Assembly: GCA_963575745.1 (NCBI GenBank)
Contig: CAUYUJ010003614.1
Location: 226,501 to 290,500 of the forward strand
Length of the DNA: 64,000 bases
From: Prorocentrum cordatum
Taxonomy: Eukaryota > Sar > Dinophyceae > Prorocentrales > Prorocentraceae
Direction of reading: 5' to 3'
This document shows, in pieces, positions 1-64,000 of the stretch. The position numbers and the translations under genes were made by a program. The first letter of the stretch is position 1. Every line of letters starts with the position of its first letter. Under the pieces are notes generated by a model that saw nothing but the letters and a program-made list of their open reading frames with translations, did not search any database and was not told the DNA's origin.

Positions 1-209
1 GGTTGACCTAGTCTGTCTCCTCTGACGTCTGTTTACGATGGTGAAGACAAGAAGGACTCCGAGCAGGGACAGGAGGAGGCCGATGAACGATTCTGAGGGG
101 GAGGAGGAAGAGTGAGGACTGAGGAGAAGGAGGGATAGGAAAGGAACTGATGAGGATGGTGAGAGTTTTGAAACATATGGTAGTAAGGACGAGGATGCTG
201 AGGGTGAGG
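1..209. other. Window edge, no gene seen
   Basis: Purine-rich plus strand with no recognisable gene. It leads into a GAT microsatellite. Confidence 0.5.
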
Positions 210-214
210 TCATG

Positions 215-292
<78 letters not shown>
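210..292. repeat. (GAT)n microsatellite
   Basis: Nearly pure ATG/GAT trinucleotide run with one interruption. Serine-rich or Asp-rich frames across it are only the repeat being translated. Confidence 0.95.
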
Positions 293-293
<1 letters not shown>

Positions 294-524
294 GGGGGAA
301 GATGAGGATGGGAAGATGAGGATGACGAGACGTAGGGTCAGGATGATGATGAGGGGGGATGGTGATGACGATGCGGTGCTTTTTTTTCCTGAGGATCTTG
401 TAGAAGCCTGGGGCGTGGTTTCCTCACCTACTGTGGCACGTGCCAGGCACCCAACAAGTTGCGCTGGCTGGGTCGGAGAAGACCTGGCGGATGTGCGCAT
501 CGCGCCTTGGCACCCGCGGGTTCC

Positions 525-1601
525 TCAGCTGGCGGCGGAATCCTCGGCGTCCAAATAAAGCTTCATCATGAGCATATACGCCGCGCAGGCGTTGGGCAGG
601 GGGCCGACGATGTTCAAGCTGTTGTGGTCGGGGTCATCGGGAATCGGCCGGATGGAGATGTCTGCGTAGGTCCTTTCCTTGACCTTCTGGACGTTCTGGC
701 CGCCGCGGCCGATGAGGCCGCCGGTGAGGTTCTTGGGCACTATGCAGCTCATCGCGAAGCCGCGGGAGTCCTCCAGGACTTTGGGGGGCGTATCCCATGC
801 AGCCTGAACGAGAGTGTTCAGGCCCGAGTAACCGCTGCTCGGCCCACCGCTGCTGTGGCCCCAGCCGTCGTTCCAGCCGCTGTTCCAGTCCCAGCTGCTG
901 TTCCAGTCGTTCCAGTCAGAACCGCTGGCCTCCCAGCCGCTGGACGCAGCTGGAGTCGATGCCACCCAGGCGCCGAACCACCCCTCCCCGCTGAGCGCCT
1001 GGACCTGCTTGCTCACCTCCTTGATCACGGCCTGGCACGCCTTCAGGGAGCCGGTGATGCTGACCATCTGGTCGGAAGCAGGGCCCATGCTGCTGGGCTC
1101 GCCGTCGTTGATGACCAGCCTCTTCACTCCGCTGGACTCGCGCAGCTGCTTGATGATGGCGCCTCCCTTGCCGATGATGCCGCCGCCGGCCGCGCGGGGG
1201 ACCAGGAGGCAGATCTTGAGCTCGTCGTCTTTGCCGAGGGACTCTCTGGAGGTCCATTGCTCAGTACTGGACTTCTGAAGCTCTTTCGGGGAGATCAACT
1301 CCAGCTGGATCTTCAGGATCTTTGTGGTGAGATCAAGGAGCGCCTCCTCGGTTTCGCACGTAAGGGTGAGCTGGCGGCTGTCCGTGCCGGGGTACGTCTC
1401 CTTGCGGTCTGACAGCTGCACTCCGGCTTTGTTCTCGTTGCGCATCGCAGCTATCTTGGATCCTCCAGGACCCACGATGGCTCCCGCGAGCGCATGGGGC
1501 GTGAGGAACTTGAGGGAACACTTCGCGGTCGCACCCTTGGAGCCGCTGGCTATCTTCCTGTCGTCCGAGACTTGCTTCGTCTCCTTCTCCATCTCTGCCA
1601 T
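525..1601 (-). CDS. Three-KH-domain RNA-binding protein, copy 1 (intronless retrogene)
   Basis: 358 residues, uninterrupted. Three KH domains are visible, each with its GxxG loop: KH1 about residues 28-99 (GPGG 44-47), KH2 about 127-200 (GKGG 144-147) and KH3 about 281-352 (GRGG 298-301). A Trp/Asn/Gly/Ser-rich linker lies between KH2 and KH3 (about 222-255). The layout resembles the poly(C)-binding/Nova class, proteins that bind single-stranded C- or U-rich RNA in splicing, stability or translation control; the precise role here is inference. The start at 1601 is the first Met of a sequence shared with copy 2, where the same codon is lost. No introns are seen, and a decayed spliced-leader copy lies at 1787-1807, so the gene is probably a retroposed mRNA. 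On the gene strand the 3' side contains A8 near 381-388, a possible remnant of a poly(A) tail. Confidence 0.9.
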   Translation of the reverse strand: MAEMEKETKQVSDDRKIASGSKGATAKCSLKFLTPHALAGAIVGPGGSKIAAMRNENKAGVQLSDRKETYPGTDSRQLTLTCETEEALLDLTTKILKIQLELISPKELQKSSTEQWTSRESLGKDDELKICLLVPRAAGGGIIGKGGAIIKQLRESSGVKRLVINDGEPSSMGPASDQMVSITGSLKACQAVIKEVSKQVQALSGEGWFGAWVASTPAASSGWEASGSDWNDWNSSWDWNSGWNDGWGHSSGGPSSGYSGLNTLVQAAWDTPPKVLEDSRGFAMSCIVPKNLTGGLIGRGGQNVQKVKERTYADISIRPIPDDPDHNSLNIVGPLPNACAAYMLMMKLYLDAEDSAAS

Positions 1602-1786
1602 GGGAGCAGGCTGGTGACCGGCAGGGTCGAGTATCCCTCGACGGGGACTTGAGATTTGTCAGTTGAAGTGCAAGGCCAGGGGCCCAGGGAAGCTGATGGG
1701 CGGTTGGTAGCCCGGAGGTGGCAGTGCTGGTGGCGGGGGAGGTGCGGGGGTCACGGGGCAGGTTCGCTGGGGGAAGTGCCTTGCTT

Positions 1787-1807
1787 CTTGAGCCCAAATG
1801 GTAACGG
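1787..1807 (-). other. Relict dinoflagellate spliced leader upstream of KH copy 1
   Basis: On the minus strand this 21-nt stretch matches the dinoflagellate spliced leader core at 18 of 21 positions. The differences are at leader-complement positions 9, 16 and 17. It lies 185 nt upstream of the KH start. A leader is normally added to mRNA by trans-splicing, so a genomic copy next to an intronless gene indicates reverse transcription of a mature transcript and reinsertion. Confidence 0.75.
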
Positions 1808-1859
1808 AGGCCGTAATCGATGCGTGCGCGCTCCTCCTCGGGAACTACTGATGCGGCCT

Positions 1860-2094
1860 GGCGGTACTAGAAGAAGTGCAGGCATCCCTAACAGGATCCA
1901 ATCACAGATGTAGGCACCAGATGAGCTGAAGGTACCCGCCATGGGATCCCATTGGCGCTGCAGGCGCGTATCGCAGGATCCTGTTAGCGCTGAAGGGCCC
2001 CCCAATAAGAACCCAGTAGATCAGCTGGTACACATAGTCCGCTTCTGTTAGAGCTGACAACGCTATTAGGATCCTGTTCGTGCTGTGACCACGT
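1860..2094. repeat. Degenerate tandem repeat around GGATCCTGTTAG
   Basis: Several loosely repeated units contain GGATCC, GTTAG and a GCTG core. Similar units occur at 13670-13780 and 14640-14790, in each case next to other shared dispersed repeats. Confidence 0.5.
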
Positions 2095-2270
2095 CTGCTG
2101 TGATGCTTTCATACCTCTAGGCGTTCCCAATCCGCCACCCTGGCTCCCTGGCACGTCGAGAGGCGTGGTAGAATGCCAAATGCTGCCCAGCAAAGTTCCT
2201 GACATATTCTGAGGGACTCCCTTCCCTTCCCAGCAGTGCACACGCGCGTGTCCCCCCCGCTCCTCCGCAG
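2095..2270. repeat. Dispersed repeat, copy 1 (second copy at 13780-13925)
   Basis: It shares blocks with 13780-13925, including CCAAATGCTG and CCCTTCCCAGYAG, in the same order. Both copies are followed downstream by CCAAGA-motif DNA, so a larger mobile or duplicated unit is likely. Confidence 0.6.
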
Positions 2271-2439
2271 ACTCGCTAGGCGGCCCGACGACCCTGGCGC
2301 CAGGCGACTTCCAAGAAAACCGAGCTCTCCAAACTGCCGAGAGTCCTTCGCTTACCCCATCTTGGGCCCCCCCAGAGGAGCCCAAGATGGGGAAAGCGAA
2401 GGGTTCTCGGCAACCTATCCCTCCAACGATTGCCCCCAA

Positions 2440-2560
2440 GACTAAGACATCCCGCCAAGAGGCCTCCAGACGACCCCAACAGGTCCCAACAATGCCTCCA
2501 AGTCGCCCTTGCTAGGGACACCCATCAGGCCCACAAATGCCTCCACACAGCCCTCTGACC
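2440..2560 (+). repeat. Short CCAAGA-motif array
   Basis: Loose copies of CCAAGAGGC and CCAACA at spacings of about 10-15 bp. It is the shortest of six such loci in the window. Confidence 0.5.
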
Positions 2561-2945
2561 CATTAACCCCAGCACGGTGGCGACATGGGCCGACGGTCAC
2601 TCGATGTGTACAACGCCCAACCCAGCAGTCGCCTTGCGGCAGGGCCCCCGTGTCCTGCTCCTCCCCCTGCTCCGTCACACCCTCGCCTGCCTCCTCTTCG
2701 AGAGACTCCAACTTTGCCTCCCAACGAGGCCCCCGACCAACAGCCCGGGCACGGTGGCGAGATCGAATCGCGCCCGATCCTGCTGCCGCCCTCCGACGCG
2801 ACCTCAGCGCTCTGTCCGCTTCCGGCCACGGGCCACGGCAGGCCGGGCCTCTCACGGCCACCCCTGGCCCCGTAGAGCTTGCAGCGGCTGTCTCCTTCGC
2901 CCGGCGGCGCCCCCAACGCCCACGAATTGCGGCCTGGAGCGGTGA
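2561..2945. other. No gene or repeat recognised
   Basis: C-rich, complex sequence. Open frames on both strands look like composition effects and match no family I know. Confidence 0.4.
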
Positions 2946-3440
2946 AAAGGTGTCCTGTGGTGTCCCGTGGTGTCCCGTAGCGCGGTTTCCCCGTGGTGTC
3001 CCGTCGGTGTCCCGTTATGAGATCGATGATGAGATCGATAGTGAGACCAATAGCGAGATCGATAGTCACACAGACAGTGAGATCGATAGTGAGATCGATA
3101 GTGCGATCGATAGCAAGATCGATCGTGAGATCGATCGTGAGATCTACTGTCAGAGCGATAGTGCCACCAATAGTGATAAGGGTTGTGAGACCGAATGTGA
3201 GAACGAGTTCAAGATCGATGGTAAGTTAGATACTTGGATCGATAATGAGAACGATCGAATGATATCGACCATGAAATCGATAATGATGTCCCGTCGGTGT
3301 CCAGTCGGTGCCCCGTAGTGAAAGCGCGAGTAAGGGCGACAGTGAGATCGAAAGTAAGACCGATAGTGAGATCGATGGTGAGATCGATCGTGAGATCGAT
3401 AGTGAGATCGATAGTAAAATCGATCGTGAGATCGATTAAG
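2946..3440. repeat. GAGATCGATAGT satellite with GGTGTCCCGT borders
   Basis: Units of about 12 bp based on GAGATCGATAGT run from 3017 to 3290 and from 3335 to 3440. GGTGTCCCGT repeats stand on the left side (2950-3015) and within the array (3285-3315). The inverse motif, CGGGACACC, is clustered on the right at 3510-3575. Confidence 0.85.
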
Positions 3441-3850
3441 TGAAACATTTGTTCATCCACCCTTCCGAACCTCCTTACCTAACCACCGCCCGCCCACGGC
3501 CGACGGAACACCGGCGGGACACCAACGGGACACCACGGTGGAACACCACGGCGGGACACCCCCGGGGCACCGCGCGCCCACTGGGGGCGGAGGGGCGGTC
3601 CACTGCATCCGAATCCAATCCGAATCGCCGTAGCGATGGCGGGGGTCATTCCTTTCGCGCGCCCACGCAACTTCGCCTCGCCCGCACGCACGACATCAAC
3701 ATGACACCGAAACCGATTTCCCGGTGGGGGGGCTCTCCGTTCCACTGCGACCTCAGCCCCTGGCCTTCGATCACGCGAAGGGTGGACGCATAGCTCAAAC
3801 TGATCTGCGTCAGGGTCAGGACGGTGATGCTGGGAGGATGGTGACGATGA
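3441..3850. other. Spacer between KH copies
   Basis: It holds the inverted GGGACACC cluster at 3510-3575 and otherwise complex sequence. No gene is seen. On the KH strand, the T5 run near 3868-3872 is the counterpart of the A8 tract downstream of copy 1. Confidence 0.5.
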
Positions 3851-4000
3851 TGAGGTGATGACTTTTTGAGGATCTTGTGAAGGCCTGGCGCGTGGTTTTC
3901 TCGCCTAGTGTGGTACATGCCAGGCACCAGGAAGTGACACTGGCTGAGTGGGAGAAGACCACGCGGATGTGCACATCGCACCCTGGCGCCCTCGGCCGCC

Positions 4001-5107
4001 TCAACTGGCGGACTCCTCGGCGTCCAGGTAGAGCTTCATCATGAGCATGTACGCCGCGCAGGCGTTGGGCAGGGGGCCGACGATGTGCAGGGTGTTGTTG
4101 TCGGGGTCATCGGGAATCGGCCGGATGGAGATGTCTGCGTTGGTCCTTTCCTTAACCTTCTGGACGTTCTGGCCGTTGCGGCCGATGAGGCCGCCGGTGA
4201 GATTCTTGGGCACTATGCAGCTCATCGCGAAGCCGCGGGAGTCCTCCAGGACTTTGGGGGGCGTCTCCCACGCAGCCTGAACGAGAGTGTCCAGGCTGGG
4301 GCCGCTGCTGCTCGGGCCACCGCTGCTGTGGCCCCAGCCGTCGTTCCAGCCGCTGTTCCAGTCGCTGTTCCAGTCGCTGTTCCAGTCGCTGTTCCAGTCC
4401 CAGCTGCTGTTCCAATCATTCCAGCCCCATTCGGCATCGGAGCCGCCGCCCTCCCAGCCGCTGGTCGCAGCTGGAGTCGACGCCAGCCAGGCGCCGAACC
4501 ACAGCTCCCCGCTGAGCGCCTGGATCTGCTTGCTCACCTCCTTGATCACGGCCTGGCACGACTTCAGGGAGCCGGTGATGCTGACCATCTGGTCGGAAGC
4601 AGGGCCCATGCTGCTGGGCTCGCCGTCGCTGATGACCAGCCTCTTCACTCCGCTGGACTCGCGCAGCTGCTTGATACTGGCGCCGCCCTTGCCGATGATG
4701 CCGCCGCCGGCCGCGCGGGGGACCAGCAGGCAGATCTTGAGCTCGCTGTCGTTGCCGAGGGACTCTCTGGCAATCCATTGGTCATTATTGCTTTTCTGAA
4801 GCTCCTCCGGTGAGATTAGCTCCAACTGGATTTTCAGAATCTTTGTGGTGAGGTTGAGGAGTGCCTCCTCGCTTTCGCACGTGAGGGTGAGCTGGCGGCT
4901 GTCAGTGCCGGGGTACGTCTCCTTGCGGTCTGAAAGCTGCATCCCGGCGCTGTTCTCACTGCGCATCGCAGCGATCTTGGACCCTCCATGGCCCACGATG
5001 GCTCCCGCGAGCGCCTGGGGCGTGAGGAACTTCAGGGAGGACTTCGCGGCCGCGGCCTTGGAGCCGCTAGCCATCTTCTTGCCATCCGAAGCCTTCTTCG
5101 TCTCCAT
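4001..5107 (-). CDS. Three-KH-domain RNA-binding protein, copy 2 (intronless retrogene)
   Basis: 368 residues, intact and very similar to the copy at 525-1601 over its whole length. GxxG loops: GHGG 39-42 (KH1), GKGG 139-142 (KH2) and GRNG 309-312 (KH3). The linker is longer because the 12-bp unit encoding Asn-Ser-Asp-Trp is present three times in tandem (4355-4390), against none in copy 1. The upstream Met of copy 1 is mutated here (ACG-like codon), so translation must begin at the next Met, three codons in. The relative order of the genes is the same and both lie on one strand, 2.4 kb apart. Similarity continues into the 3' flank and, upstream, stops just past the leader relic at 5302-5322. 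The function as an RNA-binding regulator is inferred from the domains only. Confidence 0.9.
   Translation of the reverse strand: METKKASDGKKMASGSKAAAAKSSLKFLTPQALAGAIVGHGGSKIAAMRSENSAGMQLSDRKETYPGTDSRQLTLTCESEEALLNLTTKILKIQLELISPEELQKSNNDQWIARESLGNDSELKICLLVPRAAGGGIIGKGGASIKQLRESSGVKRLVISDGEPSSMGPASDQMVSITGSLKSCQAVIKEVSKQIQALSGELWFGAWLASTPAATSGWEGGGSDAEWGWNDWNSSWDWNSDWNSDWNSDWNSGWNDGWGHSSGGPSSSGPSLDTLVQAAWETPPKVLEDSRGFAMSCIVPKNLTGGLIGRNGQNVQKVKERTNADISIRPIPDDPDNNTLHIVGPLPNACAAYMLMMKLYLDAEESAS
4355..4390 (-). repeat. 12-bp coding microsatellite in the KH linker
   Basis: Three exact tandem units (plus strand GTTCCAGTCGCT) inside the KH2-KH3 linker. They expand the Asn-Ser-Asp-Trp repeat without breaking the frame. 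Confidence 0.9.
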
Positions 5108-5301
5108 CTCTGCCTCGTGAGCAGGCTGGTAGCTGGCAGGGTCTAAAACCCCTCGATGGGGATTTGAAATTTGTCAGTCGAAGTGCAAGGCCAGGGGCCC
5201 AGGGAAGCTGACGGGCGGATTCTATCCCAAAGGTGGTAGGGCTGGTGGTGGGGGAGGTGCGGGGGGCACAGGGCAGGTTCGCTGGGGGAGTTGCCTTGCT
5301 G

Positions 5302-5322
5302 CTTGAACCCAAACGGCCGCGG
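5302..5322 (-). other. Relict dinoflagellate spliced leader upstream of KH copy 2
   Basis: It matches 16 of 21 leader core positions on the minus strand and shares one diagnostic change (leader-complement position 9, A to C) with the relic at 1787-1807. It lies 194 nt upstream of the start. Outward of this point the two KH loci no longer align. Confidence 0.6.
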
Positions 5323-5363
5323 AGGTCATGATGATGAGGGTGGAAGGGTGGATGAAGATGATG

Positions 5364-5482
5364 AGTCTTAGCCGTAGACGGCCCTGAATAGCTCTGTAGG
5401 CACTGCTTCCAAGATCCTGATAGGTGTCTTAGCCGTGGACGGCCCTGAATAGACCTGTAGGCGCTACTTCCAGGATCCTGAT
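5364..5482. repeat. Two-copy tandem repeat, about 60 bp
   Basis: Two adjacent units, each with CTTAGCCGT, ACGGCCCTGAATAG and GATCCTGAT. They abut the left end of the composite cluster that starts at about 5479. Confidence 0.8.
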
Positions 5483-5503
5483 CAAAGTGAGGGGGCCGAA
5501 CGG
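5479..5503 (-). repeat. Terminal motif T1
   Basis: On the minus strand it reads GGCCCCCTCACTTTGATC. This is the left boundary of the composite cluster and the inverse of the motif at 10866-10899. Confidence 0.6.
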
Positions 5504-5596
5504 TCATCCATTGTCCTTGGGTGCGTGGCTGAAGTGTCGACCCGTGGTGAAGATTCTGCCTGTTGCGTTATTGTTGTTGTTGTTGTTGTTGTTGGC
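5504..5596 (-). repeat. Module E and adjoining (TTG)n
   Basis: On the minus strand it matches 41836-41888 (shared GCAGAATC, CACCACGG and GGACAATG-ATGACCG) and, less fully, 21060-21118. A (TTG)n tract ends it at 5567-5596. Confidence 0.8.
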
Positions 5597-6027
5597 CCCC
5601 GCTTCCGCCTGAGATTTCCTCACAATGTACTCAGGACTGCGCTCTCGCGTGCGACGTCCTCACAAATTATTCTGGAATTGCGTTTCGGCGCTCAGGAACC
5701 ACGCGCGCGCCAAGGACGCCTTCACAACGTGGTATCTTCCCTCTTCCTTCGTCCTTCCCCCTCCCCTTCCTCCCACTCTCCCTCGTTCTTCCCCTCCTCC
5801 TCTTGCAGGGCCCGCGCCAATTCCAATGGCGGGCAGAGAGATGTACGCCCCCGAAGGATTGTCCGCCCGTTCCGGTTTGCCCGTACGTCTAAGCCCGCCG
5901 GCCCCAGCAAAGAGAAATAATCCCCCCGAAAGGGGTGTGATCGAAGACGAAGAGGGCGGGTATCGAGGGTGTCGGGTATACGTGTTGAATGACTCGCGGG
6001 CAAGTAAGAGCGTACAGCCTTAAAATG
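5597..6027 (-). repeat. Modules C (partial) and B, reverse orientation
   Basis: 5597-5735 holds a few diverged units of the 37-nt C minisatellite. 5736-6027 is module B, nearly identical in reverse to 38505-38815. Its reading frames of about 130 codons are shared with the other B copy but match no known protein. Confidence 0.8.
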
Positions 6028-6046
6028 GTTGTTGTTGTTGTTGTTG

Positions 6047-6777
6047 AACATTATTACTTCTAAAGAATAATTATTGTTGGGGCCCCTGGTGCACGACCCC
6101 CCCGCCGCGCCTAGGCCGCAGCCTCATTTTCATCATTTTCGTGAGGAAGTCTCAGGCAAAACGGGTTCCGGTTCCCCTTGCAAAAAATAAGCTAAAGTGG
6201 ACATTTCTTGTTCTAACATAACCAAACTTCAAGAATCCCTTGCAAAAAATAAGGTAAAGTGGACATTCGCGCGCGCAAGACGAAATCCTTCCAAAACCTT
6301 AGTTTTCGTAGCGATTTTAACATAAAAACATCAAAAAACCAATGGTTTTTCAAAAAAAAATGTCAAAATTTCATCCCGCGCGCTCTTGCGGATTCGTAGG
6401 AAACCCAACACTTTTTAAACATTTCTGTCAAACGGGCTTTTGCGAGCAACTTTTTCGAACTTCTGCAACAACGGTTGCGCACCTGCCAGGGCCATCATCC
6501 CTGTCAAATAATACCATGCGGGACACATTCGTTTTTTCTTCGCGCGCGCACGCCGTCGTCGTCGGCCGCGGGGCCCTGAATAGTAGCCACGGTCGTCCGC
6601 ATGCCACGAAGTGAAGTGTCCGAACGTCATAGGGCGGGAAGCTGGGTGTGGGTGGTGGCGAAGAGTCGTTTGGAAATTTGGTAGAGCTTGAACCGGCCCC
6701 CCCACAAAGTGGGGGTATTGCCCGCCTCCTATGAAAACCCTGGCACTGGTGAGAACGGAGTGTCCCCACGTGTTAGT
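6047..6777 (-). repeat. Module A, copy L1
   Basis: Reverse-oriented unit of about 730 bp between (TTG)n tracts at 6028-6046 and 6778-6797. It contains the conserved stem-loop CCCCCAC-TTT-GTGGGGG and an open frame of 96 codons, the same in all the good copies. The A/T-rich second half ends in an imperfect hairpin just before the CAA/TTG tract. Confidence 0.85.
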
Positions 6778-6797
6778 AATTGTTGTTGTTGTTGTTG

Positions 6798-7128
6798 AAT
6801 ATTATTACTCCTAAAGAATAATTATTGTTGGGCCCCCTGGTGCACGCCCCCCTCGCCGCGCCTAGGCCGCAGCCACGTTTTCATCATTTTCGTGAGGAAG
6901 TCTCAGGTGAAACGATGTCATCCAGATCCGGTTGTTTTGTTGACGCCCGCTTTCCTTGTCAAAAAACACTATAAAATGAAATTTCTTGTTCTAACATATC
7001 CAAACTTCAAGAATCCCTTGCAAAAAATAATGTAAAGTGGACATTCGCGCGCGCAAGACGAAATCCTTCCAAAACCTTAGTTTCGTAGCGATTTTAACAT
7101 AAAACCATCAAAAAGCCAATGGTTTTTC

Positions 7129-7159
<31 letters not shown>

Positions 7160-7573
7160 TCAAAATTTCATCCCGCGCGCTCTTGCGGATTCGTAGGAAA
7201 CCCAACACTTTTTAAACATTTCTGTCAAACGGGCTTTTGCGAGCAACTTTTTCGAACTTCTGCAACAACGGTTGCGCACCTGCCAGGGCCATCATCCCTG
7301 TCAAATAATACCATGCGGGACACATTCGTTTTTTCTTCGCGCGCGCACGCCGTCGTCGTCGGCCGCGGGGCCCTGAATAGTAGCCACGGTCGTCCGCATG
7401 CCACGAAGTGAAGTGTCCGAACGTCATAGGGCGGGAAGCTGGGTGTGGGTGGTGGCGAAGAGTCGTTTGGAAATTTGGTAGAGCTTGAACCGGCCCCCCC
7501 ACAAAGTGGGGGTATTGCCCGCCTCCTATGAAAACCCTGGCACTGGTGAGAACGGAGTGTCCCCAGTCTTAAA
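6798..7573 (-). repeat. Module A, copy L2 with a B-type head
   Basis: Nearly identical to the other A units, but the first about 20 nt (element orientation) are those of module B (CAATCATTTAAGACTG) instead of the usual TTACTAGCACGTG. It also has a long A run at 7130-7157. Confidence 0.85.
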
Positions 7574-7575
7574 TG

Positions 7576-7576
<1 letters not shown>

Positions 7577-7611
<35 letters not shown>

Positions 7612-8060
7612 GAACTCTCAGTACAACCAATAAATACGGTTGATCCCCCTCACCAATGCATATTGTTTTTTCTCAATCAAACTGTGCCCCTCGATGCTCG
7701 CACCCTGTTTATTTACAGGGGAAGTCTTGGTGCTCAAGCTGTGCCCGTGGCCCCCAGGTTACAACAACAACGGCTCCCGCCTGGGATTTCCTCGCAATTT
7801 AGCCAGGACCCCCGCTCCCGCCTGAGACTTCCTCGCATTTCAGTCAGGAATTGCGCTCTCGCTTAAGATTTCCTTACAACGTATGCAGGATTTGCTCTTT
7901 TGGCGCTCGGGGGTCACGCTCTGGCTGGAGACTTGCGTATAATTTACTCAAGAATAGCGCCCTTGCGTTGGAATCTCTTGCAATTTGCACAAGCGGCGCG
8001 CTCCCGACACTCAGGCACCCAGGAGCGGCGCTCACGCTTAGGACCCCCTCGCATCTCATT
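7577..8060 (-). repeat. (TTG)n, module D and module C
   Basis: TTG tract 7577-7612. Module D 7613-7757 matches 39300-39452 and 41456-41600 in reverse. Units of the 37-nt C minisatellite run to about 8060. Confidence 0.75.
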
Positions 8061-8084
8061 TGAGAATCGGGATATCGCTGTCCT

Positions 8085-8960
8085 TCGTTGCCCCGTTGCA
8101 TCCCTTCGTGGCCCCCTCGCTGCCCCTCGTGGCCCCGTTGCAGCCCTCCGTGGCCCCCTCACTCCTCTCCGTGGCCCCGTTGCAGCCTTCCGTGACCCCC
8201 TCACTGCCCTTCGTGGCCCCGTTGCAGCCCTTCGTGGCCCCCTCGATGCCCTGCGTGGCCCCGTCGCAGCCCTTCGTGGCCCCCTCGCTGCCCTTCGTGG
8301 CCCCGTTGCAGCCCTTCGTGGCCCCCTCGCTGCCCTGCGTGGCCCCGTTGCACCCCTTCGTGGTCCCCTCGCTGCCCTTCGTGGCCCCGTTGCAGCCCTT
8401 CGGGGCTCCGTTGCAGTCCCTCGTGGCCCCCTCGTTGCCCTTCGTGGCCCCGTTGCAGCTCATCGTGGCCCTCTGCCCTTCGTGGCCCCGTCGCAGCTCT
8501 GTGGCCCCCTCGCTGCCCACCGTGGCCCCATATATGTATGCCCGTTGTGCCCCCCGCTCGTTGGCACCCGTCGTGGCCCCACATGCATGCACTTTGTGGC
8601 CCCGCTGTCGCCCTTCGTGGCCCCCTCGCTGCCTTCGTGGCCCCGTTGCTGCCCTCAGTGGCCCCGTCCTTGCCCTCCGCGGCCCAATATACGTATGCCC
8701 TTCGTGGCCCCCGCTCGGTCGCGCCCGTCGTGGCCCCATGTGCATGCCCTTCGTGGACCTGCTGTCGCCCTTTGTGGCCCCCGTCTTGTCCTACGCGGCC
8801 CGGTTGCTACACTCAGTGGCCCCGTCGTTGCCTTCTGCGGCCCCGCATTATCTGCCCTTCGTGGCCCCCGCTCGTTCGCGCTCTTCGTGGCCCCATACGC
8901 ACTCCCTTCGTGCCCCCGCTGTCGCCCTTCGTGGCCTACTTCGTGCCCTTCGTGGCCCCG
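8085..8960. repeat. 21/42-bp minisatellite (CCTTCGTGGCCCC)
   Basis: Tandem 21-mers alternate between a CCGTTGCA-type and a CCCTCGCT-type, giving a 42-bp higher-order unit. Because 21 is divisible by three, frames on both strands stay open for hundreds of codons (a 470-codon frame covers 7900-9312). They encode only heptad copies such as ALRGPVA and are not taken as a gene. Confidence 0.9.
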
Positions 8961-8989
8961 CTGTCGTTCTCTCTCTCGCTCCTCTCGCT

Positions 8990-9028
8990 TTCGCTCGTCG
9001 TCGTCGTCGTCGCCATCGTCGTCGTCCA

Positions 9029-9087
<59 letters not shown>
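8990..9087. repeat. (TCG)n microsatellite
   Basis: Nearly pure TCG/CGT trinucleotides inside the composite cluster, directly after the 42-bp minisatellite. Confidence 0.95.
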
Positions 9088-9088
<1 letters not shown>

Positions 9089-9342
9089 GGTCGGTGTCCT
9101 GTCCGTTCCTCTTGGGGTCGGGCTGCCGCCGATCAGCGCTGCCGCTGGCCAGGACGGTCCGCGGCCGCTCCGCCGCTTGCCGGGGCTGGCCTGCAGGGAA
9201 GAAAGGTATACCCTCAAAAACGGGTACGATCGAAGACGAAGAGGGTGGGTATCGAGGGTTTGGGAAATACGCGTTAACGGAAACTCGAGCAGATAAGAGC
9301 GAACAGTCTTAAAATGATTGGTGTTGTTGTTAATCATTAAAC
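9088..9342 (-). repeat. Module B-like segment
   Basis: In reverse orientation 9200-9335 follows module B (ACTGTTCGCTCTTA, CCCTCTTCGTC and the A/C-rich head). It is more diverged than the copies at 5736 and 38505. It ends in a short TTG tract. Confidence 0.65.
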
Positions 9343-10400
9343 AGTTATTACTGTTGGGCCCCCCAGGCGCCCTGGCGCTCTCGCCTCGGTGCCAACTACA
9401 TTTTCATTGAAAATGAGGCTCACGCTCGAGCGGTTTGGGGGGGCGCCCAAACCGGCCACCAAACAACAACAACGCTCCCGCTCGAGACTTCCTCCTTTTT
9501 TACTCAGAGCCTGTGCTCTTGCTCGCCGTCGGCCGCCCCAACAAAACCAACGTTCCCGCTCGAGACTTCTTCCCGTTTTACCCTGGACTGGCGCGCTGCT
9601 CTTTCTCTCATCGGCGCCGCCCCCAGCAAGAACAACGCTCCCGCTCGAGATTTCCACCTTTTTTAATCAGAGCTGGTTCTCTTGCTCGCCGCCGAAAACC
9701 GCCGCTCCAACAAAACCAGCGCTCCCGCTCGAGATTTCCTCCCGTTTTACGCTGGACTGGCGCCCAACTCTCTTTCGAATTGGCGCCGCCCCCAGCAAGA
9801 ACAACGCTCCCGCTCGAGGCTTCCTCCCTTTTTCCGGAGAACGGTGCTGTTCCTCGCCGCCGACAGCCCCCGTCCCGACAAAACTGCGGCTCCCCCCGCT
9901 CGAGACTTCTTCCCTTCTTACTCAAGGCAGTGTTCCTCCTCGCCGCTGGCAACCGCCGTCCCAACAGAACCAGCGCTCCCGCTCGAGACTTCGTTTTGTT
10001 TTACGTTGAACTAGCGCCCAATTCTCTTCTGCACTGGCGCCGCTCCCAGCAACAGCAGCACCCCTGCTCGAGACTTCTTCAGTTTCTATTCAGGGCCAGG
10101 TCCTTGCCTCTCCGCCGACAGCCCCCATCCCCACCAAGCCAATCCAGTCGCTCGATACTTCCTTGTGCTTTACCCTTGGCTGGGGCTCAACTGGCGGTCT
10201 CGCATCGGCGCAGCAGGGCGCGGGCATGTTTCGAGGCGGGATATGTTGAAATTCCTCGGGGGAGGTGTTTGCAAGACTTCATTGGGCGGGAGATCCGGGA
10301 ATGGGAATAACGGACCCCCACGATAGAACAATACTCCCCCATGAAGGGGATGATTCTCATGATGGTCGCATGCTGCGTGTGGAAGCATCGCGCATGAGGG
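9343..10400 (-). repeat. C-related minisatellite unit between TTG tracts
   Basis: About 15 units of roughly 55-60 bp, each with CGCTCCCGCTCGAGACTTC, run from 9465 to 10170. On the minus strand the tail (9343-9365) resembles the tail of module A and the head (10380-10408) the CAACAATCAT head. It therefore obeys the same unit rule with a different body. Confidence 0.7.
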
Positions 10401-10404
10401 TAAC

Positions 10405-10865
10405 ATGATTGTTGTTGTCGTCGTCCCACCCGCGACCCACCCGCGACCCACCCCGTGACCCGTCCCGCGACCCACCCGCGACCCACCCCGCGACCCACCC
10501 CGCGACCCACTCGCGAACCACTCGCGACCCACCCGCGACCCACCACGTGACCCACCCGCGACCCACCCGCGACCCACCCCGCGACCCACCCGCGACCCAC
10601 CCACGACCCACCTGCGACCCACTTGCGACCCATCTCGCGACCCACCTCGCGACCCCCCGGCGACCCCCCCGCGACCCACAGGCGACCCAACAACGACCCA
10701 CCCGCGACCCACCCGCGACCCATTTGCGACCCACCAGCGACGCACCCGCGACCTAACCACATTGGCTCAGCGAAAAAATCGGCGCCTGCGGCGGGCTCGT
10801 TGTATAATGTGTGAAGCGTTGGCGCCTGCGGCGGGCTTCCCCAGTCTCGCAAACTGCCGACGTCC
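10405..10865 (+). repeat. Module F: TTG, TCGTCGTCCC and CGCGACCCACC minisatellite
   Basis: TTGTTGTTG is followed by TCGTCGTCCC, then about 30 units of 11 bp (CGCGACCCACC, to about 10755), then GGCGCCTGCGGCGGGC. The same order is found at 21120-21620 and, reversed, at 35560-35990. Confidence 0.85.
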
Positions 10866-10899
10866 CCACCGCCCCCTCACTCTTATCCGCATCTGCAGT
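10866..10899 (+). repeat. Terminal motif T2
   Basis: CGCCCCCTCACTCTTATCCG followed by CATCTGCAG. It is the right boundary of the left composite cluster and inverted relative to T1. Confidence 0.65.
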
Positions 10900-11144
10900 G
10901 TGCTACGGTAGACTGCAGGCACTAGTGGCCAGACCTGGGGGAACCAGTCCACCATCCTTCGCATGATCCTGTCCAAGCTGTGGGCGCGATTTGAGCTGAG
11001 AACGGGCGAGCAGCGAAGAGCGAGCAGTCGTAGACTGAGTGCCGTTGGTGTCGTTGCTGTTTCCAGGCGGAGCCGGGTGAAATTCAGTGCCCGCCGGTGA
11101 CTGACTGACTGACTGATTGACTGACTGAACGTCAGGAGGGCGCC
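10900..11144. other. Spacer with (GACT)n
   Basis: Complex sequence ending in GACT tetranucleotide repeats at 11098-11128. No gene seen. Confidence 0.5.
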
Positions 11145-12716
11145 TTGAACAACACATTTCAAACCGCCCGCGGGCGCGCAACCGCAACTGGGCGACACAT
11201 TTCGCACCGTCCGCGGGCGCGCAACAGCAACCGCAACAAGGCGACACACATCAACCCGCCCGCGGGCGCGCAACCGCAACCGCCCCTGGGCGACACATTT
11301 CAACCCACCCGCGGGCGCGCAACCGCAACTGGGCGACAACACAATTCAACCCGCCCGCGGGCGCGCAAGCGCAACCGCAACTGGGCGACACATTTCAACC
11401 CGCCCGCGGGCACGCAACCGCAATCGCACCTGAACGACACATTTCATCCCGCCCGCGGGCGCGCAACCGCAACTGGGCGACATATTTCAACCCGCCCGCG
11501 GGCGCGCAACCGCAACCGCAACTACGCGACACATTTCAACCCGCCCACGGGCGCGCAACCGCAACCGCAACTGGGCGACACATTTCAACACGCCCGCGGG
11601 CGCGCAACCGCAACCGCACCTGGGCGACACATTTCAAACCGCCCGCGGGCGCGCAAGCGCAACCGCAACTGGGCGACACATTTCAACCCGCCCGCGGGCG
11701 CGCAACCGCAACCGAAACTACGCGACACAATTCGACCCGTCCGCGGGCGCGCAAACGCAACCGCAACTGGGCGACACATTTTAACCCGCCCGCGGGCGCG
11801 CGAGCGCAACCACACCTGGGCGACACATTTCAACACGCCCGCGGGCGCGCAACCGCAACTGGGCGACACATTTCAAGCCGTCCGCGACGCGTAACCGCAA
11901 CAACAACTACGCGACACATTTCGACCCGCCCGCGGGCGCGCAACCGCAACCGCAACTGGGCGACACATTTCAACCCACCCGAGGGCGCGCAACCGCAACA
12001 GCAACTACGCGACACACTTCGACCCGCCCGCGGGCGCGCAAGCGCAACCGCAACTGGGCGACACATTTCAACCCGCCCGCGGGCGCGCAACCGCAACCGC
12101 AACTACGCGACACAATTCGACCCGTCCGCGGGCGCGCAAACGCAACCGCAACTGGGCGACACATTTTAACCCGCCCGCGGGCGCGCGAGCGCAACCACAC
12201 CTGGGCAACACATTTCAACACGCCCGCGGGCGCGCAACCGCAACTGGGCGACACATGTCAAGCCGCCCGCGACGCGTAACCGCAACAGCAACTACGCGAC
12301 ACATTTCGACCCGCCCGCGGGCGCGCAACCGCAACCGCAACTGGGCGACACATTCCAACCCACCCGAGGGCGCGCAACCGCAACAACAACTACGCGACAC
12401 ACTTCGACCCGCCCGCGGGCGCGCAACCGCAACCGCAACTGGGCGACACATTTCAACCCACTCGAGGGCGCGCAACCGCAACAGCAACTACGCGACACAC
12501 TTCGACCCGCCCGCGGGCGCGCAACCGCAACCGCAACTGGGCGACACATTTCAACCCGCCCGCGGGCGCACAACCGCAACCGCACCTGGGCGACACATTT
12601 CGACCCGCCCGCGGGCGCGCAACCGCAACCGCTACTGGGCGACACATGTCAACCCGCCCGCGGGCGCGCAACCGCAACCGCACCTGGGCGACACATTTCA
12701 ACCCGCCCGCGGGCAG
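11145..12716. repeat. Minisatellite with CCGCCCGCGGGCGCGCAA core
   Basis: About 30 units of roughly 45-55 bp: CCCGCCCGCGGGCGCGCAAC, then one or two CCGCAA, then CTGGGCGACACATTTCAA. A higher-order period is visible, since the block around 11800-11920 recurs nearly unchanged 385 bp later at 12186-12311. The self-complementary CCGCGGG core recurs in each unit. Frames here encode TRPRARNRNRNWATHF-type repeats only. Confidence 0.92.
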
Positions 12717-12965
12717 GAGGAAGACGAAGAGGACAGGGAGCAGGCGAAGGAAAAGGATGATCTGGTGCAGGAGCAGGTGGAGGAGGAGAGGGAGGAGGAC
12801 GAGGAGGAGGTAAAGGAGGAGGTAAGGGAGGAGGAGGAGGAGGAGGAGGAGGAGGAGGAGGAGCAGCAGCAGCAGGAGGAGCAGCAGGACGAGGAGGAGG
12901 AGGACGAACAGGAGGAGGAGGACCAGGACGGCCAGGAGGAGGAGGAGGAGGAGGAGGAGGAGGAC
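12717..12965 (+). repeat. (AGG)n-rich tract
   Basis: GAGGAGGAC/GAG repeats. The Glu-rich and Leu-rich frames are repeat translations. Confidence 0.9.
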
Positions 12966-13194
12966 GATGGGGAGGGGGATGCCAGGGTGGTGCTGCATGG
13001 GAGGGTGCACGAGCAGGTGCTTGTTGCGAAGGACGGAGGAGGATGAGGTGGTTGACGTCAAGGAGGATATGGGCGTGGAGGTGGATGTCCTCCTCACGGT
13101 CTCTGGGCGTGACCCGCGGTTTTCCGCCGGGATGCTGCCTCTGATCTTGTTGTTGCTCTGGTGCTTGTCGTGGTCAGCGTGGCTGGGTGCGTCG

Positions 13195-13300
13195 CGGCAG
13201 GGGTGGATAGGTCGCGGGTGGGTCGCGGCGCGTATGGGTCGCGACGGGGTGGGTCGCAGGTGGGTCGCGGCGCGGGTGGGTCGCGACCCACCCTCTCTGC
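13195..13300 (-). repeat. GGGTCGCGG minisatellite (F-type)
   Basis: About ten units of the reverse of the 11-bp F repeat, directly preceding a terminal motif. Confidence 0.85.
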
Positions 13301-13310
13301 GACCCATCCG

Positions 13311-13340
13311 CGCCCCCTCACTCCTATCCGCAACTGCGGG
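13311..13340 (+). repeat. Terminal motif T3
   Basis: CGCCCCCTCACTCCTATCCG followed by CAACTGCGGG, in the same orientation as T2. Confidence 0.6.
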
Positions 13341-13779
13341 AGACGAGGTGTTATTTATCCACTACGGGAGAATCGGAACCACGAGGCTTGCCCACCGCCA
13401 AAGGGGATCCATTCGACTGACAAATCACGTCCACCCCACTCTCGCACGCAAGAGACGGGAAAAGTTGGATCCATGCCTCCGACGCGAAAGAAAATAATTC
13501 GGCCTGGGAGTGCATGCGCTGTAAGTTACGGGGTGCAAGCTCCGTGGTGGAAGCCATGTGGTGCAACGCATGTGGTGGGAAGCCACACCAACTCGCCCTC
13601 GCTAACAAGTGGTCGGCCGCAAGCCGGTGTTGGCCCGTGGACCAGCATTGGGAGAAAACTCCCCCGAGGCTGTAGTAGGCCTGTTGGCATTCTTAACTGG
13701 CGCCTGTTGGAGCTTCCGGCAGCGCTGGCAGGATCCTCCGAATGAGCGCTGTAGCCATTACTGGTAAGATGCTGTCAGA
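13341..13779. other. No gene recognised
   Basis: Complex sequence. 13670-13780 contains degenerate units like those at 1860-2094. Nothing protein-like was recognised. Confidence 0.4.
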
Positions 13780-13925
13780 ACTCTAGCTGCACCTCACCCA
13801 GAACCGTGCCCCCTGACATGGCGAGACGGGGTAGAGTCCCAAATGCTGTCAGTGAAGACGTACGACATCTTCTTAAGGACGCCCCTCCCTTCCCAGTAGC
13901 GCCCACTCGCGAACCCCCCACCCTT
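13780..13925. repeat. Dispersed repeat, copy 2
   Basis: Aligns with 2095-2270 (shared CCAAATGCTG and CCCTTCCCAGTAG blocks) and is likewise followed by a CCAAGA array. Confidence 0.6.
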
Positions 13926-13959
13926 TCTCGAGGCTCGAGTGGCGCTTTCCTGGCAAGAC

Positions 13960-14410
13960 GCCCAAGTTGGCTTCGGAGACAGCCGAGGCAGGCCACCACG
14001 GCCGCCAAAACGGCCCAAGATGCATCCAAGACAGTCCAAGAGGGCACAACGAATGCCCCAAATGTCCCCAAGATGGCCTGAGACGCCCCGAATAAACGGT
14101 CTAAGAGGCTCCAAGAGGACACGGACTCGGGCCCGAGGAGTCAAACTCATTCTCTTGTATCCAAGTTTGCGTTCTCACGTTTTCGCGCTCTCACGTTTCC
14201 GGCCAAAGAGGCTCTAAAGCTGGCCCAGGAGGCTCTCAACATCAAATGCACTCCAAGATGGCTCCCAAAGAACCCCCAGGCCGCCCAGCCCCAACACGGA
14301 CTCCGAAGGCGACAGACTGCCCCGGAGCGCGCCAGGACGGCCCAAGGAGCCCCCGGGAGGCCCCGCTGGGCCACCAAGATGCCCCCTGAGGCCTGCAAAA
14401 GACTCCAAGA
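13960..14410 (+). repeat. CCAAGA-motif array
   Basis: Many spaced copies of CCAAGAYGG, CCAAGAGG and CCCAAAG at about 10-15 bp spacing within complex sequence. Confidence 0.7.
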
Positions 14411-15400
14411 GAGGAGGAGGGAAGAAGATGACGGTAAGAACACGACGAGCACGAGGGAAGATACCTTCACACGGCAGACGAGAGAGCGTATCACACGTTG
14501 CGGCTCCCCCCCCCTCCCCATGCCTCGGGACACGAGGCGTCACATGTTGCGGCTCCATTTGCGCTCCTCAAACAATCATCACCCAAACTGCAGGGCCGAC
14601 ACGGTGGTGGGTCTTGCCGAAACCAGATAAATAGAGAACTTATCAGTGCTACAAGGGCTCTTGCTCGGATCCGAGTGGAGCTGCAGCCACTCGTAGTAGA
14701 ATCCAAACATAGCTGTAGCCACCACTCATCATAGGAACACGTTAGAGCTGCAGCCGACCGTAATAAAAACCCAGCTGTGAGCGATCCTAATGACAACCTG
14801 TGTTTGTTCCGTCGGGTTCTCCAAACAACAGTGACACCAAGGGGTCCGCACATGCGTTCTCAAATATGGCAAAATGCCCAATATTACTTAGTGAACGGTC
14901 CCCAGGGCCAGTTCTCTGAGACGCCTTTGTGAGGATGAAGGGGGTCAATTCCAGAGCACTGGATAGGGCAAATTTTTAAGGCACATTTTGGGGCAGAGTT
15001 CACCTTCGCGTTCCGGGTCAGTAGGCAATTCGGGCCAGGAGAGCCCCGCAGGGGACGAACCGCTGGTCTGACTGCGCCAAAAAAGCTGCGCCGACGCGCC
15101 CTGGCTTGACTTGACTGGGGACAACAGACAACGAGGACCATGACCAGGACTGAACGCGGAAACGTCGGGGCCATCGTCAATTCGTAGACCATCCTCGCGA
15201 ATCCGTGACGGCAGGCATGGGCCATGACCGAGATGGGCGTCGACAAGATCCCGCGACATCGTGGTCATGGTCGTCGCGTTTCTTCCCTCGGCGATCGGGG
15301 GGAAGAGGAAACGTCAAGCGAGAGAGCGCGGACACAGGCGCGTCGGCAGAGCAATCGCGCGCCGGCCACGACGGCGACGAGCCTCGGGTTTCTGTCGGCG
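14411..15400. other. No gene recognised; short degenerate repeats
   Basis: 14640-14790 has loose units with GAGCTGCAGCC. The remainder is complex with no supported gene on either strand. Confidence 0.4.
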
Positions 15401-15409
15401 GCGAGCGAT

Positions 15410-15560
15410 GAAAAAGAAGAAGGCCTTCTCAGAAGGCGGCGGGGCTTCTCAGACGCCCTCGCGCCTTCTGAGAAGCTTCCCGTGCCTTCGGAAAGCTTCG
15501 AACGCTCGTCGGAAGGCCGGGGGACTCCCGAGCCTTCTGAGAAAGCCCGCCCCTTCTCGA
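15410..15560. repeat. CTTCTGAGAAG palindromic repeat
   Basis: Repeated self-complementary pieces such as GCCTTCTCAGAAGGC and CCTTCTGAGAAGC. Related stretches lie at 29275-29335 and 57060-57160. Confidence 0.7.
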
Positions 15561-15976
15561 TTACTAAAGGGGCCCTGGGACACACAAACAAATAGACACA
15601 AATAACAGAAGTCCCCCCATTTTCCCATATTCTCTGGGTGTTCGTCCTCCACCCCACTTCCCATATTTTTCCATCTTTTCCTGGGAGTCGACGATCAGTT
15701 GTGTCTGTGTGTGTCGTTCCCTCCTGGATTACCCCCCCCCCCGGGGCTGGCCGCCGACAAGACGCAGCTTTGCCCAGGCCCTCGGTGCGCACCGTGCGGT
15801 GCGCGGCCTGCCGGCGCGGCGCGGTGCGGCGGCGGCGAGCGCGCCCGGGCGTTGGCCCCGTCGAGGGCCCGCGGAGGCCGCGCCGCAGAGGCCGCTCGGT
15901 CGATGGGCTTCTGCTTGCAGGCAGCCGGGCCTCTGCGCCCCCCGGCCGTGGGCAGGGGGTGCTCGTCTTTAGGGGG

Positions 15977-16013
15977 GATTTCTGAGGGGGCGCCGCCCTC
16001 CCCCTCAGAAATC
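15977..16013. other. Perfect hairpin, 14-bp stem
   Basis: GATTTCTGAGGGGG pairs exactly with CCCCCTCAGAAATC across a 9-nt loop. It could form in DNA or RNA. No gene adjoins it, so a terminator role is not claimed. Confidence 0.85.
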
Positions 16014-16055
16014 GTGGGGGTCAGGGGTAGGGCTCGCAAGTGGCCCCCTAGTCTT

Positions 16056-16155
16056 GCCATCGCTCGGACGTCCAGTCCCAGCTCACGGTTCGGTTTCGTG
16101 CGTGTTGTGTTGCGTGCCGCGAGGCGATCCGATATGCTCTTCAATGGTCCACGTT
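16056..16155. repeat. Dispersed repeat shared with 53221-53326
   Basis: CTTGCCATCGCTCGGACGTC is identical at both loci, and similarity continues for about 100 bp (GGTGTCG-GCGTGT, GATCC, ATGCTC, GGTCC). Confidence 0.75.
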
Positions 16156-16249
16156 GACTGGCGCTGGCCTCGCGAGCAAAAAAGATCAAACGTCCGAACG
16201 CTGCCAAGTAGTCCCAGATGGTTTGCTTTGTGTAGAGGGCCCAAGACAA

Positions 16250-16355
16250 GGCAAAAGCGCAAACCTTTGGAGCTCGGCGCGTACTTCTTGGACCTGCGCT
16301 GGGCCCCCTTGCTGGGAGCGCCGAAAGTTTGTGCTTATGTTTGCTGATGCTTCTT
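16250..16355. repeat. Foldback family 1, rearranged copy
   Basis: Left arm with GGCGCGTACTTCTTGGACC-TGCGCTGG, then the outer part of a right arm (AAAGTTTGTGCTTATG). The inner right arm is missing. For the family see 52184-52374. A half arm also sits at 16635-16670. Confidence 0.55.
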
Positions 16356-16384
16356 CGACAGATGGCATTCGCGATGAGACACCA

Positions 16385-16625
16385 CCGTAGCAGGAGAGCC
16401 CAGAATCGAATCGACAAGTCGGGTCGGCGATCGACATGAATCGAATCGACGGAAATCGGCGACCGAGTCGGGAGAAGTCAAATCGGCAAACATCGGCAGG
16501 CCAGTGGGCCTCCGTTGAGGACGCGGCATCCACATCGGAATCCGAAGTCGGACCGAATCGGAGGAATCGGAAGCCATCGAAATCGAGTCGCATCGAATCG
16601 GGGGAATCGAAATGAGCCCCGCCGT
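16385..16625. repeat. GAATCG-rich interspersed repeat
   Basis: Repeated TCGAATCG, CGGAATCCGAAG and GGAATCGGAAG. Similar word content occurs at 61855-62000 and 62690-62910. Confidence 0.6.
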
Positions 16626-16814
16626 CGCGCATCTACAGAGACGTTGAAAGCCTGCGCGAAGCCTCGCGACGGGGCGCGCGCGAGCACGCCACTTTGTCCG
16701 CCGCGAGCCTCTGCTGCTCAGGTCGGGGGCCCGCCAGACGACTTCTGTCCGCTCTTGCCGGTGCATGCCGTGTTCGGCAGCAAGCCTCTACGCACTCATC
16801 GCCCCACCTCCATT

Positions 16815-17155
16815 TTCCCTGCCCCTCCTCTCCTCCTTCTCCTCCTCCTCCTCCTCCTCCTCCTCCTCCTCGCTCCTCGCTCCTCGCTCCTCGCTCCTCG
16901 CTCCTCGCTCCTCCTCCTCCTCCTCCTCCACCTCGCTCCTCGCTCCTCGCTCCTCGCTCCTCGCTCCTCCACGTCGCTCCTCGCTCCTCGCTCCTCGCTC
17001 CTCGCCTCTCGCTCCTCCTCCTCCTCCTCCTCCTCCTCCTCCTCCACCTCGCTCCTCGCTCCTCGCTCCTCGCTCTCCTCCTCGCTCCTCCCTCCTCCTC
17101 CTCCTCCTCCTCCTCCTCCTCCTCCTCCTCCTCCTCCTCCTCCTCCTCCTCCTCG
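16815..17155. repeat. CTC/CTCG microsatellite
   Basis: CTCCTC blocks alternate with CTCGCTCCT blocks. All long frames here are repeat translations. Confidence 0.95.
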
Positions 17156-17409
17156 TCCCCAGACCTCCGACGCCGTGATTCTTCGCAACGTGGCCGCCCA
17201 AACGTCTGCATGGACCTCTTCTCCTGGGACCGACTGTTGACCCCCGAGCCGCTCGCGACGGCCACAGGGGCCCGCGAAGGCCCCGGCGGTGGAAGACCGT
17301 CGGGATCTCCCGCCGCTGCTTTTCACGACGCGACCGCTTCGCCTCCGCTGTCCCGGGGAGGCCGGGAGGCCGGAGCGAAGGGGTCGAGAGCGACTCGTGC
17401 GAAAGGTTG

Positions 17410-17550
17410 GAGCAGGAGCAGGAGCAGGAAAAGGAGGAGGAAGAGGAGGAGGAGGGTGAGAAGGAGGGGGGGGGAGGGGGAGGAGGAGGAAGAGGAGCAG
17501 GGTGAGAAGGAGCAGGAGGAGGAGGAGGAGGAGGAGGAGGAGGAGGCGGA
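17410..17550. repeat. AGG-rich tract
   Basis: GGAGCAGGAGCAGG and GAGGAGGAGG repeats, complementary in composition to the tract at 16815-17155. Confidence 0.9.
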
Positions 17551-17686
17551 GGCGACTTCGTGCGCTGCGGCGGCGCGCCTTTGGGGGGAGAGGTTAGCGA
17601 AGAGGCAGGCATCCTCAGAGGGCGGCGGGGCGGATCCGAAGCCCTCGGGCTTTCTGGGGCGCGCCCTCTGCAGCCTCGGAAAAAAA

Positions 17687-17735
17687 ACTTAGATTTAGGT
17701 GGGGCATGTCCTCCTACATGCGGATTTTGTGTGTG
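17687..17735 (-). repeat. Isolated arm of the 51-kb MITE family
   Basis: CTTAGATTTAGGTGGGGCATG followed by a small stem and GGATTTT, as in the arms at 51013-51060 and 51150-51194. Confidence 0.6.
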
Positions 17736-17742
<7 letters not shown>

Positions 17743-17782
<40 letters not shown>

Positions 17783-18520
17783 TATTTTATATTTTTACAG
17801 GGCGGGGGACCCCGGAAAAGCGGCACACGGTCCCCCCCCTCCCCCCCCCGCAAACGAATTTCGGCTCCCCGAGCCTTTGGGGCGCTCCTGCAGAGTGCTT
17901 CGTGTCTGTCCTGCGAGTGCGACGCGAAAAAAAAAACACGACGGCCAAAAAGGGCCCCGAAACACCCAAAGATCGGCCCAAAACGCCCAATCTGGGCCCA
18001 AGACTGCCCAAGACGCGTCCAAGACGCCCCCAGACCCCCAAGAGGCCTCCCAAGAGAGCCCCGACTGGCTATACAATTGTTGATTTTCCAGTGTGTTTTC
18101 GATGTTTTTGGCCTTTTTCGCTTTTCCCGCTTCCCGACGCCCGACAATGGCCCACGAGGCCCACTAGATCGCCCCAGTACTGCCCAAGAGGCTCCCAAGA
18201 AGGCCCCAACACGGTCCAGGAGGGCTCCGAGACCGCCCAAGAGGCGCCCAAGACGGCCCAAGAGAGCACCAAGGCGGCCCCAAGAGAGACCCAAGAGGGC
18301 GCCCAAACATTCAAAAACTAAATTTTCCGCCGCGAGAGGGCCCCAAGAGGCCCGGAGAGAGCCCCATGAGGCCCCAAGAGGCTCCCAAGAGGCCCCAAGG
18401 AACCCCCAAGAGGCCCCCAAGAGGCCCCACAAAAATCCCACTAGCCCCAAAACGCCCCGCACACGCTTCAAAATTGCCCCCCAGAGGGCCCCGAGAGGCG
18501 CGCCACGAGATCCCAACACA
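17743..18520 (+). repeat. Composite G element, copy 1: (TA)n, G/C-run segment, CCAAGA array
   Basis: (TA)n 17743-17780, then TATTTTTACAGGGCGGGGG, runs of C, CCCCGAGCC, and from 17935 an array of CCAAGA motifs spaced about 10-12 bp. The same order occurs in reverse at 20280-21000. Confidence 0.75.
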
Positions 18521-18539
18521 GCGGTCTCCCCCTCTCATT

Positions 18540-18935
18540 ATCCCTTCTCTTTGTCGTCGCCTTCTTCGTCGTCGTCGTTGTCGTATCCAATGGCGCAGCG
18601 AAGCCATTTTCCGTTCAAACCACCGAAGGACCCAAGAACTCCTCCTCCTCTTCCTCATTCTCTTCCTCCTCTACCTCCTCCTCCTCCCTCTCCTAATTCC
18701 CCGTGATGTTTCACGTTCCGCCCCGTCAAAGGTCTAGCAGAAGCAGCTCTCCTCACTCTCCCAAGTCTCTGCTGCGAATTTCTTCCGCGACACCTCGGCT
18801 GTGCCCCAGATATCCACATAATCTGTCCTCTTCATCCTCGTTCCTCCTCTTCATCCTCCTCCGCTTCCTCCTCCTCCTCCTCCTTCTCCTCATCCTCTTC
18901 ATGTTCCTCCTCCCGCCTCGAGTGAGCTTCTCGCA
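18540..18935. repeat. TCG/CCT-rich tract
   Basis: CTTCGTCGTCGTC followed by CTCCTCCTC-rich DNA. No gene seen. Confidence 0.75.
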
Positions 18936-19194
18936 ACGCTCAGTACAAACCGTCGGGGCCACGACGCCATCTCATCCGGACGCGCTGTTGGGAACCAGGG
19001 TTTTTGCGACATTTCGGAGATCAGGCCGTCGGGAACCTTCGGTTTCAGCATACATCCTGGGGAAACACTCCCTGGGGACTCACGGCCGCGCGAACACTTG
19101 CAACGTCCTCCCCCTGTTCCTCCTCCTCCTCCTCCTCCGCTTGACTCGCAGAGAGGCCGAGCGGCACCGCGCCGCGCCGCCAGGGACGGGGAGA

Positions 19195-19320
19195 ATGGGC
19201 ACAAAAAGAAGCGGAGAGGGGGGCGAGGAAGAGGAGGAGGAACAGGAGGAGGAGGAGGAGGGGGGGGGGGAGGGGGAGGAGGAGGAAAGGAAAAGGGGAA
19301 GGAGGAAGAAGAGACAACGG
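19195..19320. repeat. AGG-rich tract
   Basis: GGAGGAGGAA and G-run repeats. No gene seen. Confidence 0.85.
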
Positions 19321-19324
19321 AAAG

Positions 19325-19795
19325 TTGTCTAATCACCTTCGCCAGAGATATGCTCGCAACTCCGACCTCAGAAGCGCCTTGCTTCGCATCGGTCCCGCCG
19401 TTTTCGCTTGAGACATCATCGCAGCTCTGGGGCCCGAGACACTCTCAGTTGAGGTGTTCCAGCCACTGTCGCCTGAGACGCTCTCGCAAGTCTCACCTCG
19501 GAGGTGCCTTGCGCCATGGTGGTTCGGCCTTTTTCGCGTGCGACTTCCCGCAACTCTAAGTTCAAGGATGCCCTGAGCAGAGGTGTTCAGACCACTCCTC
19601 GTTTGAAACTTTCTCGCACGGCTAACTTCGGATATGCCCTCCCCTGAGCGGAGGTGTTCAGGCCATTTTCACCTGGGACGTCCTCGCAACACTGACCTCG
19701 GCGACGCACTGTCCCATGGTAGTTCGACCACGTTTGCCTGAGACCCTCGCGCCTCTTAGTGGCGCGATGATACGAACAACTGGTCAGGCCATTAC
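19325..19795. repeat. Degenerate tandem repeat, about 75-80 bp
   Basis: About six units share GAGGTGTTC-GGCC, GCCTGAGACR and CTCGCAA-CT-ACCTC. Divergence is high. Confidence 0.65.
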
Positions 19796-19974
19796 GGCCT
19801 GATATACGCATGTGTATGCGCACACACATAGTTACACTGACCATTTGCATATACATGTACATCGCCATACAAACGTGTATTTGTATATATATATATACAC
19901 ATGTACGATGCATTCATAGACGCACGTGTGTGCGCATGTACGCACGTTCGCACTCCGCTAGCGTGCGAAATCCA

Positions 19975-20090
19975 AAGGACCAAGGTGCATGGCGCGCAGC
20001 GCCAATGCAGTCTTGTATATATATATATATACACACACATACATACATACAAGACTGCAGTGGCGCTTCGCGCCATGCACTTTGGTCCTT
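19975..20090. repeat. Foldback element with 44-bp arms
   Basis: Arms 19975-20018 and 20047-20090 are reverse complements at 41 of 44 positions, separated by a 28-nt TA/CA spacer. Each arm also contains the internal palindrome GGCGCGMAGCGCC. No target duplication is evident. Confidence 0.85.
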
Positions 20091-20279
20091 GAAGTGTGGT
20101 ATGCAGGCGGAATTGCAGGAAGGTCAAGCCGACAATTTAGCGATAACTCCTTGTTGCCTTTTCCGGCATCCCCGCTATAATAGTGTGATTCGTTATCCTT
20201 CCTTCATGCTTCTTTTTCCTCATTTTCGCCATACCCTGCGCATTCTCCCCATCCTCCTCAGCTCTTTATTGCGGAGGCT

Positions 20280-20964
20280 CCTCCTTGGAGAGCCCCTGGG
20301 GGCCTCACAAAAGTTGTTTCAGGCTTTCATAATACTTTCAGGAGGCCTCCTGGGTGTATTCTGGGGGCCTCTGGGGGCTTCCTCGGGCCAGCCTGCCTCC
20401 AACCGCGGTCTCCCTGAAGGACCGGGTCACGATTTGGGATGCTTCGGAAGGCATCTTGGGGCCATCTTGGGCCGCCATGGGGCTCTCTGAGGGCCATCTT
20501 GGACCAGTGTTGTGCCGTTTTGGGGCTCTCTCGGACTGCCTGGAAGCCCTTTCGGATGTTTGTGGGGCGATTTTGGAGCCCCCCAAGCGGCTTCGGACGC
20601 CCAGGAGACCGCCGTCTTGGAGCGTCGGGAAGCCGAAAAGAGGAGAACCCCAAATTTAACCAAAAACCCGAAGAAAACTAAGGAGTTGTGCCTCTTGGGG
20701 CCTTCTTGGGAGTGCTCTTGGAGGCCTCTTTGGGGCCGTCCTGGAAGCCTCTTGGACCATCTTGAAGTCACGCCGGTCACTCTTGGAGCGTTCTTGTGCT
20801 GTCTTGGGGGTCTCTGGGACGTCTCCGATGACCCCCCTTGATCGCCCCAAGATGCTGCGAAGGCTTGGAGTGTTCCAAAACCCCAGATCCGGGGAACCCG
20901 GTTTTCGGGGGGGGGACGGTTTTTTCCCCCGCCCGGGCTTCTAAAAATATAGGAAGAGGGATAA

Positions 20965-21000
<36 letters not shown>
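20280..21000 (-). repeat. Composite G element, copy 2 (inverted)
   Basis: Reverse of the element at 17743-18520: TCTTGG-type array 20280-20870, then CCCCGG, runs of G, CCCCCGCCCGGGC, TAAAAATATA and (TA)n at 20967-20999. Confidence 0.75.
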
Positions 21001-21059
21001 GTGTGTACAAAAACTCAAACTGTTTACAATCGAAAAAATAATAGTCCCCATGCTATTTT

Positions 21060-21179
21060 TGACGGTCATTCACTGTCCCTGGGTGCGTGGCTGAAGTGGG
21101 ATTTCGCGGTGCGGATTTTCGTTGTTGTTGTTTGTTGTTGTTTGTTGTTTGTTGTTGTTTATTGTTGTTTGTTGTCGTC
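21060..21179 (-). repeat. Module E and TTG/TTTG tract, third locus
   Basis: 21060-21118 follows module E in reverse (GGTCATTCACTGTCCCTGGG). The TTGTTGTTTG tract follows to 21175. Confidence 0.75.
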
Positions 21180-21570
21180 GTCCCACCCGCAACCCGCCCC
21201 GCGACCCACCCGCGACACACCCCGCGACCCACCCCGCGACCCGCCCGCGACCCACCCGCGACCCGCCCGCGATCCACCCCGCGACCCACCCCGCGACCCA
21301 CCTCGCGACCCACCCGCGACCCACCCGCGACCCACCCGCGACCCACCCCGCCACCCACCCCACCCACCACCCACCCCGCGACCCACCCCGCGACCCACCC
21401 CGCGACCCACCCCGCGACCGCGCGACCCACCCGCGACCCACCCGCGACCCACCCGCGACCCACCCCGCGACCCACCCCGCGACCCACCCGCGACCCACCC
21501 GCGACCCACCCGCGACCCACCCGCGACCCACCCGCGACCCACCCCGCGACCCACCCGCGACCCACCTTCG
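21180..21570 (+). repeat. Module F minisatellite, third locus
   Basis: TCGTCGTCCC, then about 33 units of CGCGACCCACC with a few deletions. It is the same junction as at 10425 and, reversed, at 35970. Confidence 0.9.
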
Positions 21571-21990
21571 ACCCAAACCACGTTCAGATACAAACCACAA
21601 TTTTCGGCGCCTGCGGCTGGTTTTTTTTGCATCCTTCCAGGTGGAGAGCCCGCGACCCACCCCGCGACCAACTCGCGACCAACCCGCGACCCAAACCACG
21701 TTCAGGGTACAAACCACATTTTTCGGCGCCTGCGGCGGGCATCTTGTGCATTCGCTTCAGGTGGAGAGCCCGCAGCCCACCCGCGACCACGATCAGGGTA
21801 CATACCAAATGTTTCGGCTCCTGCGGCGGGCATCTTTCGCATTCGTCCCCGGTGGAGACCCGCGGCCCACCCGCGACCCATTCCACGTTCAGTGTGCAAA
21901 CGAAATTGTTCGGCGCCTGCGGCGGGCTGCTTTTGCATTCCTTCCAGGTGGAGGTGGAGAGCCCGCGACCCACCCGCGACCCAAACCACG
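21571..21990 (+). repeat. 103-bp tandem repeat, four units
   Basis: Each unit holds CCACGTTCAG, TTCGGCGCCTGCGGCGGGC, CTTCCAGGTGGAGAGCC and CGCGACCCACCCGCGACC. The GGCGCCTGCGG block is the one that ends module F elsewhere. Confidence 0.85.
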
Positions 21991-22189
21991 TTCACTGAAC
22001 AAACCAATGCCGCACAAACGCGGCTGCGGATTTTTGCATGACGTCTGCGCCCGCAACGACCTCTTCGAGCCCCGCGCATCCACACCAGCCCGTCCAGCAA
22101 CTTTGCCCTGGCGAGTTGCCTTGATCAGAGAAGCCGGGGAGCATAATGTGGAAAAAGGGATTGCGTTGCCGTTATCTTGGAAAGGAGGG

Positions 22190-22555
22190 GGAGGCAGGAG
22201 GAGTAAACAGGGGACGAGGAGGACGCGAAAGAAGGGAGGATGTAAGGAGAATGTGGCAAAAGAGTAGGGAGGAGGAGCAGCAGGAGGACGAGGAGGGGGA
22301 GGAGGAGGACGAGGAGGGGGGGGAAGGGGAGGAGGGGGAGGATGATGATGATGGACGACAATGGGAGGACGATGATGGAGGCCGATGAGGGGGTGGACGA
22401 CAATGGGAGGACGACGATGGAAGGACGAGGGGGGGAGAGGGAGGACGAGCAAGAAGAGGAGGACGAGGTGGAGGAGGAGGATGACGATGACGACGAGGAC
22501 GAGGACGAGGAAGGGGAGGAGGAGGAGGAGGAGGGACGAGGGACGAGGCCTGGCG
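22190..22555. repeat. AGG/GAGGAC-rich tract
   Basis: Long run of GGAGGAGGAC and GATGATGAT words at the 3' side of the large LINE. No gene. Confidence 0.9.
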
Positions 22556-22599
22556 CAGCCGTCCGTCGGAACGAACAGCTGGCGGCGCGGCCGAGGCGG

Positions 22600-22990
22600 C
22601 CAGTCCTCAGGTGAGGGCGAAGAAGGCGCCCACCGCGAGCAGCTCCGTGGGCCCGCCCCCGAGAAGCGGGCCAGACGGGCCATCGGCGTAGACGAGGGCG
22701 CCGTTCCCGCTGCACTCCCATGGGGAGCCAAGCGGGCCGTAGAGGTGCTGACGGCCCTCACAAGGACGCGGAGGACCCAGCACAGGGTGAAGTGCACGGA
22801 GTTGCCGAAAATGAAGAGGGCGAACTCGCTGCACAGGCCACGGCGTGGTCAAACACCTCCGCCATGAATTCGAGCAAGCCGCAGCACGAACATCACGGCC
22901 TGAACCCCACCCTGGATCAGCGCGATGTACATGCCCCGCAAGACCTGCAGGCAGTCCAGCAGCCGCTCCGTCCCGTGCATCAGCGACTGG
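22600..22990 (-). pseudogene. Fragment encoding hydrophobic segments, frame-shifted
   Basis: Read in successive frames on the minus strand, this stretch gives LLDCLQVLRGMYIALIQ, then FMAEVFDHAVACA, then SEFALFIFGNSVHFTLCW. The pieces look like one membrane-associated alpha-helical protein with two one-base frame breaks within about 100 nt. The layout loosely recalls the N-terminal membrane region of Pex13-type peroxins, but that is weak. It lies just downstream of the last LINE domain, so it may be 3' sequence carried by the LINE, or host DNA. Confidence 0.3.
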
Positions 22991-22994
22991 CGCC

Positions 22995-23330
22995 TGCATC
23001 GTGATTGACACATTCTCCTTCGGGTGCAGGCCTCGAAGGAGCCTCTTCAACCTCGACTTGATGTTGGAAAGGTAGGTCTTCTCCTTCCCTCCACCCGTGG
23101 GCGCCCCCCCGCACATGGCCATCAGCTGCTTGGACACGCCACCGCCCGACCATGCCACGCACACCTCGCAGAAGACGGTGGGCCCCGCACGACGGAGACG
23201 ATGCCCATTGCAGAGGTGCACGTCGGTGGAATGCCATTCCGAGACCAGCAGCTCGTCAGCACGATCGACGCCAGACATGGTCTCTAAGCCTCGACCTCCA
23301 GCTTGCAGCACCCAGCCTTCGTCATTTGAC
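22995..23330 (-). pseudogene. LINE C-terminal Zn-finger region
   Basis: GHRLRRAGPTVFCEVCVAW followed after about 15 residues by AMCGG gives a His/Cys cluster (H246, C257, C260, C276 of the local frame that starts at 23938). It is followed by KSRLKRLLRGLHP, which looks like the end of the polyprotein. The same His/Cys cluster recurs in the truncated LINE at 47803-48738, although one Cys is lost there. Confidence 0.7.
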
Positions 23331-23759
23331 CCGCGCTCAAAACGATCGAGAGCATCCATGGCAAAGGCACCTGCAGCAGAGACCTGGGCACTGGTGGCAC
23401 CGCAGAACTGGATCATGGCCTCCGCCCTCAGCTCGTCCACTCTGCTGGCCAGGCACGGGGCACGAAGGTAGAAGTTCCACGCCTCCGTTGAAGCCGAAAT
23501 GGTACGTCTCGCACAGCGCCTGCTGACAGAGGTACCATCGCGCAGCCTGGCAACGACATGGGACGCGACCTGCACCGGCGGCTGCTTGACCACTTTGGGA
23601 CGCCGCGGTGCGTCCGACACCTCTGGCTCCCACCTGCCCACCTTCAAAGTGCGCTGCATCGCCCAGCCGATGTACGGGGCCACCTTCTTGGCGAACACGA
23701 TCTCCACCTTGTAGATCTCCTCGTGGACCTGAGGCGGCGCGCGTGAGTCAGCACCGCGC

Positions 23760-24615
23760 CTAGACCAGTCGGCCCACATATTGCCAATCAAATGTGCTGG
23801 GCTGAGCTCGCGCTCTATGTAGTCGTCGATGCAGCGGTGGGCAGGGATCCATGAACATGCGGCTGCCGAGCTTGGGCACGAAGGGCACGCCAGACCGTCG
23901 CACGCGCAGCAGCCGCCCCCTCCAGTTCTGGACCCCACGATGCCGCCTCCGATTCCAGCGCCAGCAGATCAGCGAGCACGACCTCCAGCTTGGTACCGGA
24001 GTGCCGCAACGCCACGAAGAGCGCGAACCTCTCCGACCTACCGACCGTCTGCAAGGGCCCTGGCAACGGCCCGTACACCGCACGCAGCGGCCATCCCTGC
24101 GCCGACATCTGCCCAGCTGCCCATCAGCACCGTCGTATTTCAGGAATAGCCGCCGCTAGCCCAGAGCCGTCGGCGTAGACAACGTTGCCAAACTGCAGCT
24201 CGTCAGTGTTCCAGTCGCCCCAGAAGTGCATCGCCAGGTCCGCGGTAACCTTTGGGAGGGACGGCGGCACACAAGGGAGGCAAACCCCCACCTCGAACTC
24301 GTCGAGCGAGGTCTGCAACACCTTGTCATGCATGAAACCACGGATCTCCCCGAACTTGTCGGGCAGCACCTCCCCTGCGACCCCCGTGTCATCCGCTGGG
24401 GCCAGCGCCTCCTCGCACCCGAGGAACCTGTGCCCACTTGAGTCGCTCGGCGCACCACGCGCCAAGCAAGCAGCCGAAACTGCCAGCTTCATGTCATACT
24501 TGGCCTGCCTAGTCCAGGGGGCGCCAGCCCAGTGAGCACGCAAGCTGGATGCCGTCGGGCCTTCAGAGACCGCCGCCGCCCTGGCCCCAATACACTGCCG
24601 TAGGGCCCGGACCAC
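23760..24615 (-). pseudogene. LINE RNase H domain
   Basis: YADGSG at about 24177 carries the first catalytic Asp. SERFAL (about 24035) supplies the Glu, VVLADLLAL (about 23990) the second Asp, and PAHLIGNMWADW (about 23785) the last Asp. The motifs fall in three frames, so at least two indels disrupt the domain. The family degrades the RNA strand of the RNA-DNA hybrid. Upstream (24615-24190) lies the linker, with a GHRFLGCE motif. Confidence 0.75.
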
Positions 24616-24639
24616 AACTCAGCGTTCTCGCCCAACGGA

Positions 24640-25340
24640 TGCTCGAAACGCGACATGATGCGCCGCCCTTGCCATCGCTCAATCGACTCGACCAGGTGAC
24701 ATCTAAGATCTCGAGGACTGATGGCCATGAGGGTGAACTTCTCGTCCCTGTCGTTGACCCGAACAGTTGACGACTGCATATACCAACCAATACGCCGCAA
24801 GGTAAGGATAGTCGCCGAGATCGGACCTCTCGCAAATGTCCACGTCGCCTTGTCTAATCTCACCATCTGGGTTGTGATATGCGCCCAGGCATTGTGCAGC
24901 TTACTCGGCGACGTCCTCTGCACCCAGACGGTGGCGGCGCATCTGCAGATGATGTCGCAAGATGCCATATAAACCGGATCGAACTCCTTAGCCTTCTGCG
25001 TCGCCAGATACAGCGTGCGGCTAGAAGAGCCAGAACGCGCTCCGACGGGGCGACCTGCTTCAGCACGAACCTGCTGGAGGTGTGAATCCGAGAGGCCAGG
25101 CGCGCCCGCGCCGTGTCCAGCACTGGAAAGAAGTCCAGTTTTCCACGGGCCCACGACTTTTTTGCCCGTGACCTTCTGGAGCATCTGCAAGCGGCGGCGC
25201 CGAGCAAAGATCCCGGCAATGCGCTGCGACGTGAGCCGCCTACGCGCTCCACATAGGTCGTGTCCAAGGTTGCGAATCCAGCTCTTGCATTTGAGGCCCT
25301 TAGCCCCGCCATGCTTCCGGCACTCCAAAGCCACGGCCGT
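24640..25340 (-). pseudogene. LINE RT thumb/connection region
   Basis: Basic segment (CKSWIRNLGHDLCGARRR, then ARRRRLQML), followed by helix-rich sequence that switches between two frames around 25140-25020. It ends in a conserved-looking stretch, SIERWQGRRIMSRFEHP. It joins the RT to the RNase H and has no enzymatic motif of its own. Confidence 0.65.
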
Positions 25341-26385
25341 ACTGGAAGGAATGGATGATGATGCCCAAGCTTTTGGCACCCTCCCGAAAGCGTGCGACGA
25401 CCTTCCACAGATGCTCCAGCTGCTGGAGGGACGGCGCAATCCACTGCAGGCTGATGTCGTCGATCAGAGCACGGGGCGTGACTGGCGAAGACCGAACTCC
25501 AGCCAGCAGTCTGTGGAGCAGCACCGACACCAAGAAGTACGCATGAGAGCAACCAGCCAATGTGCCCTGCCACGCGATGACCTGTTCTGATACTGACCCA
25601 AACGCACGTAGCCGACGCGGTTGCCGATGCAACTCCAGCAACATCCACGCCAGCCTGAGATCCAGATCCACCGCCCTCGCCTCGCTGAGCAACGCCATCG
25701 GCTTGATCGCCCCGAAGAACTTGAAAACGTCCATGAGGACAGTGAGGGACTTCTGCTGGGTGGCCTCCGCGATCTCAGCCTCCAGGTTGAGTTGGAAGGC
25801 CGAGTCTGAGGACGCGCGCCCCGAGCCCAGCCCCCATATATCAGCACTGGGATGCGCAGCAACCCAGCTGCGAGATACAGGGGCCCTTACTCGAGCCCAT
25901 ATACGGATCATGCTGTCCATGAGCGCGATGAGTCTGCGCCCTCCACTAGGCTTCGGAAGCCTCACCATCTCGCGCCAAACTCGTGCTCCAGCCCATGCGA
26001 GGAGATCCTCGCACCGCTCGAACAAAGCCGCAAGAACATACAGACCTTCATCTGACAACAAGAGAAAAGCTCGCACTCCAATCCTGCCAGGACCTGATGC
26101 CGTGGAGGTCGAAAAGAAAGAAAAAGCCTGCCTCATCATGCTGACAGTGATGGCAGGAAGGGCTGGCCACTTGGCAGCATCCCCTGGCAGCTCTAGCTGT
26201 TGCAAATCGTGACAGCGCCATATCTTAGCCCATGGAACCATTTCACGATCACAAACACGGTGAGGGGACGCAGAATTGTTGCGATCCTCCCAACTGGCCA
26301 GCACAGACTGCAGCTCCTTGGTCTCGGTGATGCGATGAGCCCTGCTGCCCCCCGCACAAAACTGCCCTTCGCGAAGCTGACCCAA
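25300..26385 (-). pseudogene. LINE reverse transcriptase domain
   Basis: A 361-codon open frame that lies one frame away from the endonuclease. RT motifs are visible: LPKPSGGRRLIAL (143-155), motif A with Asp 219 (LTVLMDVFKFF), motif B QGTLAGCSHA (273-282) and motif C IDD (308-310). All three catalytic Asp positions are therefore present. This is the polymerase that copies the LINE mRNA at a nicked target. The annotated start is only the first Met of the open piece; the domain was originally continuous with the endonuclease. A further frame change near 25320 leads into the connection region. Confidence 0.88.
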
Positions 26386-26849
26386 GCAGCCTGCCTGCCC
26401 TCTACCAGCCTGTCGTACCTCATCTTGCAGCGCTCGACATTTTTGCTGGCCATCTCCTCAAAATCGCCCCTGCGGAGCACGCGGATGCCACCTCTGAGGA
26501 AAGCCTGCTCTTCGCCGGCCAGGTGGGAGAGAACCGTGGCGTGCGAACTTGTCTTAGCCATGTAAGCCTTCGTTTCCAGCAAGAAAGCCGCCACCTTACT
26601 AAAACCCTGCGGTACCAACCCACACGTGAGTTCCGACTGTGAAGGAGAAGTAGCTCTTTCTGTAGAAATGCACAAACCCCCATGAGGTTTCGCGCCCATC
26701 TGGCCGCAACCTTCGTCGCCTGCGCTTCTCTTCCAAGTCGTACTCTGCGAGCAGGTGACCCCCACTTGACCGACTTGAGCGTAGTGTTTGACATCGCAAG
26801 CTCTTCCCGTGCGAAGTCTCCTGCGAGCGCACGCAATGTCATATCTGTC

Positions 26850-27737
26850 CAACAGCTCCGACCCCACCGTGGTTAGGACATTATCCCACGCAAGAGTCAA
26901 GCCCTGGGAGTCAGCAGCAGCGCGGACAGCAGCGAGCGCAGGGCCCCCATCCTCGACCCCTCGAGCACATCCAATGGGAGGTACCGCGGGAATGGCGAAC
27001 GGCGTGACAGGCACCCTAATCTTGAGGTCGAGGTCATCTGCTGCCAGCTCTAGGTGCACAGGGGGATGTGGAGATGTGGCCCCATCCTCCTGCGCCCAAG
27101 GTTCCCGCAACCGAGGCGCCAGGTTGGCACTCAGCATGAAGTAGTCGATGGACCCCTTCTCGATCTGCGAAGGTCGACGCGTCGGAGCACGAGGCACAGC
27201 AAAGAGCGCCTCGATGTCGGCGAGGCGAGGGTCCTCCAGCTTCTCCATTGACGTGTTGAAGTCTCCACGCACGATGCAGTCCATCTGCGCAGCCTCCAAC
27301 TTCGCCAAGTAGCTGGCCAACGCCCACAGAATGCGCCTGTTCTGATCGTTGAGCCCCACGGAGTCGACCAGGTACAGAGACAGAATGACCAAGCCTCCTC
27401 TCGCGCCCCAGTGTACGTGGCCCGCTACGAGTCGCCCAGGATGAAGGACTGGGCCCTTGGTGAACGGCGGCTTGGTTATGGTAATCGACGTGCGTGCCAG
27501 AATCGCCACTCCCGCCGACGTGCCTACTTCTGACATACCACTGGGCACCGCAGGCGCCCATATGCCAGAAAATCCAAAGTCTGCGACCTCGCCCTGGAAG
27601 CTCGCCAACTTGTCGGCACCCTGGATGTGATGCTCATGCATGGCAATGACCATTGTCTTAGGCGGAATAGCCTCCAGGCATGCAGCTGCCGAGCCCCAGG
27701 ACGTGATATTAGTAGTCATGATGTTCCCTTTCGCCAT
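26850..27737 (-). pseudogene. LINE APE-type endonuclease domain
   Basis: Good frame from an ATG at 27737. Motifs in order, with approximate residue numbers counted from 28916: NITSW about 402-406, catalytic Glu in MHEHH about 428, GDFN about 551-554, GSIDYF about 588-593, and a terminal PHPPV at about 616-620 in place of the usual SDHxPV. The family nicks the target DNA to prime reverse transcription. The missing Asp in the last motif suggests this copy is impaired. The frame is lost near 26850-26640 and regained briefly before the RT. Confidence 0.8.
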
Positions 27738-27786
27738 GATAGTGCACAAGCTAATGATCACCAGCATCATCCAGGAAGCGGGGGAG

Positions 27787-28916
27787 TTAGAACGGCTTGT
27801 ACCCGCCCTTCGCCAATTTCCCGGCCCGCTCGCGCAGCTCTCCCTCCGTGGCGTCGGCAAGGATGCCCTCCATGGTCTTCTGCGGCACGGGGAAGTCGAC
27901 CGCATCGGGGTCCCATTTGACCGCAGGAGCAGCTGCCTCGCGCACAGCGTCATGTGCAACCCCTTCTCCAGCCCCTTGGCGGCGAGGTCTTTTGGAGACG
28001 ATGAGCTCATTGATTTGGCCCCCGATGCCCTCCGCCAGCCTCTTCTGCGCGTCCGTGTTGAGCTGCGACCCCTGGGGGAGCTTGGTGACGATCTGCTCAA
28101 GCTCCTCCGTCGTGACCCCCAGGCCAGGTAGAGAGGCCCCAGCACCTTCAGCAGGCTCAGGGGCACGTCCCAGCGAGGCCTGCAAGCGGCCCAATTCGCC
28201 TTCCAGCTCCAGCTGCTGCTTCTGCAGTCGACGAGCTCGTCGGCGGCGACCTTATTGGCATTGGCCTTGGTGACCTGCTCGATCGCCGCCTGCTGCGCCA
28301 CAGTAGCCTTAGCGATCTTCGCCGAGCCAGTCTTGACGCGATTGGCCAGGGCGTGGACCTGCGCGTGGAGCGGCTTTGTGTCGAGCAGCTTCCTGCGCGT
28401 CTCCGCCAGCTTCGCCTCGAGAAAACGCTGCTGCTCCTCCGCCCAGCTGCCCATGCAGCCCTTGGCCACGAGTAGGTTCGCCTCCAGCGTCTTGACCTCT
28501 GCAGCCGGCTTGGCGCCCTCATCGTTGTCGGGTGCCTCCTCGGGCTCGACCTGCATGGCACCGTCGTCTCGCCCACTCTGCGCCGCAGACTTGGCCTTGC
28601 GCAGCTGCGCGAGCTCCGCCTTGGCCTCCTGCAGCGCCTTAGCCACCTGCGAGAACTCGGAGCGCGGGACGACATCGGAAGCGCCCCCCGCACTCTTGCC
28701 GCCGCCCCCTTTGAGCCCATTCTGCCGTGGCGGACGAGACGACGGCTCGGCAGCGACGACGGCAGGGCCCCCGTAGACAGCGGATTTGTGAAGCCTGCAC
28801 CCGTGACACTTGAGCTGACTCCCCCACGTGATCAGAGGCAGGCCAGTGCGAGGATGAACACAAGCGCGGCAACGCCAATCTTGCCTCTCCTTCGGCTGAG
28901 AAGCGCCATTGGCCAT
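27787..28916 (-). pseudogene. LINE ORF1-like: Zn ribbon and coiled coil
   Basis: The start at 28916 opens with a probable Zn ribbon (C16-x2-C19 and C37-x2-C40), then an Ala/Lys/Glu-rich predicted coiled coil, about residues 85-225. Near 28233 the frame breaks. The sensible continuation (LQKQQLELEGELGRLQ, then a helical stretch) lies in the neighbouring frame and ends at a stop at 27787. A long frame running through 26193-28916 bridges this piece only by passing through an out-of-frame Ser/Arg-rich segment. The role is presumably nucleic-acid binding in the retrotransposition particle, by analogy with LINE ORF1 proteins. An ATG directly after the spliced leader (29038) opens an overlapping 68-codon upstream frame. 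Confidence 0.7.
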
Positions 28917-29038
28917 GGCGATTGGGCAGCTCGCAACCTACCCTTCGCCCAAAATTGGAACAAAACTGTCGGGCAGAATCGCCCTGGCACTGGCCGCGGA
29001 CTAGCGGTATCCACGTGTTCCCCTGTGGAACAAAGCAT

Positions 29039-29060
29039 CTTGAGCCAAAATGGCTACGGA
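29039..29060 (-). other. Complete dinoflagellate spliced leader (dinoSL)
   Basis: On the minus strand all 22 positions fit the dinoflagellate leader consensus, including the variable first base (here U). It is not an SL RNA gene: the next bases are ATGCTTTG, with no GT donor. The leader stands directly at the LINE 5' end, 122 nt before the ORF1 start, showing that a trans-spliced LINE mRNA was reverse-transcribed and inserted in full. Confidence 0.95.
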
Positions 29061-29117
29061 GAGGAGGAGGAGGAGGAGGAGGAGGAGGAGGAGGAGGAGG
29101 AGGAGGAGGAGGAGGGG
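29061..29117. repeat. (AGG)n microsatellite at the LINE 5' junction
   Basis: Nearly pure GGA repeats begin at the base following the leader. Confidence 0.95.
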
Positions 29118-29192
29118 GAAGAGAGCGCCATCGACAGGGAAGGTGGGGGCCACGAGGTCCGCCGGTTCGACGACGTCCGCGTCGCCCGCGCC

Positions 29193-29222
29193 CGCCCCCT
29201 CACTCTTATCCGCAATTGCGGG
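29193..29222 (+). repeat. Terminal motif T4
   Basis: CGCCCCCTCACTCTTATCCG, then the palindrome CCGCAATTGCGG. Same orientation as T2. Confidence 0.65.
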
Positions 29223-29227
29223 GTGCT

Positions 29228-29335
29228 ATGTATTCCTCCTGTCGAGGGGCATGTCCGATTTAAGCTTAGAGAGTTTTCGAGTGGCCACAAGCCTTCCGAG
29301 CCTTCTGAAGAGGCCCGCCCCCTTCTGCCTTCCCC
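29228..29335 (+). repeat. MITE arm (51-kb family) and CTTCTGAGAAG-type repeat
   Basis: 29228-29270: ATTCCTCCTGTCGAGGGGC, then ATGTCCGATTTAAGCTTAGA, an arm of the family seen at 51013-51194. 29275-29335 has CCTTCCGAGCCTTCTGAAG words as at 15410-15560. Confidence 0.6.
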
Positions 29336-29443
29336 CCTGGCCCGGGCGCACCGCCGAGAGTCGGGTGCCCGCTTCCGCGGGGAAGGGCTCCCCTCTAGCT
29401 CCAGCCCACACGGAGGAGACGGGTCCTGAAAGAGAGGCCTCCT

Positions 29444-29650
29444 AGATGGGGTCGGAGTAGATGGGGTCGAAGGATCGCGCCGCATCGTTGATGCCTCGGC
29501 GATACATCGGCGATGCATTAACGATGCACCAGCGATGTCGGCGATGCATTGCCGCCGTCGGTGTGGCCATCGTCGGGCCCCGCATCGAGCTGCATCGCCG
29601 ATGTATCGGAGACGCGGCGCGATCCTCCGACCCCATCTATTCCGACTCCA
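29444..29650. repeat. Foldback family 2 (GCATCGGCGATG), copy 1
   Basis: The outer arms are inverted: GATGGGGTCGAAGGATCGCGC on the left and GCGCGATCCTCCGACCCCATC on the right. The body is made of GATGCATCGGCGATG-like words. The right half aligns with 32300-32385. Confidence 0.75.
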
Positions 29651-29944
29651 ATCGGGAGGCCCAGATGAATGAAACCTGGAACATCTGGGCTGCCTGCGGA
29701 GTCCACGGGTCCCCCGCGCGCCATGGAAGCGTCAAGGGACGGCCCAAGGTGAAGAACCAGTCCTGGGCAACGCGCGTGGTATGGGGCCCGCTGCCCTCAA
29801 GACCTGGCGATTGTTATTCCCAACCCTCCTTGGTTGGGTATTCGTTTTGAACAGAGCTCTGCGGTCTCCAGTCCGTCTCCTCCTTCTCCTCGTCCTTCTC
29901 CTCCTCCTCCCGCCTCCCGTCTCCCTCTCCTCTTGCTTTGTGCG

Positions 29945-31225
29945 GACCTCGCTGTCCCTGGGGGGCTGCGATATGCGACACTGTCGCCACTTTCGATGGC
30001 TGCTGGTGGGTCCTGCGGAGTGAGGCACCGCGGGGATCTGAGCTGGACCTCGCCGTCCCTGGGGGGCTGCGATCTGCGACACGGTCGCCATTTTCGAGGG
30101 CTGCTGGTGGGCCCTGCGGAGTGAGGCACCGCGGGGATCTGAGCGGGACCTCGCCGTCCCTGAGGGGCTGCGATCTGCGACACGGTCGCCACTTTCGAGG
30201 GCTGCTGGTGGGTCCTGCGGAGTGAGGCACCGCGGGGATCTGAGCGGGACCTCGCCGTCCCTGGGGGCTGCGATCTGCGACACTGTCGCCACTTTCGAGG
30301 GCTGCTGGTGGGTCCTGCGGAGTGAGGCACCGCGGGGATCTGAGCGGGACCTCGCCGTCCCTGGGGGGGCTGCGGTCTGCGACGCTGTCGCCACTTTCGA
30401 TGGCTGCTGGTGGGTCCTGCGGAGTGAGTCTGACCTCGCCGTCCCTGGGGGGCTGCGCGGCCTGCGGAGTGAGGCGCCGCGGGGATCTGAGCGGGACCTC
30501 GCCGTCCCTGGGGGGCTGCGATCTGCGACACTGTCGCCACTTTCGATGGCTGCTGGTGGGTCCTGCGGAGTGAGGCACCGCGGGGATCTGAGCGGGACCT
30601 CGCCGTCCCTGGGGGGCTGCGATCTGCGACACGGTCGCCACTTTCGAGGGCTGCTGGTGGGTCCTGCGGAGTGAGGCACCGCGGGGATCTGAGCGGGACC
30701 TCGCCGTCCCTGGGGGGCTGCGATCTGCGACACTGTCGCCACTTTCGAGGGCTGCTGGTGGGTCCTGCGGAGTGAGGCACCGCGGGGATCTGAGCGGGAC
30801 CTCGCCGTCCCTGGGGGGCTGCGATCTGCGACGCGTCGCCACTTTCGAGGGCTGCTGGTGAGTCCTGCGGAGTGAGGCACCGCGGGGATCTGAGCGGGAC
30901 CTCGCCGTCCCTGGGGGGCTGCGATCTGCGACACGGTCGCCACTTTCGAGGGCTGCTGGTGGGTCCTGCGGAGTGAGGCACCGCGGGGACCTGAGCGACA
31001 CCTCGCCGTCCCTGGGGGGCTGCGATCTGCGACACTGCCGCCACTTTCACAGGCTGCTGGCGGGTCCAGCGGAGTGAGGCACCGCGGGGACCTGAGCGAC
31101 ACCTCGCCGTCCCTGGGGGGCTGCGATCTGCGACACTGTCGCCACTTTCGAGGGCTGCTGGCGGGTCCTGCGGAGTGAGGACAGCGGGGACCTGAGCGAG
31201 ACCTCGCCGTCCCTGTTGGGGGCTG
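29945..31225. repeat. 101-bp minisatellite, about 12 units
   Basis: Unit: TCGCCGTCCCTGGGGGGCTG, CGATCTGCGACACTGTCGCC, ACTTTCGAGGGCTGCTGG, TGGGTCCTGCGGAGTGAGGC, ACCGCGGGGATCTGAG. Spacing between copies is 100-102 bp, and one copy is deleted around 30420-30480. 101 is not a multiple of three, so the 542-codon minus-strand frame across it is not evidence of coding. Confidence 0.93.
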
Positions 31226-31229
31226 CGTT

Positions 31230-31975
31230 AGTAACCACCACGACGCCCTTATATCTTGATCGGGGCCTGCGAGCCTTCCGGTTGCTGCTCGCAAAACCAC
31301 ATGCGTCCATGTTACGTCGTCGCCCCGTTGCAGCAATCCTGATGTACTCATGCCCCGCATTGCGCAAGGGTTGGGTACGTCGCCAGGGTAATTATTCTGG
31401 CGGGTACCGGTCGTTACCAGAGGGGGGGGGCTCTGGGCTCCAAGTAGTGGTCATGCTTGGGCGGGGTGGGGTTCCTCGGGTCGGGGGCGCGCCGCGGTCG
31501 CAGTGGTATGCGCCCGAGCAGCACTCGATGCCTGCGAGCACAACAGTGGCCTGCGATTCGACCTCGCGCGCTTCGCCTGACAGCACCTGCACGGCACACG
31601 CGAGCACAACCAGTGGCTTGCGAGCGGCCGCTGCACGCCTGCGACAACCACACCGCAGCGCGAGCACAATCTGCGTCGGAATTGTCGCCTGCATCAATGT
31701 CATTTTCGTCGCAACCCTCCGAGTCCCGCCTGAAGGTTCCCCTGCCCTGCAAAGTACCCCGCCGGTTCCCCCGCTGTATGTTCGTGCTCCAAGAAAGAGG
31801 CGATAATAAGCCTGAGCAGCGTCGGAAAGCGCGAAGTAACGAGCTCACAAGATAGCTCGCCGCTAGCCCCTCGCCGCCAGCCCAAGCGAAAAGCACACAT
31901 CGGGCGTAATCCCAAAGAAGTTGCCAAGGTCAATCATTCTGGGCTCCGTCAATATCCATGGAGGACGGAACAATC
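31230..31975. other. No gene recognised
   Basis: Complex sequence with short CGAGCACAAC repeats at 31515-31680. No known protein family seen. Confidence 0.4.
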
Positions 31976-31979
31976 AGAA

Positions 31980-32130
31980 CAGTATATACTGAAACGTTGA
32001 AGGTCTGCGCGAACCTCTTGGACCGGCGCTGGACACCCCTGTCCTGCGTGCGCCAGAGGCGTTGCCGGAGGCGCTCTGAAAAGGAGGGCCCAGCGTGGAC
32101 CCAACAAATCCGTGAAGACCTCCCGGAATC
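31980..32130. repeat. Foldback family 1, diverged copy
   Basis: Left arm GAAGGTCTGCGCGAACCTC-TTGGACCGGCGCTGGA (31998-32034); right arm CAGCGTGGACCCAACAAATC-CGTGAAGACCTC (32091-32122). Pairing is partial. Confidence 0.65.
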
Positions 32131-32189
32131 AATGCTCACCGCCCCTCCCGCTCCGGCCTGCACCTCCTCCTGCTGCCTCCTCCTACGGC

Positions 32190-32400
32190 CTTCCCCGCTC
32201 TCCTCTAGGAGGCCTCCTGGATGGAGTCCGAATCGCGCCAAATGGCCGGTGCATCGCCGATGCATCGGCGACGTCGGCGACGCATCGGCGCCATCGTCCT
32301 GGATACAATCGGGGTCCACATCGAGCCGCATCGCCGATTCATCGGCAGTGCGGCGCGATCCTCCGACCCCAGTTGGAGGGCCAAGGTCCTCGGCCCTCTC
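32190..32400. repeat. Foldback family 2, copy 2
   Basis: Contains GATGCATCGGCGACGTCGG, TCGGGGTCCACATCGAGC, CGCATCGCCGATTCATCGG and GCGGCGCGATCCTCCGACCC, in the same order as 29530-29632. Confidence 0.7.
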
Positions 32401-32514
32401 CGACCGAATAGCTGCCCGCGGCCCGGTAGCGGACGGTTCGCCCAAGGGGTGCCTGCGATGGGCAGCCCAAGGTTCCGGGAAGGGGAGGGGATCAACCAGA
32501 GGAACAGAACACGG

Positions 32515-32680
32515 CATGAACAAATTTTCTCGGAGGTCTGCGCGGATGTTTTGGATCGGCGCTGGACTCACGCGCGGAACGCGCCAGGGGCTGCGCCAGA
32601 GGCGCCGCCAGGGGGCCCAACGCCGATCCAAGGAGTCCGCCCGGACCTCCAAGAGGTTATGTGTAAGCATTTGTTTTGCC
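32515..32680. repeat. Foldback family 1, copy
   Basis: Left arm 32525-32565 (GGAGGTCTGCGCGGATG-TTTTGGATCGGCGCTGGA); right arm 32616-32657, its inverse. The loop holds GCGCGGAACGCGCC. Confidence 0.8.
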
Positions 32681-32734
32681 AAACCACCCTGTGGTGTTGG
32701 CTCCTCGTTTTGAAGACAGCATCCCGCGTCTCCT

Positions 32735-32822
32735 CCTTCCTTCCTCCTCCCTCCCCCTCCTCCCTCCTCCTCCTCCTCCTCCTCCTCCTCCTCCTCCCAC
32801 TCCTCCCCCTCCTTCCTCCTTG
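32735..32822. repeat. (CCT)n microsatellite
   Basis: CCTCCTCCTC tract that stands between foldback family 1 and the 90-bp minisatellite. Confidence 0.9.
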
Positions 32823-32849
32823 CGTCTCACCCACCCAGTACAGCGTCTC

Positions 32850-33640
32850 GTGGCCCCATAGGGAGCTCCACCGAAGGCCCCAATGCCACCGCTCGCATGC
32901 GTCACCCACACCCATTTCGGCACACCCGTCACACGTTTCGCGGCCCCATAGAGAGCTCCACCGAAGGCCCCAATGCCACCGCCCACATGCGTCACCCACA
33001 CCCATTTCGTCACACCCCTCACACGTTTCGTGGCCCCATAGGGGGCTCCACCGAAGGCCCCGGTGCCACCGCCCGCATGCGTCACCAAAGCACATTCTGG
33101 CACACCCCTCACGCGTTTCGTGCCCCCATTGGGAGCTTTACCGAAGGCCACAGTGCCACCGCCTGCATGCGTCACCAACACCCATTACGGCACACCCCTC
33201 ACGCGTTTCGTTGCCCCATGGGAAGCTCCACCGAAGGCGCCAGTGCCACCGCCCGCATGCGTCACCCACACCCATGTCGTCACACCCCTCACACGTTTCG
33301 TGGCCCCATAGCCCATATAGAGCTCCAACGAAGGCCCCGGTGCCACCACCCGCGTGCGTCACACACGCCCATTCGAGAACACCCCTCACGCGTTTCGTGG
33401 CCCAACAGGGAGCTCCACCGAAGGCCCCAGTGCCACCGCCCGCATGCATCACCCACACCCACGTCGTCACAGTGTCACACCCCTCACCCGTTGCGTGGCC
33501 CCATAGGGAGCTCCACCGAAGGCCCCAGTGCCACCGCCTGCATGCGTCACCCACGTACGTTTCGGCACACCCCTCACGCGTTTCGTGGCCCCATAGGGAG
33601 CTCCACCGAAGGCGCCAGTGGCTGCGTTCGCATGCGCCCA
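32850..33640 (+). repeat. 90-bp minisatellite, nine units
   Basis: GAGCTCCACCGAAGGCCCC marks units exactly 90 bp apart, with two steps of 97-98 bp. Unit body: CACCGCCCGCATGCGTCACC, CACACCCATTTCGGCACACC, CCTCACACGTTTCGTGGCCC. The unit length keeps long frames open; no gene is inferred. Confidence 0.93.
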
Positions 33641-34095
33641 CAGCACCCAGTTCGGCACGACCCAAGTGGCTGCTTTCGCATGCGCCCACCGGACAAATTA
33701 TGGCACACACCTCACACGTTTCGTAGCCCCGAATGCGGTGTATACAACGACGGTGCTCACAACTGCATATGGTTGGAGTCCTTCGCCAAGCTAATCTTAT
33801 TCGACCCCCCGCCGGCAGGGCCGGCCGCGCCACTCGCTCCGGGCGACCCGTCCCCCTTGAGCGGCCCCTGCTCCCCCTCCTCCTCCTTCGGCCGCCCTCC
33901 CTGTCCCCTTCCATTTTCCTGCATGGTGGCACAATTCGCTTCAACGGTATCCCCGTGGTCATTGCTCTTCCGCCAGCGCAATTACTCTGCTCGGGCAGCA
34001 CGCCGCGCCCGCAGTGGCCCCCAATTTGAAAAACGACCATCGCGCGGTCGGCGGCGGTCTGAAACAATCAACCTGGCGAAGGGCCCAGCTCAAAA
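33641..34095. other. No gene recognised
   Basis: Complex sequence following the last degenerate 90-bp unit. No supported gene. Confidence 0.4.
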
Positions 34096-34099
34096 CAGC

Positions 34100-34760
34100 T
34101 GGAATAGCGCAGGATATGACCCACGACCATGTCCTTATGAGCAACGCGGCGCGAAAGGGAAGGAGCTCCCTGCGGGGCCGCAGAACGCGTGATAGGTGTG
34201 CCGAAAAGGCCGGGGTGAAAGTTTGTGCTACCCTGCCGCTGAAGGCTTCAGTGGAGCTGCCTGTGAGGCCACGAAGCGTGTGCGGGGTGTGCCAAAATAG
34301 GCGGGGGGGGCCGCGTGTGAGACACTGGCCTTCGGTGGATCGCCCCCGGGTAACAGTCGTTAGCCAGAGGGGGGGAGGGGGGTTCGGGTGGGAGGGTAAC
34401 GGTAACGGCAGCCGCAGCGTGCACATGCCAGAGTGCGTCCGCGCCACAGGCGCATCAATCGCCTGCGCGCACCACAGCATGTAGGGGGGTTCCAGGCCCC
34501 CCCCCCAATACGATCGTTAGCGTTACCCTGGATGGGGGAGGTTGGCCCGAGTAACGAGCGTTACCCTGGGGAGGAATAAAAAACGCTCCCCTATTGGACC
34601 TCGACGTGTTTGACGGGTGTGCCGAAATGGGCGGGGGGAACGCATGCGATACCTGCTACTGAGGCCTCTCGTGGCCCATGGGGCGCCGACACGTGTGAGG
34701 GGTGCGCTGAAATGGGCGACGCGAAACACTGCCACTGAGGCATTCGGTGGAGCTCACGTG
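34100..34760 (-). repeat. Degenerate reverse-oriented relatives of the 90-bp minisatellite
   Basis: GGTGTGCCGAAAWGG and GGCTTCAGTGGAGCT words at 34190-34345 and 34605-34755 are reverse relatives of the units at 32850-33640. A C/G-run-rich spacer lies between. Confidence 0.55.
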
Positions 34761-34764
34761 ATTC

Positions 34765-35490
34765 CGCAACCATGCTCAACCATTGTCTATGATTCTGCAG
34801 CAACGAACCACGGCTGAACATTCTAGAATGTCGAACCTCAGGTTCATATTGATTTGAGGTCCATCCTGTGAAGACCTGCAGGGGCCACTCACCCCAACAA
34901 TTGAACCGTGGTGGGATGCTGCCCTTTTCCAGGGGCAAATTACACGGCCGTTGGCTCGTGAACCCAGCCCTTTGGTGGGGAGGCGCAGAAGGAGCCAAAC
35001 GAGCGCGGGGAGGAGCAGGAGTACAAGCGCAGGGAGCATGAGAAGGAGGAATATTAGGGCGAGGATGGGAGGAGCTGGAGGAGAAGGAAGCATGAGGAGA
35101 ACGTGAATGATGGCAGCGGTGAGGTTTCAGATACCATTTTGCGCATACTGGACAGTTGGCCTTGATTATCATAAACGCTGGTGGGCCCTTTTCTGAGCCA
35201 TGGGGTGGACCATTCACTGGTGCCTATGAAAAGCAAAAGATGCCGACGGCAAAGAGGTGACCCACGCCTCCTCCCATGCTGCAACTCTTCGGATCTAAAC
35301 TCGGAAGGCGATGAACCACATTGAAACGCTTCACGCGTGTACAAACCAACTGACAAATTCGCAACGCTATGCTTCTCGACCGTGCCCCTTGTAAATCGCC
35401 AGCGCGCGTGGATACACTGTGCCGCCACACACTAAACACTATACTTGACCGTAAACGTATGCTGAACACCATGTCCAATAATAACGTGAC
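34765..35490. other. No gene recognised
   Basis: More A/T-balanced complex sequence with an AGGAG-rich piece at 34975-35100. Frames of about 100-200 codons on the minus strand match no family I recognise. Confidence 0.4.
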
Positions 35491-35492
35491 AC

Positions 35493-35523
35493 CCCGCAGG
35501 TGCGGATAAGAGTGAGGCGGCGA
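35493..35523 (-). repeat. Terminal motif T5
   Basis: On the minus strand CGCCTCACTCTTATCCGC, then ACCTGCGGGG. Left boundary of the right cluster, inverted relative to T6. Confidence 0.65.
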
Positions 35524-35559
35524 GGGCGTTGTCAGTCTGCGAGGCTCTGAAGAAGCCCG

Positions 35560-35982
35560 CAACAAGGGCCTAACTTTTCCAACTGTACATAGAGCCCGCC
35601 GCAGGCGCCGAATTTTTCGTTAAAGCAAAATGGGTGGATCGCGGGGTGGGTCGCGGGTGGGTCGCGGGACGGGTCGCGGGTGGGTCGCGGGTGGGTCGCA
35701 GATGGGTCGCGGGAGGGTCGCGGGTGGGTCGCGGGTGGGTCGCGGGTGGGTCCAGGGCTGGGTCGCGGGGTGGGTCGCGGGGAGGAGGGTCGCGGGCGGG
35801 TCGCGGGGTGGGTCGCGGGGTGGGTCGCGGGTAGGTCGCGGGGTGGGTCGCGGGTTGGTCGCGGGAGGGTCGCGGGTGGGTCGCGGGCTGGGTCGCGGGG
35901 TGGGTCGCGGGGTGGGTCTCGGGGTGGGTCGCGGGTGGGTCGCGGGGTGGGTCGGGTCGCAGGGGGGACGACGACAGCAACC

Positions 35983-36021
<39 letters not shown>

Positions 36022-36022
36022 T
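35560..36022 (-). repeat. Module F (reverse) and (CAA)n
   Basis: GCCCGCCGCAGGCGCCGAA, then about 30 units of GGGTCGCGGGT to 35962, then GGGGACGACGACAG and (CAA)n at 35980-36018. It is the exact reverse of the order at 10405-10815. Confidence 0.88.
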
Positions 36023-36946
36023 ACTAGCACATGGGGACACTCCGTTCTCACCAGTGCCAGGGTTTTCATACGACGCCCGCCAATACCCCCACTTTGTGGG
36101 GGGGCCGGTTCAAGCTCTACCACATTTCCAAACGACTCTTCGCCACCACCCACACCCAGCTTCCCGCCCTATGACGTTCGGACACTTCACTTCGTGGCCT
36201 GCGGACGACCGTGGCTACTACACTGGCGCATGGGTACAGTGACTTGTTGTGGTAACATTTTCTGGACGCTAGCTTAGTATACGACTTTTCCCCCTGTTCC
36301 AACAGATGTTTTTCGAGGACCTACGGTGCGATTCGTATGATTTTATGTTGCGCGGTGCTGAAATTCCTAAGAAACCCAATGGTTTTTGAAGATTTCGGCG
36401 TGCGCGCGCGAAGAAAAAACGAATGTGTCCCGCATGGTATTATTTGACAGGGATGATGGCCCTGGCAGGTGCGCAACCGTTGTTGGAGAAGTTCGAAGCA
36501 CGTGAAAAAGTTGCTCGCAAAAGCCCGTTTGACAGAAATGTTTAAAAAGTGTTGGGTTTCCTACAAATCCGCAAAAGCGCGCGGGATGAAATTTTGACAC
36601 TTTTTTTTTTTGTTGAAAAACCATTGGTTTTTTATGTTTGTATGGTAAAATCGCTACGAACAATAAGGTTTTGGAAGGATTTCGTCTTGCGCGCGCGAAT
36701 GTCCACTTTACCTTATTTTCGGCAAGGGATTCTTGAAGTTTGGTTATGTTAGAACAAGAAATGCCATTTTATATTGTTTTTTGCAAGGGAAAGCGGGGGG
36801 GAACAAAACAACCGGATCCGGACCAACCCGTTTTGCCGGAGACTTCCTCACGAAAGTGATGAAAACATGGCTGCGGCCTAGGCGCGGCGAGGGGGCCGTG
36901 CACCAGGGGCCCCAACAATAATTATTCTTTAGAAATAATAATGTTC
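36019..36946 (+). repeat. Module A, copy R1, interrupted
   Basis: Aligns with the other A units except that about 165 bp of unrelated sequence (about 36229-36400) replaces the CGGCCGACGACGACGG segment. Confidence 0.8.
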
Positions 36947-36963
36947 AACAACAACAACAACAA

Positions 36964-37724
36964 TTACTAGCACGTGGGGACACACCGTTCTCACCAGTGC
37001 CAGGGTTTTCATAGGAGGCGGGCAATACCCCCACTTTGTGGGGGGGCCGGTTCAAGCTCTACCAAATTTCCAAACGACTCTTCGCCACCACCCACACCCA
37101 GCTTCCCGCCCTATGACGTTCGGACACTTCACTTCGTGGCATGCGGACGACCGTGGCTACTATTCAGGGCCCCGCGGCCGACGACGACGGCGTGCGCGCG
37201 CGAAGAAAAAACGAATGTGTCCCGCATGGTATTATTTGACAGGGATGATGGCCCTGGCAGGTGCGCAACCGTTGTTGCAGAAGTTCGAAAAAGTTGCTCG
37301 CAAAAGCCCGTTTGACAGAAATGTTTAAAAAGTGTTGGGTTTCCTACGAATCCGCAAGAGCGCGCGGGATGAGATTTTGACAATTTTTTGTTGAAAAACC
37401 ATTGGTTTTTTGATGTTTTTATGTTAAAATCGCTGCGAACACTAAGGTTTTGGAAGGATTTCGTCTTGCGCGCGCGAATGTCCACTTTACCTTATTTTTT
37501 GCAAGGGATTCTTGAAATTTGATTATATTAGAACAAGAAATGTCATTTTCTATTGTTTTTTGCAAGGGAAAGCGGATTACAACAAAACAACCGGATCCTG
37601 TACACACCCTCTTTTCTGAGGCTTCCTCACGAAAATGATGAAAATGTAGCTGCGGCCTAGGCGGCGCAGGGGGGGCGCGCACCAGGGGGCCCAACAATAA
37701 TTATTCTTTAGAATAAATAATGTT
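36964..37724 (+). repeat. Module A, copy R2
   Basis: Intact A unit between CAA tracts. The stem-loop is at 37028-37046 and the conserved 96-codon frame at 37038-37328. Nothing in that frame matches a known domain; it is Arg-rich in the middle and ends in a short hydrophobic piece. Confidence 0.9.
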
Positions 37725-37737
37725 CAACAACAACAAT

Positions 37738-38497
37738 TACTAGCACGTGGGGACACTCCGTTCTCACCAGTGCCAGGGTTTTCATAGGAGGCGGGCAATA
37801 CCCCCACTTTGTGGGGGGGCCGGTTCAAGCTCTACCAAATTTCCAAACGACTCTTCGCCACCACCCACACCCAGCTTCCCGCCCTATGACGTTCGGACAC
37901 TTCACTTCGTGGCATGCGGACGACCGTGGCTACTATTCAGGGCCCCGCGGCCGACGACGACGGCGTGCGCGCGCGAAGAAAAAACGAATGTGTCCCGCAT
38001 GGTATTATTTGACAGGGATGATGGCCCTGGCAGGTGCGCAACCGTTGTTGCAGAAGTTCGAAAAAGTTGCTCGCAAAAGCCCGTTTGACAGAAATGTTTA
38101 AAAAGTGTTGGGTTTCCTACGAATCCGCAAGAGCGCGCGGGATGAAATTTTGACATTTTTTTTTTGAAAAACCATTGGTTTTTTGATGTTTTTATGTTAA
38201 AATCGCTACGAAAACTAAGGTTTTGGAAGGATTTCGTCTTGCGCGCGCGAATGTCCACTTTACCTTATTTTTTGCAAGGGATTCTTGAAGTTTGGTTATG
38301 TTAGAACAAGAAATGTCCACTTTAGCTTATTTTTTGCAAGGGAAAACCGATCGTAACAAAACAACCGGATCCGGACCAACCCGTTTTGCCTGAGACTTCC
38401 TCACGAAAATGATGAAAACGTGGCTGCGGCCTAGGCGCGGCGGGGGGGTCGTGCACCAGGGGCCCCAACAATAATTATTCTTTAGAAGTAATAATGT
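37738..38497 (+). repeat. Module A, copy R3
   Basis: Nearly identical to R2, with the same frames at 37747-38101. It ends in the imperfect hairpin AACAATAATTATTCTTTAG with its inverse, then CAACAAC. Confidence 0.9.
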
Positions 38498-38504
38498 TCA
38501 ACAA

Positions 38505-39452
38505 CCATTTTAAGGCTGTACGCTCTTACTTGCCCGCGAGTCATTCAACACGTATACCCTACACCCTCGATGCCCGCCCTCTTCGTCTTCGATCACACCC
38601 CTTTCGGGGGGATTATTTCTCTTTGCTGGGGCCGGCGGGCTTAGACGTACGGGCAAACCGGAACGGGCGGACAATCCTTCGGGGGCGTACATCTCTCTGC
38701 CCGCCATTGGAATTGGCGCGGGCCCTGCAAGAGGAGGAGGGGAAGAACGAGGGAGAGTGGGAGGAAGGGGAGGGGGAAGGACGAAGGAAGAGGGAATATA
38801 CCACGTTGTGAAGGCGTCCTTGGCGCGCGCGTGGTTCCTGAGCGCCGAAACGCAATTCCAGAATAATTTGTGAGGACGTCGCACGCGAGAGCGCAGTCCT
38901 GAGTACACTGTGAGGAAAACTCGGGCGGAAGCGGGGGCCCTGACTAAGTTGCGAGGAAGTCTCAAGCGGGAGCGCCGTTCCTAAGCAAATTGCACGGAAG
39001 TCTCAGGCGGGAGCGGGGGTCCTCACTAAATTGGGAGGAAGTCTCAGGCGGGAGCGCCGTTCCTGAGCCAATTGCGCGGAAATGTTAAGCAGGAGCGGGG
39101 GAGTAAAATTCGAATAAGTCTCACGCGGGAGCGCCGTTCCCACGTAAATTGTATGGAAGTCTCAGGCGGGAGCGGGGGTCTTGATTACATTGCGAGGAAG
39201 TCTCAAACGGGAGCGCCTTTCCTGAGTAAATTGCGCGGAAGTCTCAGGCGGGAGCGGGGGTCCTGAGTAAAAATCGAGGAAGTCTCAGGCGGGAACCGTT
39301 GTTGTTGTAGCCCGGGGGGCAGGGGCACAGTTTGAGCAGGAAGACTTTCCTTGAGAAAAAACCAGGTGCGAGCCCCGGGGGTGGCACTTCAATCGAAAAA
39401 AAATCAATGCGCACCGGTGGGGGGGGATCAACAATAAATATTCGTCAAGAGA
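38505..39452 (+). repeat. Unit B-C-D, copy 1
   Basis: B 38505-38815 (reverse of 5736-6027); C 38820-39295, units of about 37 nt; D 39300-39452. Its tail resembles that of module A before (CAA)n. Confidence 0.85.
38820..39295 (+). repeat. C minisatellite with strictly alternating units
   Basis: Units share GGAAGTCTCAGGCGGGAGCG and then alternate between a GGGGTCCTGAG type and a CCGTTCCTGAG type through at least nine consecutive units, giving a dimeric repeat of about 75 nt. Confidence 0.9.
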
Positions 39453-39455
39453 GTT

Positions 39456-39456
39456 C

Positions 39457-39498
<42 letters not shown>

Positions 39499-40256
39499 TA
39501 CTAGCACGTGGGGACACTCCGTTCTCACCAGTGCCAGGGTTTTCATAGGAGGCGGGCAATACCCCCACTTTGTGGGGGGGCCGGTTCAAGCTCTACCAAA
39601 TTTCCAAACGACTCTTCGCCACCACCCACACCCAGCTTCCCGCCCTATGACGTTCGGACACTTCACTTCGTGGCATGCGGACGACCGTGGCTACTATTCA
39701 GGGCCCCGCGGCCGACGACGACGGCGTGCGCGCGCGAAGAAAAAACGAATGTGTCCCGCATGGTATTATTTGACAGGGATGATGGCCCTGGCAGGTGCGC
39801 AACCGTTGTTGCAGAAGTTCGAAAAAGTTGCTCGCAAAAGCCCGTTTGACAGAAATGTTTAAAAAGTGTTGGGTTTCCTACGAATCCGCAAGAGCGCGCG
39901 GGATGAAATTTTGACATTAAAAAAAAAACCATTGGCTTTTTGATGTTTTTATGTTAAAATCGTTACGAAAACTAAGGTTTTGGAAGGATTTCGTCTTGCG
40001 CGCGCGAATGTCAACTTTACCTTATTTTTTGCAAGGGATTCTTGAAGTTTGGTTATGTTAGAACAAGAAATGTCCACTTTAGCTTATTTTTTGCAAGGGA
40101 AAGCGGGCCGTAACAAAACAACCGGATCCGGACCAACCCGTTTTGCCTGAGACTTCCTCACGAAAATGATGAAAATGTGGCTGCGGCCTAGGCGCGGCGG
40201 GGGGGCCATGCACCAGGGGCCCCAACAATAATTATTCTTTAGAAGTAATAATGTTC

Positions 40257-40321
<65 letters not shown>
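39456..40321 (+). repeat. Module A, copy R4, with flanking (CAA)n
   Basis: CAA tract 39456-39496, A unit 39497-40254, and a long CAA tract 40256-40321 (about 22 repeats). The conserved 96-codon frame is intact. Confidence 0.9.
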
Positions 40322-40322
<1 letters not shown>

Positions 40323-40657
40323 CACTGGAAGACTGTTCGCTCTTACTTGCCCGTGTGTCATGAAAAACGAATTCCCCACACCCTCGATACCCGCCCTTTT
40401 TGTCTTTGATCACGCCCCCTTTGGGGGGATTCTTTCTCTTTGCGGGGGGCTGCGGGCTTTGACAGGTGGGCAAACCTGAACGGGCGGACAATCATTCGTG
40501 GGCGCACATGTGCCCGCCAGTGGAATTGGTGTGGGCCCTGCAATAAGAGGAGGGAGAGAACGAGGCAGAGTGGGAGGAAGGGAGGAGGAGGGACGAAGGA
40601 AGAGGGAAAACGCCAGGAGAAAAGGAGCGAAGAGGGGGGCAGTTGATTAGAGGCAGG

Positions 40658-40699
<42 letters not shown>

Positions 40700-41600
40700 G
40701 AGCGACAGACAGATAAGAAAGGTAGAGAAACAGAGAGAGAGAGAGAGATGGGAGAGAGAGAGAGAGAGAGCGAGAGAAAGAAATAAAGAGGGAGGAGGCA
40801 GGAGAGGGGAGGGAGAAAGGAGGAGGGAGAGGAGGGAGAGGGGATAGGGCAGAGAGGCGTAAGGATGAGGGAAGAGAGGAGGGAGAGAGAAGGGAGGAGA
40901 GGAGGGAGGAGGGAGGAGGGAGAGGGAGGAGAAGCAGGAAGGTAATAGCGTGAACGTTCGAAGAAGTCCTAGGCGAAAGCGCCGTTCCTGAAGGAAGTCT
41001 CGGGCGGGAACCCACGACGGGCGGGCGATCCTCTGACGGGCGGGTCGGGCGGGTGGGACATTCAAGCAGGATGCCTGAGTATGGCGAGAGCGCGATTCCT
41101 AAGTAAATTGTGACGGCGTCCTTGGCGCAGCGTGTTTCCTGAGCGTCGAAAGCGCGATTTCTGAATACATCGCATGGAAGTCACAAGCGAGAGCTCAAAT
41201 TCTGAATAAAATGTGAAGGGTTCTCTGGCGGGAGCGGAGGTCTTGACTAATTGCGAAGAAGTCTTGATTCACTTGCGAAGAAGTCTCAAGCGGGAGCACG
41301 GTTCCTGAGTAAATCGTGCGGAAGTCTCAGATCGGAGGGGGGTCCTGACTAAATTGCAAGTCACAGGCGGGAGCACCGATCCTGAGTAAATTGTGAAGAA
41401 GTCTCAGGCGGGAGCGGGGGCCCTGAGTAAATTTGGAGGAAGTCTCAAGCGGGAGCTGTTGTTGAGGGATCTGGGGGGCCAGGGGTGCAGTTTGAGCAGC
41501 AAGACTTTCCTTTTCAAAAAACAAGGTGCGAGCGTCGAAGGGCACACTTTGATTGAGAAAAAACCGTATGCACCGGTGAGGGGGGATCAACAATAGTTAT
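40322..41600 (+). repeat. Unit B-C-D, copy 2, with (GA)n insert
   Basis: B 40322-40620 (diverged); GA-rich tract 40650-40940; C units 40960-41455; D 41456-41600. Confidence 0.8.
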
Positions 41601-41659
41601 TCTTCAAAAATGAAAACTTACAACGACAACAGCAACAAAACACCACCACCACCACCGCC

Positions 41660-41690
<31 letters not shown>

Positions 41691-41757
41691 CCAACACCAA
41701 CACCAACAACAACAACAACAACACCAACAACAACAACAGCAACAGCAACAGCAACAG

Positions 41758-41789
<32 letters not shown>

Positions 41790-41835
41790 TCAACAACAAC
41801 AACACCAACAACAACAACAACGCAACAAGCAGAAT
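41601..41835. repeat. (CAA)n/(CAACAC)n tract
   Basis: Long degenerate run of CAA with CAC and CAG variants. Confidence 0.95.
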
Positions 41836-41925
41836 CCTCACCACGGATCCCCACTAGAGCCACATACCCAGGGACAATGAATGACCGTTCGGCCCCCTCA
41901 CTCTGATATCCGCGCCACTGTGCGA
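41836..41925 (+). repeat. Module E and terminal motif T6
   Basis: 41836-41888 matches the reverse of 5504-5556. 41889-41915 reads GGCCCCCTCACTCTGATATC, then CGC, closing the right cluster. Confidence 0.75.
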
Positions 41926-42300
41926 AAATGGTGCAGCGGCACGGCAGTCGTAAAATGGCTATCGCGCATCACACTCAATGCGTATGTGTATTGAGAACCT
42001 CATGTGTCGCCCATTTGCCCTTGCATGCTCGTGCCCCGACACGTGCCTGTTCCAACGCCCCATCAGGTGCGGAACTCAGAGCGCGTGCCCAGCGCAGGAC
42101 TCGAAGTGCTCATCAGACCTCTTCGCAGAATGCACTGCTGAACCAACCATGCATACGCAAATCGCACTTCCGCATCGATACCCCGACCTCCGCGCACTTC
42201 AACACAACTTGCATGCGAGGGCGCTCTGTGGGCGACGCGCTGCAATACGACACCGTATCCGCCAGCCCCGCTTGCTGGGGGCGTCAAGACGTGTGATATG
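41926..42300. other. No gene recognised
   Basis: Complex sequence. Frames of about 100 codons on the plus strand match no known family. Confidence 0.4.
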
Positions 42301-42309
42301 ATTGGCTAT

Positions 42310-42380
42310 CCCTCTCTGGGGCGGAGGAGGAGGCGGGGGAGGAGGAGGAGGAGGAGGAGGAGGAGGAGGAGAAGGCCCCT
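42310..42380. repeat. AGG microsatellite
   Basis: GGAGGAGGAGG tract. Confidence 0.9.
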
Positions 42381-42539
42381 CCCCCTCTTCCCCTCCCCTG
42401 GTGCCCAACATCCCAGTGGAGAGAGGGGTGAGTCCGGGACTTCGGCAGCGCACCTCGGGGGCCCTCGGAGCCTCCAGATCCACACTGTTGGCCTCGAGGA
42501 TGCCCAAGCTGCAATCTCACACGGCGCAAACAAGGCTCC

Positions 42540-42910
42540 AGTGCGCCAGGGAGGCCTCGAGGACAGCCACGATGGCCTCAGCAAGGCCCAGGAGGCCCCG
42601 AAGACGCCCCGAGAGGACCCGAGGGGAGCCTCACGAGGACCTCCAGAGGGCCTGAAGCGACGGTCCATTATGTTTCACAGGCAGATGGGTGATCTTCGCG
42701 TGCTCGCCTCCTCGAACTTCTGGAAGCCCACGGCGGCCCGCCAGGCCCAGCAGACCTGCACAAGGTGGTCCAAGAGGCCCCCCAGAAGGCCCGAGGACGG
42801 CCCAAGAGGACCCCCGAGACGGCCACACCAAAACTCGCAAGGGCCAAGGGAGCCCTGGTCCGCAAGGTGTTCCTGAAGACCTCCAACATACTCAAGAGGC
42901 CCCCAGAAAA
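42540..42910 (+). repeat. CCAAGA/CCCAGA-motif array
   Basis: Spaced CCAAGAGG, CCCAGAAGGC and CCCGAGACGG motifs like those at 17935-18520. Confidence 0.65.
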
Positions 42911-43009
42911 CCCCTACAGGCCAGAAAATGACTCACTGCGTGGAGCTCCCCATATGTGCATCTCGTGTTTTATGTCATGCCGTAGTGAGCGTCTGTTTAT
43001 GAGCGCACT

Positions 43010-44150
43010 GACGAGCAAACCGCCTGAGACATCCCCGCAAAATGGCCGCGAACGGGCCCATGTCCTACCCACTGGCGGCTCTCCTTAGGGATGCTTGTTG
43101 GGCATGAAAACGAGCAAACCGCCTGAGACCTCCCCACAAACTGGCCGCGAACGGGCCCGTGTCCTACCCTACCCCCTGGCGGCTCCCCTCAGGGGTGCTG
43201 CAACCAGCGCCCTGCCTGAGACATCTCAGGATCTGCTCTGAAAACCAAGGATGTTGGGCATGAAAACAAGCAAACCGCTTGAGACATCCCCACAAACTGG
43301 CCGCGAACGGGCCCGTGAAAACACTCCTGGCGGCCCCCCTTAGGGGTGCTGAAACCAGCGCCCCGCCTGAGACATCCTCACAATCTGCTCTCCAAGCGAA
43401 GGGTGACGAGCACCGAAACAGGCAAACCACGTGAGACATCCCTACAAACTGGCCGCGAACGGGCCCGTGTCCTACCCCCTGGCGGCTCCCCTTATCGGTG
43501 CTGAAACCAGCGCCCCGCCTGAGACATCCTCAAACTTTGCTTTGAAAACCAAGGATGTTGGGCATGAAACCAAGCAAACCGCTTGAGACATCCCCACAAA
43601 CTGGCCGCGAACGGGCCCGTGAAAACACCCCCTGGCGGCCTTAGGGGTGGTGAAACCAGCGCCCCGCCCTGAGACATCCTCAGAATTTGCTTTGAAAGCA
43701 AAAAATGTTAGCCATGAAAACAAGCAACCCGCCTGAGACATCCCCACGCACTGGCCGCGAACGGGCCCGTGAAAACACCTCTGGCGGCTACCCTTAGGGG
43801 TGCTGAAACCAGCGCCCCGCCTGAGACATCTTCACAATGCTCTCCAAACGAAGCATGTTGAGCACCGAAACAGGCAAACCACCGGAGAGACGTCCCCACA
43901 AAATGGCCGCGAACGGGCCCGTGCAAACACCCCCGGCGGCTCCCCTTAGGGGTGCTGAAACCAGTGCCCCGCCTGAGACATCCTCAGAATCTGCTCTCAA
44001 AGCGAAGGATGTTGAGCACCGAAAAAAGCAAACCGCCGGAGAGACATCCCCCCACACAATGGCCGCGAACGGGCCCGTGCAAACACCCCTGGCGGCTCCC
44101 CTTAGGGGTGCTGAAACCAGCGCCCCGCCGGAGACATCCTCCACATCTGA
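43010..44150 (+). repeat. About 152-bp minisatellite, eight units
   Basis: GAACGGGCCCGTG marks units 150-154 bp apart (the first step is 100). Each unit carries two forms of CCGCCTGAGACATCC, plus CCTTAGGGGTGCTGAAACC. Confidence 0.93.
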
Positions 44151-44159
44151 TGTGTGTTG

Positions 44160-44455
44160 AGTAAGTCAGACTATGAGAATGTCTGAGTCTGAGTCGGTCT
44201 GAGTATGAATAAGTATGTGTATGAGTACGTATGGGTATGAGTAAGTTTGAGTAGGAGTAGGTCTGTGTATGAGTCTGTATGTGTACGTCTGGGTATGAGT
44301 CTGCATATGAGTAAGTCTGTGTATGAGTAAGTCTGTGTATGTGTACGTCTGGGTATGAGTAAGTATGGGTATGGGTAGGTCTCAGTATGAGTAAGTCTGA
44401 GTGTGAGTAAATGTGGGCATGAGTAAGTTTGAGTATGAGTGAGTCCGAGTAGGAG
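44160..44455 (+). repeat. GTATGAGTAAGT microsatellite
   Basis: Imperfect 6/12-bp units of GAGTAAGTCTGT, GTATGAGTAAGT and GTGTACGTCTGG. Confidence 0.92.
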
Positions 44456-44869
44456 GAGACGAGAAGAGGAGGGGACGAGAAGAGGAAGGATGAGGAGTAG
44501 GAGGCGTCCAAGTAATAACAAGAACCCCATCTTAGGATATAGGGAAAAACAGAATCCTGAGAAAAGGTTCCTCGAAGCCTCCACGATGCCCCCAAGAAGC
44601 CCCACAGCAGACGCGGACGGAGAGGAAGACGAATCAACAACAACTAAGCAAAACAACCGGCTGGTGGACCCAGTGAGGGCACATCAGCTCTCACTGGTGG
44701 ACCCCCCTCCCCGGGCAACGCAACGCAACGCAACGCAACATATGGTTGGCAACAGAAACCAAAGGAAACCATTGGAACATCCGCTGGAATCCTTCGGCAT
44801 CCTTAAGAGAGCCAGCGCGTTCCCGCGAGCTGAAACTATGTGCGCCCCCCCGAGCTGCAATCTTCGGGC

Positions 44870-46670
44870 CTGCTATAGAATCGTTCAGGGATGCTATAAA
44901 ATCCCTAAGGGAAGGCTGCAGAACCCCTAAGGGATACCATAGAATCCCTAAGGGATGCTATAGATTCCCTAAGGGATGCTATAGAATCCCGAAGGGCTGC
45001 TATAGAATCCCTAAGGGATGCTACAGAGTCCCCAAGGGATGCTATAGGCTGTTACAGAATCCCTGATCCCACAGGGATGCTATAGAAACCCTAAGGTCTG
45101 CCATATAATCCCTTAGGGCTGCCATCTAATCCCTCAGAGCAGCCACAGACAACCCAAAGGGTGCTATATAATCCCTAGGGGATGTTATAGAAACGCTGAG
45201 GGATGTTATAGAATCCTTCAAGGGGTGCTATAGAATCCCTAAGGGGATGCTATGTAATCCTTAAGGGGATGCTATAGAATCCCTTGGGGATGCTATGGGA
45301 TCCCTAAGGGATGCTAGAGAATCTCTGCGGGAAGTCTGCAGAATCCCTAAGGCATGCTATATACTCCCTAAGGGATGCTATAGAAGCCCTAAGGGATGCT
45401 ATAGAATCCCTGGGTGCTGCCATAGAGTCTCCAAGGGGTGCGATCCAATCCTTAGAGGGAGTTTGCGGAACCCCTAAGGGATGCTATATAATCCAAAAAA
45501 AGGATGCTATAGAAGCCGTAAAGAATGCTGTAACATATTTGAAGGATGCTATAGAATCCCGAAGGGCTGCTATAGAAACCCTAAGGGCTGCGATCGAATC
45601 CCTAAGGGGTGCTATAGAGCCTGTAAGGGGTGCCATGGAATCCCTGGGGGATGCTATAGAATCCTGAGAGGGGTCATACAAAATCCTTAAAAAGGGATGG
45701 TCTAAAATCCTTAAGGGGATGCGATCGAATCCTGAAGAAGGGATGCTATAGGATCCTTAAGGGATGCCATAGAAACCCTTAAGGATGCTATAGAATCCCT
45801 CAGGGATGCTATAGAATCCATAAAAAGGCTGCTATTGAATCCCGAAGGGATGCTATATAATCCCTCATGGATGCTATAGAACCCCAAAGGGATGCGATAT
45901 AATCCCAACGTGATGCTATAGGATCCCTCAGGGATGCGATGGAAACCCTGAGGGATGCGATAGAATTCCTAAGGGGTTAAGGGCTGCTACATAATCCTTG
46001 AGGGAATGCTATAGAATCCCTAAGGGATGCCATAGAATCGTCAAGGGATGCGATGGAATCCCTGAGGGATGCTGCAGAATCCCTGAGGGATGCGATCGAA
46101 TCCTTAAAGGAATGCTATAGAAACACCGAGGGATGCGATGGAATCCTGGAGGGGATGCTACAGAATCCTTAAGGGAATGCGATCGAATCCTTAAGGGATG
46201 CTATAGAATCCCGAAGGGCTGCTATATAATCCTTACATGGATGATCTAGAATCACGAAGGGATGCTGTATAATCCCTGGGGGATGCTATAGAATCCTTAA
46301 CGGGATGCTATAGAATCCCTAAGAAGAGGCTGTATAATATTTAAGGGGATGCTATCGAATCCGAAATTGGATGCTATGGGATCCCTAAGGGATGCTATAG
46401 AATCCTTGAGGGATGCTATAGAATCCCGAGAAGGGATACGTTACAATCCATAAGGGCTGCTATAGAATCCGTACGGGATGCTATATAATCCCGAAGGGAT
46501 GCCATAGAATCCCTAAGGGGTGCCATCGAATCCCTAAGGGGTGCAATAGAATCCCTAAGGGGATGCTATAGAATCCTGAGGGGATGCTATAGAATCCTTA
46601 AGGGGATGCTATAGCATCCCTAGGGGGATGCTGTAGAATCTGTAAAGGGATGCTATAGAATCCCTACAGG
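44870..46670 (+). repeat. 21-bp satellite (GGGATGCTATAGAATCCCTAA)-like
   Basis: About 85 copies of a 21-22 bp unit containing ATAGAATCCC, TAAGGGATGC and variants. GGGAT and ATCCC alternate, so neighbouring units can pair. Short frames such as CYRIPKGCYRI are repeat translations. Confidence 0.95.
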
Positions 46671-47165
46671 ATTCCGATAGGACCGTAGAGGCCCTATAGG
46701 ATTCATAAGAGGGATACGGTTAACTATCCTACAGGGTTTCTATAGGATTCGTAGAGGCCCTATCGGATTCCAATGGGAGTCCTATAAGGTTCGTAAAAGC
46801 CCGATAAGCATCCTGTGAGAGTCCTATAGAACCCTAAACGATTCGCAGAGGCCCTATAGGATTTCTATAGATTTGCTATATGATTCCTATGGGATTCGTA
46901 GAGGCCCTACAAGATTATTATGGGATTCCTATGGGGTTCCTATAGGGTTCGCAGAACCCCTATAAGATGATTCCCATAGGATTCCGGTAGGAATCGGAGA
47001 AGCCCTATCGGATTCCCATCGGATTCCTGTCGGATTCCCATAGGATTCGTAGGGAGGCCCTGCAGGATTCCCATAGGATTCGTAGAGGCCCTGTAGGATT
47101 CCTGTGGGATTCCTGTGGGATTCCTATAAGGTTCGCGGAGACCCTAAAGGATTCCCATTAGACTC
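46670..47165 (+). repeat. ATTCGTAGAGGCCCTATAGG satellite
   Basis: About 20 degenerate units of GGATTCCTATAGG and TTCGTAGAGGCCCTA, following on directly from the 21-bp satellite and sharing its GATTC/GAATC words. Confidence 0.9.
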
Positions 47166-47225
47166 CTATTGCGTTGCGTTGCGTTGCGTTGCGTTGCGCC
47201 GGGGGGGGGGGGCCAGGGCCAATGA

Positions 47226-47760
47226 GTGGTTTCGTCAACAACTACAACGTGAGAAACACGACGGGAAACGGAACACCACATGCACGGCATCGGACCCGCA
47301 AACACACGTCCTCTCCTGAGTGTTCGGCGGATTGGCGCACGCCTCTTGAGTAAACTTCGCTGCGCGAATCATTGGCGGCGATCTCTACTCCCGAGGGTAA
47401 TCACATGCTATCGCTCCCCCGCTCACCATGTCCACCCCGCCTGCTTCCGATTGCCCTCCCTCCCTACCTCCACCATTCCTCCATCCCCACACCCACACCA
47501 GCCCCTTCGTCCCCCTTCCTCCGCCACCCTCTTCATCCTTCCCCCTTCTCCCTCCCTCCTTCCACCATCCACCCCCTCCCCCTCGCTCTCCATTCCTCCT
47601 TTCCCGCTTTCCACGAGCCCCACCCGCCCAACCCACACACCCCACGCGCGCGAGGAGAACGCGGGCCTAAGGGGAGGGGAGGAGGGGGAGAAGGAGGAAC
47701 CCGCGCCTCGAAGGGAGGAGAGGGAGGAGGGGGATTTGTTTGAGCACGGCCGCTGCGCTG
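47226..47760. repeat. CT-rich then GA-rich tract
   Basis: 47410-47620 is CCCTCC-rich and 47650-47740 is GGAGGGG-rich. No gene. Confidence 0.6.
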
Positions 47761-47802
47761 CATGCTTGAAGCACACTAGAAGTGCCTTGTAAGATGGTCA
47801 CT

Positions 47803-48738
47803 CCTTTTTTTCTTTGGGATGGAGGCCTTTACAAATCTAGTTCCAACTGTGCGGGCTATACTTGTAGACTTCACCAGTCTTTTTGTCCTTGCGAGGGCCA
47901 GTGCACAGCTCCCTCAATTTCGCAAGACGGGCGCCAGAAGTATAATATTGATAGACAGTGCAAACGACCAGGAGCGATTCGTCCGAACAGTCAAACAGCA
48001 CACATGTATGCCCGAGCTCCCTCAGAGACTGCAAGTTGAGTCGGGTATCCTGGGGGCAACGACCTGGAGAGGGCTGGACTGTGCTAGCACTCCTGCAGGT
48101 CCGAAGGTACGACAAACATTGCCAAACACGTTGCGAGCCGGCTGGCGGACCCATCCACTGCCACTGGTGGGGGGTGGATGCTGCACGCATCGAGGCTTCA
48201 CTCGGGTTGGACCAGGCAACCTCTGCGAGGTCAGTTCTGGGCCACATCGGCAGAAGCACGGCGGCTAGGCGGCAGACAAGTTGCGAGCACTTGACCTTAA
48301 AATCTATGGTTGCAGCGACATCTTCGCTCGGAGTGGGATGGCTGCTGGCTCCCAGGCGCGCCGCCCCGTCAGCGGCGTCGTTTCCCACGCGGCGAAATCG
48401 CTCGGCATCGTCGAGGCCTGCCCCATCTAAAGCCAGATCAACTTCGACCTTCTCGCACCCAAGCATCCGCTGCTCCCCCAGAGCCCGGCCCTGCATCACC
48501 ACCCCCGCAGAAGGACGCTTGGGTGAGAGACGCAAAGCCGGAGGCAGATGGTAAATTTTGACCACGTTGGCGCAGTCGGAATACAGCTGGGACGAAGCAC
48601 TTAAAAAAGCTCCTGACATGGCGCACGCAGAGAATTCACCAGCCTGCTCAATCTGCGGGTACGCGTCCCAGACTGGTCCCCAAGCCATGGCGAGAAGATG
48701 ACCTTTGGGGCCAAGCATCGCCAGGCCCCAACCAGCTC
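47803..48738 (-). pseudogene. 5'-truncated LINE: RNase H and C-terminal Zn finger
   Basis: The minus-strand frame (47837-49033 as open) contains LINE sequence only from about 48738 leftward. RNase H motifs: QAGEFSA (E133), QLYSDCANVV (D153) and RRVGNDAADGAA (D219). The first catalytic Asp is missing because the element stops at a CCT/AGG tract (48738-48795), which supplies the poly-Leu stretch at residues 80-98. The C-terminal GHTCVLFD, VVCTVYQYYTSGARLAKLRE and C377 correspond to the Zn-finger end of these LINEs, with one Cys apparently changed to Tyr. Translation ends in TAG at 47837. About 22 nt further an A-rich tail follows (T7-C-T3 on the plus strand, 47805-47814). 5' truncation plus an A-tail is the usual product of target-primed reverse transcription. 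Confidence 0.75.
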
Positions 48739-48795
48739 GAAGGAGGAGGAGGAGGAGGAGGAGGAGGAGGAAGAGGAGGAGGAGGAGGAGGAGGA
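48738..48795. repeat. (AGG)n microsatellite at the LINE truncation point
   Basis: GGAGGAGGAGG run immediately upstream (element orientation) of the truncated LINE. Confidence 0.92.
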
Positions 48796-49300
48796 ACGAA
48801 GGATTGAGGGGAGAAGGAGGAGCCCATTCTTCTCCCGTTCTCCTCACTCCGCCCCCCCACCTCTGCACTGCATGGGGGGGGGCATGGAGGGCCTCCAGGA
48901 AGCCACCCGGGAGCTGCTGCACCTGATGGGGCCGCCGCGCGTCAATCGACAGCAACGCCCCCCAAACCCCGCCGACCCTGCACACCCTGCTCCTCTCCTG
49001 CGCCCTGCTGTGCGACTTTGCGACAGCTGGCAATAAAATGTCCAGACGTGGTCATCCACCCCCGGGGCCAGTCGGCCCCTGGGCCCCAGGGGGAGCGGAT
49101 CAAACTAGGGCGCCTGGCGGCGGCATGCTGCGGCACACGGCAGGCCTTGTGGTCGAAGGGGGGGCGTTCTCGGAGGCGAGGGAGACGAGGACACAAGGGG
49201 AACACGAGGAGAGGCGGGAGCGGGGAGCGAGAAGGGACCGCCCAAACCCCAGGGACCCCCCAGAGCACCCCAGGGAGGGGAGCTCTGGGCGAGTTACGGG
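48796..49300. other. No gene recognised
   Basis: Complex G/C-rich sequence. The first 80 codons of the minus-strand frame through here show no LINE similarity and are flank. Confidence 0.4.
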
Positions 49301-49399
49301 CCACGGACCATGGTCCATAATAGTTGTGGTAGAAGTCTGTCTCTTCCTCGAGGTTCCTGGATCCTCTCCTCCCGCCCCTTCTCCTCCGGCGGCGGCCGG

Positions 49400-50470
49400 G
49401 GTGAAGCGATCTGGCATGTGGCTTGAACGCGGGCCTTGCGGTTCAACGGAACCGCCTTCTGTGGCACTGTTACGGATGCGACGGTTACCTCCACCCTCCC
49501 CGTAGCCATACCCTCCGCAACCCTCCTCCCAGTGAGCGAGCGGGCTGCAGGTGAGCTGATTGGTCGCTCTGGCGAGCTGGCATGTGGCTTGAATGCGGGC
49601 CTTCGTCGGTGGGCGGTCGAGGCTGTGCTACCTCCTCGGGACTACTGCTGGGCAGGCCACGCACAGCGAGACCAGGACAGAGCGGGCGAGCGGCTCTGGG
49701 GGAGGTCGGTCGAGGCTGCGCTGCTTCCTCTGGCCCCTGCTGCTGGGCAGGCCACGCACGTTGAGACGGTGGAGGCGGACCGAGCGACAGCAGCGTGGGG
49801 GCGGGAGGTGGGCACTAATCGCGGTTCTCTGCAAACGCCTCCTGCGGCACAAGTACGGATTTATGACGACCCCCTCCACCCACCGAGCTGCAAACCTCGC
49901 AAACCTCGGTGGACCCCCCGCCGTCTCCGCCCTGCGCGGGACGCGCGCGGTCCCGGGCCCGCCAAGGCCCTGGGGTTTGGCGGTTCACCCCCGACTCCCG
50001 TCCCGTTTCGGCGATTGTTGTGGTTATCTTCGGGTTCCGCACCAGCCCTGAGCTGCTGGGCCCACGACTGTGGGCGGTCGAAATTGTGTGTCTGAGCGTG
50101 GCGGGCCACTGCCCCTCCTCTGAAGCGGCGCCTCGGTGCCGCTGTCGCCCCGTTCTGACGACAGGGCGCCCACCTGACAACTGACCAAGAGCGCCCCTGC
50201 ACACTCGAGCCCGAACGCAAAAAGGTTTGGCATGCGGCTGAACTGCGGCCTCCGACTGTGGGAGGTCGAGGCCGTGCCAGTTGTTTGGGTCTCTGCTGCT
50301 GGGCGGGCAGCGCGCAGCGACACCAGAGCAGCGCAGGCGAGTGGCCCTGAGACGTGCTGGCATGCGGCATTTTCAGCGGGCCTGCGACTGTGGTCGGTCG
50401 AGGGTGTGCTACCTCCTCTGGTATATGCTGCTGGGCATGCCACGCGCGCTCACACGGTGAAGGAGGAAGG
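49400..50470 (+). repeat. Interspersed repeat with GGTCGAGGCTGTGCTACCTC
   Basis: Four or more copies (49612-49670, 49707-49765, 50261-50315, 50395-50455) share GTCGAGGCTGTGCTACCTCC, TCTGG and CTGCTGCTGGGCAGGCCACG. GGCATGTGGCTTGAAYGCGG precedes several of them. Confidence 0.75.
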
Positions 50471-50519
50471 AACGGCTCTCAGTGAAGGGGGAGAAGGGAG
50501 AAAGGTCACCGTCGTCGCG

Positions 50520-51010
50520 ACAACTTGGTGACGCGGTGGCAGCAGCTGCGGTGGCTGTGGCTGGCTAGCGGGTGCGGGGGCGGCTTGGCCAAAAGGAGCC
50601 CGCGCCACCGGTGGCGTTCGCGTTGGCTTGGGTGCTGCGCGCTGAGCCGTCGACCTGTGCGATAGTGCGTGCCTCCATCCCCCCCGCTGTATGCCTCACC
50701 GCGTGCCGCGCCCGTCCCACAGAAGAGGGGGAGGGGAATGAGGCGAGCGAGAAAAATGGGCAGGGGCGGAATGCAGAGTGGGCAGGCGGGAGCGAGGGGG
50801 AGGTTGGAAGGAGGCTCTGTGCTCTCAGGTGGTCTCTCAGTCCTCGGTGCCGCCGCCGTGGGCGCGGTAGACCCCGCCCCAAAGCGTCTTGCCGTTGAGA
50901 CAGTCGGCAGCCTTGCGGGCTGCCGCCGGGGTAGCGTAGCGGGCTGTGGCCGCTGTGGCGTGCCCGTCCTGGACCTCCGTGGGAGTGATGACGCCAAACA
51001 GACTGAAGGG
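50520..51010. other. No gene recognised
   Basis: G-rich complex sequence. No supported gene. Confidence 0.4.
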
Positions 51011-51012
51011 GG

Positions 51013-51194
51013 CCTAGATTTAAGTCGGGCGTGTCCCCCCCCTTACGGGGGGATTTTGGTCGACAAATCAAGCAACTCAACACAAAATCACCCCCAAAAT
51101 GGGCAAACATAGTCAACAAATCATCCCCACACTTTTATTTTTAACAGTTTTGAATATCCCTCCTGTAGAGGGACAGGCCCGACTTAAGCCTAGA
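51013..51194. mobile_element. MITE-like element with internal hairpins
   Basis: Left end CTAGATTTAAGTCGGGCGTG; right end the inverse (CCCGACTTAAGCCTAG). Each arm has its own small stem: CCCCCCCTTACGGGGGGA on the left and CCCTCCTGTAGAGGGA on the right. The A/T-rich interior is about 85 bp. Isolated arms occur at 17687-17735 and 29228-29270. Confidence 0.75.
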
Positions 51195-51199
51195 TGGCC

Positions 51200-52180
51200 G
51201 AATTGCTCAGAAGCTCCGTCTGCGTTGCCCGCTGTGATGTGACAGGCCCGCAGATCCGCGGAGCGGTCGGCGACGGCCTCGGCCCCCACAAGCGCCTTTA
51301 CCCTTCACCGCGGGGCCAGGGGAACGGGCCGTCCGACGCCTCTGGCTCGGAAACCCGCGGCAGCTCGTCCGCCTGGCCCGCCCTCACAGGCGAGCGCGCT
51401 CCACGACTCGCAGAGTAACTGCTCGCAAACGGCCTGGGTCCACCGCGGGGGACCTACGATAAACCTCATCGAAGCAAACACATGTTTTTTTGTTCGGACG
51501 CTTGCGAGCAGGCACTCTGCGAGCAGTGGAACGCGCCTGGTGACCTCGGGTCCTCGGTGGCCTCGTCAGCGTCTGGCGCTGGGCCGGCGGCGCTGGCGCC
51601 CAGGGCTCGGCACCCCTGCGCGCGGGCTTCAAAGGCTGCAGCGGCCGCACTCGCGAGCGACTGCCTTGGAGGAGTCGGCCACGCTGGCGATGGGCGCTCT
51701 CGGCGTCGCTGTTGCGGCGGGCTCTGTCCGCACGGTGTCCGAACGTGGCCGGGGTAAGCTCGGCGAGCACGGCGGTAGAAACGGTAACCTGGCATTCGGT
51801 ACAAAGACTGTCGCATGCTTATTCCAAACACTGTTTGGAACATCGTTCTCTCACAAAGTCTGTGAAGATGCAGTGCCACTCGGCTTACCGCCGGCGTGAC
51901 TGAATGTACCGCATGGTTCACGCCATGACTGATCATGCCAGCCATTATTATACGAGGTTGATGTGCGCCCTGCCCGATGTCGCCGCGCAGCTAATCATGC
52001 ATTTTGCTGAGCGCTGTTGGCTCTTGCCTAAGCTTTGGAGACGCAGGTGGAGTAATACATGAATGAGACGCAAGCTGAGAACCATGAGAAGAAACATGTC
52101 TGCCGGCGGCGAGGCGGAGGCGGTCCGCACCAGCGTGTGACGATTCGGGGCAATCGACTGGCGAATTGACCATGAGAATA
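51200..52180. other. No gene recognised
   Basis: Complex sequence including the palindrome CCAAACACTGTTTGG (51825-51839). Frames of about 60-160 codons on both strands match no known family. Confidence 0.4.
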
Positions 52181-52183
52181 GGG

Positions 52184-52374
52184 GAACGAAGAATGACATA
52201 AACATAAAAAATCTCAGGTCCGCGGGGAGTTCTCGGATCGGCGCTGGAGCTCCTCGGCGGCGCCTCCAGCGCCACCCCTGGCGCGCTCCGCGCACCAAGG
52301 AGGGGGGTCCAGCGCCGATCCGAGAAATCCGCGCGGACCTCAGAGTTTTTATGCTTATATGCCGTTCTCCGTTC
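52184..52374. mobile_element. Foldback family 1, best copy
   Basis: 191 bp. The arms pair over about 65 bp with a few mismatches: GAACGAAGAATGACATA and TCTCGGATCGGCGCTGGA on the left, TCCAGCGCCGATCCGAGAA and GCATA-AAAAC on the right. The loop carries TGGCGCGCTCCGCGC. Flanking GAGAATAGGGG and GAGAATCGGGG (52173-52183 and 52381-52391) are similar but not tight duplications. Confidence 0.85.
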
Positions 52375-52429
52375 CTGTACGAGAATCGGGGTCGGCCACG
52401 AAGCTCCTCGCCCGCCCTGCCCCCATTGG

Positions 52430-52597
52430 TCGGGTGTTGCTAGAAGTGCCCCTGGCCCAAGGTGCCCCCAGCTTTTCGCTCCATTTTGGAGCCCTTGGGG
52501 CCCCCTGGGCCTCGTGAGGGGTGCGCTGGAGGCCGTCTGGGCAACCCCGAGAATCCTTGGGGTACCGTGGGCCAGGGGTACTTTTAGCAACACCCGA
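52430..52597 (+). mobile_element. 168-bp MITE, copy 1
   Basis: The 39-bp terminal inverted repeats begin TCGGGTGTTGCTAGAAGTGC, with 4 mismatches. Flanks ATTGG (52425-52429) and ATCGG (52598-52602) fit a 5-bp target duplication with one change. The internal sequence matches 56186-56354 in reverse. Confidence 0.9.
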
Positions 52598-52659
52598 ATC
52601 GGGGCCTCCTCGGAGCAGGGCTGGACGGGCCCCCCTGCGCGCCTCCTCCTGCACGGAGG

Positions 52660-52869
52660 CGATGATGATGACGACGACGATGGACATGGCGATATCGATG
52701 ACGATGACGACGATGACGATATCGATGACGAGAACGACATCACCATTGTCATCATCGTCATCATCATCGTCATCATCATCATCATCACCATCACCATCAC
52801 CAACACCAACACCAACACCATCACCATCGTCGTCATCATCATAATCAGCATCAGCATCAGCATCAGCAC

Positions 52870-52901
<32 letters not shown>

Positions 52902-53085
52902 CCATCATCATCATTGTCAACGTCATCGTCATCATCATCACCATCATCATCATCAACATGACAATCAACATCGTCATCATCACCATCATCACCACCATCG
53001 TCATCACCATCATTCGTCATCATCATCGTCATCATCGTCATCATCATCATCATCATCAGCATCATCATCATCGTCATTGCCACGG
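52660..53085. repeat. (ATC/ATG)n microsatellite
   Basis: GATGACGATG words, then CATCATCATC runs of over 400 bp. Ile-, Met- and Asp-rich frames are repeat translations. Confidence 0.95.
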
Positions 53086-53220
53086 CCCTTCCCGTCTGCA
53101 CCTCTGGCAGCGGTGGCGCTTCCGCCGCCGGGGACTCGGGCGCGGGGCCTCCGGGGCGGCGGCGGGGGGGGGGCGCGGAGGTCCCTCCGGGGTCCCAAGG
53201 CTCGGGCGCACGCCAACACG

Positions 53221-53326
53221 CTTGCCATCGCTCGGACGTCCATTCCCCGTGCGTTGTTCGGTGTCGCGCGTGTATTTTTTGGGGAGGGCCAGATGATCCA
53301 GGATGCTCCTCGGTGGTCCTCGCCGA
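53221..53326. repeat. Dispersed repeat shared with 16056-16155
   Basis: CTTGCCATCGCTCGGACGTC followed by about 80 bp of weaker similarity. Confidence 0.75.
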
Positions 53327-53329
53327 AAG

Positions 53330-53825
53330 AAAGTGCACACGTCCGACCGATGCCAAGGGGTGAGGAATCATGGGATGAGGGATCCGGGGTCTGGAAACCA
53401 GTGGGACTCCACTCGTGGATTGGCCATGGATGTCATCGCCGCCCTCATCAGATAAGAGATCCTCCAGGGTCTGAAGCCTCCTGGGCACATTCCTCAACCA
53501 AAGCCCGCACCGTAAGGATCCGTCCATCTGGCGCGTGGGCGCCACATCCACGGATCGCGGAAGGTACCCTCCAGAACGTGAGGCCAATGCCGCCTGATCT
53601 GGAGGAGGGATCGCATCAGTTCTGTAAGGAAGCGGGATCCTTTTCGCTAAGTGATCGTAGTTTGGTTTGGGGATCGTTTGGGCCCCCTGCGTTTTTAAGA
53701 AAAAGCGAAATGGCGTATACCACCTCAGGTTCCAGTTCGGTTTCGGACCCCCACGATTTTCAGATTTTATCCAGAAAGTCTCTGTCTCACCTCCTCCCTT
53801 TGTAGCATACGGAAGGGGGTGAGTG
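53330..53825. other. No gene recognised
   Basis: Complex, less repetitive sequence with open frames on both strands (minus-strand frame to 53587, plus-strand frame to 53805). Neither resembles a known family. Confidence 0.4.
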
Positions 53826-53829
53826 CATC

Positions 53830-54240
53830 CCTCCTCGTCCGCCTCCCTCTTCCTCCTCCTCCTCCTCCGTCTCCCACTCCTCCTCTTCCTCCTCCTCCTC
53901 CTTCTCCTCCCAATCAGATTCCCCGATCGAAGGCGGAATCAAGCAAAACCATTTGAAAAAGCAAAAAAAGCAAACAAAGCAATCCTGAGGGAACTTCCTG
54001 GGGGGTGGGGTGGAGGGGGGGGAAGTCTCTCAAGATTGCTTGTTTTGCTTTTTGTGTTTTTTTCCAAGAGTTTTGCTTGATTCTGCTCCATAAAGGGGAT
54101 TATGATTGGGAGGAGGAGGAGGAGAAGGAGGAGGAGGAGGGGGAGGAGGAGAAGGAACAAGGACGAGGAGGAGGAAGGGTAGGATGAGGAGGAGGAGGAG
54201 GAGGATGCGGAAGAGGAGGAGGCGGAGGAAGAAGGAGGCT
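53830..54240. repeat. Large foldback: (CCT)n, 75-bp arms, (AGG)n
   Basis: GCGGAATCAAGCAAAACC and AAGCAAACAAAGCAATC on the left (53930-53985) pair with GATTGCTTGTTTTGCTT and GTTTTGCTTGATTCTGC on the right (54030-54090). Outside them CTCCTCCCAATCA (53905-53922) pairs with TGATTGGGAGGAG (54105-54117) and continues into CCT/AGG tracts. Confidence 0.85.
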
Positions 54241-54249
54241 GTCCTAGAG

Positions 54250-54277
54250 AATCCCTTTGGAATGGTTTCCAAAGGGA
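54250..54277. other. Perfect hairpin, 12-bp stem
   Basis: ATCCCTTTGGAA pairs with TTCCAAAGGGAT across a 4-nt TGGT loop. Confidence 0.9.
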
Positions 54278-54299
54278 TGCTCGCCATCCCAATTCTCAT

Positions 54300-54860
54300 C
54301 GTTACATCACTTGTCCTCCTCCTTCCCATCCTCCTCCCATCGCCCCTATGGGAGGAGGAGGGGGGGATAGGCGGAGGGAGAGTGATATGAGGCAGAGGAG
54401 GATGTGCAGAGGAGGCGGATGAGGTGCAGGAGGAGAAGGAGGAATATGAGTATGAGGCAACGGAGGGTAATAAGGGGCAGGAGGATGCGATGGAGGAGTG
54501 GTGTGAGGAGCAGCAGAATACGTAGGATGTAGAGGAGTAGGACCATGATGATGATAAAGAGGCGGGCAAGCGATATGATAAGGAAAAGGAGGGGGCGGCA
54601 GATGATGAGGATCACTGCTCATCCTCCTTCTTGTTCTATTCCTCCTCCTTTTCTTCGTATCCCCCACATGGAAGACTGCGGAGAGGGAGCGATATTCATC
54701 CTCATGCTCCTCTTCCTCCTCCTGCTCCCTCCTCGCGTCTCTCCTCATCTCTCGTCCTCCCCCTCCTCTTCTCTCCTCCTCCTTCCTCCTTATCCGCCTC
54801 ATATTCCTCCTCCTCCTCCTTATCATAATCTTCCTCTCTCCTCCTCCTTTCGCTCCTATC
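54300..54860. repeat. Alternating AGG-rich and CCT-rich tracts
   Basis: AGG-rich at 54345-54490 and CCT-rich at 54700-54850, able to fold on each other. A 10-bp stem CTCCTCCCAT/ATGGGAGGAG is at 54330-54360. Confidence 0.8.
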
Positions 54861-54954
54861 ATCATTCATCCTTCTCATTCCCCTCATCTCCTCATCATCC
54901 TCGTCTTCGATGCGTTCCACTTATTTCTGCTTCTGTCCTCCCCCTCATCTGCGG

Positions 54955-55390
54955 AATCCTCTGTATCTGAGATCTGTTCCGTTTCGATTGAAACCCGAAT
55001 CGACCCCGATTCAAATCAATTAGGAATCTTCTGGATCTGGGATCTGCTCCGTTTCTTTTGCAATATGATGAGAACCCGAACCAAATTCAATAGGGACCCT
55101 CTGGATCTGGGATCTGCTCTTTTCCTATCGTAATATGATCACAAACTTGATCAAATTCAATTGGAAGTCTTTGGATCTGGGACCTGCCCCGTTCCTGTTG
55201 AAATCCAATTAGCATCCTATTCAAATCCAATGAAAACCCTCTGGATTTAGGAGATGCTCCGTTCCTATTGAAATCCGATTAGGGTCCTATTCAAACTCAA
55301 TAGGAATCCTTTGGATATGGGATCTGCTCCGTTTCTAGTGAGGTTTCCTTCGGATCCCATCCAAATTCAATATGAATCCTCTGGCTCCCG
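54955..55390 (+). repeat. Tandem repeat of about 64 bp, six to seven units
   Basis: Unit: CTGGATCTGGGATCTGCTCC, GTTCCTATTGAAATCCGAT, then ATTCAAATTCAATAGGAATC. A diverged unit recurs at 55553-55625. Confidence 0.88.
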
Positions 55391-55394
55391 CCTG

Positions 55395-55505
55395 AAAGGT
55401 CCCCCAACAAGCACTCAAAACGAGGCTCCCGCCTGAGAGGTCCAAACAAACATTCAAAAAGGTCCAAACAAACAAACAAACAAACAAACAAACAAACAAA
55501 CACAC
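55395..55505. repeat. GGCTCCCGCCTGARAGGTCC repeats and (CAAA)n
   Basis: Two units akin to the C minisatellite, then (CAAA)n at 55470-55503. Confidence 0.85.
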
Positions 55506-55629
55506 GACATCATACAACACGCAACGGACAGCTCCTTCCTCCTCCCCCTCTCTGAATCTGGGGTCTGGTCCTGGCCTATTGAATTCCTATTTGAATCCTA
55601 TTCAAATTCACAATTCTTTGAATTCCTAT

Positions 55630-56180
55630 AAAGCTCTGTCGATCATCGCCATCGCCGTTCCGCTTGCTGCTGGCGATGCCGACGCCTCGCTATTCAGCAT
55701 TCGGTTCCCTCAGCCCCCGAAAAAACAGAAAGGGGGGCCTGCTGCGGCCCATGCAGTTTTTTCTTAAAAACGCAGGGGGCCCAAACGATCTTCTAACCAG
55801 TCTTTTTATTCGGCGTTTCGACATTGGGCGGAAGGGGTGGAGGGGGGGATCTGGCTCCGGACCTCTGCTTGGTGCGACTGTTTGCAAGAGTGCGGCCTCT
55901 GGGGGAGACTCCACCCGCTCGAAACAGGTGCCAAAAAACAGCCAAGGCCTACTCCATGGGGGGGGGAGGGGGGGTTGGGGGGCCCGCGCCGATCGGCAAA
56001 ACAATGAATTAAAAAAACGCTCACCGACCCGCGCGCCTCAGTCCATGTTTGCGATTCCTCGTAAGACTGTGCGGTGACAAGCTGCGCGGTGAACTCGGAA
56101 TCCCCCAAAGACCTCACCGCACGGCCTGTCGCCGCACCGTTTGCGGGGCCCCGGAGGCCCCCAGAACCGCGCGGAAACCC
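55630..56180. other. No gene recognised
   Basis: Complex sequence with G runs at 55835-55850 and 55960-55982. No supported gene. Confidence 0.4.
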
Positions 56181-56185
56181 CAGAT

Positions 56186-56354
56186 TCGGGTGTTGCTAGA
56201 AGTACCCCTGGCCCAAGGTACCACCAGGATTCTCGGGGTGGCCCAGACGTCCTCCAGGGCACCCCTCACGAGGCCCCAGGGGGCCCCAAGGGCTCCAAAA
56301 TGGAGCGAAAAGCTGGGGGCACGTTGGGCCAGGGCCACTTTTAGCAACACCCGA
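56186..56354 (-). mobile_element. 168/169-bp MITE, copy 2 (body inverted)
   Basis: Same terminal inverted repeats as 52430-52597. Exact 5-bp direct repeats CAGAT flank it (56181-56185 and 56355-56359). The body, for example CTCCAAAATGGAGCGAAAAG, is the reverse complement of copy 1. Confidence 0.92.
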
Positions 56355-56399
56355 CAGATCCCCACTGACTCACCACACGGTGTGGTCACCACACCTTGT

Positions 56400-57055
56400 G
56401 GGAGTCCGCGAGAAGAAGTCCTGGACCCTGCCTCTTCTGCTGCTGCTGTTGCAGGGAGGCGCCCTGGTGCTGTGGCAGTGAGTCTTCACAATGCGGCATT
56501 CTTTTCGCGACGCCCGACCTCAAGGCACCACCGAACTCAGAACAAACCTGGATGGGAGGTCAGTTCGAAGCCCAGGAAGGCGTATGAACCGACTGATACT
56601 TGTAGAGGCAGTCACAGTCAATTGGACTGGCTAAATTCAACAAAGGTGGATACTGTTGAAGGATACCGGAAAAAGGATGGATGGGGGACGGAGAGAGGGA
56701 GGGAGGAGGCTGGGCAAAAGGATGTAGGAGGGAGGAGGGAGGGAGTCGCAGGGAGGGAAGACGGGGGGGGCGGATACTCTGCATGCACACCTCAAGAACT
56801 CAACGACATGCTCCTCGCGGACGACAGGGCAAAGACATGCGAAGGACAACCGTCTGCTCCCAGTTGGCGGAAGCTCCCTAGTGGCGTGTTCAGATCCAGC
56901 CTGGGCGCGCTCTCAGGGGATCGTTCGGCCATCTTCTCCGAGCATGACACCCACCCTCCTGCCGAGCATCCCGAGACGGACCCCAGGCCGCGCGAGTTGT
57001 GGAACGTCTCGGAAAGGGGGGAGCGCACTGTTTGAGTCGGCGACGAGCCCAGGGT
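56400..57055. other. No gene recognised
   Basis: Complex sequence with a GGGAGGGAGG-rich piece at 56670-56780. No supported gene. Confidence 0.4.
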
Positions 57056-57059
57056 CCTA

Positions 57060-57160
57060 AGCCTTTAAGCCTTCCCCAAAGACGCAGAAAACTTCCCAGA
57101 AGGCGCGATGGCTTCTGAGAAGTCCCTCCGTCTTCTGAGAAAACCTTCTCCTTCTCACTT
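57060..57160. repeat. CTTCTGAGAA-type repeat
   Basis: GGCTTCTGAGAAG, GTCTTCTGAGAAAACC and related words as at 15410-15560. Confidence 0.6.
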
Positions 57161-57164
57161 CCGC

Positions 57165-58480
57165 CCCTCGCTCGCCGCCGAACAGACCGGTGCCTTCCCC
57201 CCTTCAATGATCTTCTATGTGGATATATACGGTTCCTCCTCGCCGCACCAGCAGGGTGTGCTGGGTGGGGCGGGCTACAACAGTGTCCATTGGGGAACTC
57301 CTGATCCAAGGAAGTTTCAGCTTCATCGAGCTACGGTCGGACCTCAGACGACAGAACATCCGTCAAGAAGCCGAGACCCTATGCCGGCCCAAACACAGAG
57401 CATCCAAGGGTACAATCCCGACGATGCACAAGATCATCCAGCAACAACGAAGCACATTAGGGTAGACCCTTCCCGAACCGACTTCGATCTCGTACCTCGG
57501 TCCGCATGTATTGCTTGCGGCATCCCCTCGGCTCACGGTCCAAGCTATGAAACCATCCAGCGGCTGCACGGATCAGGGGGGTCGTCCTCTTCAGACCCGA
57601 GCTCTGGCCTGATACAGTCCCCATGGTTGGAGCACTCGGCAAGTCTACTGACATAGAGCGGCACGTTTTCAGAATCGGTCCTCTGGATGACAAATTATCA
57701 GAACGTGTGATCTTGAATCGCAAAACGTCCAGAGAATGCATCGGTGAAAGACGGGTTGTTTCCAAGCCGTGCTCTCGCCCCAGCTTGCCCAACACTTTCT
57801 TGGACCAGTCTTCTTGCCTGGAAGGGTGGGAGCCGATTCCCCCCCGAGCCCGCTGCAGTCTGTAGACCGAGTGGTCAAAATCAAACGTAACCACGTGTTC
57901 CCATCGTAGATGGTACATGTATATATCTCAGCATTACAGCCCCCCACGCCCCAAGTCGTATGGTATGGTATGGTAATGGGCCAGTGATGGGGGTCGGCAC
58001 ATTTTCCCAATATCCAAACACATGTGGCAGGGCAGCGCGACTAGCACAATTCTGGCATTCCCAAAAACTCCACAGTGATGAACCTATCGCATCAAGGAAA
58101 GACCTCACCATTCCAATGGATCGTATGCCCGTATGTGAGTCGAGGTGACTACGGAGTGGTGAAACCAACTGCTCGTATGTGACTCGAGGTTTCGTTGTAG
58201 CATCAGTCATTTGTCACTTGTCAGGTGTTGTGGGCTCACTCTGACAATCGGTCATCAAACTCCTCATCCCCCCCTCGACCTGATCATGCTCTCCCTCCCT
58301 GGGCCGTCCAGCGCCAACTCGGCACCAAAGGAGCGGCAACGAGAGGCCTTCAAGCGACAAGTAGACGCACCGCTGTGTGGACGAGTCAAATGCGCCCCCC
58401 GCCCTCATGTGCGGGCAATACTTCTATCAATATCTAGAGCGTCTTGGACTTTCTGGGAAGGGGTGCCGCAAGGCCGAGGC
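57165..58480. other. Unique-looking region, no gene recognised
   Basis: The least repetitive stretch of the window, with more balanced composition. Open frames of 110-180 codons exist on both strands (for example 57457-57918 minus and 57108-57656 plus), but no domain, signal or relative is recognisable. A short direct repeat, CGTATGTGA-TCGAGG, lies at 58127-58190. It may hold exons of an intron-containing gene that cannot be resolved by eye. Confidence 0.4.
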
Positions 58481-58625
58481 GCACTGGATAATTACGGAAA
58501 AAGATCGAGCCTCTTGGGGCTGGACGCTTATCCGCATCCAGTGCGCCTCTGGCTTCTGGGGAAGAGAGCCCCCAAAACTCCAAGACGCACTGGATGCGGA
58601 TAGAACTGCTGCCCGCGTGATGCTC
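58476..58625. repeat. CGCACTGGATGCGGATA repeats, inverted and direct
   Basis: GGCGCACTGGATAA (58483), its inverse TTATCCGCATCCAGTGCGCC (58532) and a further direct copy GCACTGGATGCGGATAG (58592) resemble the TTATCCGCA part of the terminal motif. Confidence 0.6.
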
Positions 58626-59610
58626 GACCGGGAGAGCACCCCGGGAAGGGCGGCAAGCGGAAGGAGGGGCAGCCGGTGATCAGGCGCCACCCGAGGGAGA
58701 GGTGCGGGCCCCCAGCAGGGGGGAATCCGCAGGAGGGGGCGGCGGCGCCTCGAGATACAGCGCCCTCCGGCACCTACTGAATATGATTACATGGGTCGTC
58801 GTCGTCGTCGTCGTCGTCGCTCTGCCGCTGAAGAGCAGGAGCGCACTCAGGAGACCAGCCCTGCGGAAGGGAACTGCACGCGGCAGACATCGAGCCAGAG
58901 CGCCCTCACGAGCGCAACGAGGTCACGTCACCACGGGAGCCTCTGGGAACGCCACGGAACCTCTCGGGGCCCAGAAAAAAAGGATCCCAAAACCGCCCTC
59001 CCGGAAGGCAGACACCCGTAAAACCTCCCTCGCGGAAAGTTCAGGAGTGCGCCAGCTGGAAGGGCGGGCGATTTCATCCACGCGGCAGTGCCAGGAGGCT
59101 CAAGCTTCAGGATGCCGAATCTCCTGCTGCACGGCACGCCGGTCGCGGGCCCTGGTCCGAGGCGCCTGCTTCGCCCAGGGCAGTCTGCTGCGGCGCTGGG
59201 GGCGCGTCAATGCCCAGGGAGCGCATGATCTGGGCCTGGGCGGGCAGGGCGAGGGGCGGGCCAGGCCGTCAGAAGGGCTCCTCCCTTGCAGGGCATGCTC
59301 GTCGCACGTCGGGAGGGAACTCTTCACGCCAGCCTGCTGTGGGCTTCCCTCGCCGGGTCATGCGGTGGTCAAGCCCGCGTCGCCATGTAAGTTTGCATGG
59401 TGCTTGTGTGCGATGCTTAGGCGTTCTTCGCCCCACTTCGCAACGACTGTTCAGGCACGTGCATGGCTGCATGGCGTGCCTTCGTCAGACTACCCTGTCA
59501 TGACTTAGTCCCACCAACCATTTGGGCGAATGTGGTCTAAAGAAATCGTCCTTCCACAAACCTCTTCCCTTGCGGGAGTTTTTTTCAGGGCGAGCCGCGA
59601 CGCGTTAGAG
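58626..59610. other. No gene recognised; short (GTC)n
   Basis: (GTC)n at 58796-58818. The rest is complex with no supported gene on either strand. Confidence 0.4.
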
Positions 59611-59614
59611 CAAC

Positions 59615-60215
59615 CAAGATAGCTCAAGATGGCTCCAAGATGGCGAGTGTCCGATGCTCAAGATGGCCTCCAAAATGTCTCATGATTGCCCATGGTGGTT
59701 CAAAATAGCTTCCGACATACCTCCAAGAGGCCCGACGAAGGCCGACCACAACATGACTCCAAGTGCTCTCGGAGCCCCCCCCCGCAGGAATCCCCAAGAA
59801 GCCAAAATTCCTCGAAAACCTTAGGACAATCAATGGTGTTTGATGTCTCGCCTTTTCGCTTCCGATGCGCGCTTGATGCCTCAAGATGGCCCCAAGATGG
59901 CCCCAAAGATGACCCAAGAGAAGGCCAAGAGAGGCCCAAGAAGTCTTCAGGAAGCCCCAAGAGCGCCCAAAAGCTGCCCAGGAGGGCCCAAGAGGCGATG
60001 TTGCCTGTCCCAGGGGGGGAGGCAAATTGCCCCCCCCCCCCCCCCCCTTGATCCTTCCTCCCCCCCTAATTGATGGCCTCCTAGACGGCCCCAGGAGGCC
60101 CTCCAGGGCTCTCAGGGGACCTCCAAGAGGGGCTACAAGAGGGCCCCAAGACCCCCCAAAAAAGCCAAGAGGACACCATGATACCCCAAAAGAGTCCCAA
60201 GAGGGCTCCGCGAGG
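59615..60215 (+). repeat. CCAAGA-motif array
   Basis: CTCAAGATGGC, CCAAGATGGC, CCCAAGAGGC and related motifs at about 10-15 bp spacing. A C18 run lies at 60031-60049. Confidence 0.75.
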
Positions 60216-60234
60216 CGATTTTGAAGGCTGTCCT

Positions 60235-60455
60235 CGCTGTCCCCCTCCTCCTCCTGCTCCTCTTCCTCCTCCTCCTCCTTATCCTTCTCCTCCTTCGCCT
60301 CCTCCTCCCCCTCCTCCTCCTCCTCCTCCTCCTCCTTGTCCCCGTCCTTGCCCTCATTGTCTCCCTTGTCCGTTTCCTCCTCTTTCTCGCTGTCGTGGTC
60401 GTGGTCGTCGTCGTGGTCGTCGTCGTCGTCTTCCTCCTCCTCATTATCCTCCTTC
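60235..60455. repeat. CCT/TCG-rich tract
   Basis: CTCCTCCTCC repeats, then GTCGTGGTCGTCGTCGTC. Confidence 0.92.
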
Positions 60456-61570
60456 CCTCGCCCCATCGCGGGCACAAGGGATGGCCCGAAGAAGCCCTCC
60501 AAGGCCACCCCCTTGCTCCCAGAGATCTGTCTGTTCACCCTGGTTGCCCGCTTTGTTTCACTACTGGTGTCTCTTCGTCCCTTCTCCTGTCAACTCTCGT
60601 GGGCAGGGTTTTTGAATGGGCTGGTGGGGATACGCTTTTTGATTTGCGGCCCGCAAGGAAAAGTCCAGAGGGCGGTGTGAACGAGGCTGGGGCACAGCGC
60701 ACGGGAATGCAGAAAAATTAACGGCGCAGGACAAGTGCCGGCCGAACTGGTGGGGATACGCGAAGCGTGAAGAACTATACGTTCACCTCCCAGTTCACGC
60801 CGGCTGGCGTTACCTCGCCCAACCGTTCCTCATCTGTCCTCGCACTGACGAGAATGGCAGGGCAGTGATCCTTTTATACATTGACGCCAGCAACACTCGG
60901 CTGTACACACGGACGCCTTGACATGCCTCGACTTGCGTTGCTTCGTATTGTCCGACCTGTCCTTGAGTTGAATTAGTGTGCCTTGCACTGCGGTGTCCCA
61001 CATGCCATGCAAGTACGTCCTATGCTGGATTGTCGGTGATTGCCGGCCATGTTCTCGCATTTGTTTGTGCGTTCGCTTGGCATGCAGTGCAGTTGATTTG
61101 TGCCATGCCAAGCTGGTCGTTACCTCGCGCTGAATCGAATTGCCTCGTCTGCTCTGCCTCGCTCCGCTCCGCGTCGCGATCCACTCACTACTTTGACTGG
61201 CGTCGGTGCGCCGTGCCTCACTCTACAACGCCCTGTCGTCAGGAGTATCGCAAGGGCGTGCTTAGCATTGCCGCGTCTTGCCTGGCCGTGCCGTGCTCTG
61301 CAATTGCTTATTCATTTGTGTAAGAGGCACGGTTCTCAATCGTACAACATTGTCTTCGAGCTTTGGGGCAGATCTTCAGCAAGCGGGCAGAGCTTCTGTT
61401 GGCACAGGCGGGGCTCTGACTGGAGAGAGACCAGCAGAAGAGTGCTCGCTACACGCGCTTGCACCAAGTGTCCCCCGCGACAACATTCGTGCCTCCTCAT
61501 GATGAGAGAGGCGCGCGGCTGCATGCGGGAGGGGCGGGGGACGGGCTGGAGGGTATAGTCAGAGAGAGGG
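60456..61570. other. No gene recognised
   Basis: Complex sequence. Loose TGCCTTGC/TTGCATG words at 60900-61300. No supported gene. Confidence 0.4.
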
Positions 61571-61575
61571 AGAGA

Positions 61576-61640
61576 CACAGCTCCATGAACATCAATTGTC
61601 GGAGCTCCACGCGAATTTCTTGGATCGGCTCTGCAGCTGC
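61576..61640. repeat. Foldback family 1, single arm
   Basis: GTCGGAGCTCCACGCGAATT-TCTTGGATCGGCTCTGC matches the left arm of 63785-63955. Confidence 0.6.
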
Positions 61641-62490
61641 TCCGAGTCCCGAGATGAAGTCCGAAGATCAGCAGGCAACTGGACAACTGGCCTCAAGGCA
61701 TCACCTGTCCTGCCTACTTCACCAACGCCTCGCCCCTGCTCCGCGAGCCAGGCCGGCGCCCTTCGAAGCGGGCTCGCGCGACATGGATGCCACGAAGGAA
61801 CACCAACCTTGCCTGCCGCCCACCGTCACAATCTCCGCACCCGTCAAGCCTGAGCTGGATCGAACCGCGAGGTCGGACCAGATCGGAGGCGGATCGGATC
61901 GTGCCCGAATCGGTGCGAAGTCGAATCGGGGTGGGTTCGCAAATCGGGCTCGGCCGGAAGAGGTCGGCGTTCGTGCCGGGCTCAGACCAAGCCCGGAATC
62001 GGAACTTGGAGATCATATCTGGTTGAGGCATATTAGCAGCCCTGCCTGTCCCGTGCATCGTCGCGGTACTCCGAGAAAGACTGGGCGAGGGGTGGAGGGG
62101 GAGGTCGCGGAGTTTGGATGTGCAGGAGGCTGTGGACGCGGAGGCAGAAGAGGTGGAGGTGGAGAGCCTGGCCATCAGGGCCAGCCCATCTCTCACAGGA
62201 AGGGGCGCCGCCCCGAAGCACGCGAGCGGGAGCAACCTCTCCTCCTTGGCCCCTTCCCCCGCGGCCGGTGTGCGAGGCGTCAGCGCTGGGATTCGTTCGG
62301 CGCTACGATCTGCGAGGCGCCGCCAGGATGCCGCCGCGCGCGGCACCGGCACCGTCGCCTCGATCGTCGGCGGGCTTGCAGGGAAGATCGCCTGGGAAAG
62401 CGCCTGCGCTGCTCCTCTCAGGCCCCTCGTGCGCTCCTGCTGGTAGGGTTGAGGCACGAACAAGGCCCGCCTGGCCCAGAATGATGGGCC
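61641..62490. other. No gene recognised; TCGGATCG words
   Basis: 61855-62000 has GATCGGATCG and CGAATCGG words. A 110-codon frame at 62114-62446 has plausible composition but matches no family I recognise. Confidence 0.4.
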
Positions 62491-62496
62491 TGTTCT

Positions 62497-62530
62497 CCAC
62501 CACCACCACCACCACCACCACCACCACCAT
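62497..62530. repeat. (CAC)n microsatellite
   Basis: Eleven CAC/ACC repeats; a short (GGT)n follows at 62620-62633. Confidence 0.95.
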
Positions 62531-62639
62531 AACTGAGTTAGAGGGGGGAAGGAGGTAGAGGATGAGGAGGAGGATGAAGAAGAAGAGGGGGAGGATGACC
62601 CCCTCCCCCCTTCAACTTATGGTGGTGGTGGTGGAACAC

Positions 62640-63780
62640 AGGCCCATGACAGAAAGGGAAAAGCATGTGGAGGAGCCAAAACCGATCAGCACCGCATCGG
62701 GAAATGACGTCGAACCGGAAAGTGCGTCGGATCGAGCTGCATCGGCACGGCGCCAAACTCGGATCGGATCGGCCTCGCCAGGATGCACGGAAGCGCCGTG
62801 CAAGCGTCGCGCCACATCGGGCCGCGGGAAAGCAGGAATCGAATCGGACCGGGCCAGTCCAACTTGCCATCCAATCGGACCGTTCGGATCAGCAAATGGG
62901 CCCAGGGGCGAGTGGAAGAGGCAAGCGGACCATTGCTCCAAAACCAAAAAGACGAACCCCGAGGTGGTGGTCCGACTCTGGAAAGGCCGGACCTCAAGCC
63001 GCCGCAAGGGGTCGAGAGCTCGGGCCCCGCCCCCCCCCCGCGCGTCGGACAGCGACGGCGAGGCACAAGGGAGGGCGAGCGGGCAGGAGCAGGATGAGGC
63101 CAACGCCCAGCGGCACCAGCATCGGCAGGAGCAGCAGGAGCAGCGAGAGGACGGAGATCGACGACGAGGCTGGGGAAACCAAAAGGCACGGATACCGCTA
63201 CTCCCCGGACCTCTCCCGGGGCGCGTTCTGACCAAGACTTCGAGGCGAACCCAGCGGCGGCGACGAGGGCCTCCCAGGAGGCCCCAAAAAGGGAAACGGG
63301 CGAAGGGTAAAGGTATGGGCACCTTTTCCTCCTCTGAGAGAGGCCAGAGATCGACGACGAGGCGGGCCACGAGCGGGGAGGATCGCATCGAGCTACCCCC
63401 CCCGCGGCGGCCGGAGGCAAAAGGACCCAAGGAGAGGTGCAGATGCCGCTGTGACCAGCTCGCGCCGTGACGGCGCGGACGTCCACTTCTGGCACCGTGT
63501 GGACCGTTCGGCTTTGAGCGACCGCGACTTTCGGGTGTGTGTGTGTGTAGAGGACGAAGAGATGAGGGGCAACGATCGGGGGGGGACTGGAATATGGGGG
63601 GGAACATCGACCTGGAATCAGCGATACATCGCCGATAGGTCGGCGATAGGCCCCCGATTGCGAATCCGCACGTTCCTGGGCAGGTTGGGGCTATCAGGCC
63701 CCTATCGGCGTCAGTGGGCGATGGGGGGTCGATGTATCCCCCCCTACGCCTATCCAGCCCTATCGTTGCCCCTGAAAAGA
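62640..63780. other. No gene recognised; ATCGG-rich pieces
   Basis: ATCGGATCGG words at 62690-62910. An inverted GGGGGGGAACATCGACC/GGTCGATGTATCCCCCCC pair (63597 and 63727) surrounds CGATAGGTCGGCGATAGG repeats. No supported gene. Confidence 0.45.
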
Positions 63781-63784
63781 CGGC

Positions 63785-63955
63785 ATGGACAGAAACTTTC
63801 GGAGGTCGGCGCGAAATTCTTGGCTCTGCGCTAAGCTCCCTCCCCTGGCGCGCGGAGCGCGCCAAGGGCGGCGCTGGAGGCGCGGAAACGGAGGCCCCAG
63901 CGCGGATCCAAGAAATCCGCGCGAAGCTACAACAGTTTGTGTTTATGCTTATTCT
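63785..63955. mobile_element. Foldback family 1, copy
   Basis: Left arm AAACTTTCGGAGGTCGGCGC, GAAATTCTTGGCTCTGCGC; right arm the inverse (GCGCGGATCCAAGAAATCC, GCGCGAAGC, AACAGTTTG), then TGTTTATGCTTAT. The loop holds GGCGCGCGGAGCGCGCC. Confidence 0.8.
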
Positions 63956-64000
63956 CCGAGAAAGGCCAGTCGTTCGATGTCGGCCGATTCCAGGTCAAAT

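What the first reader, a model, noticed from the sequence alone, without database searches (positions are those of the whole stretch)
5479..41925. Two multi-kilobase composite elements with shared inverted terminal motifs
5479-10899 and 35493-41925 are built from the same modules (A-F) in opposite orientation. Each is bounded by GATAAGAGTGAGG-type motifs facing opposite ways, with a CCGCANNTGCGG-like palindrome at most ends. Copies of the motif also occur at 13311 and 29193. I know of no described element with this plan and no enzyme in it was recognised. It could be a large non-autonomous transposon, or a replication- or recombination-driven array.
Basis: partly seen in the sequence, partly recalled or inferred. 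Interest (0 to 1): 0.88.

Follow-up and report, generated by a model that had tools for sequence, protein, structure and literature searches.

The report
Rolling-circle transposons in a dinoflagellate genome
The two puzzling composite blocks are copies of a very common jumping-DNA family, most likely moved by rolling-circle (Helitron) enzymes, in what looks like the genome of a bloom-forming dinoflagellate; the class is known, this family seems undescribed, and its patchwork interior is unusual.

Summary
The blocks are two full-length copies (5482-10907 +, 35485-41906 -) of one non-autonomous transposon family, best explained as Helitron2-type rolling-circle elements. Their ends differ: 5' TCAGAGTGAGG; 3' CCTCACTCTTATC, the hairpin CCGCANNTGCGG, then GGTGCTAYR. 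The motif is thus an asymmetric inverted repeat, and the palindrome belongs to the 3' end only. In the 4.13-Gb genome 8048 3' ends and 6942 5' ends match at up to 3 mismatches, 0 in backward controls. Listed exact ends pair in order, modally 1.5 kb apart (38 pairs; 0 wrong-order on the same strand; 7 on opposite strands). Twenty empty-site paralogues of two insertions show no target duplication; the preferred site is purine|T. The genome has at least 151 Helitron Rep matches, none linked to these ends, so the autonomous partner is unproven. The orphan motifs are a 3' end without a recognised 5' end (29193) and a decayed 3' end (13311). Unusual is the interior: cassettes joined at strand-biased (TTG)n tracts, repeated or differently combined between copies. 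A new family of a known kind, with that twist.

The parts
5482..10907 (+). Element E1, full length (5426 bp, TC...CTACG); preceding base A at 5481 counted as host
   Evidence: Both ends found; boundaries taken from empty sites of other copies, uncertain by about 1 nt; compared with 11 other copies
35485..41906 (-). Element E2, full length (6422 bp); preceding base A at 41907 counted as host
5482..5492 (+). 5' asymmetric terminal inverted repeat of E1 (TCAAAGTGAGG)
10875..10887 (+). 3' asymmetric inverted repeat of E1 (CCTCACTCTTATC)
10887..10898 (+). 3' hairpin of E1, CCGCATCTGCAG (one stem mismatch)
41896..41906 (-). 5' inverted repeat of E2 (TCAGAGTGAGG)
35505..35517 (-). 3' inverted repeat of E2 (CCTCACTCTTATC)
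35494..35505 (-). 3' hairpin of E2, CCGCACCTGCGG
5571..5594 (+). (TTG)8 joint between the conserved 5' end and cassette M1
5595..6028 (+). Cassette M1 of E1
6029..6046 (+). (TTG)6 joint
6047..6779 (+). Cassette M2, first copy in E1
   Evidence: a 422-bp part (6359-6780) matches 24 candidate regions genome-wide, this window included, 17 of them near full length
6780..6797 (+). (TTG)6 joint
6798..7576 (+). Cassette M2, second tandem copy in E1 (91% to the first)
7577..7612 (+). (TTG)12 joint
7613..10408 (+). Cassette N of E1; between the exact ends at C1:2092681 and C1:2099726 the end of N is followed by the start of N across a degenerate TTG tract
10409..10417 (+). (TTG)3 joint before the conserved 3' region
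10418..10907 (+). 3' region with GGGTCGC-type minisatellite, alike in E1 and E2 (81%) and shared in part by L009, L010, L011, L012, L022
29198..29230 (+). 3' end of a further element (CCTCACTCTTATCCGCAATTGCGGGGTGCTATG); about 100 bp alike to L009, no recognised 5' end upstream
13316..13339 (+). Decayed 3' end (CCTCACTCCTATC + CCGCAACTGCGG; tail not conserved), no recognised 5' end
21062..22030 (+). Eroded copy that has lost both tips: 5' region from GACGGTCATTCACTG on, then the GGGTCGC minisatellite; right border approximate

Best explanation
E1 and E2 are non-autonomous Helitron2-type rolling-circle transposons. A Helitron RepHel protein encoded elsewhere is inferred to nick at the 5' TC end, copy one strand by rolling-circle replication, stop after the 3' hairpin, and join the copy into a purine|T site without a target duplication. 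Shown here: the ends, their pairing, their number, absence of target duplication at two sites, site preference, and many Rep genes in the genome. Inferred: that a RepHel protein moves this family, and the nicking and copying steps. The interiors are mosaics of cassettes delimited by (TTG)n tracts; I infer that template switching or unequal exchange at these tracts duplicates and recombines cassettes.
For: 3' end pattern: 8048 places at up to 3 mismatches, 0 in the backward control. 5' end pattern: 6942, control 0. Pairing, from listed places only (100 3' ends listed; 158 5' ends: 100 listed and 58 of the 100 listed): 38 pairs within 10 kb in the right order, involving 36 of the 100 3' ends; 0 on the same strand in the wrong order; 7 on opposite strands. 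Empty sites: for the C750 and C603 insertions, 10 fetched paralogues each join the flanks with no duplication. Site: the base before TCAG is A in 1433 of 2250 exact ends; of the 817 others the 100 listed are G 95, T 4, C 1. The base after CTACG is T in 2020 of 2457. Geometry: 5' inverted repeat at the 5' tip, 3' inverted repeat 20 bp from the 3' end and directly before the hairpin, as PMC3627910 defines Helitron2. Rep: 150 of 1615 PF14214 candidates were scored and gave 151 matches, best E 6e-56, 0 of 14 control genomes; one Rep-bearing Helitron with different ends is 12.37 kb and 99.7% identical in two copies.
Against: No RepHel gene was tied to these ends. tblastn with five Rep queries found no Rep in the window or in the element loci L001-L028. 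The 4 kb upstream of eight Rep copies lack the 5' end, apart from one 6-mismatch match on the far strand of L035 that I take for chance. A 2-kb sample from inside a 7-kb pair of exact ends holds cassettes and no Rep match. The 3' terminus is CTAYR, not CTRR. A 5' hairpin pairing the inverted repeat with downstream bases is the best fold in 6 of 12 copies, in part in a seventh, and the consensus fold of 15 copies is a different one. In the C750 empty sites the base before the T is C in 7 of 10, not a purine, and those positions vary, so that site alone does not fix the boundary to the base.
Confidence: 0.85

Rival explanations
1. A cut-and-paste DNA transposon (MITE-like) with terminal inverted repeats, moved by a DDE transposase.
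For: Inverted repeats of about 11 bp at both ends; paired ends of variable spacing; very short copies, 134 and 154 bp.
Against: No target duplication at two insertions checked against 20 empty paralogues. The two termini are not equivalent: 20 bp with a hairpin lie outside the repeat at one end only, conserved genome-wide. Pfam scans of 29 ORFs from the window and fetched loci found no transposase; this is a sample, not every ORF.
Confidence: 0.06
2. Not a mobile element: a satellite or segmental-duplication landscape in which the motif is a recombination joint.
For: Tandem copies exist: the L008/L012 array and 3' ends spaced 105 bp on C6778. The C750 locus itself appears a second time on C20155.
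Against: Thousands of dispersed ends, fixed order of listed ends and clean empty sites.
Confidence: 0.03
3. Movement by some other single-strand mechanism (a HUH or tyrosine/serine enzyme outside the Helitron family) that also needs terminal hairpins and makes no target duplication.
For: No enzyme has been linked to these ends; hairpin ends and lack of target duplication are not unique to Helitrons (PMC3627910, passage).
Against: The TC start, purine|T site and asymmetric inverted repeats and the abundance of Helitron Rep genes together point to Helitron2.
Confidence: 0.06

Closest known systems
Helitron2 (Bao and Jurka 2013, PMC3627910; passages read)
   Same: Short asymmetric terminal inverted repeats; 5' repeat at the tip; 3' repeat 20 bp from the end, directly before a hairpin; 5' T; insertion without target duplication as in most non-autonomous Helitron2 of Chlamydomonas; 3' ends outnumber 5' ends (8048 against 6942, though the two patterns differ in stringency).
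   Different: Target purine|T rather than after TTTT as in Chlamydomonas; the 5' hairpin is not firmly shown; no RepHel linked; cassette-like interior.
FoHeli Helitrons of Fusarium oxysporum (PMC5148889; passages read)
   Same: FoHeli1/2 start with TCAG; asymmetric inverted repeats; insertion before a T.
   Different: 3' end ATTTT and site TNAT|T in FoHeli1/2; here CTAYR and purine|T; those elements carry RepHel.
Helentrons and their non-autonomous HINE/DINE-1 elements (PMC4067079; passages read)
   Same: High copy number, no coding capacity, subterminal inverted repeats, 3' palindrome, internal microsatellites or tandem repeats.
   Different: TT target in Helentrons; no endonuclease-bearing partner was looked for here; the microsatellite here joins several cassettes.
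Canonical Helitron1 (features as given in PMC3627910 and PMC4067079, passages)
   Same: 5'-TC, site ending in T with A favoured before the element, no target duplication, 3' hairpin.
   Different: No CTRR end; has asymmetric inverted repeats, which Helitron1 lacks.

Membership tests
Helitron2 | Short (8-15 bp) asymmetric inverted repeats, 5' one 0-2 bp from the end, 3' one about 20-30 bp from the end and just upstream of a hairpin | tested here: met
   TCAGAGTGAGG against CCTCACTCTTATC (10 of 11 bp match, 9 in a row), then hairpin, 20 bp to the end; genome-wide
Helitron2 | 5'-terminal hairpin using part or all of the 5' inverted repeat | tested here: inconclusive
   Best fold in 6 of 12 copies, partly in a seventh; consensus fold of 15 copies differs
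Helitron2 | 3'-terminal hairpin | tested here: met
   CCGCANNTGCGG fixed at the 3' end; stem predicted, at least in part, in 9 of 12 copies, not in E1, L014, L027
Helitron2 | RepHel protein between such ends (autonomous member) | tested here: inconclusive
   Rep genes abound, but none was linked to these ends; only a small part of the Rep loci could be read
Helitron (superfamily) | No target-site duplication | tested here: met
   Two insertions, 10 empty paralogues fetched for each
Helitron (superfamily) | Insertion between A and T (canonical) | tested here: inconclusive
   Before the element A 1433 of 2250, the rest nearly all G in the 100 listed of 817; after it T 2020 of 2457: purine|T rather than strict A|T
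Helitron1 | 5'-TC | tested here: met
   C603 empty sites and the base preferences place TC first
Helitron1 | 3'-CTRR | tested here: not met
   Mostly CTACG, CTATG, CTACA or CTATA
Helentron | TT target (its fused endonuclease domain was not searched for) | tested here: not met
   Target is purine|T, not TT
TIR (DDE) transposons | Target-site duplication of fixed length | tested here: not met
   None at two sites

The most novel reading that the evidence does not exclude
The family is a Helitron2 lineage whose interior is a cassette array: modules bounded by (TTG)n tracts on one strand are duplicated, reordered and swapped between elements because the tracts act as template-switch or exchange joints during rolling-circle copying, giving a transposon that continually reassembles its own cargo.
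Probability: 0.35. Interest if true: 0.65.

Novelty: new member of a known kind. Interest (0 to 1): 0.46.

Why it matters
Thousands of copies of one rolling-circle family, beside at least 151 Helitron Rep matches, would make Helitrons a visible force in a 4-Gb dinoflagellate genome whose paper does not mention them in its main text (0 occurrences of 'helitron' in PMC10666404; supplements not searched; 0 papers of the held library contain both Prorocentrum and Helitron). The defined ends turn an unannotated repeat into a searchable family, with clean empty sites for insertion polymorphism. The (TTG)n-joined cassettes give a concrete case for how Helitrons gain and shuffle cargo, which to my knowledge is an open question.

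Tried and rejected
(1) tRNA and Rfam scans of the window: nothing. (2) Pfam on 9 window ORFs, 10 further window ORFs and 10 ORFs from fetched loci: no transposase; the only Helitron hit was the deliberately fetched Rep gene in L029. (3) The GATAGGAGTGAGGTCGCA class (L019, L020, L028) was dropped: no hairpin follows the motif, and these loci match the 5' part of the Rep-bearing family A at 70%. (4) Partner search: family A termini differ from ours; 4 kb upstream of eight other Rep copies has no convincing 5' end of this family; five Rep queries found nothing in element loci or window; 2 kb from inside a 7-kb pair of exact ends is cassettes, not Rep. (5) Pattern scan of viral contigs: 0, with the tool's caution that records of this genome may be left out. 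(6) The 5' hairpin and its covariation were not convincing. (7) The palindrome as an independent signal: barely above chance in the window. (8) Introners, described for dinoflagellates as specialised intron-making transposable elements (passage in PMC11453091), were set aside without a dedicated test.
Full report
WHAT THE WINDOW IS. The window is C3614:226501-290500 of a genome of 4,128,499,153 bases in 21,875 contigs; window GC is 59.4%. Its contig C1 is 3,562,531 bases long. The Prorocentrum cordatum assembly is described as 4.15 Gbp, 22,724 scaffolds, longest 3.56 Mbp, GC 59.7% (PMC10666404, passages).

THE OBSERVATION. The motif is over-represented in the window (33 against 13 expected), and both blocks are built from the same modules in opposite orientation. 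Oriented alike, the sites of interest fall into two classes. Class 5': R|TCAGAGTGAGGGGGCCGAACGGTCATTCAYTGTCC (5481, 41907). Class 3': CCTCACTCTTATC-CGCANNTGCGG-GGTGCTAYR (10887, 29210, 35505; a decayed copy at 13328). The palindrome belongs to the 3' class only, so each block is one element with two unlike ends.

GENOME-WIDE TEST. The 3' pattern (35 places, 3 mismatches) hits 8048 places and the backward control 0. The 5' pattern hits 6942, control 0. Only the first 100 or so places of a search are listed. Using the 100 listed exact 3' ends and 158 listed exact 5' ends in about the same contig range (100 with A, and 58 of the 100 listed without A), there are 38 pairs within 10 kb on the same strand with the 5' end upstream, 0 with it downstream, and 5 + 2 on opposite strands; 36 of the 100 3' ends are paired (a first count with 89 5' ends gave 17, 0 and 4). 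The modal length is about 1.5 kb. Of the 20 loci fetched (19 of 10 kb, one of 2.2 kb), 3 are not members (L019, L020, L028). Of the 17 others, 13 have a recognisable 5' end upstream of a 3' end, some of them short or eroded, and 4 do not (L013, L015, L016, L017). Twelve elements were compared (E1, E2 and ten from the loci): they run from 134 to 6423 bp in that call's coordinates, share roughly the first 80-120 bp (only 37 bp in L014), most share a 3' region, and the longer ones are mosaics inside.

INSERTION SITE. Joined flanks were searched for two insertions. For C750, 121 matches were returned; 10 junction-spanning paralogues were fetched and aligned. For C603, 40 matches were returned; 10 were fetched and aligned. 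In neither case is host sequence duplicated. C603 reads GGAT-A|TC...CTACG|TATTCGG when filled and GGA(T/C)-(G/A)-T(A/G)TTC in the 10 empty copies. C750 reads GCGAAA-A|TC...CTACG|TATCG when filled; the empty copies mostly read GCGAAA-C-TNTCG (C before the T in 7 of 10), so the base before the T is not conserved there and that site leaves the boundary open by about a base. The reading that the element starts with TC and ends with CTAYR rests on C603 and on the base counts. Genome-wide, A precedes the exact 5' end in 1433 cases and another base in 817, of which the 100 listed are G 95, T 4, C 1. T follows CTACG in 2020 cases and another base in 437. The site is purine|T.

ENZYME. A search with PF14214 (Helitron_like_N) scored 150 of 1615 candidates and gave 151 matches, many in open frames over 1000 aa, and none in 14 control genomes. 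One Rep-bearing family was followed end to end: 12.37 kb, 99.7% identity between two copies, with its own different ends sitting in (TA)n; Pfam confirms its Rep domain. No Rep gene was found in element DNA. The partner is therefore unproven; most Rep loci were never read.

HOW IT PROBABLY WORKS. The plan fits Helitron2: asymmetric inverted repeats with the 3' one just inside a terminal hairpin, a T start, and no target duplication (PMC3627910; PMC5148889). By that model the RepHel protein acts at TC, copies one strand, reads the 3' repeat and hairpin as the stop, and joins the copy to a purine|T site. These steps are inferred. A 5' hairpin using the repeat was the best fold in 6 of 12 copies, in part in a seventh, and was not the consensus fold of 15 copies.

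THE INTERIOR. In element orientation, runs of (TTG)3 or longer number 45 against 7 CAA runs in the 29.3 kb of the twelve elements. Control DNA outside elements has 8 TTG and 5 CAA runs in 126 kb (74.3 kb of flanks from 10 loci plus 52.2 kb of the window). Runs of four or more are 27 against 1 in elements and 0 against 0 in the window outside them. Many runs sit between modules: E1 is 5' end-(TTG)8-M1-(TTG)6-M2-(TTG)6-M2-(TTG)12-N-(TTG)3-3' end. L010 runs from its 5' end straight into M2, there without a perfect (TTG)3 run, and the 134-bp copy L025 is 5' end-(TTG)3-3' end. Between the exact ends at C1:2092681 and C1:2099726 the end of N is followed by the start of N across a degenerate TTG tract. 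A 422-bp part of M2 is found at 24 candidate regions, this window included; 17 are near full length, 16 of them 96-100% identical and one 89%. At two other M2 places the upstream DNA is, in one, a stretch resembling the interior of L010 (L085) and, in the other, unrelated up to the TTG tract (L086); whether those lie inside elements was not tested. A core of about 440 bp of M2 is 97-100% alike between E1 and E2, the rest of the unit nearer 85-90%, and the element ends 81-88%: either the core entered later or it was homogenised. Exchange or template switching at (TTG)n is my reading, not shown.

WHAT IS KNOWN. Helitrons have been noted among repeats of Symbiodinium (PMC9087856, one passage). 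Searches of the held library for Prorocentrum + Helitron (0 papers), dinoflagellate + Helitron + genome (17), dinoflagellate + rolling-circle + transposon (10), Helitron2 + protist (2) and a five-term list (10 of 236 listed) showed no title or abstract start that describes this family; beyond the passages named I read only the listings. Verdict: an ordinary class, a large and apparently undescribed family, and an interior worth a second look.

Noticed in passing
window 525-1601 and 4001-5107, - strand: Two nearby ORFs of 358 and 368 aa, each matching KH_1 RNA-binding domains in three stretches (Pfam, E 3e-32 and 3.5e-32): a pair of KH-domain genes next to E1.
   Followed up: no
window 26193-28916, - strand: 907-aa ORF with a weak, below-cut-off match to Exo_endo_phos (E 0.0022).
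   Followed up: no
window 11146-12727, 29843-31297, 32753-33686: Minisatellite arrays with periods of 49, 101 and 90 bp.
   Followed up: no
G000:C6778:26444-30133: Seven exact 3' ends of this family in a row, three of them spaced 105 bp: a tandem array seeded by element ends, perhaps a nascent satellite.
   Followed up: no
L012/L008 (C17716): Tandem array whose unit is an element plus about 65 bp of flank, so the flank seems to have been duplicated along with the element.
   Followed up: partly
L029-L032 (C4796, C8041): A 12.37-kb Rep-bearing Helitron, 99.7% identical between two copies, inserted in (TA)n, with a hairpin-like 5' start: a recently active autonomous candidate of another family.
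   Followed up: partly
empty sites L071-L080: The target of the C603 insertion is itself a dispersed repeat that looks like an inverted repeat (GGTGGATATGGAT...ATCCATATCCACC).
   Followed up: no
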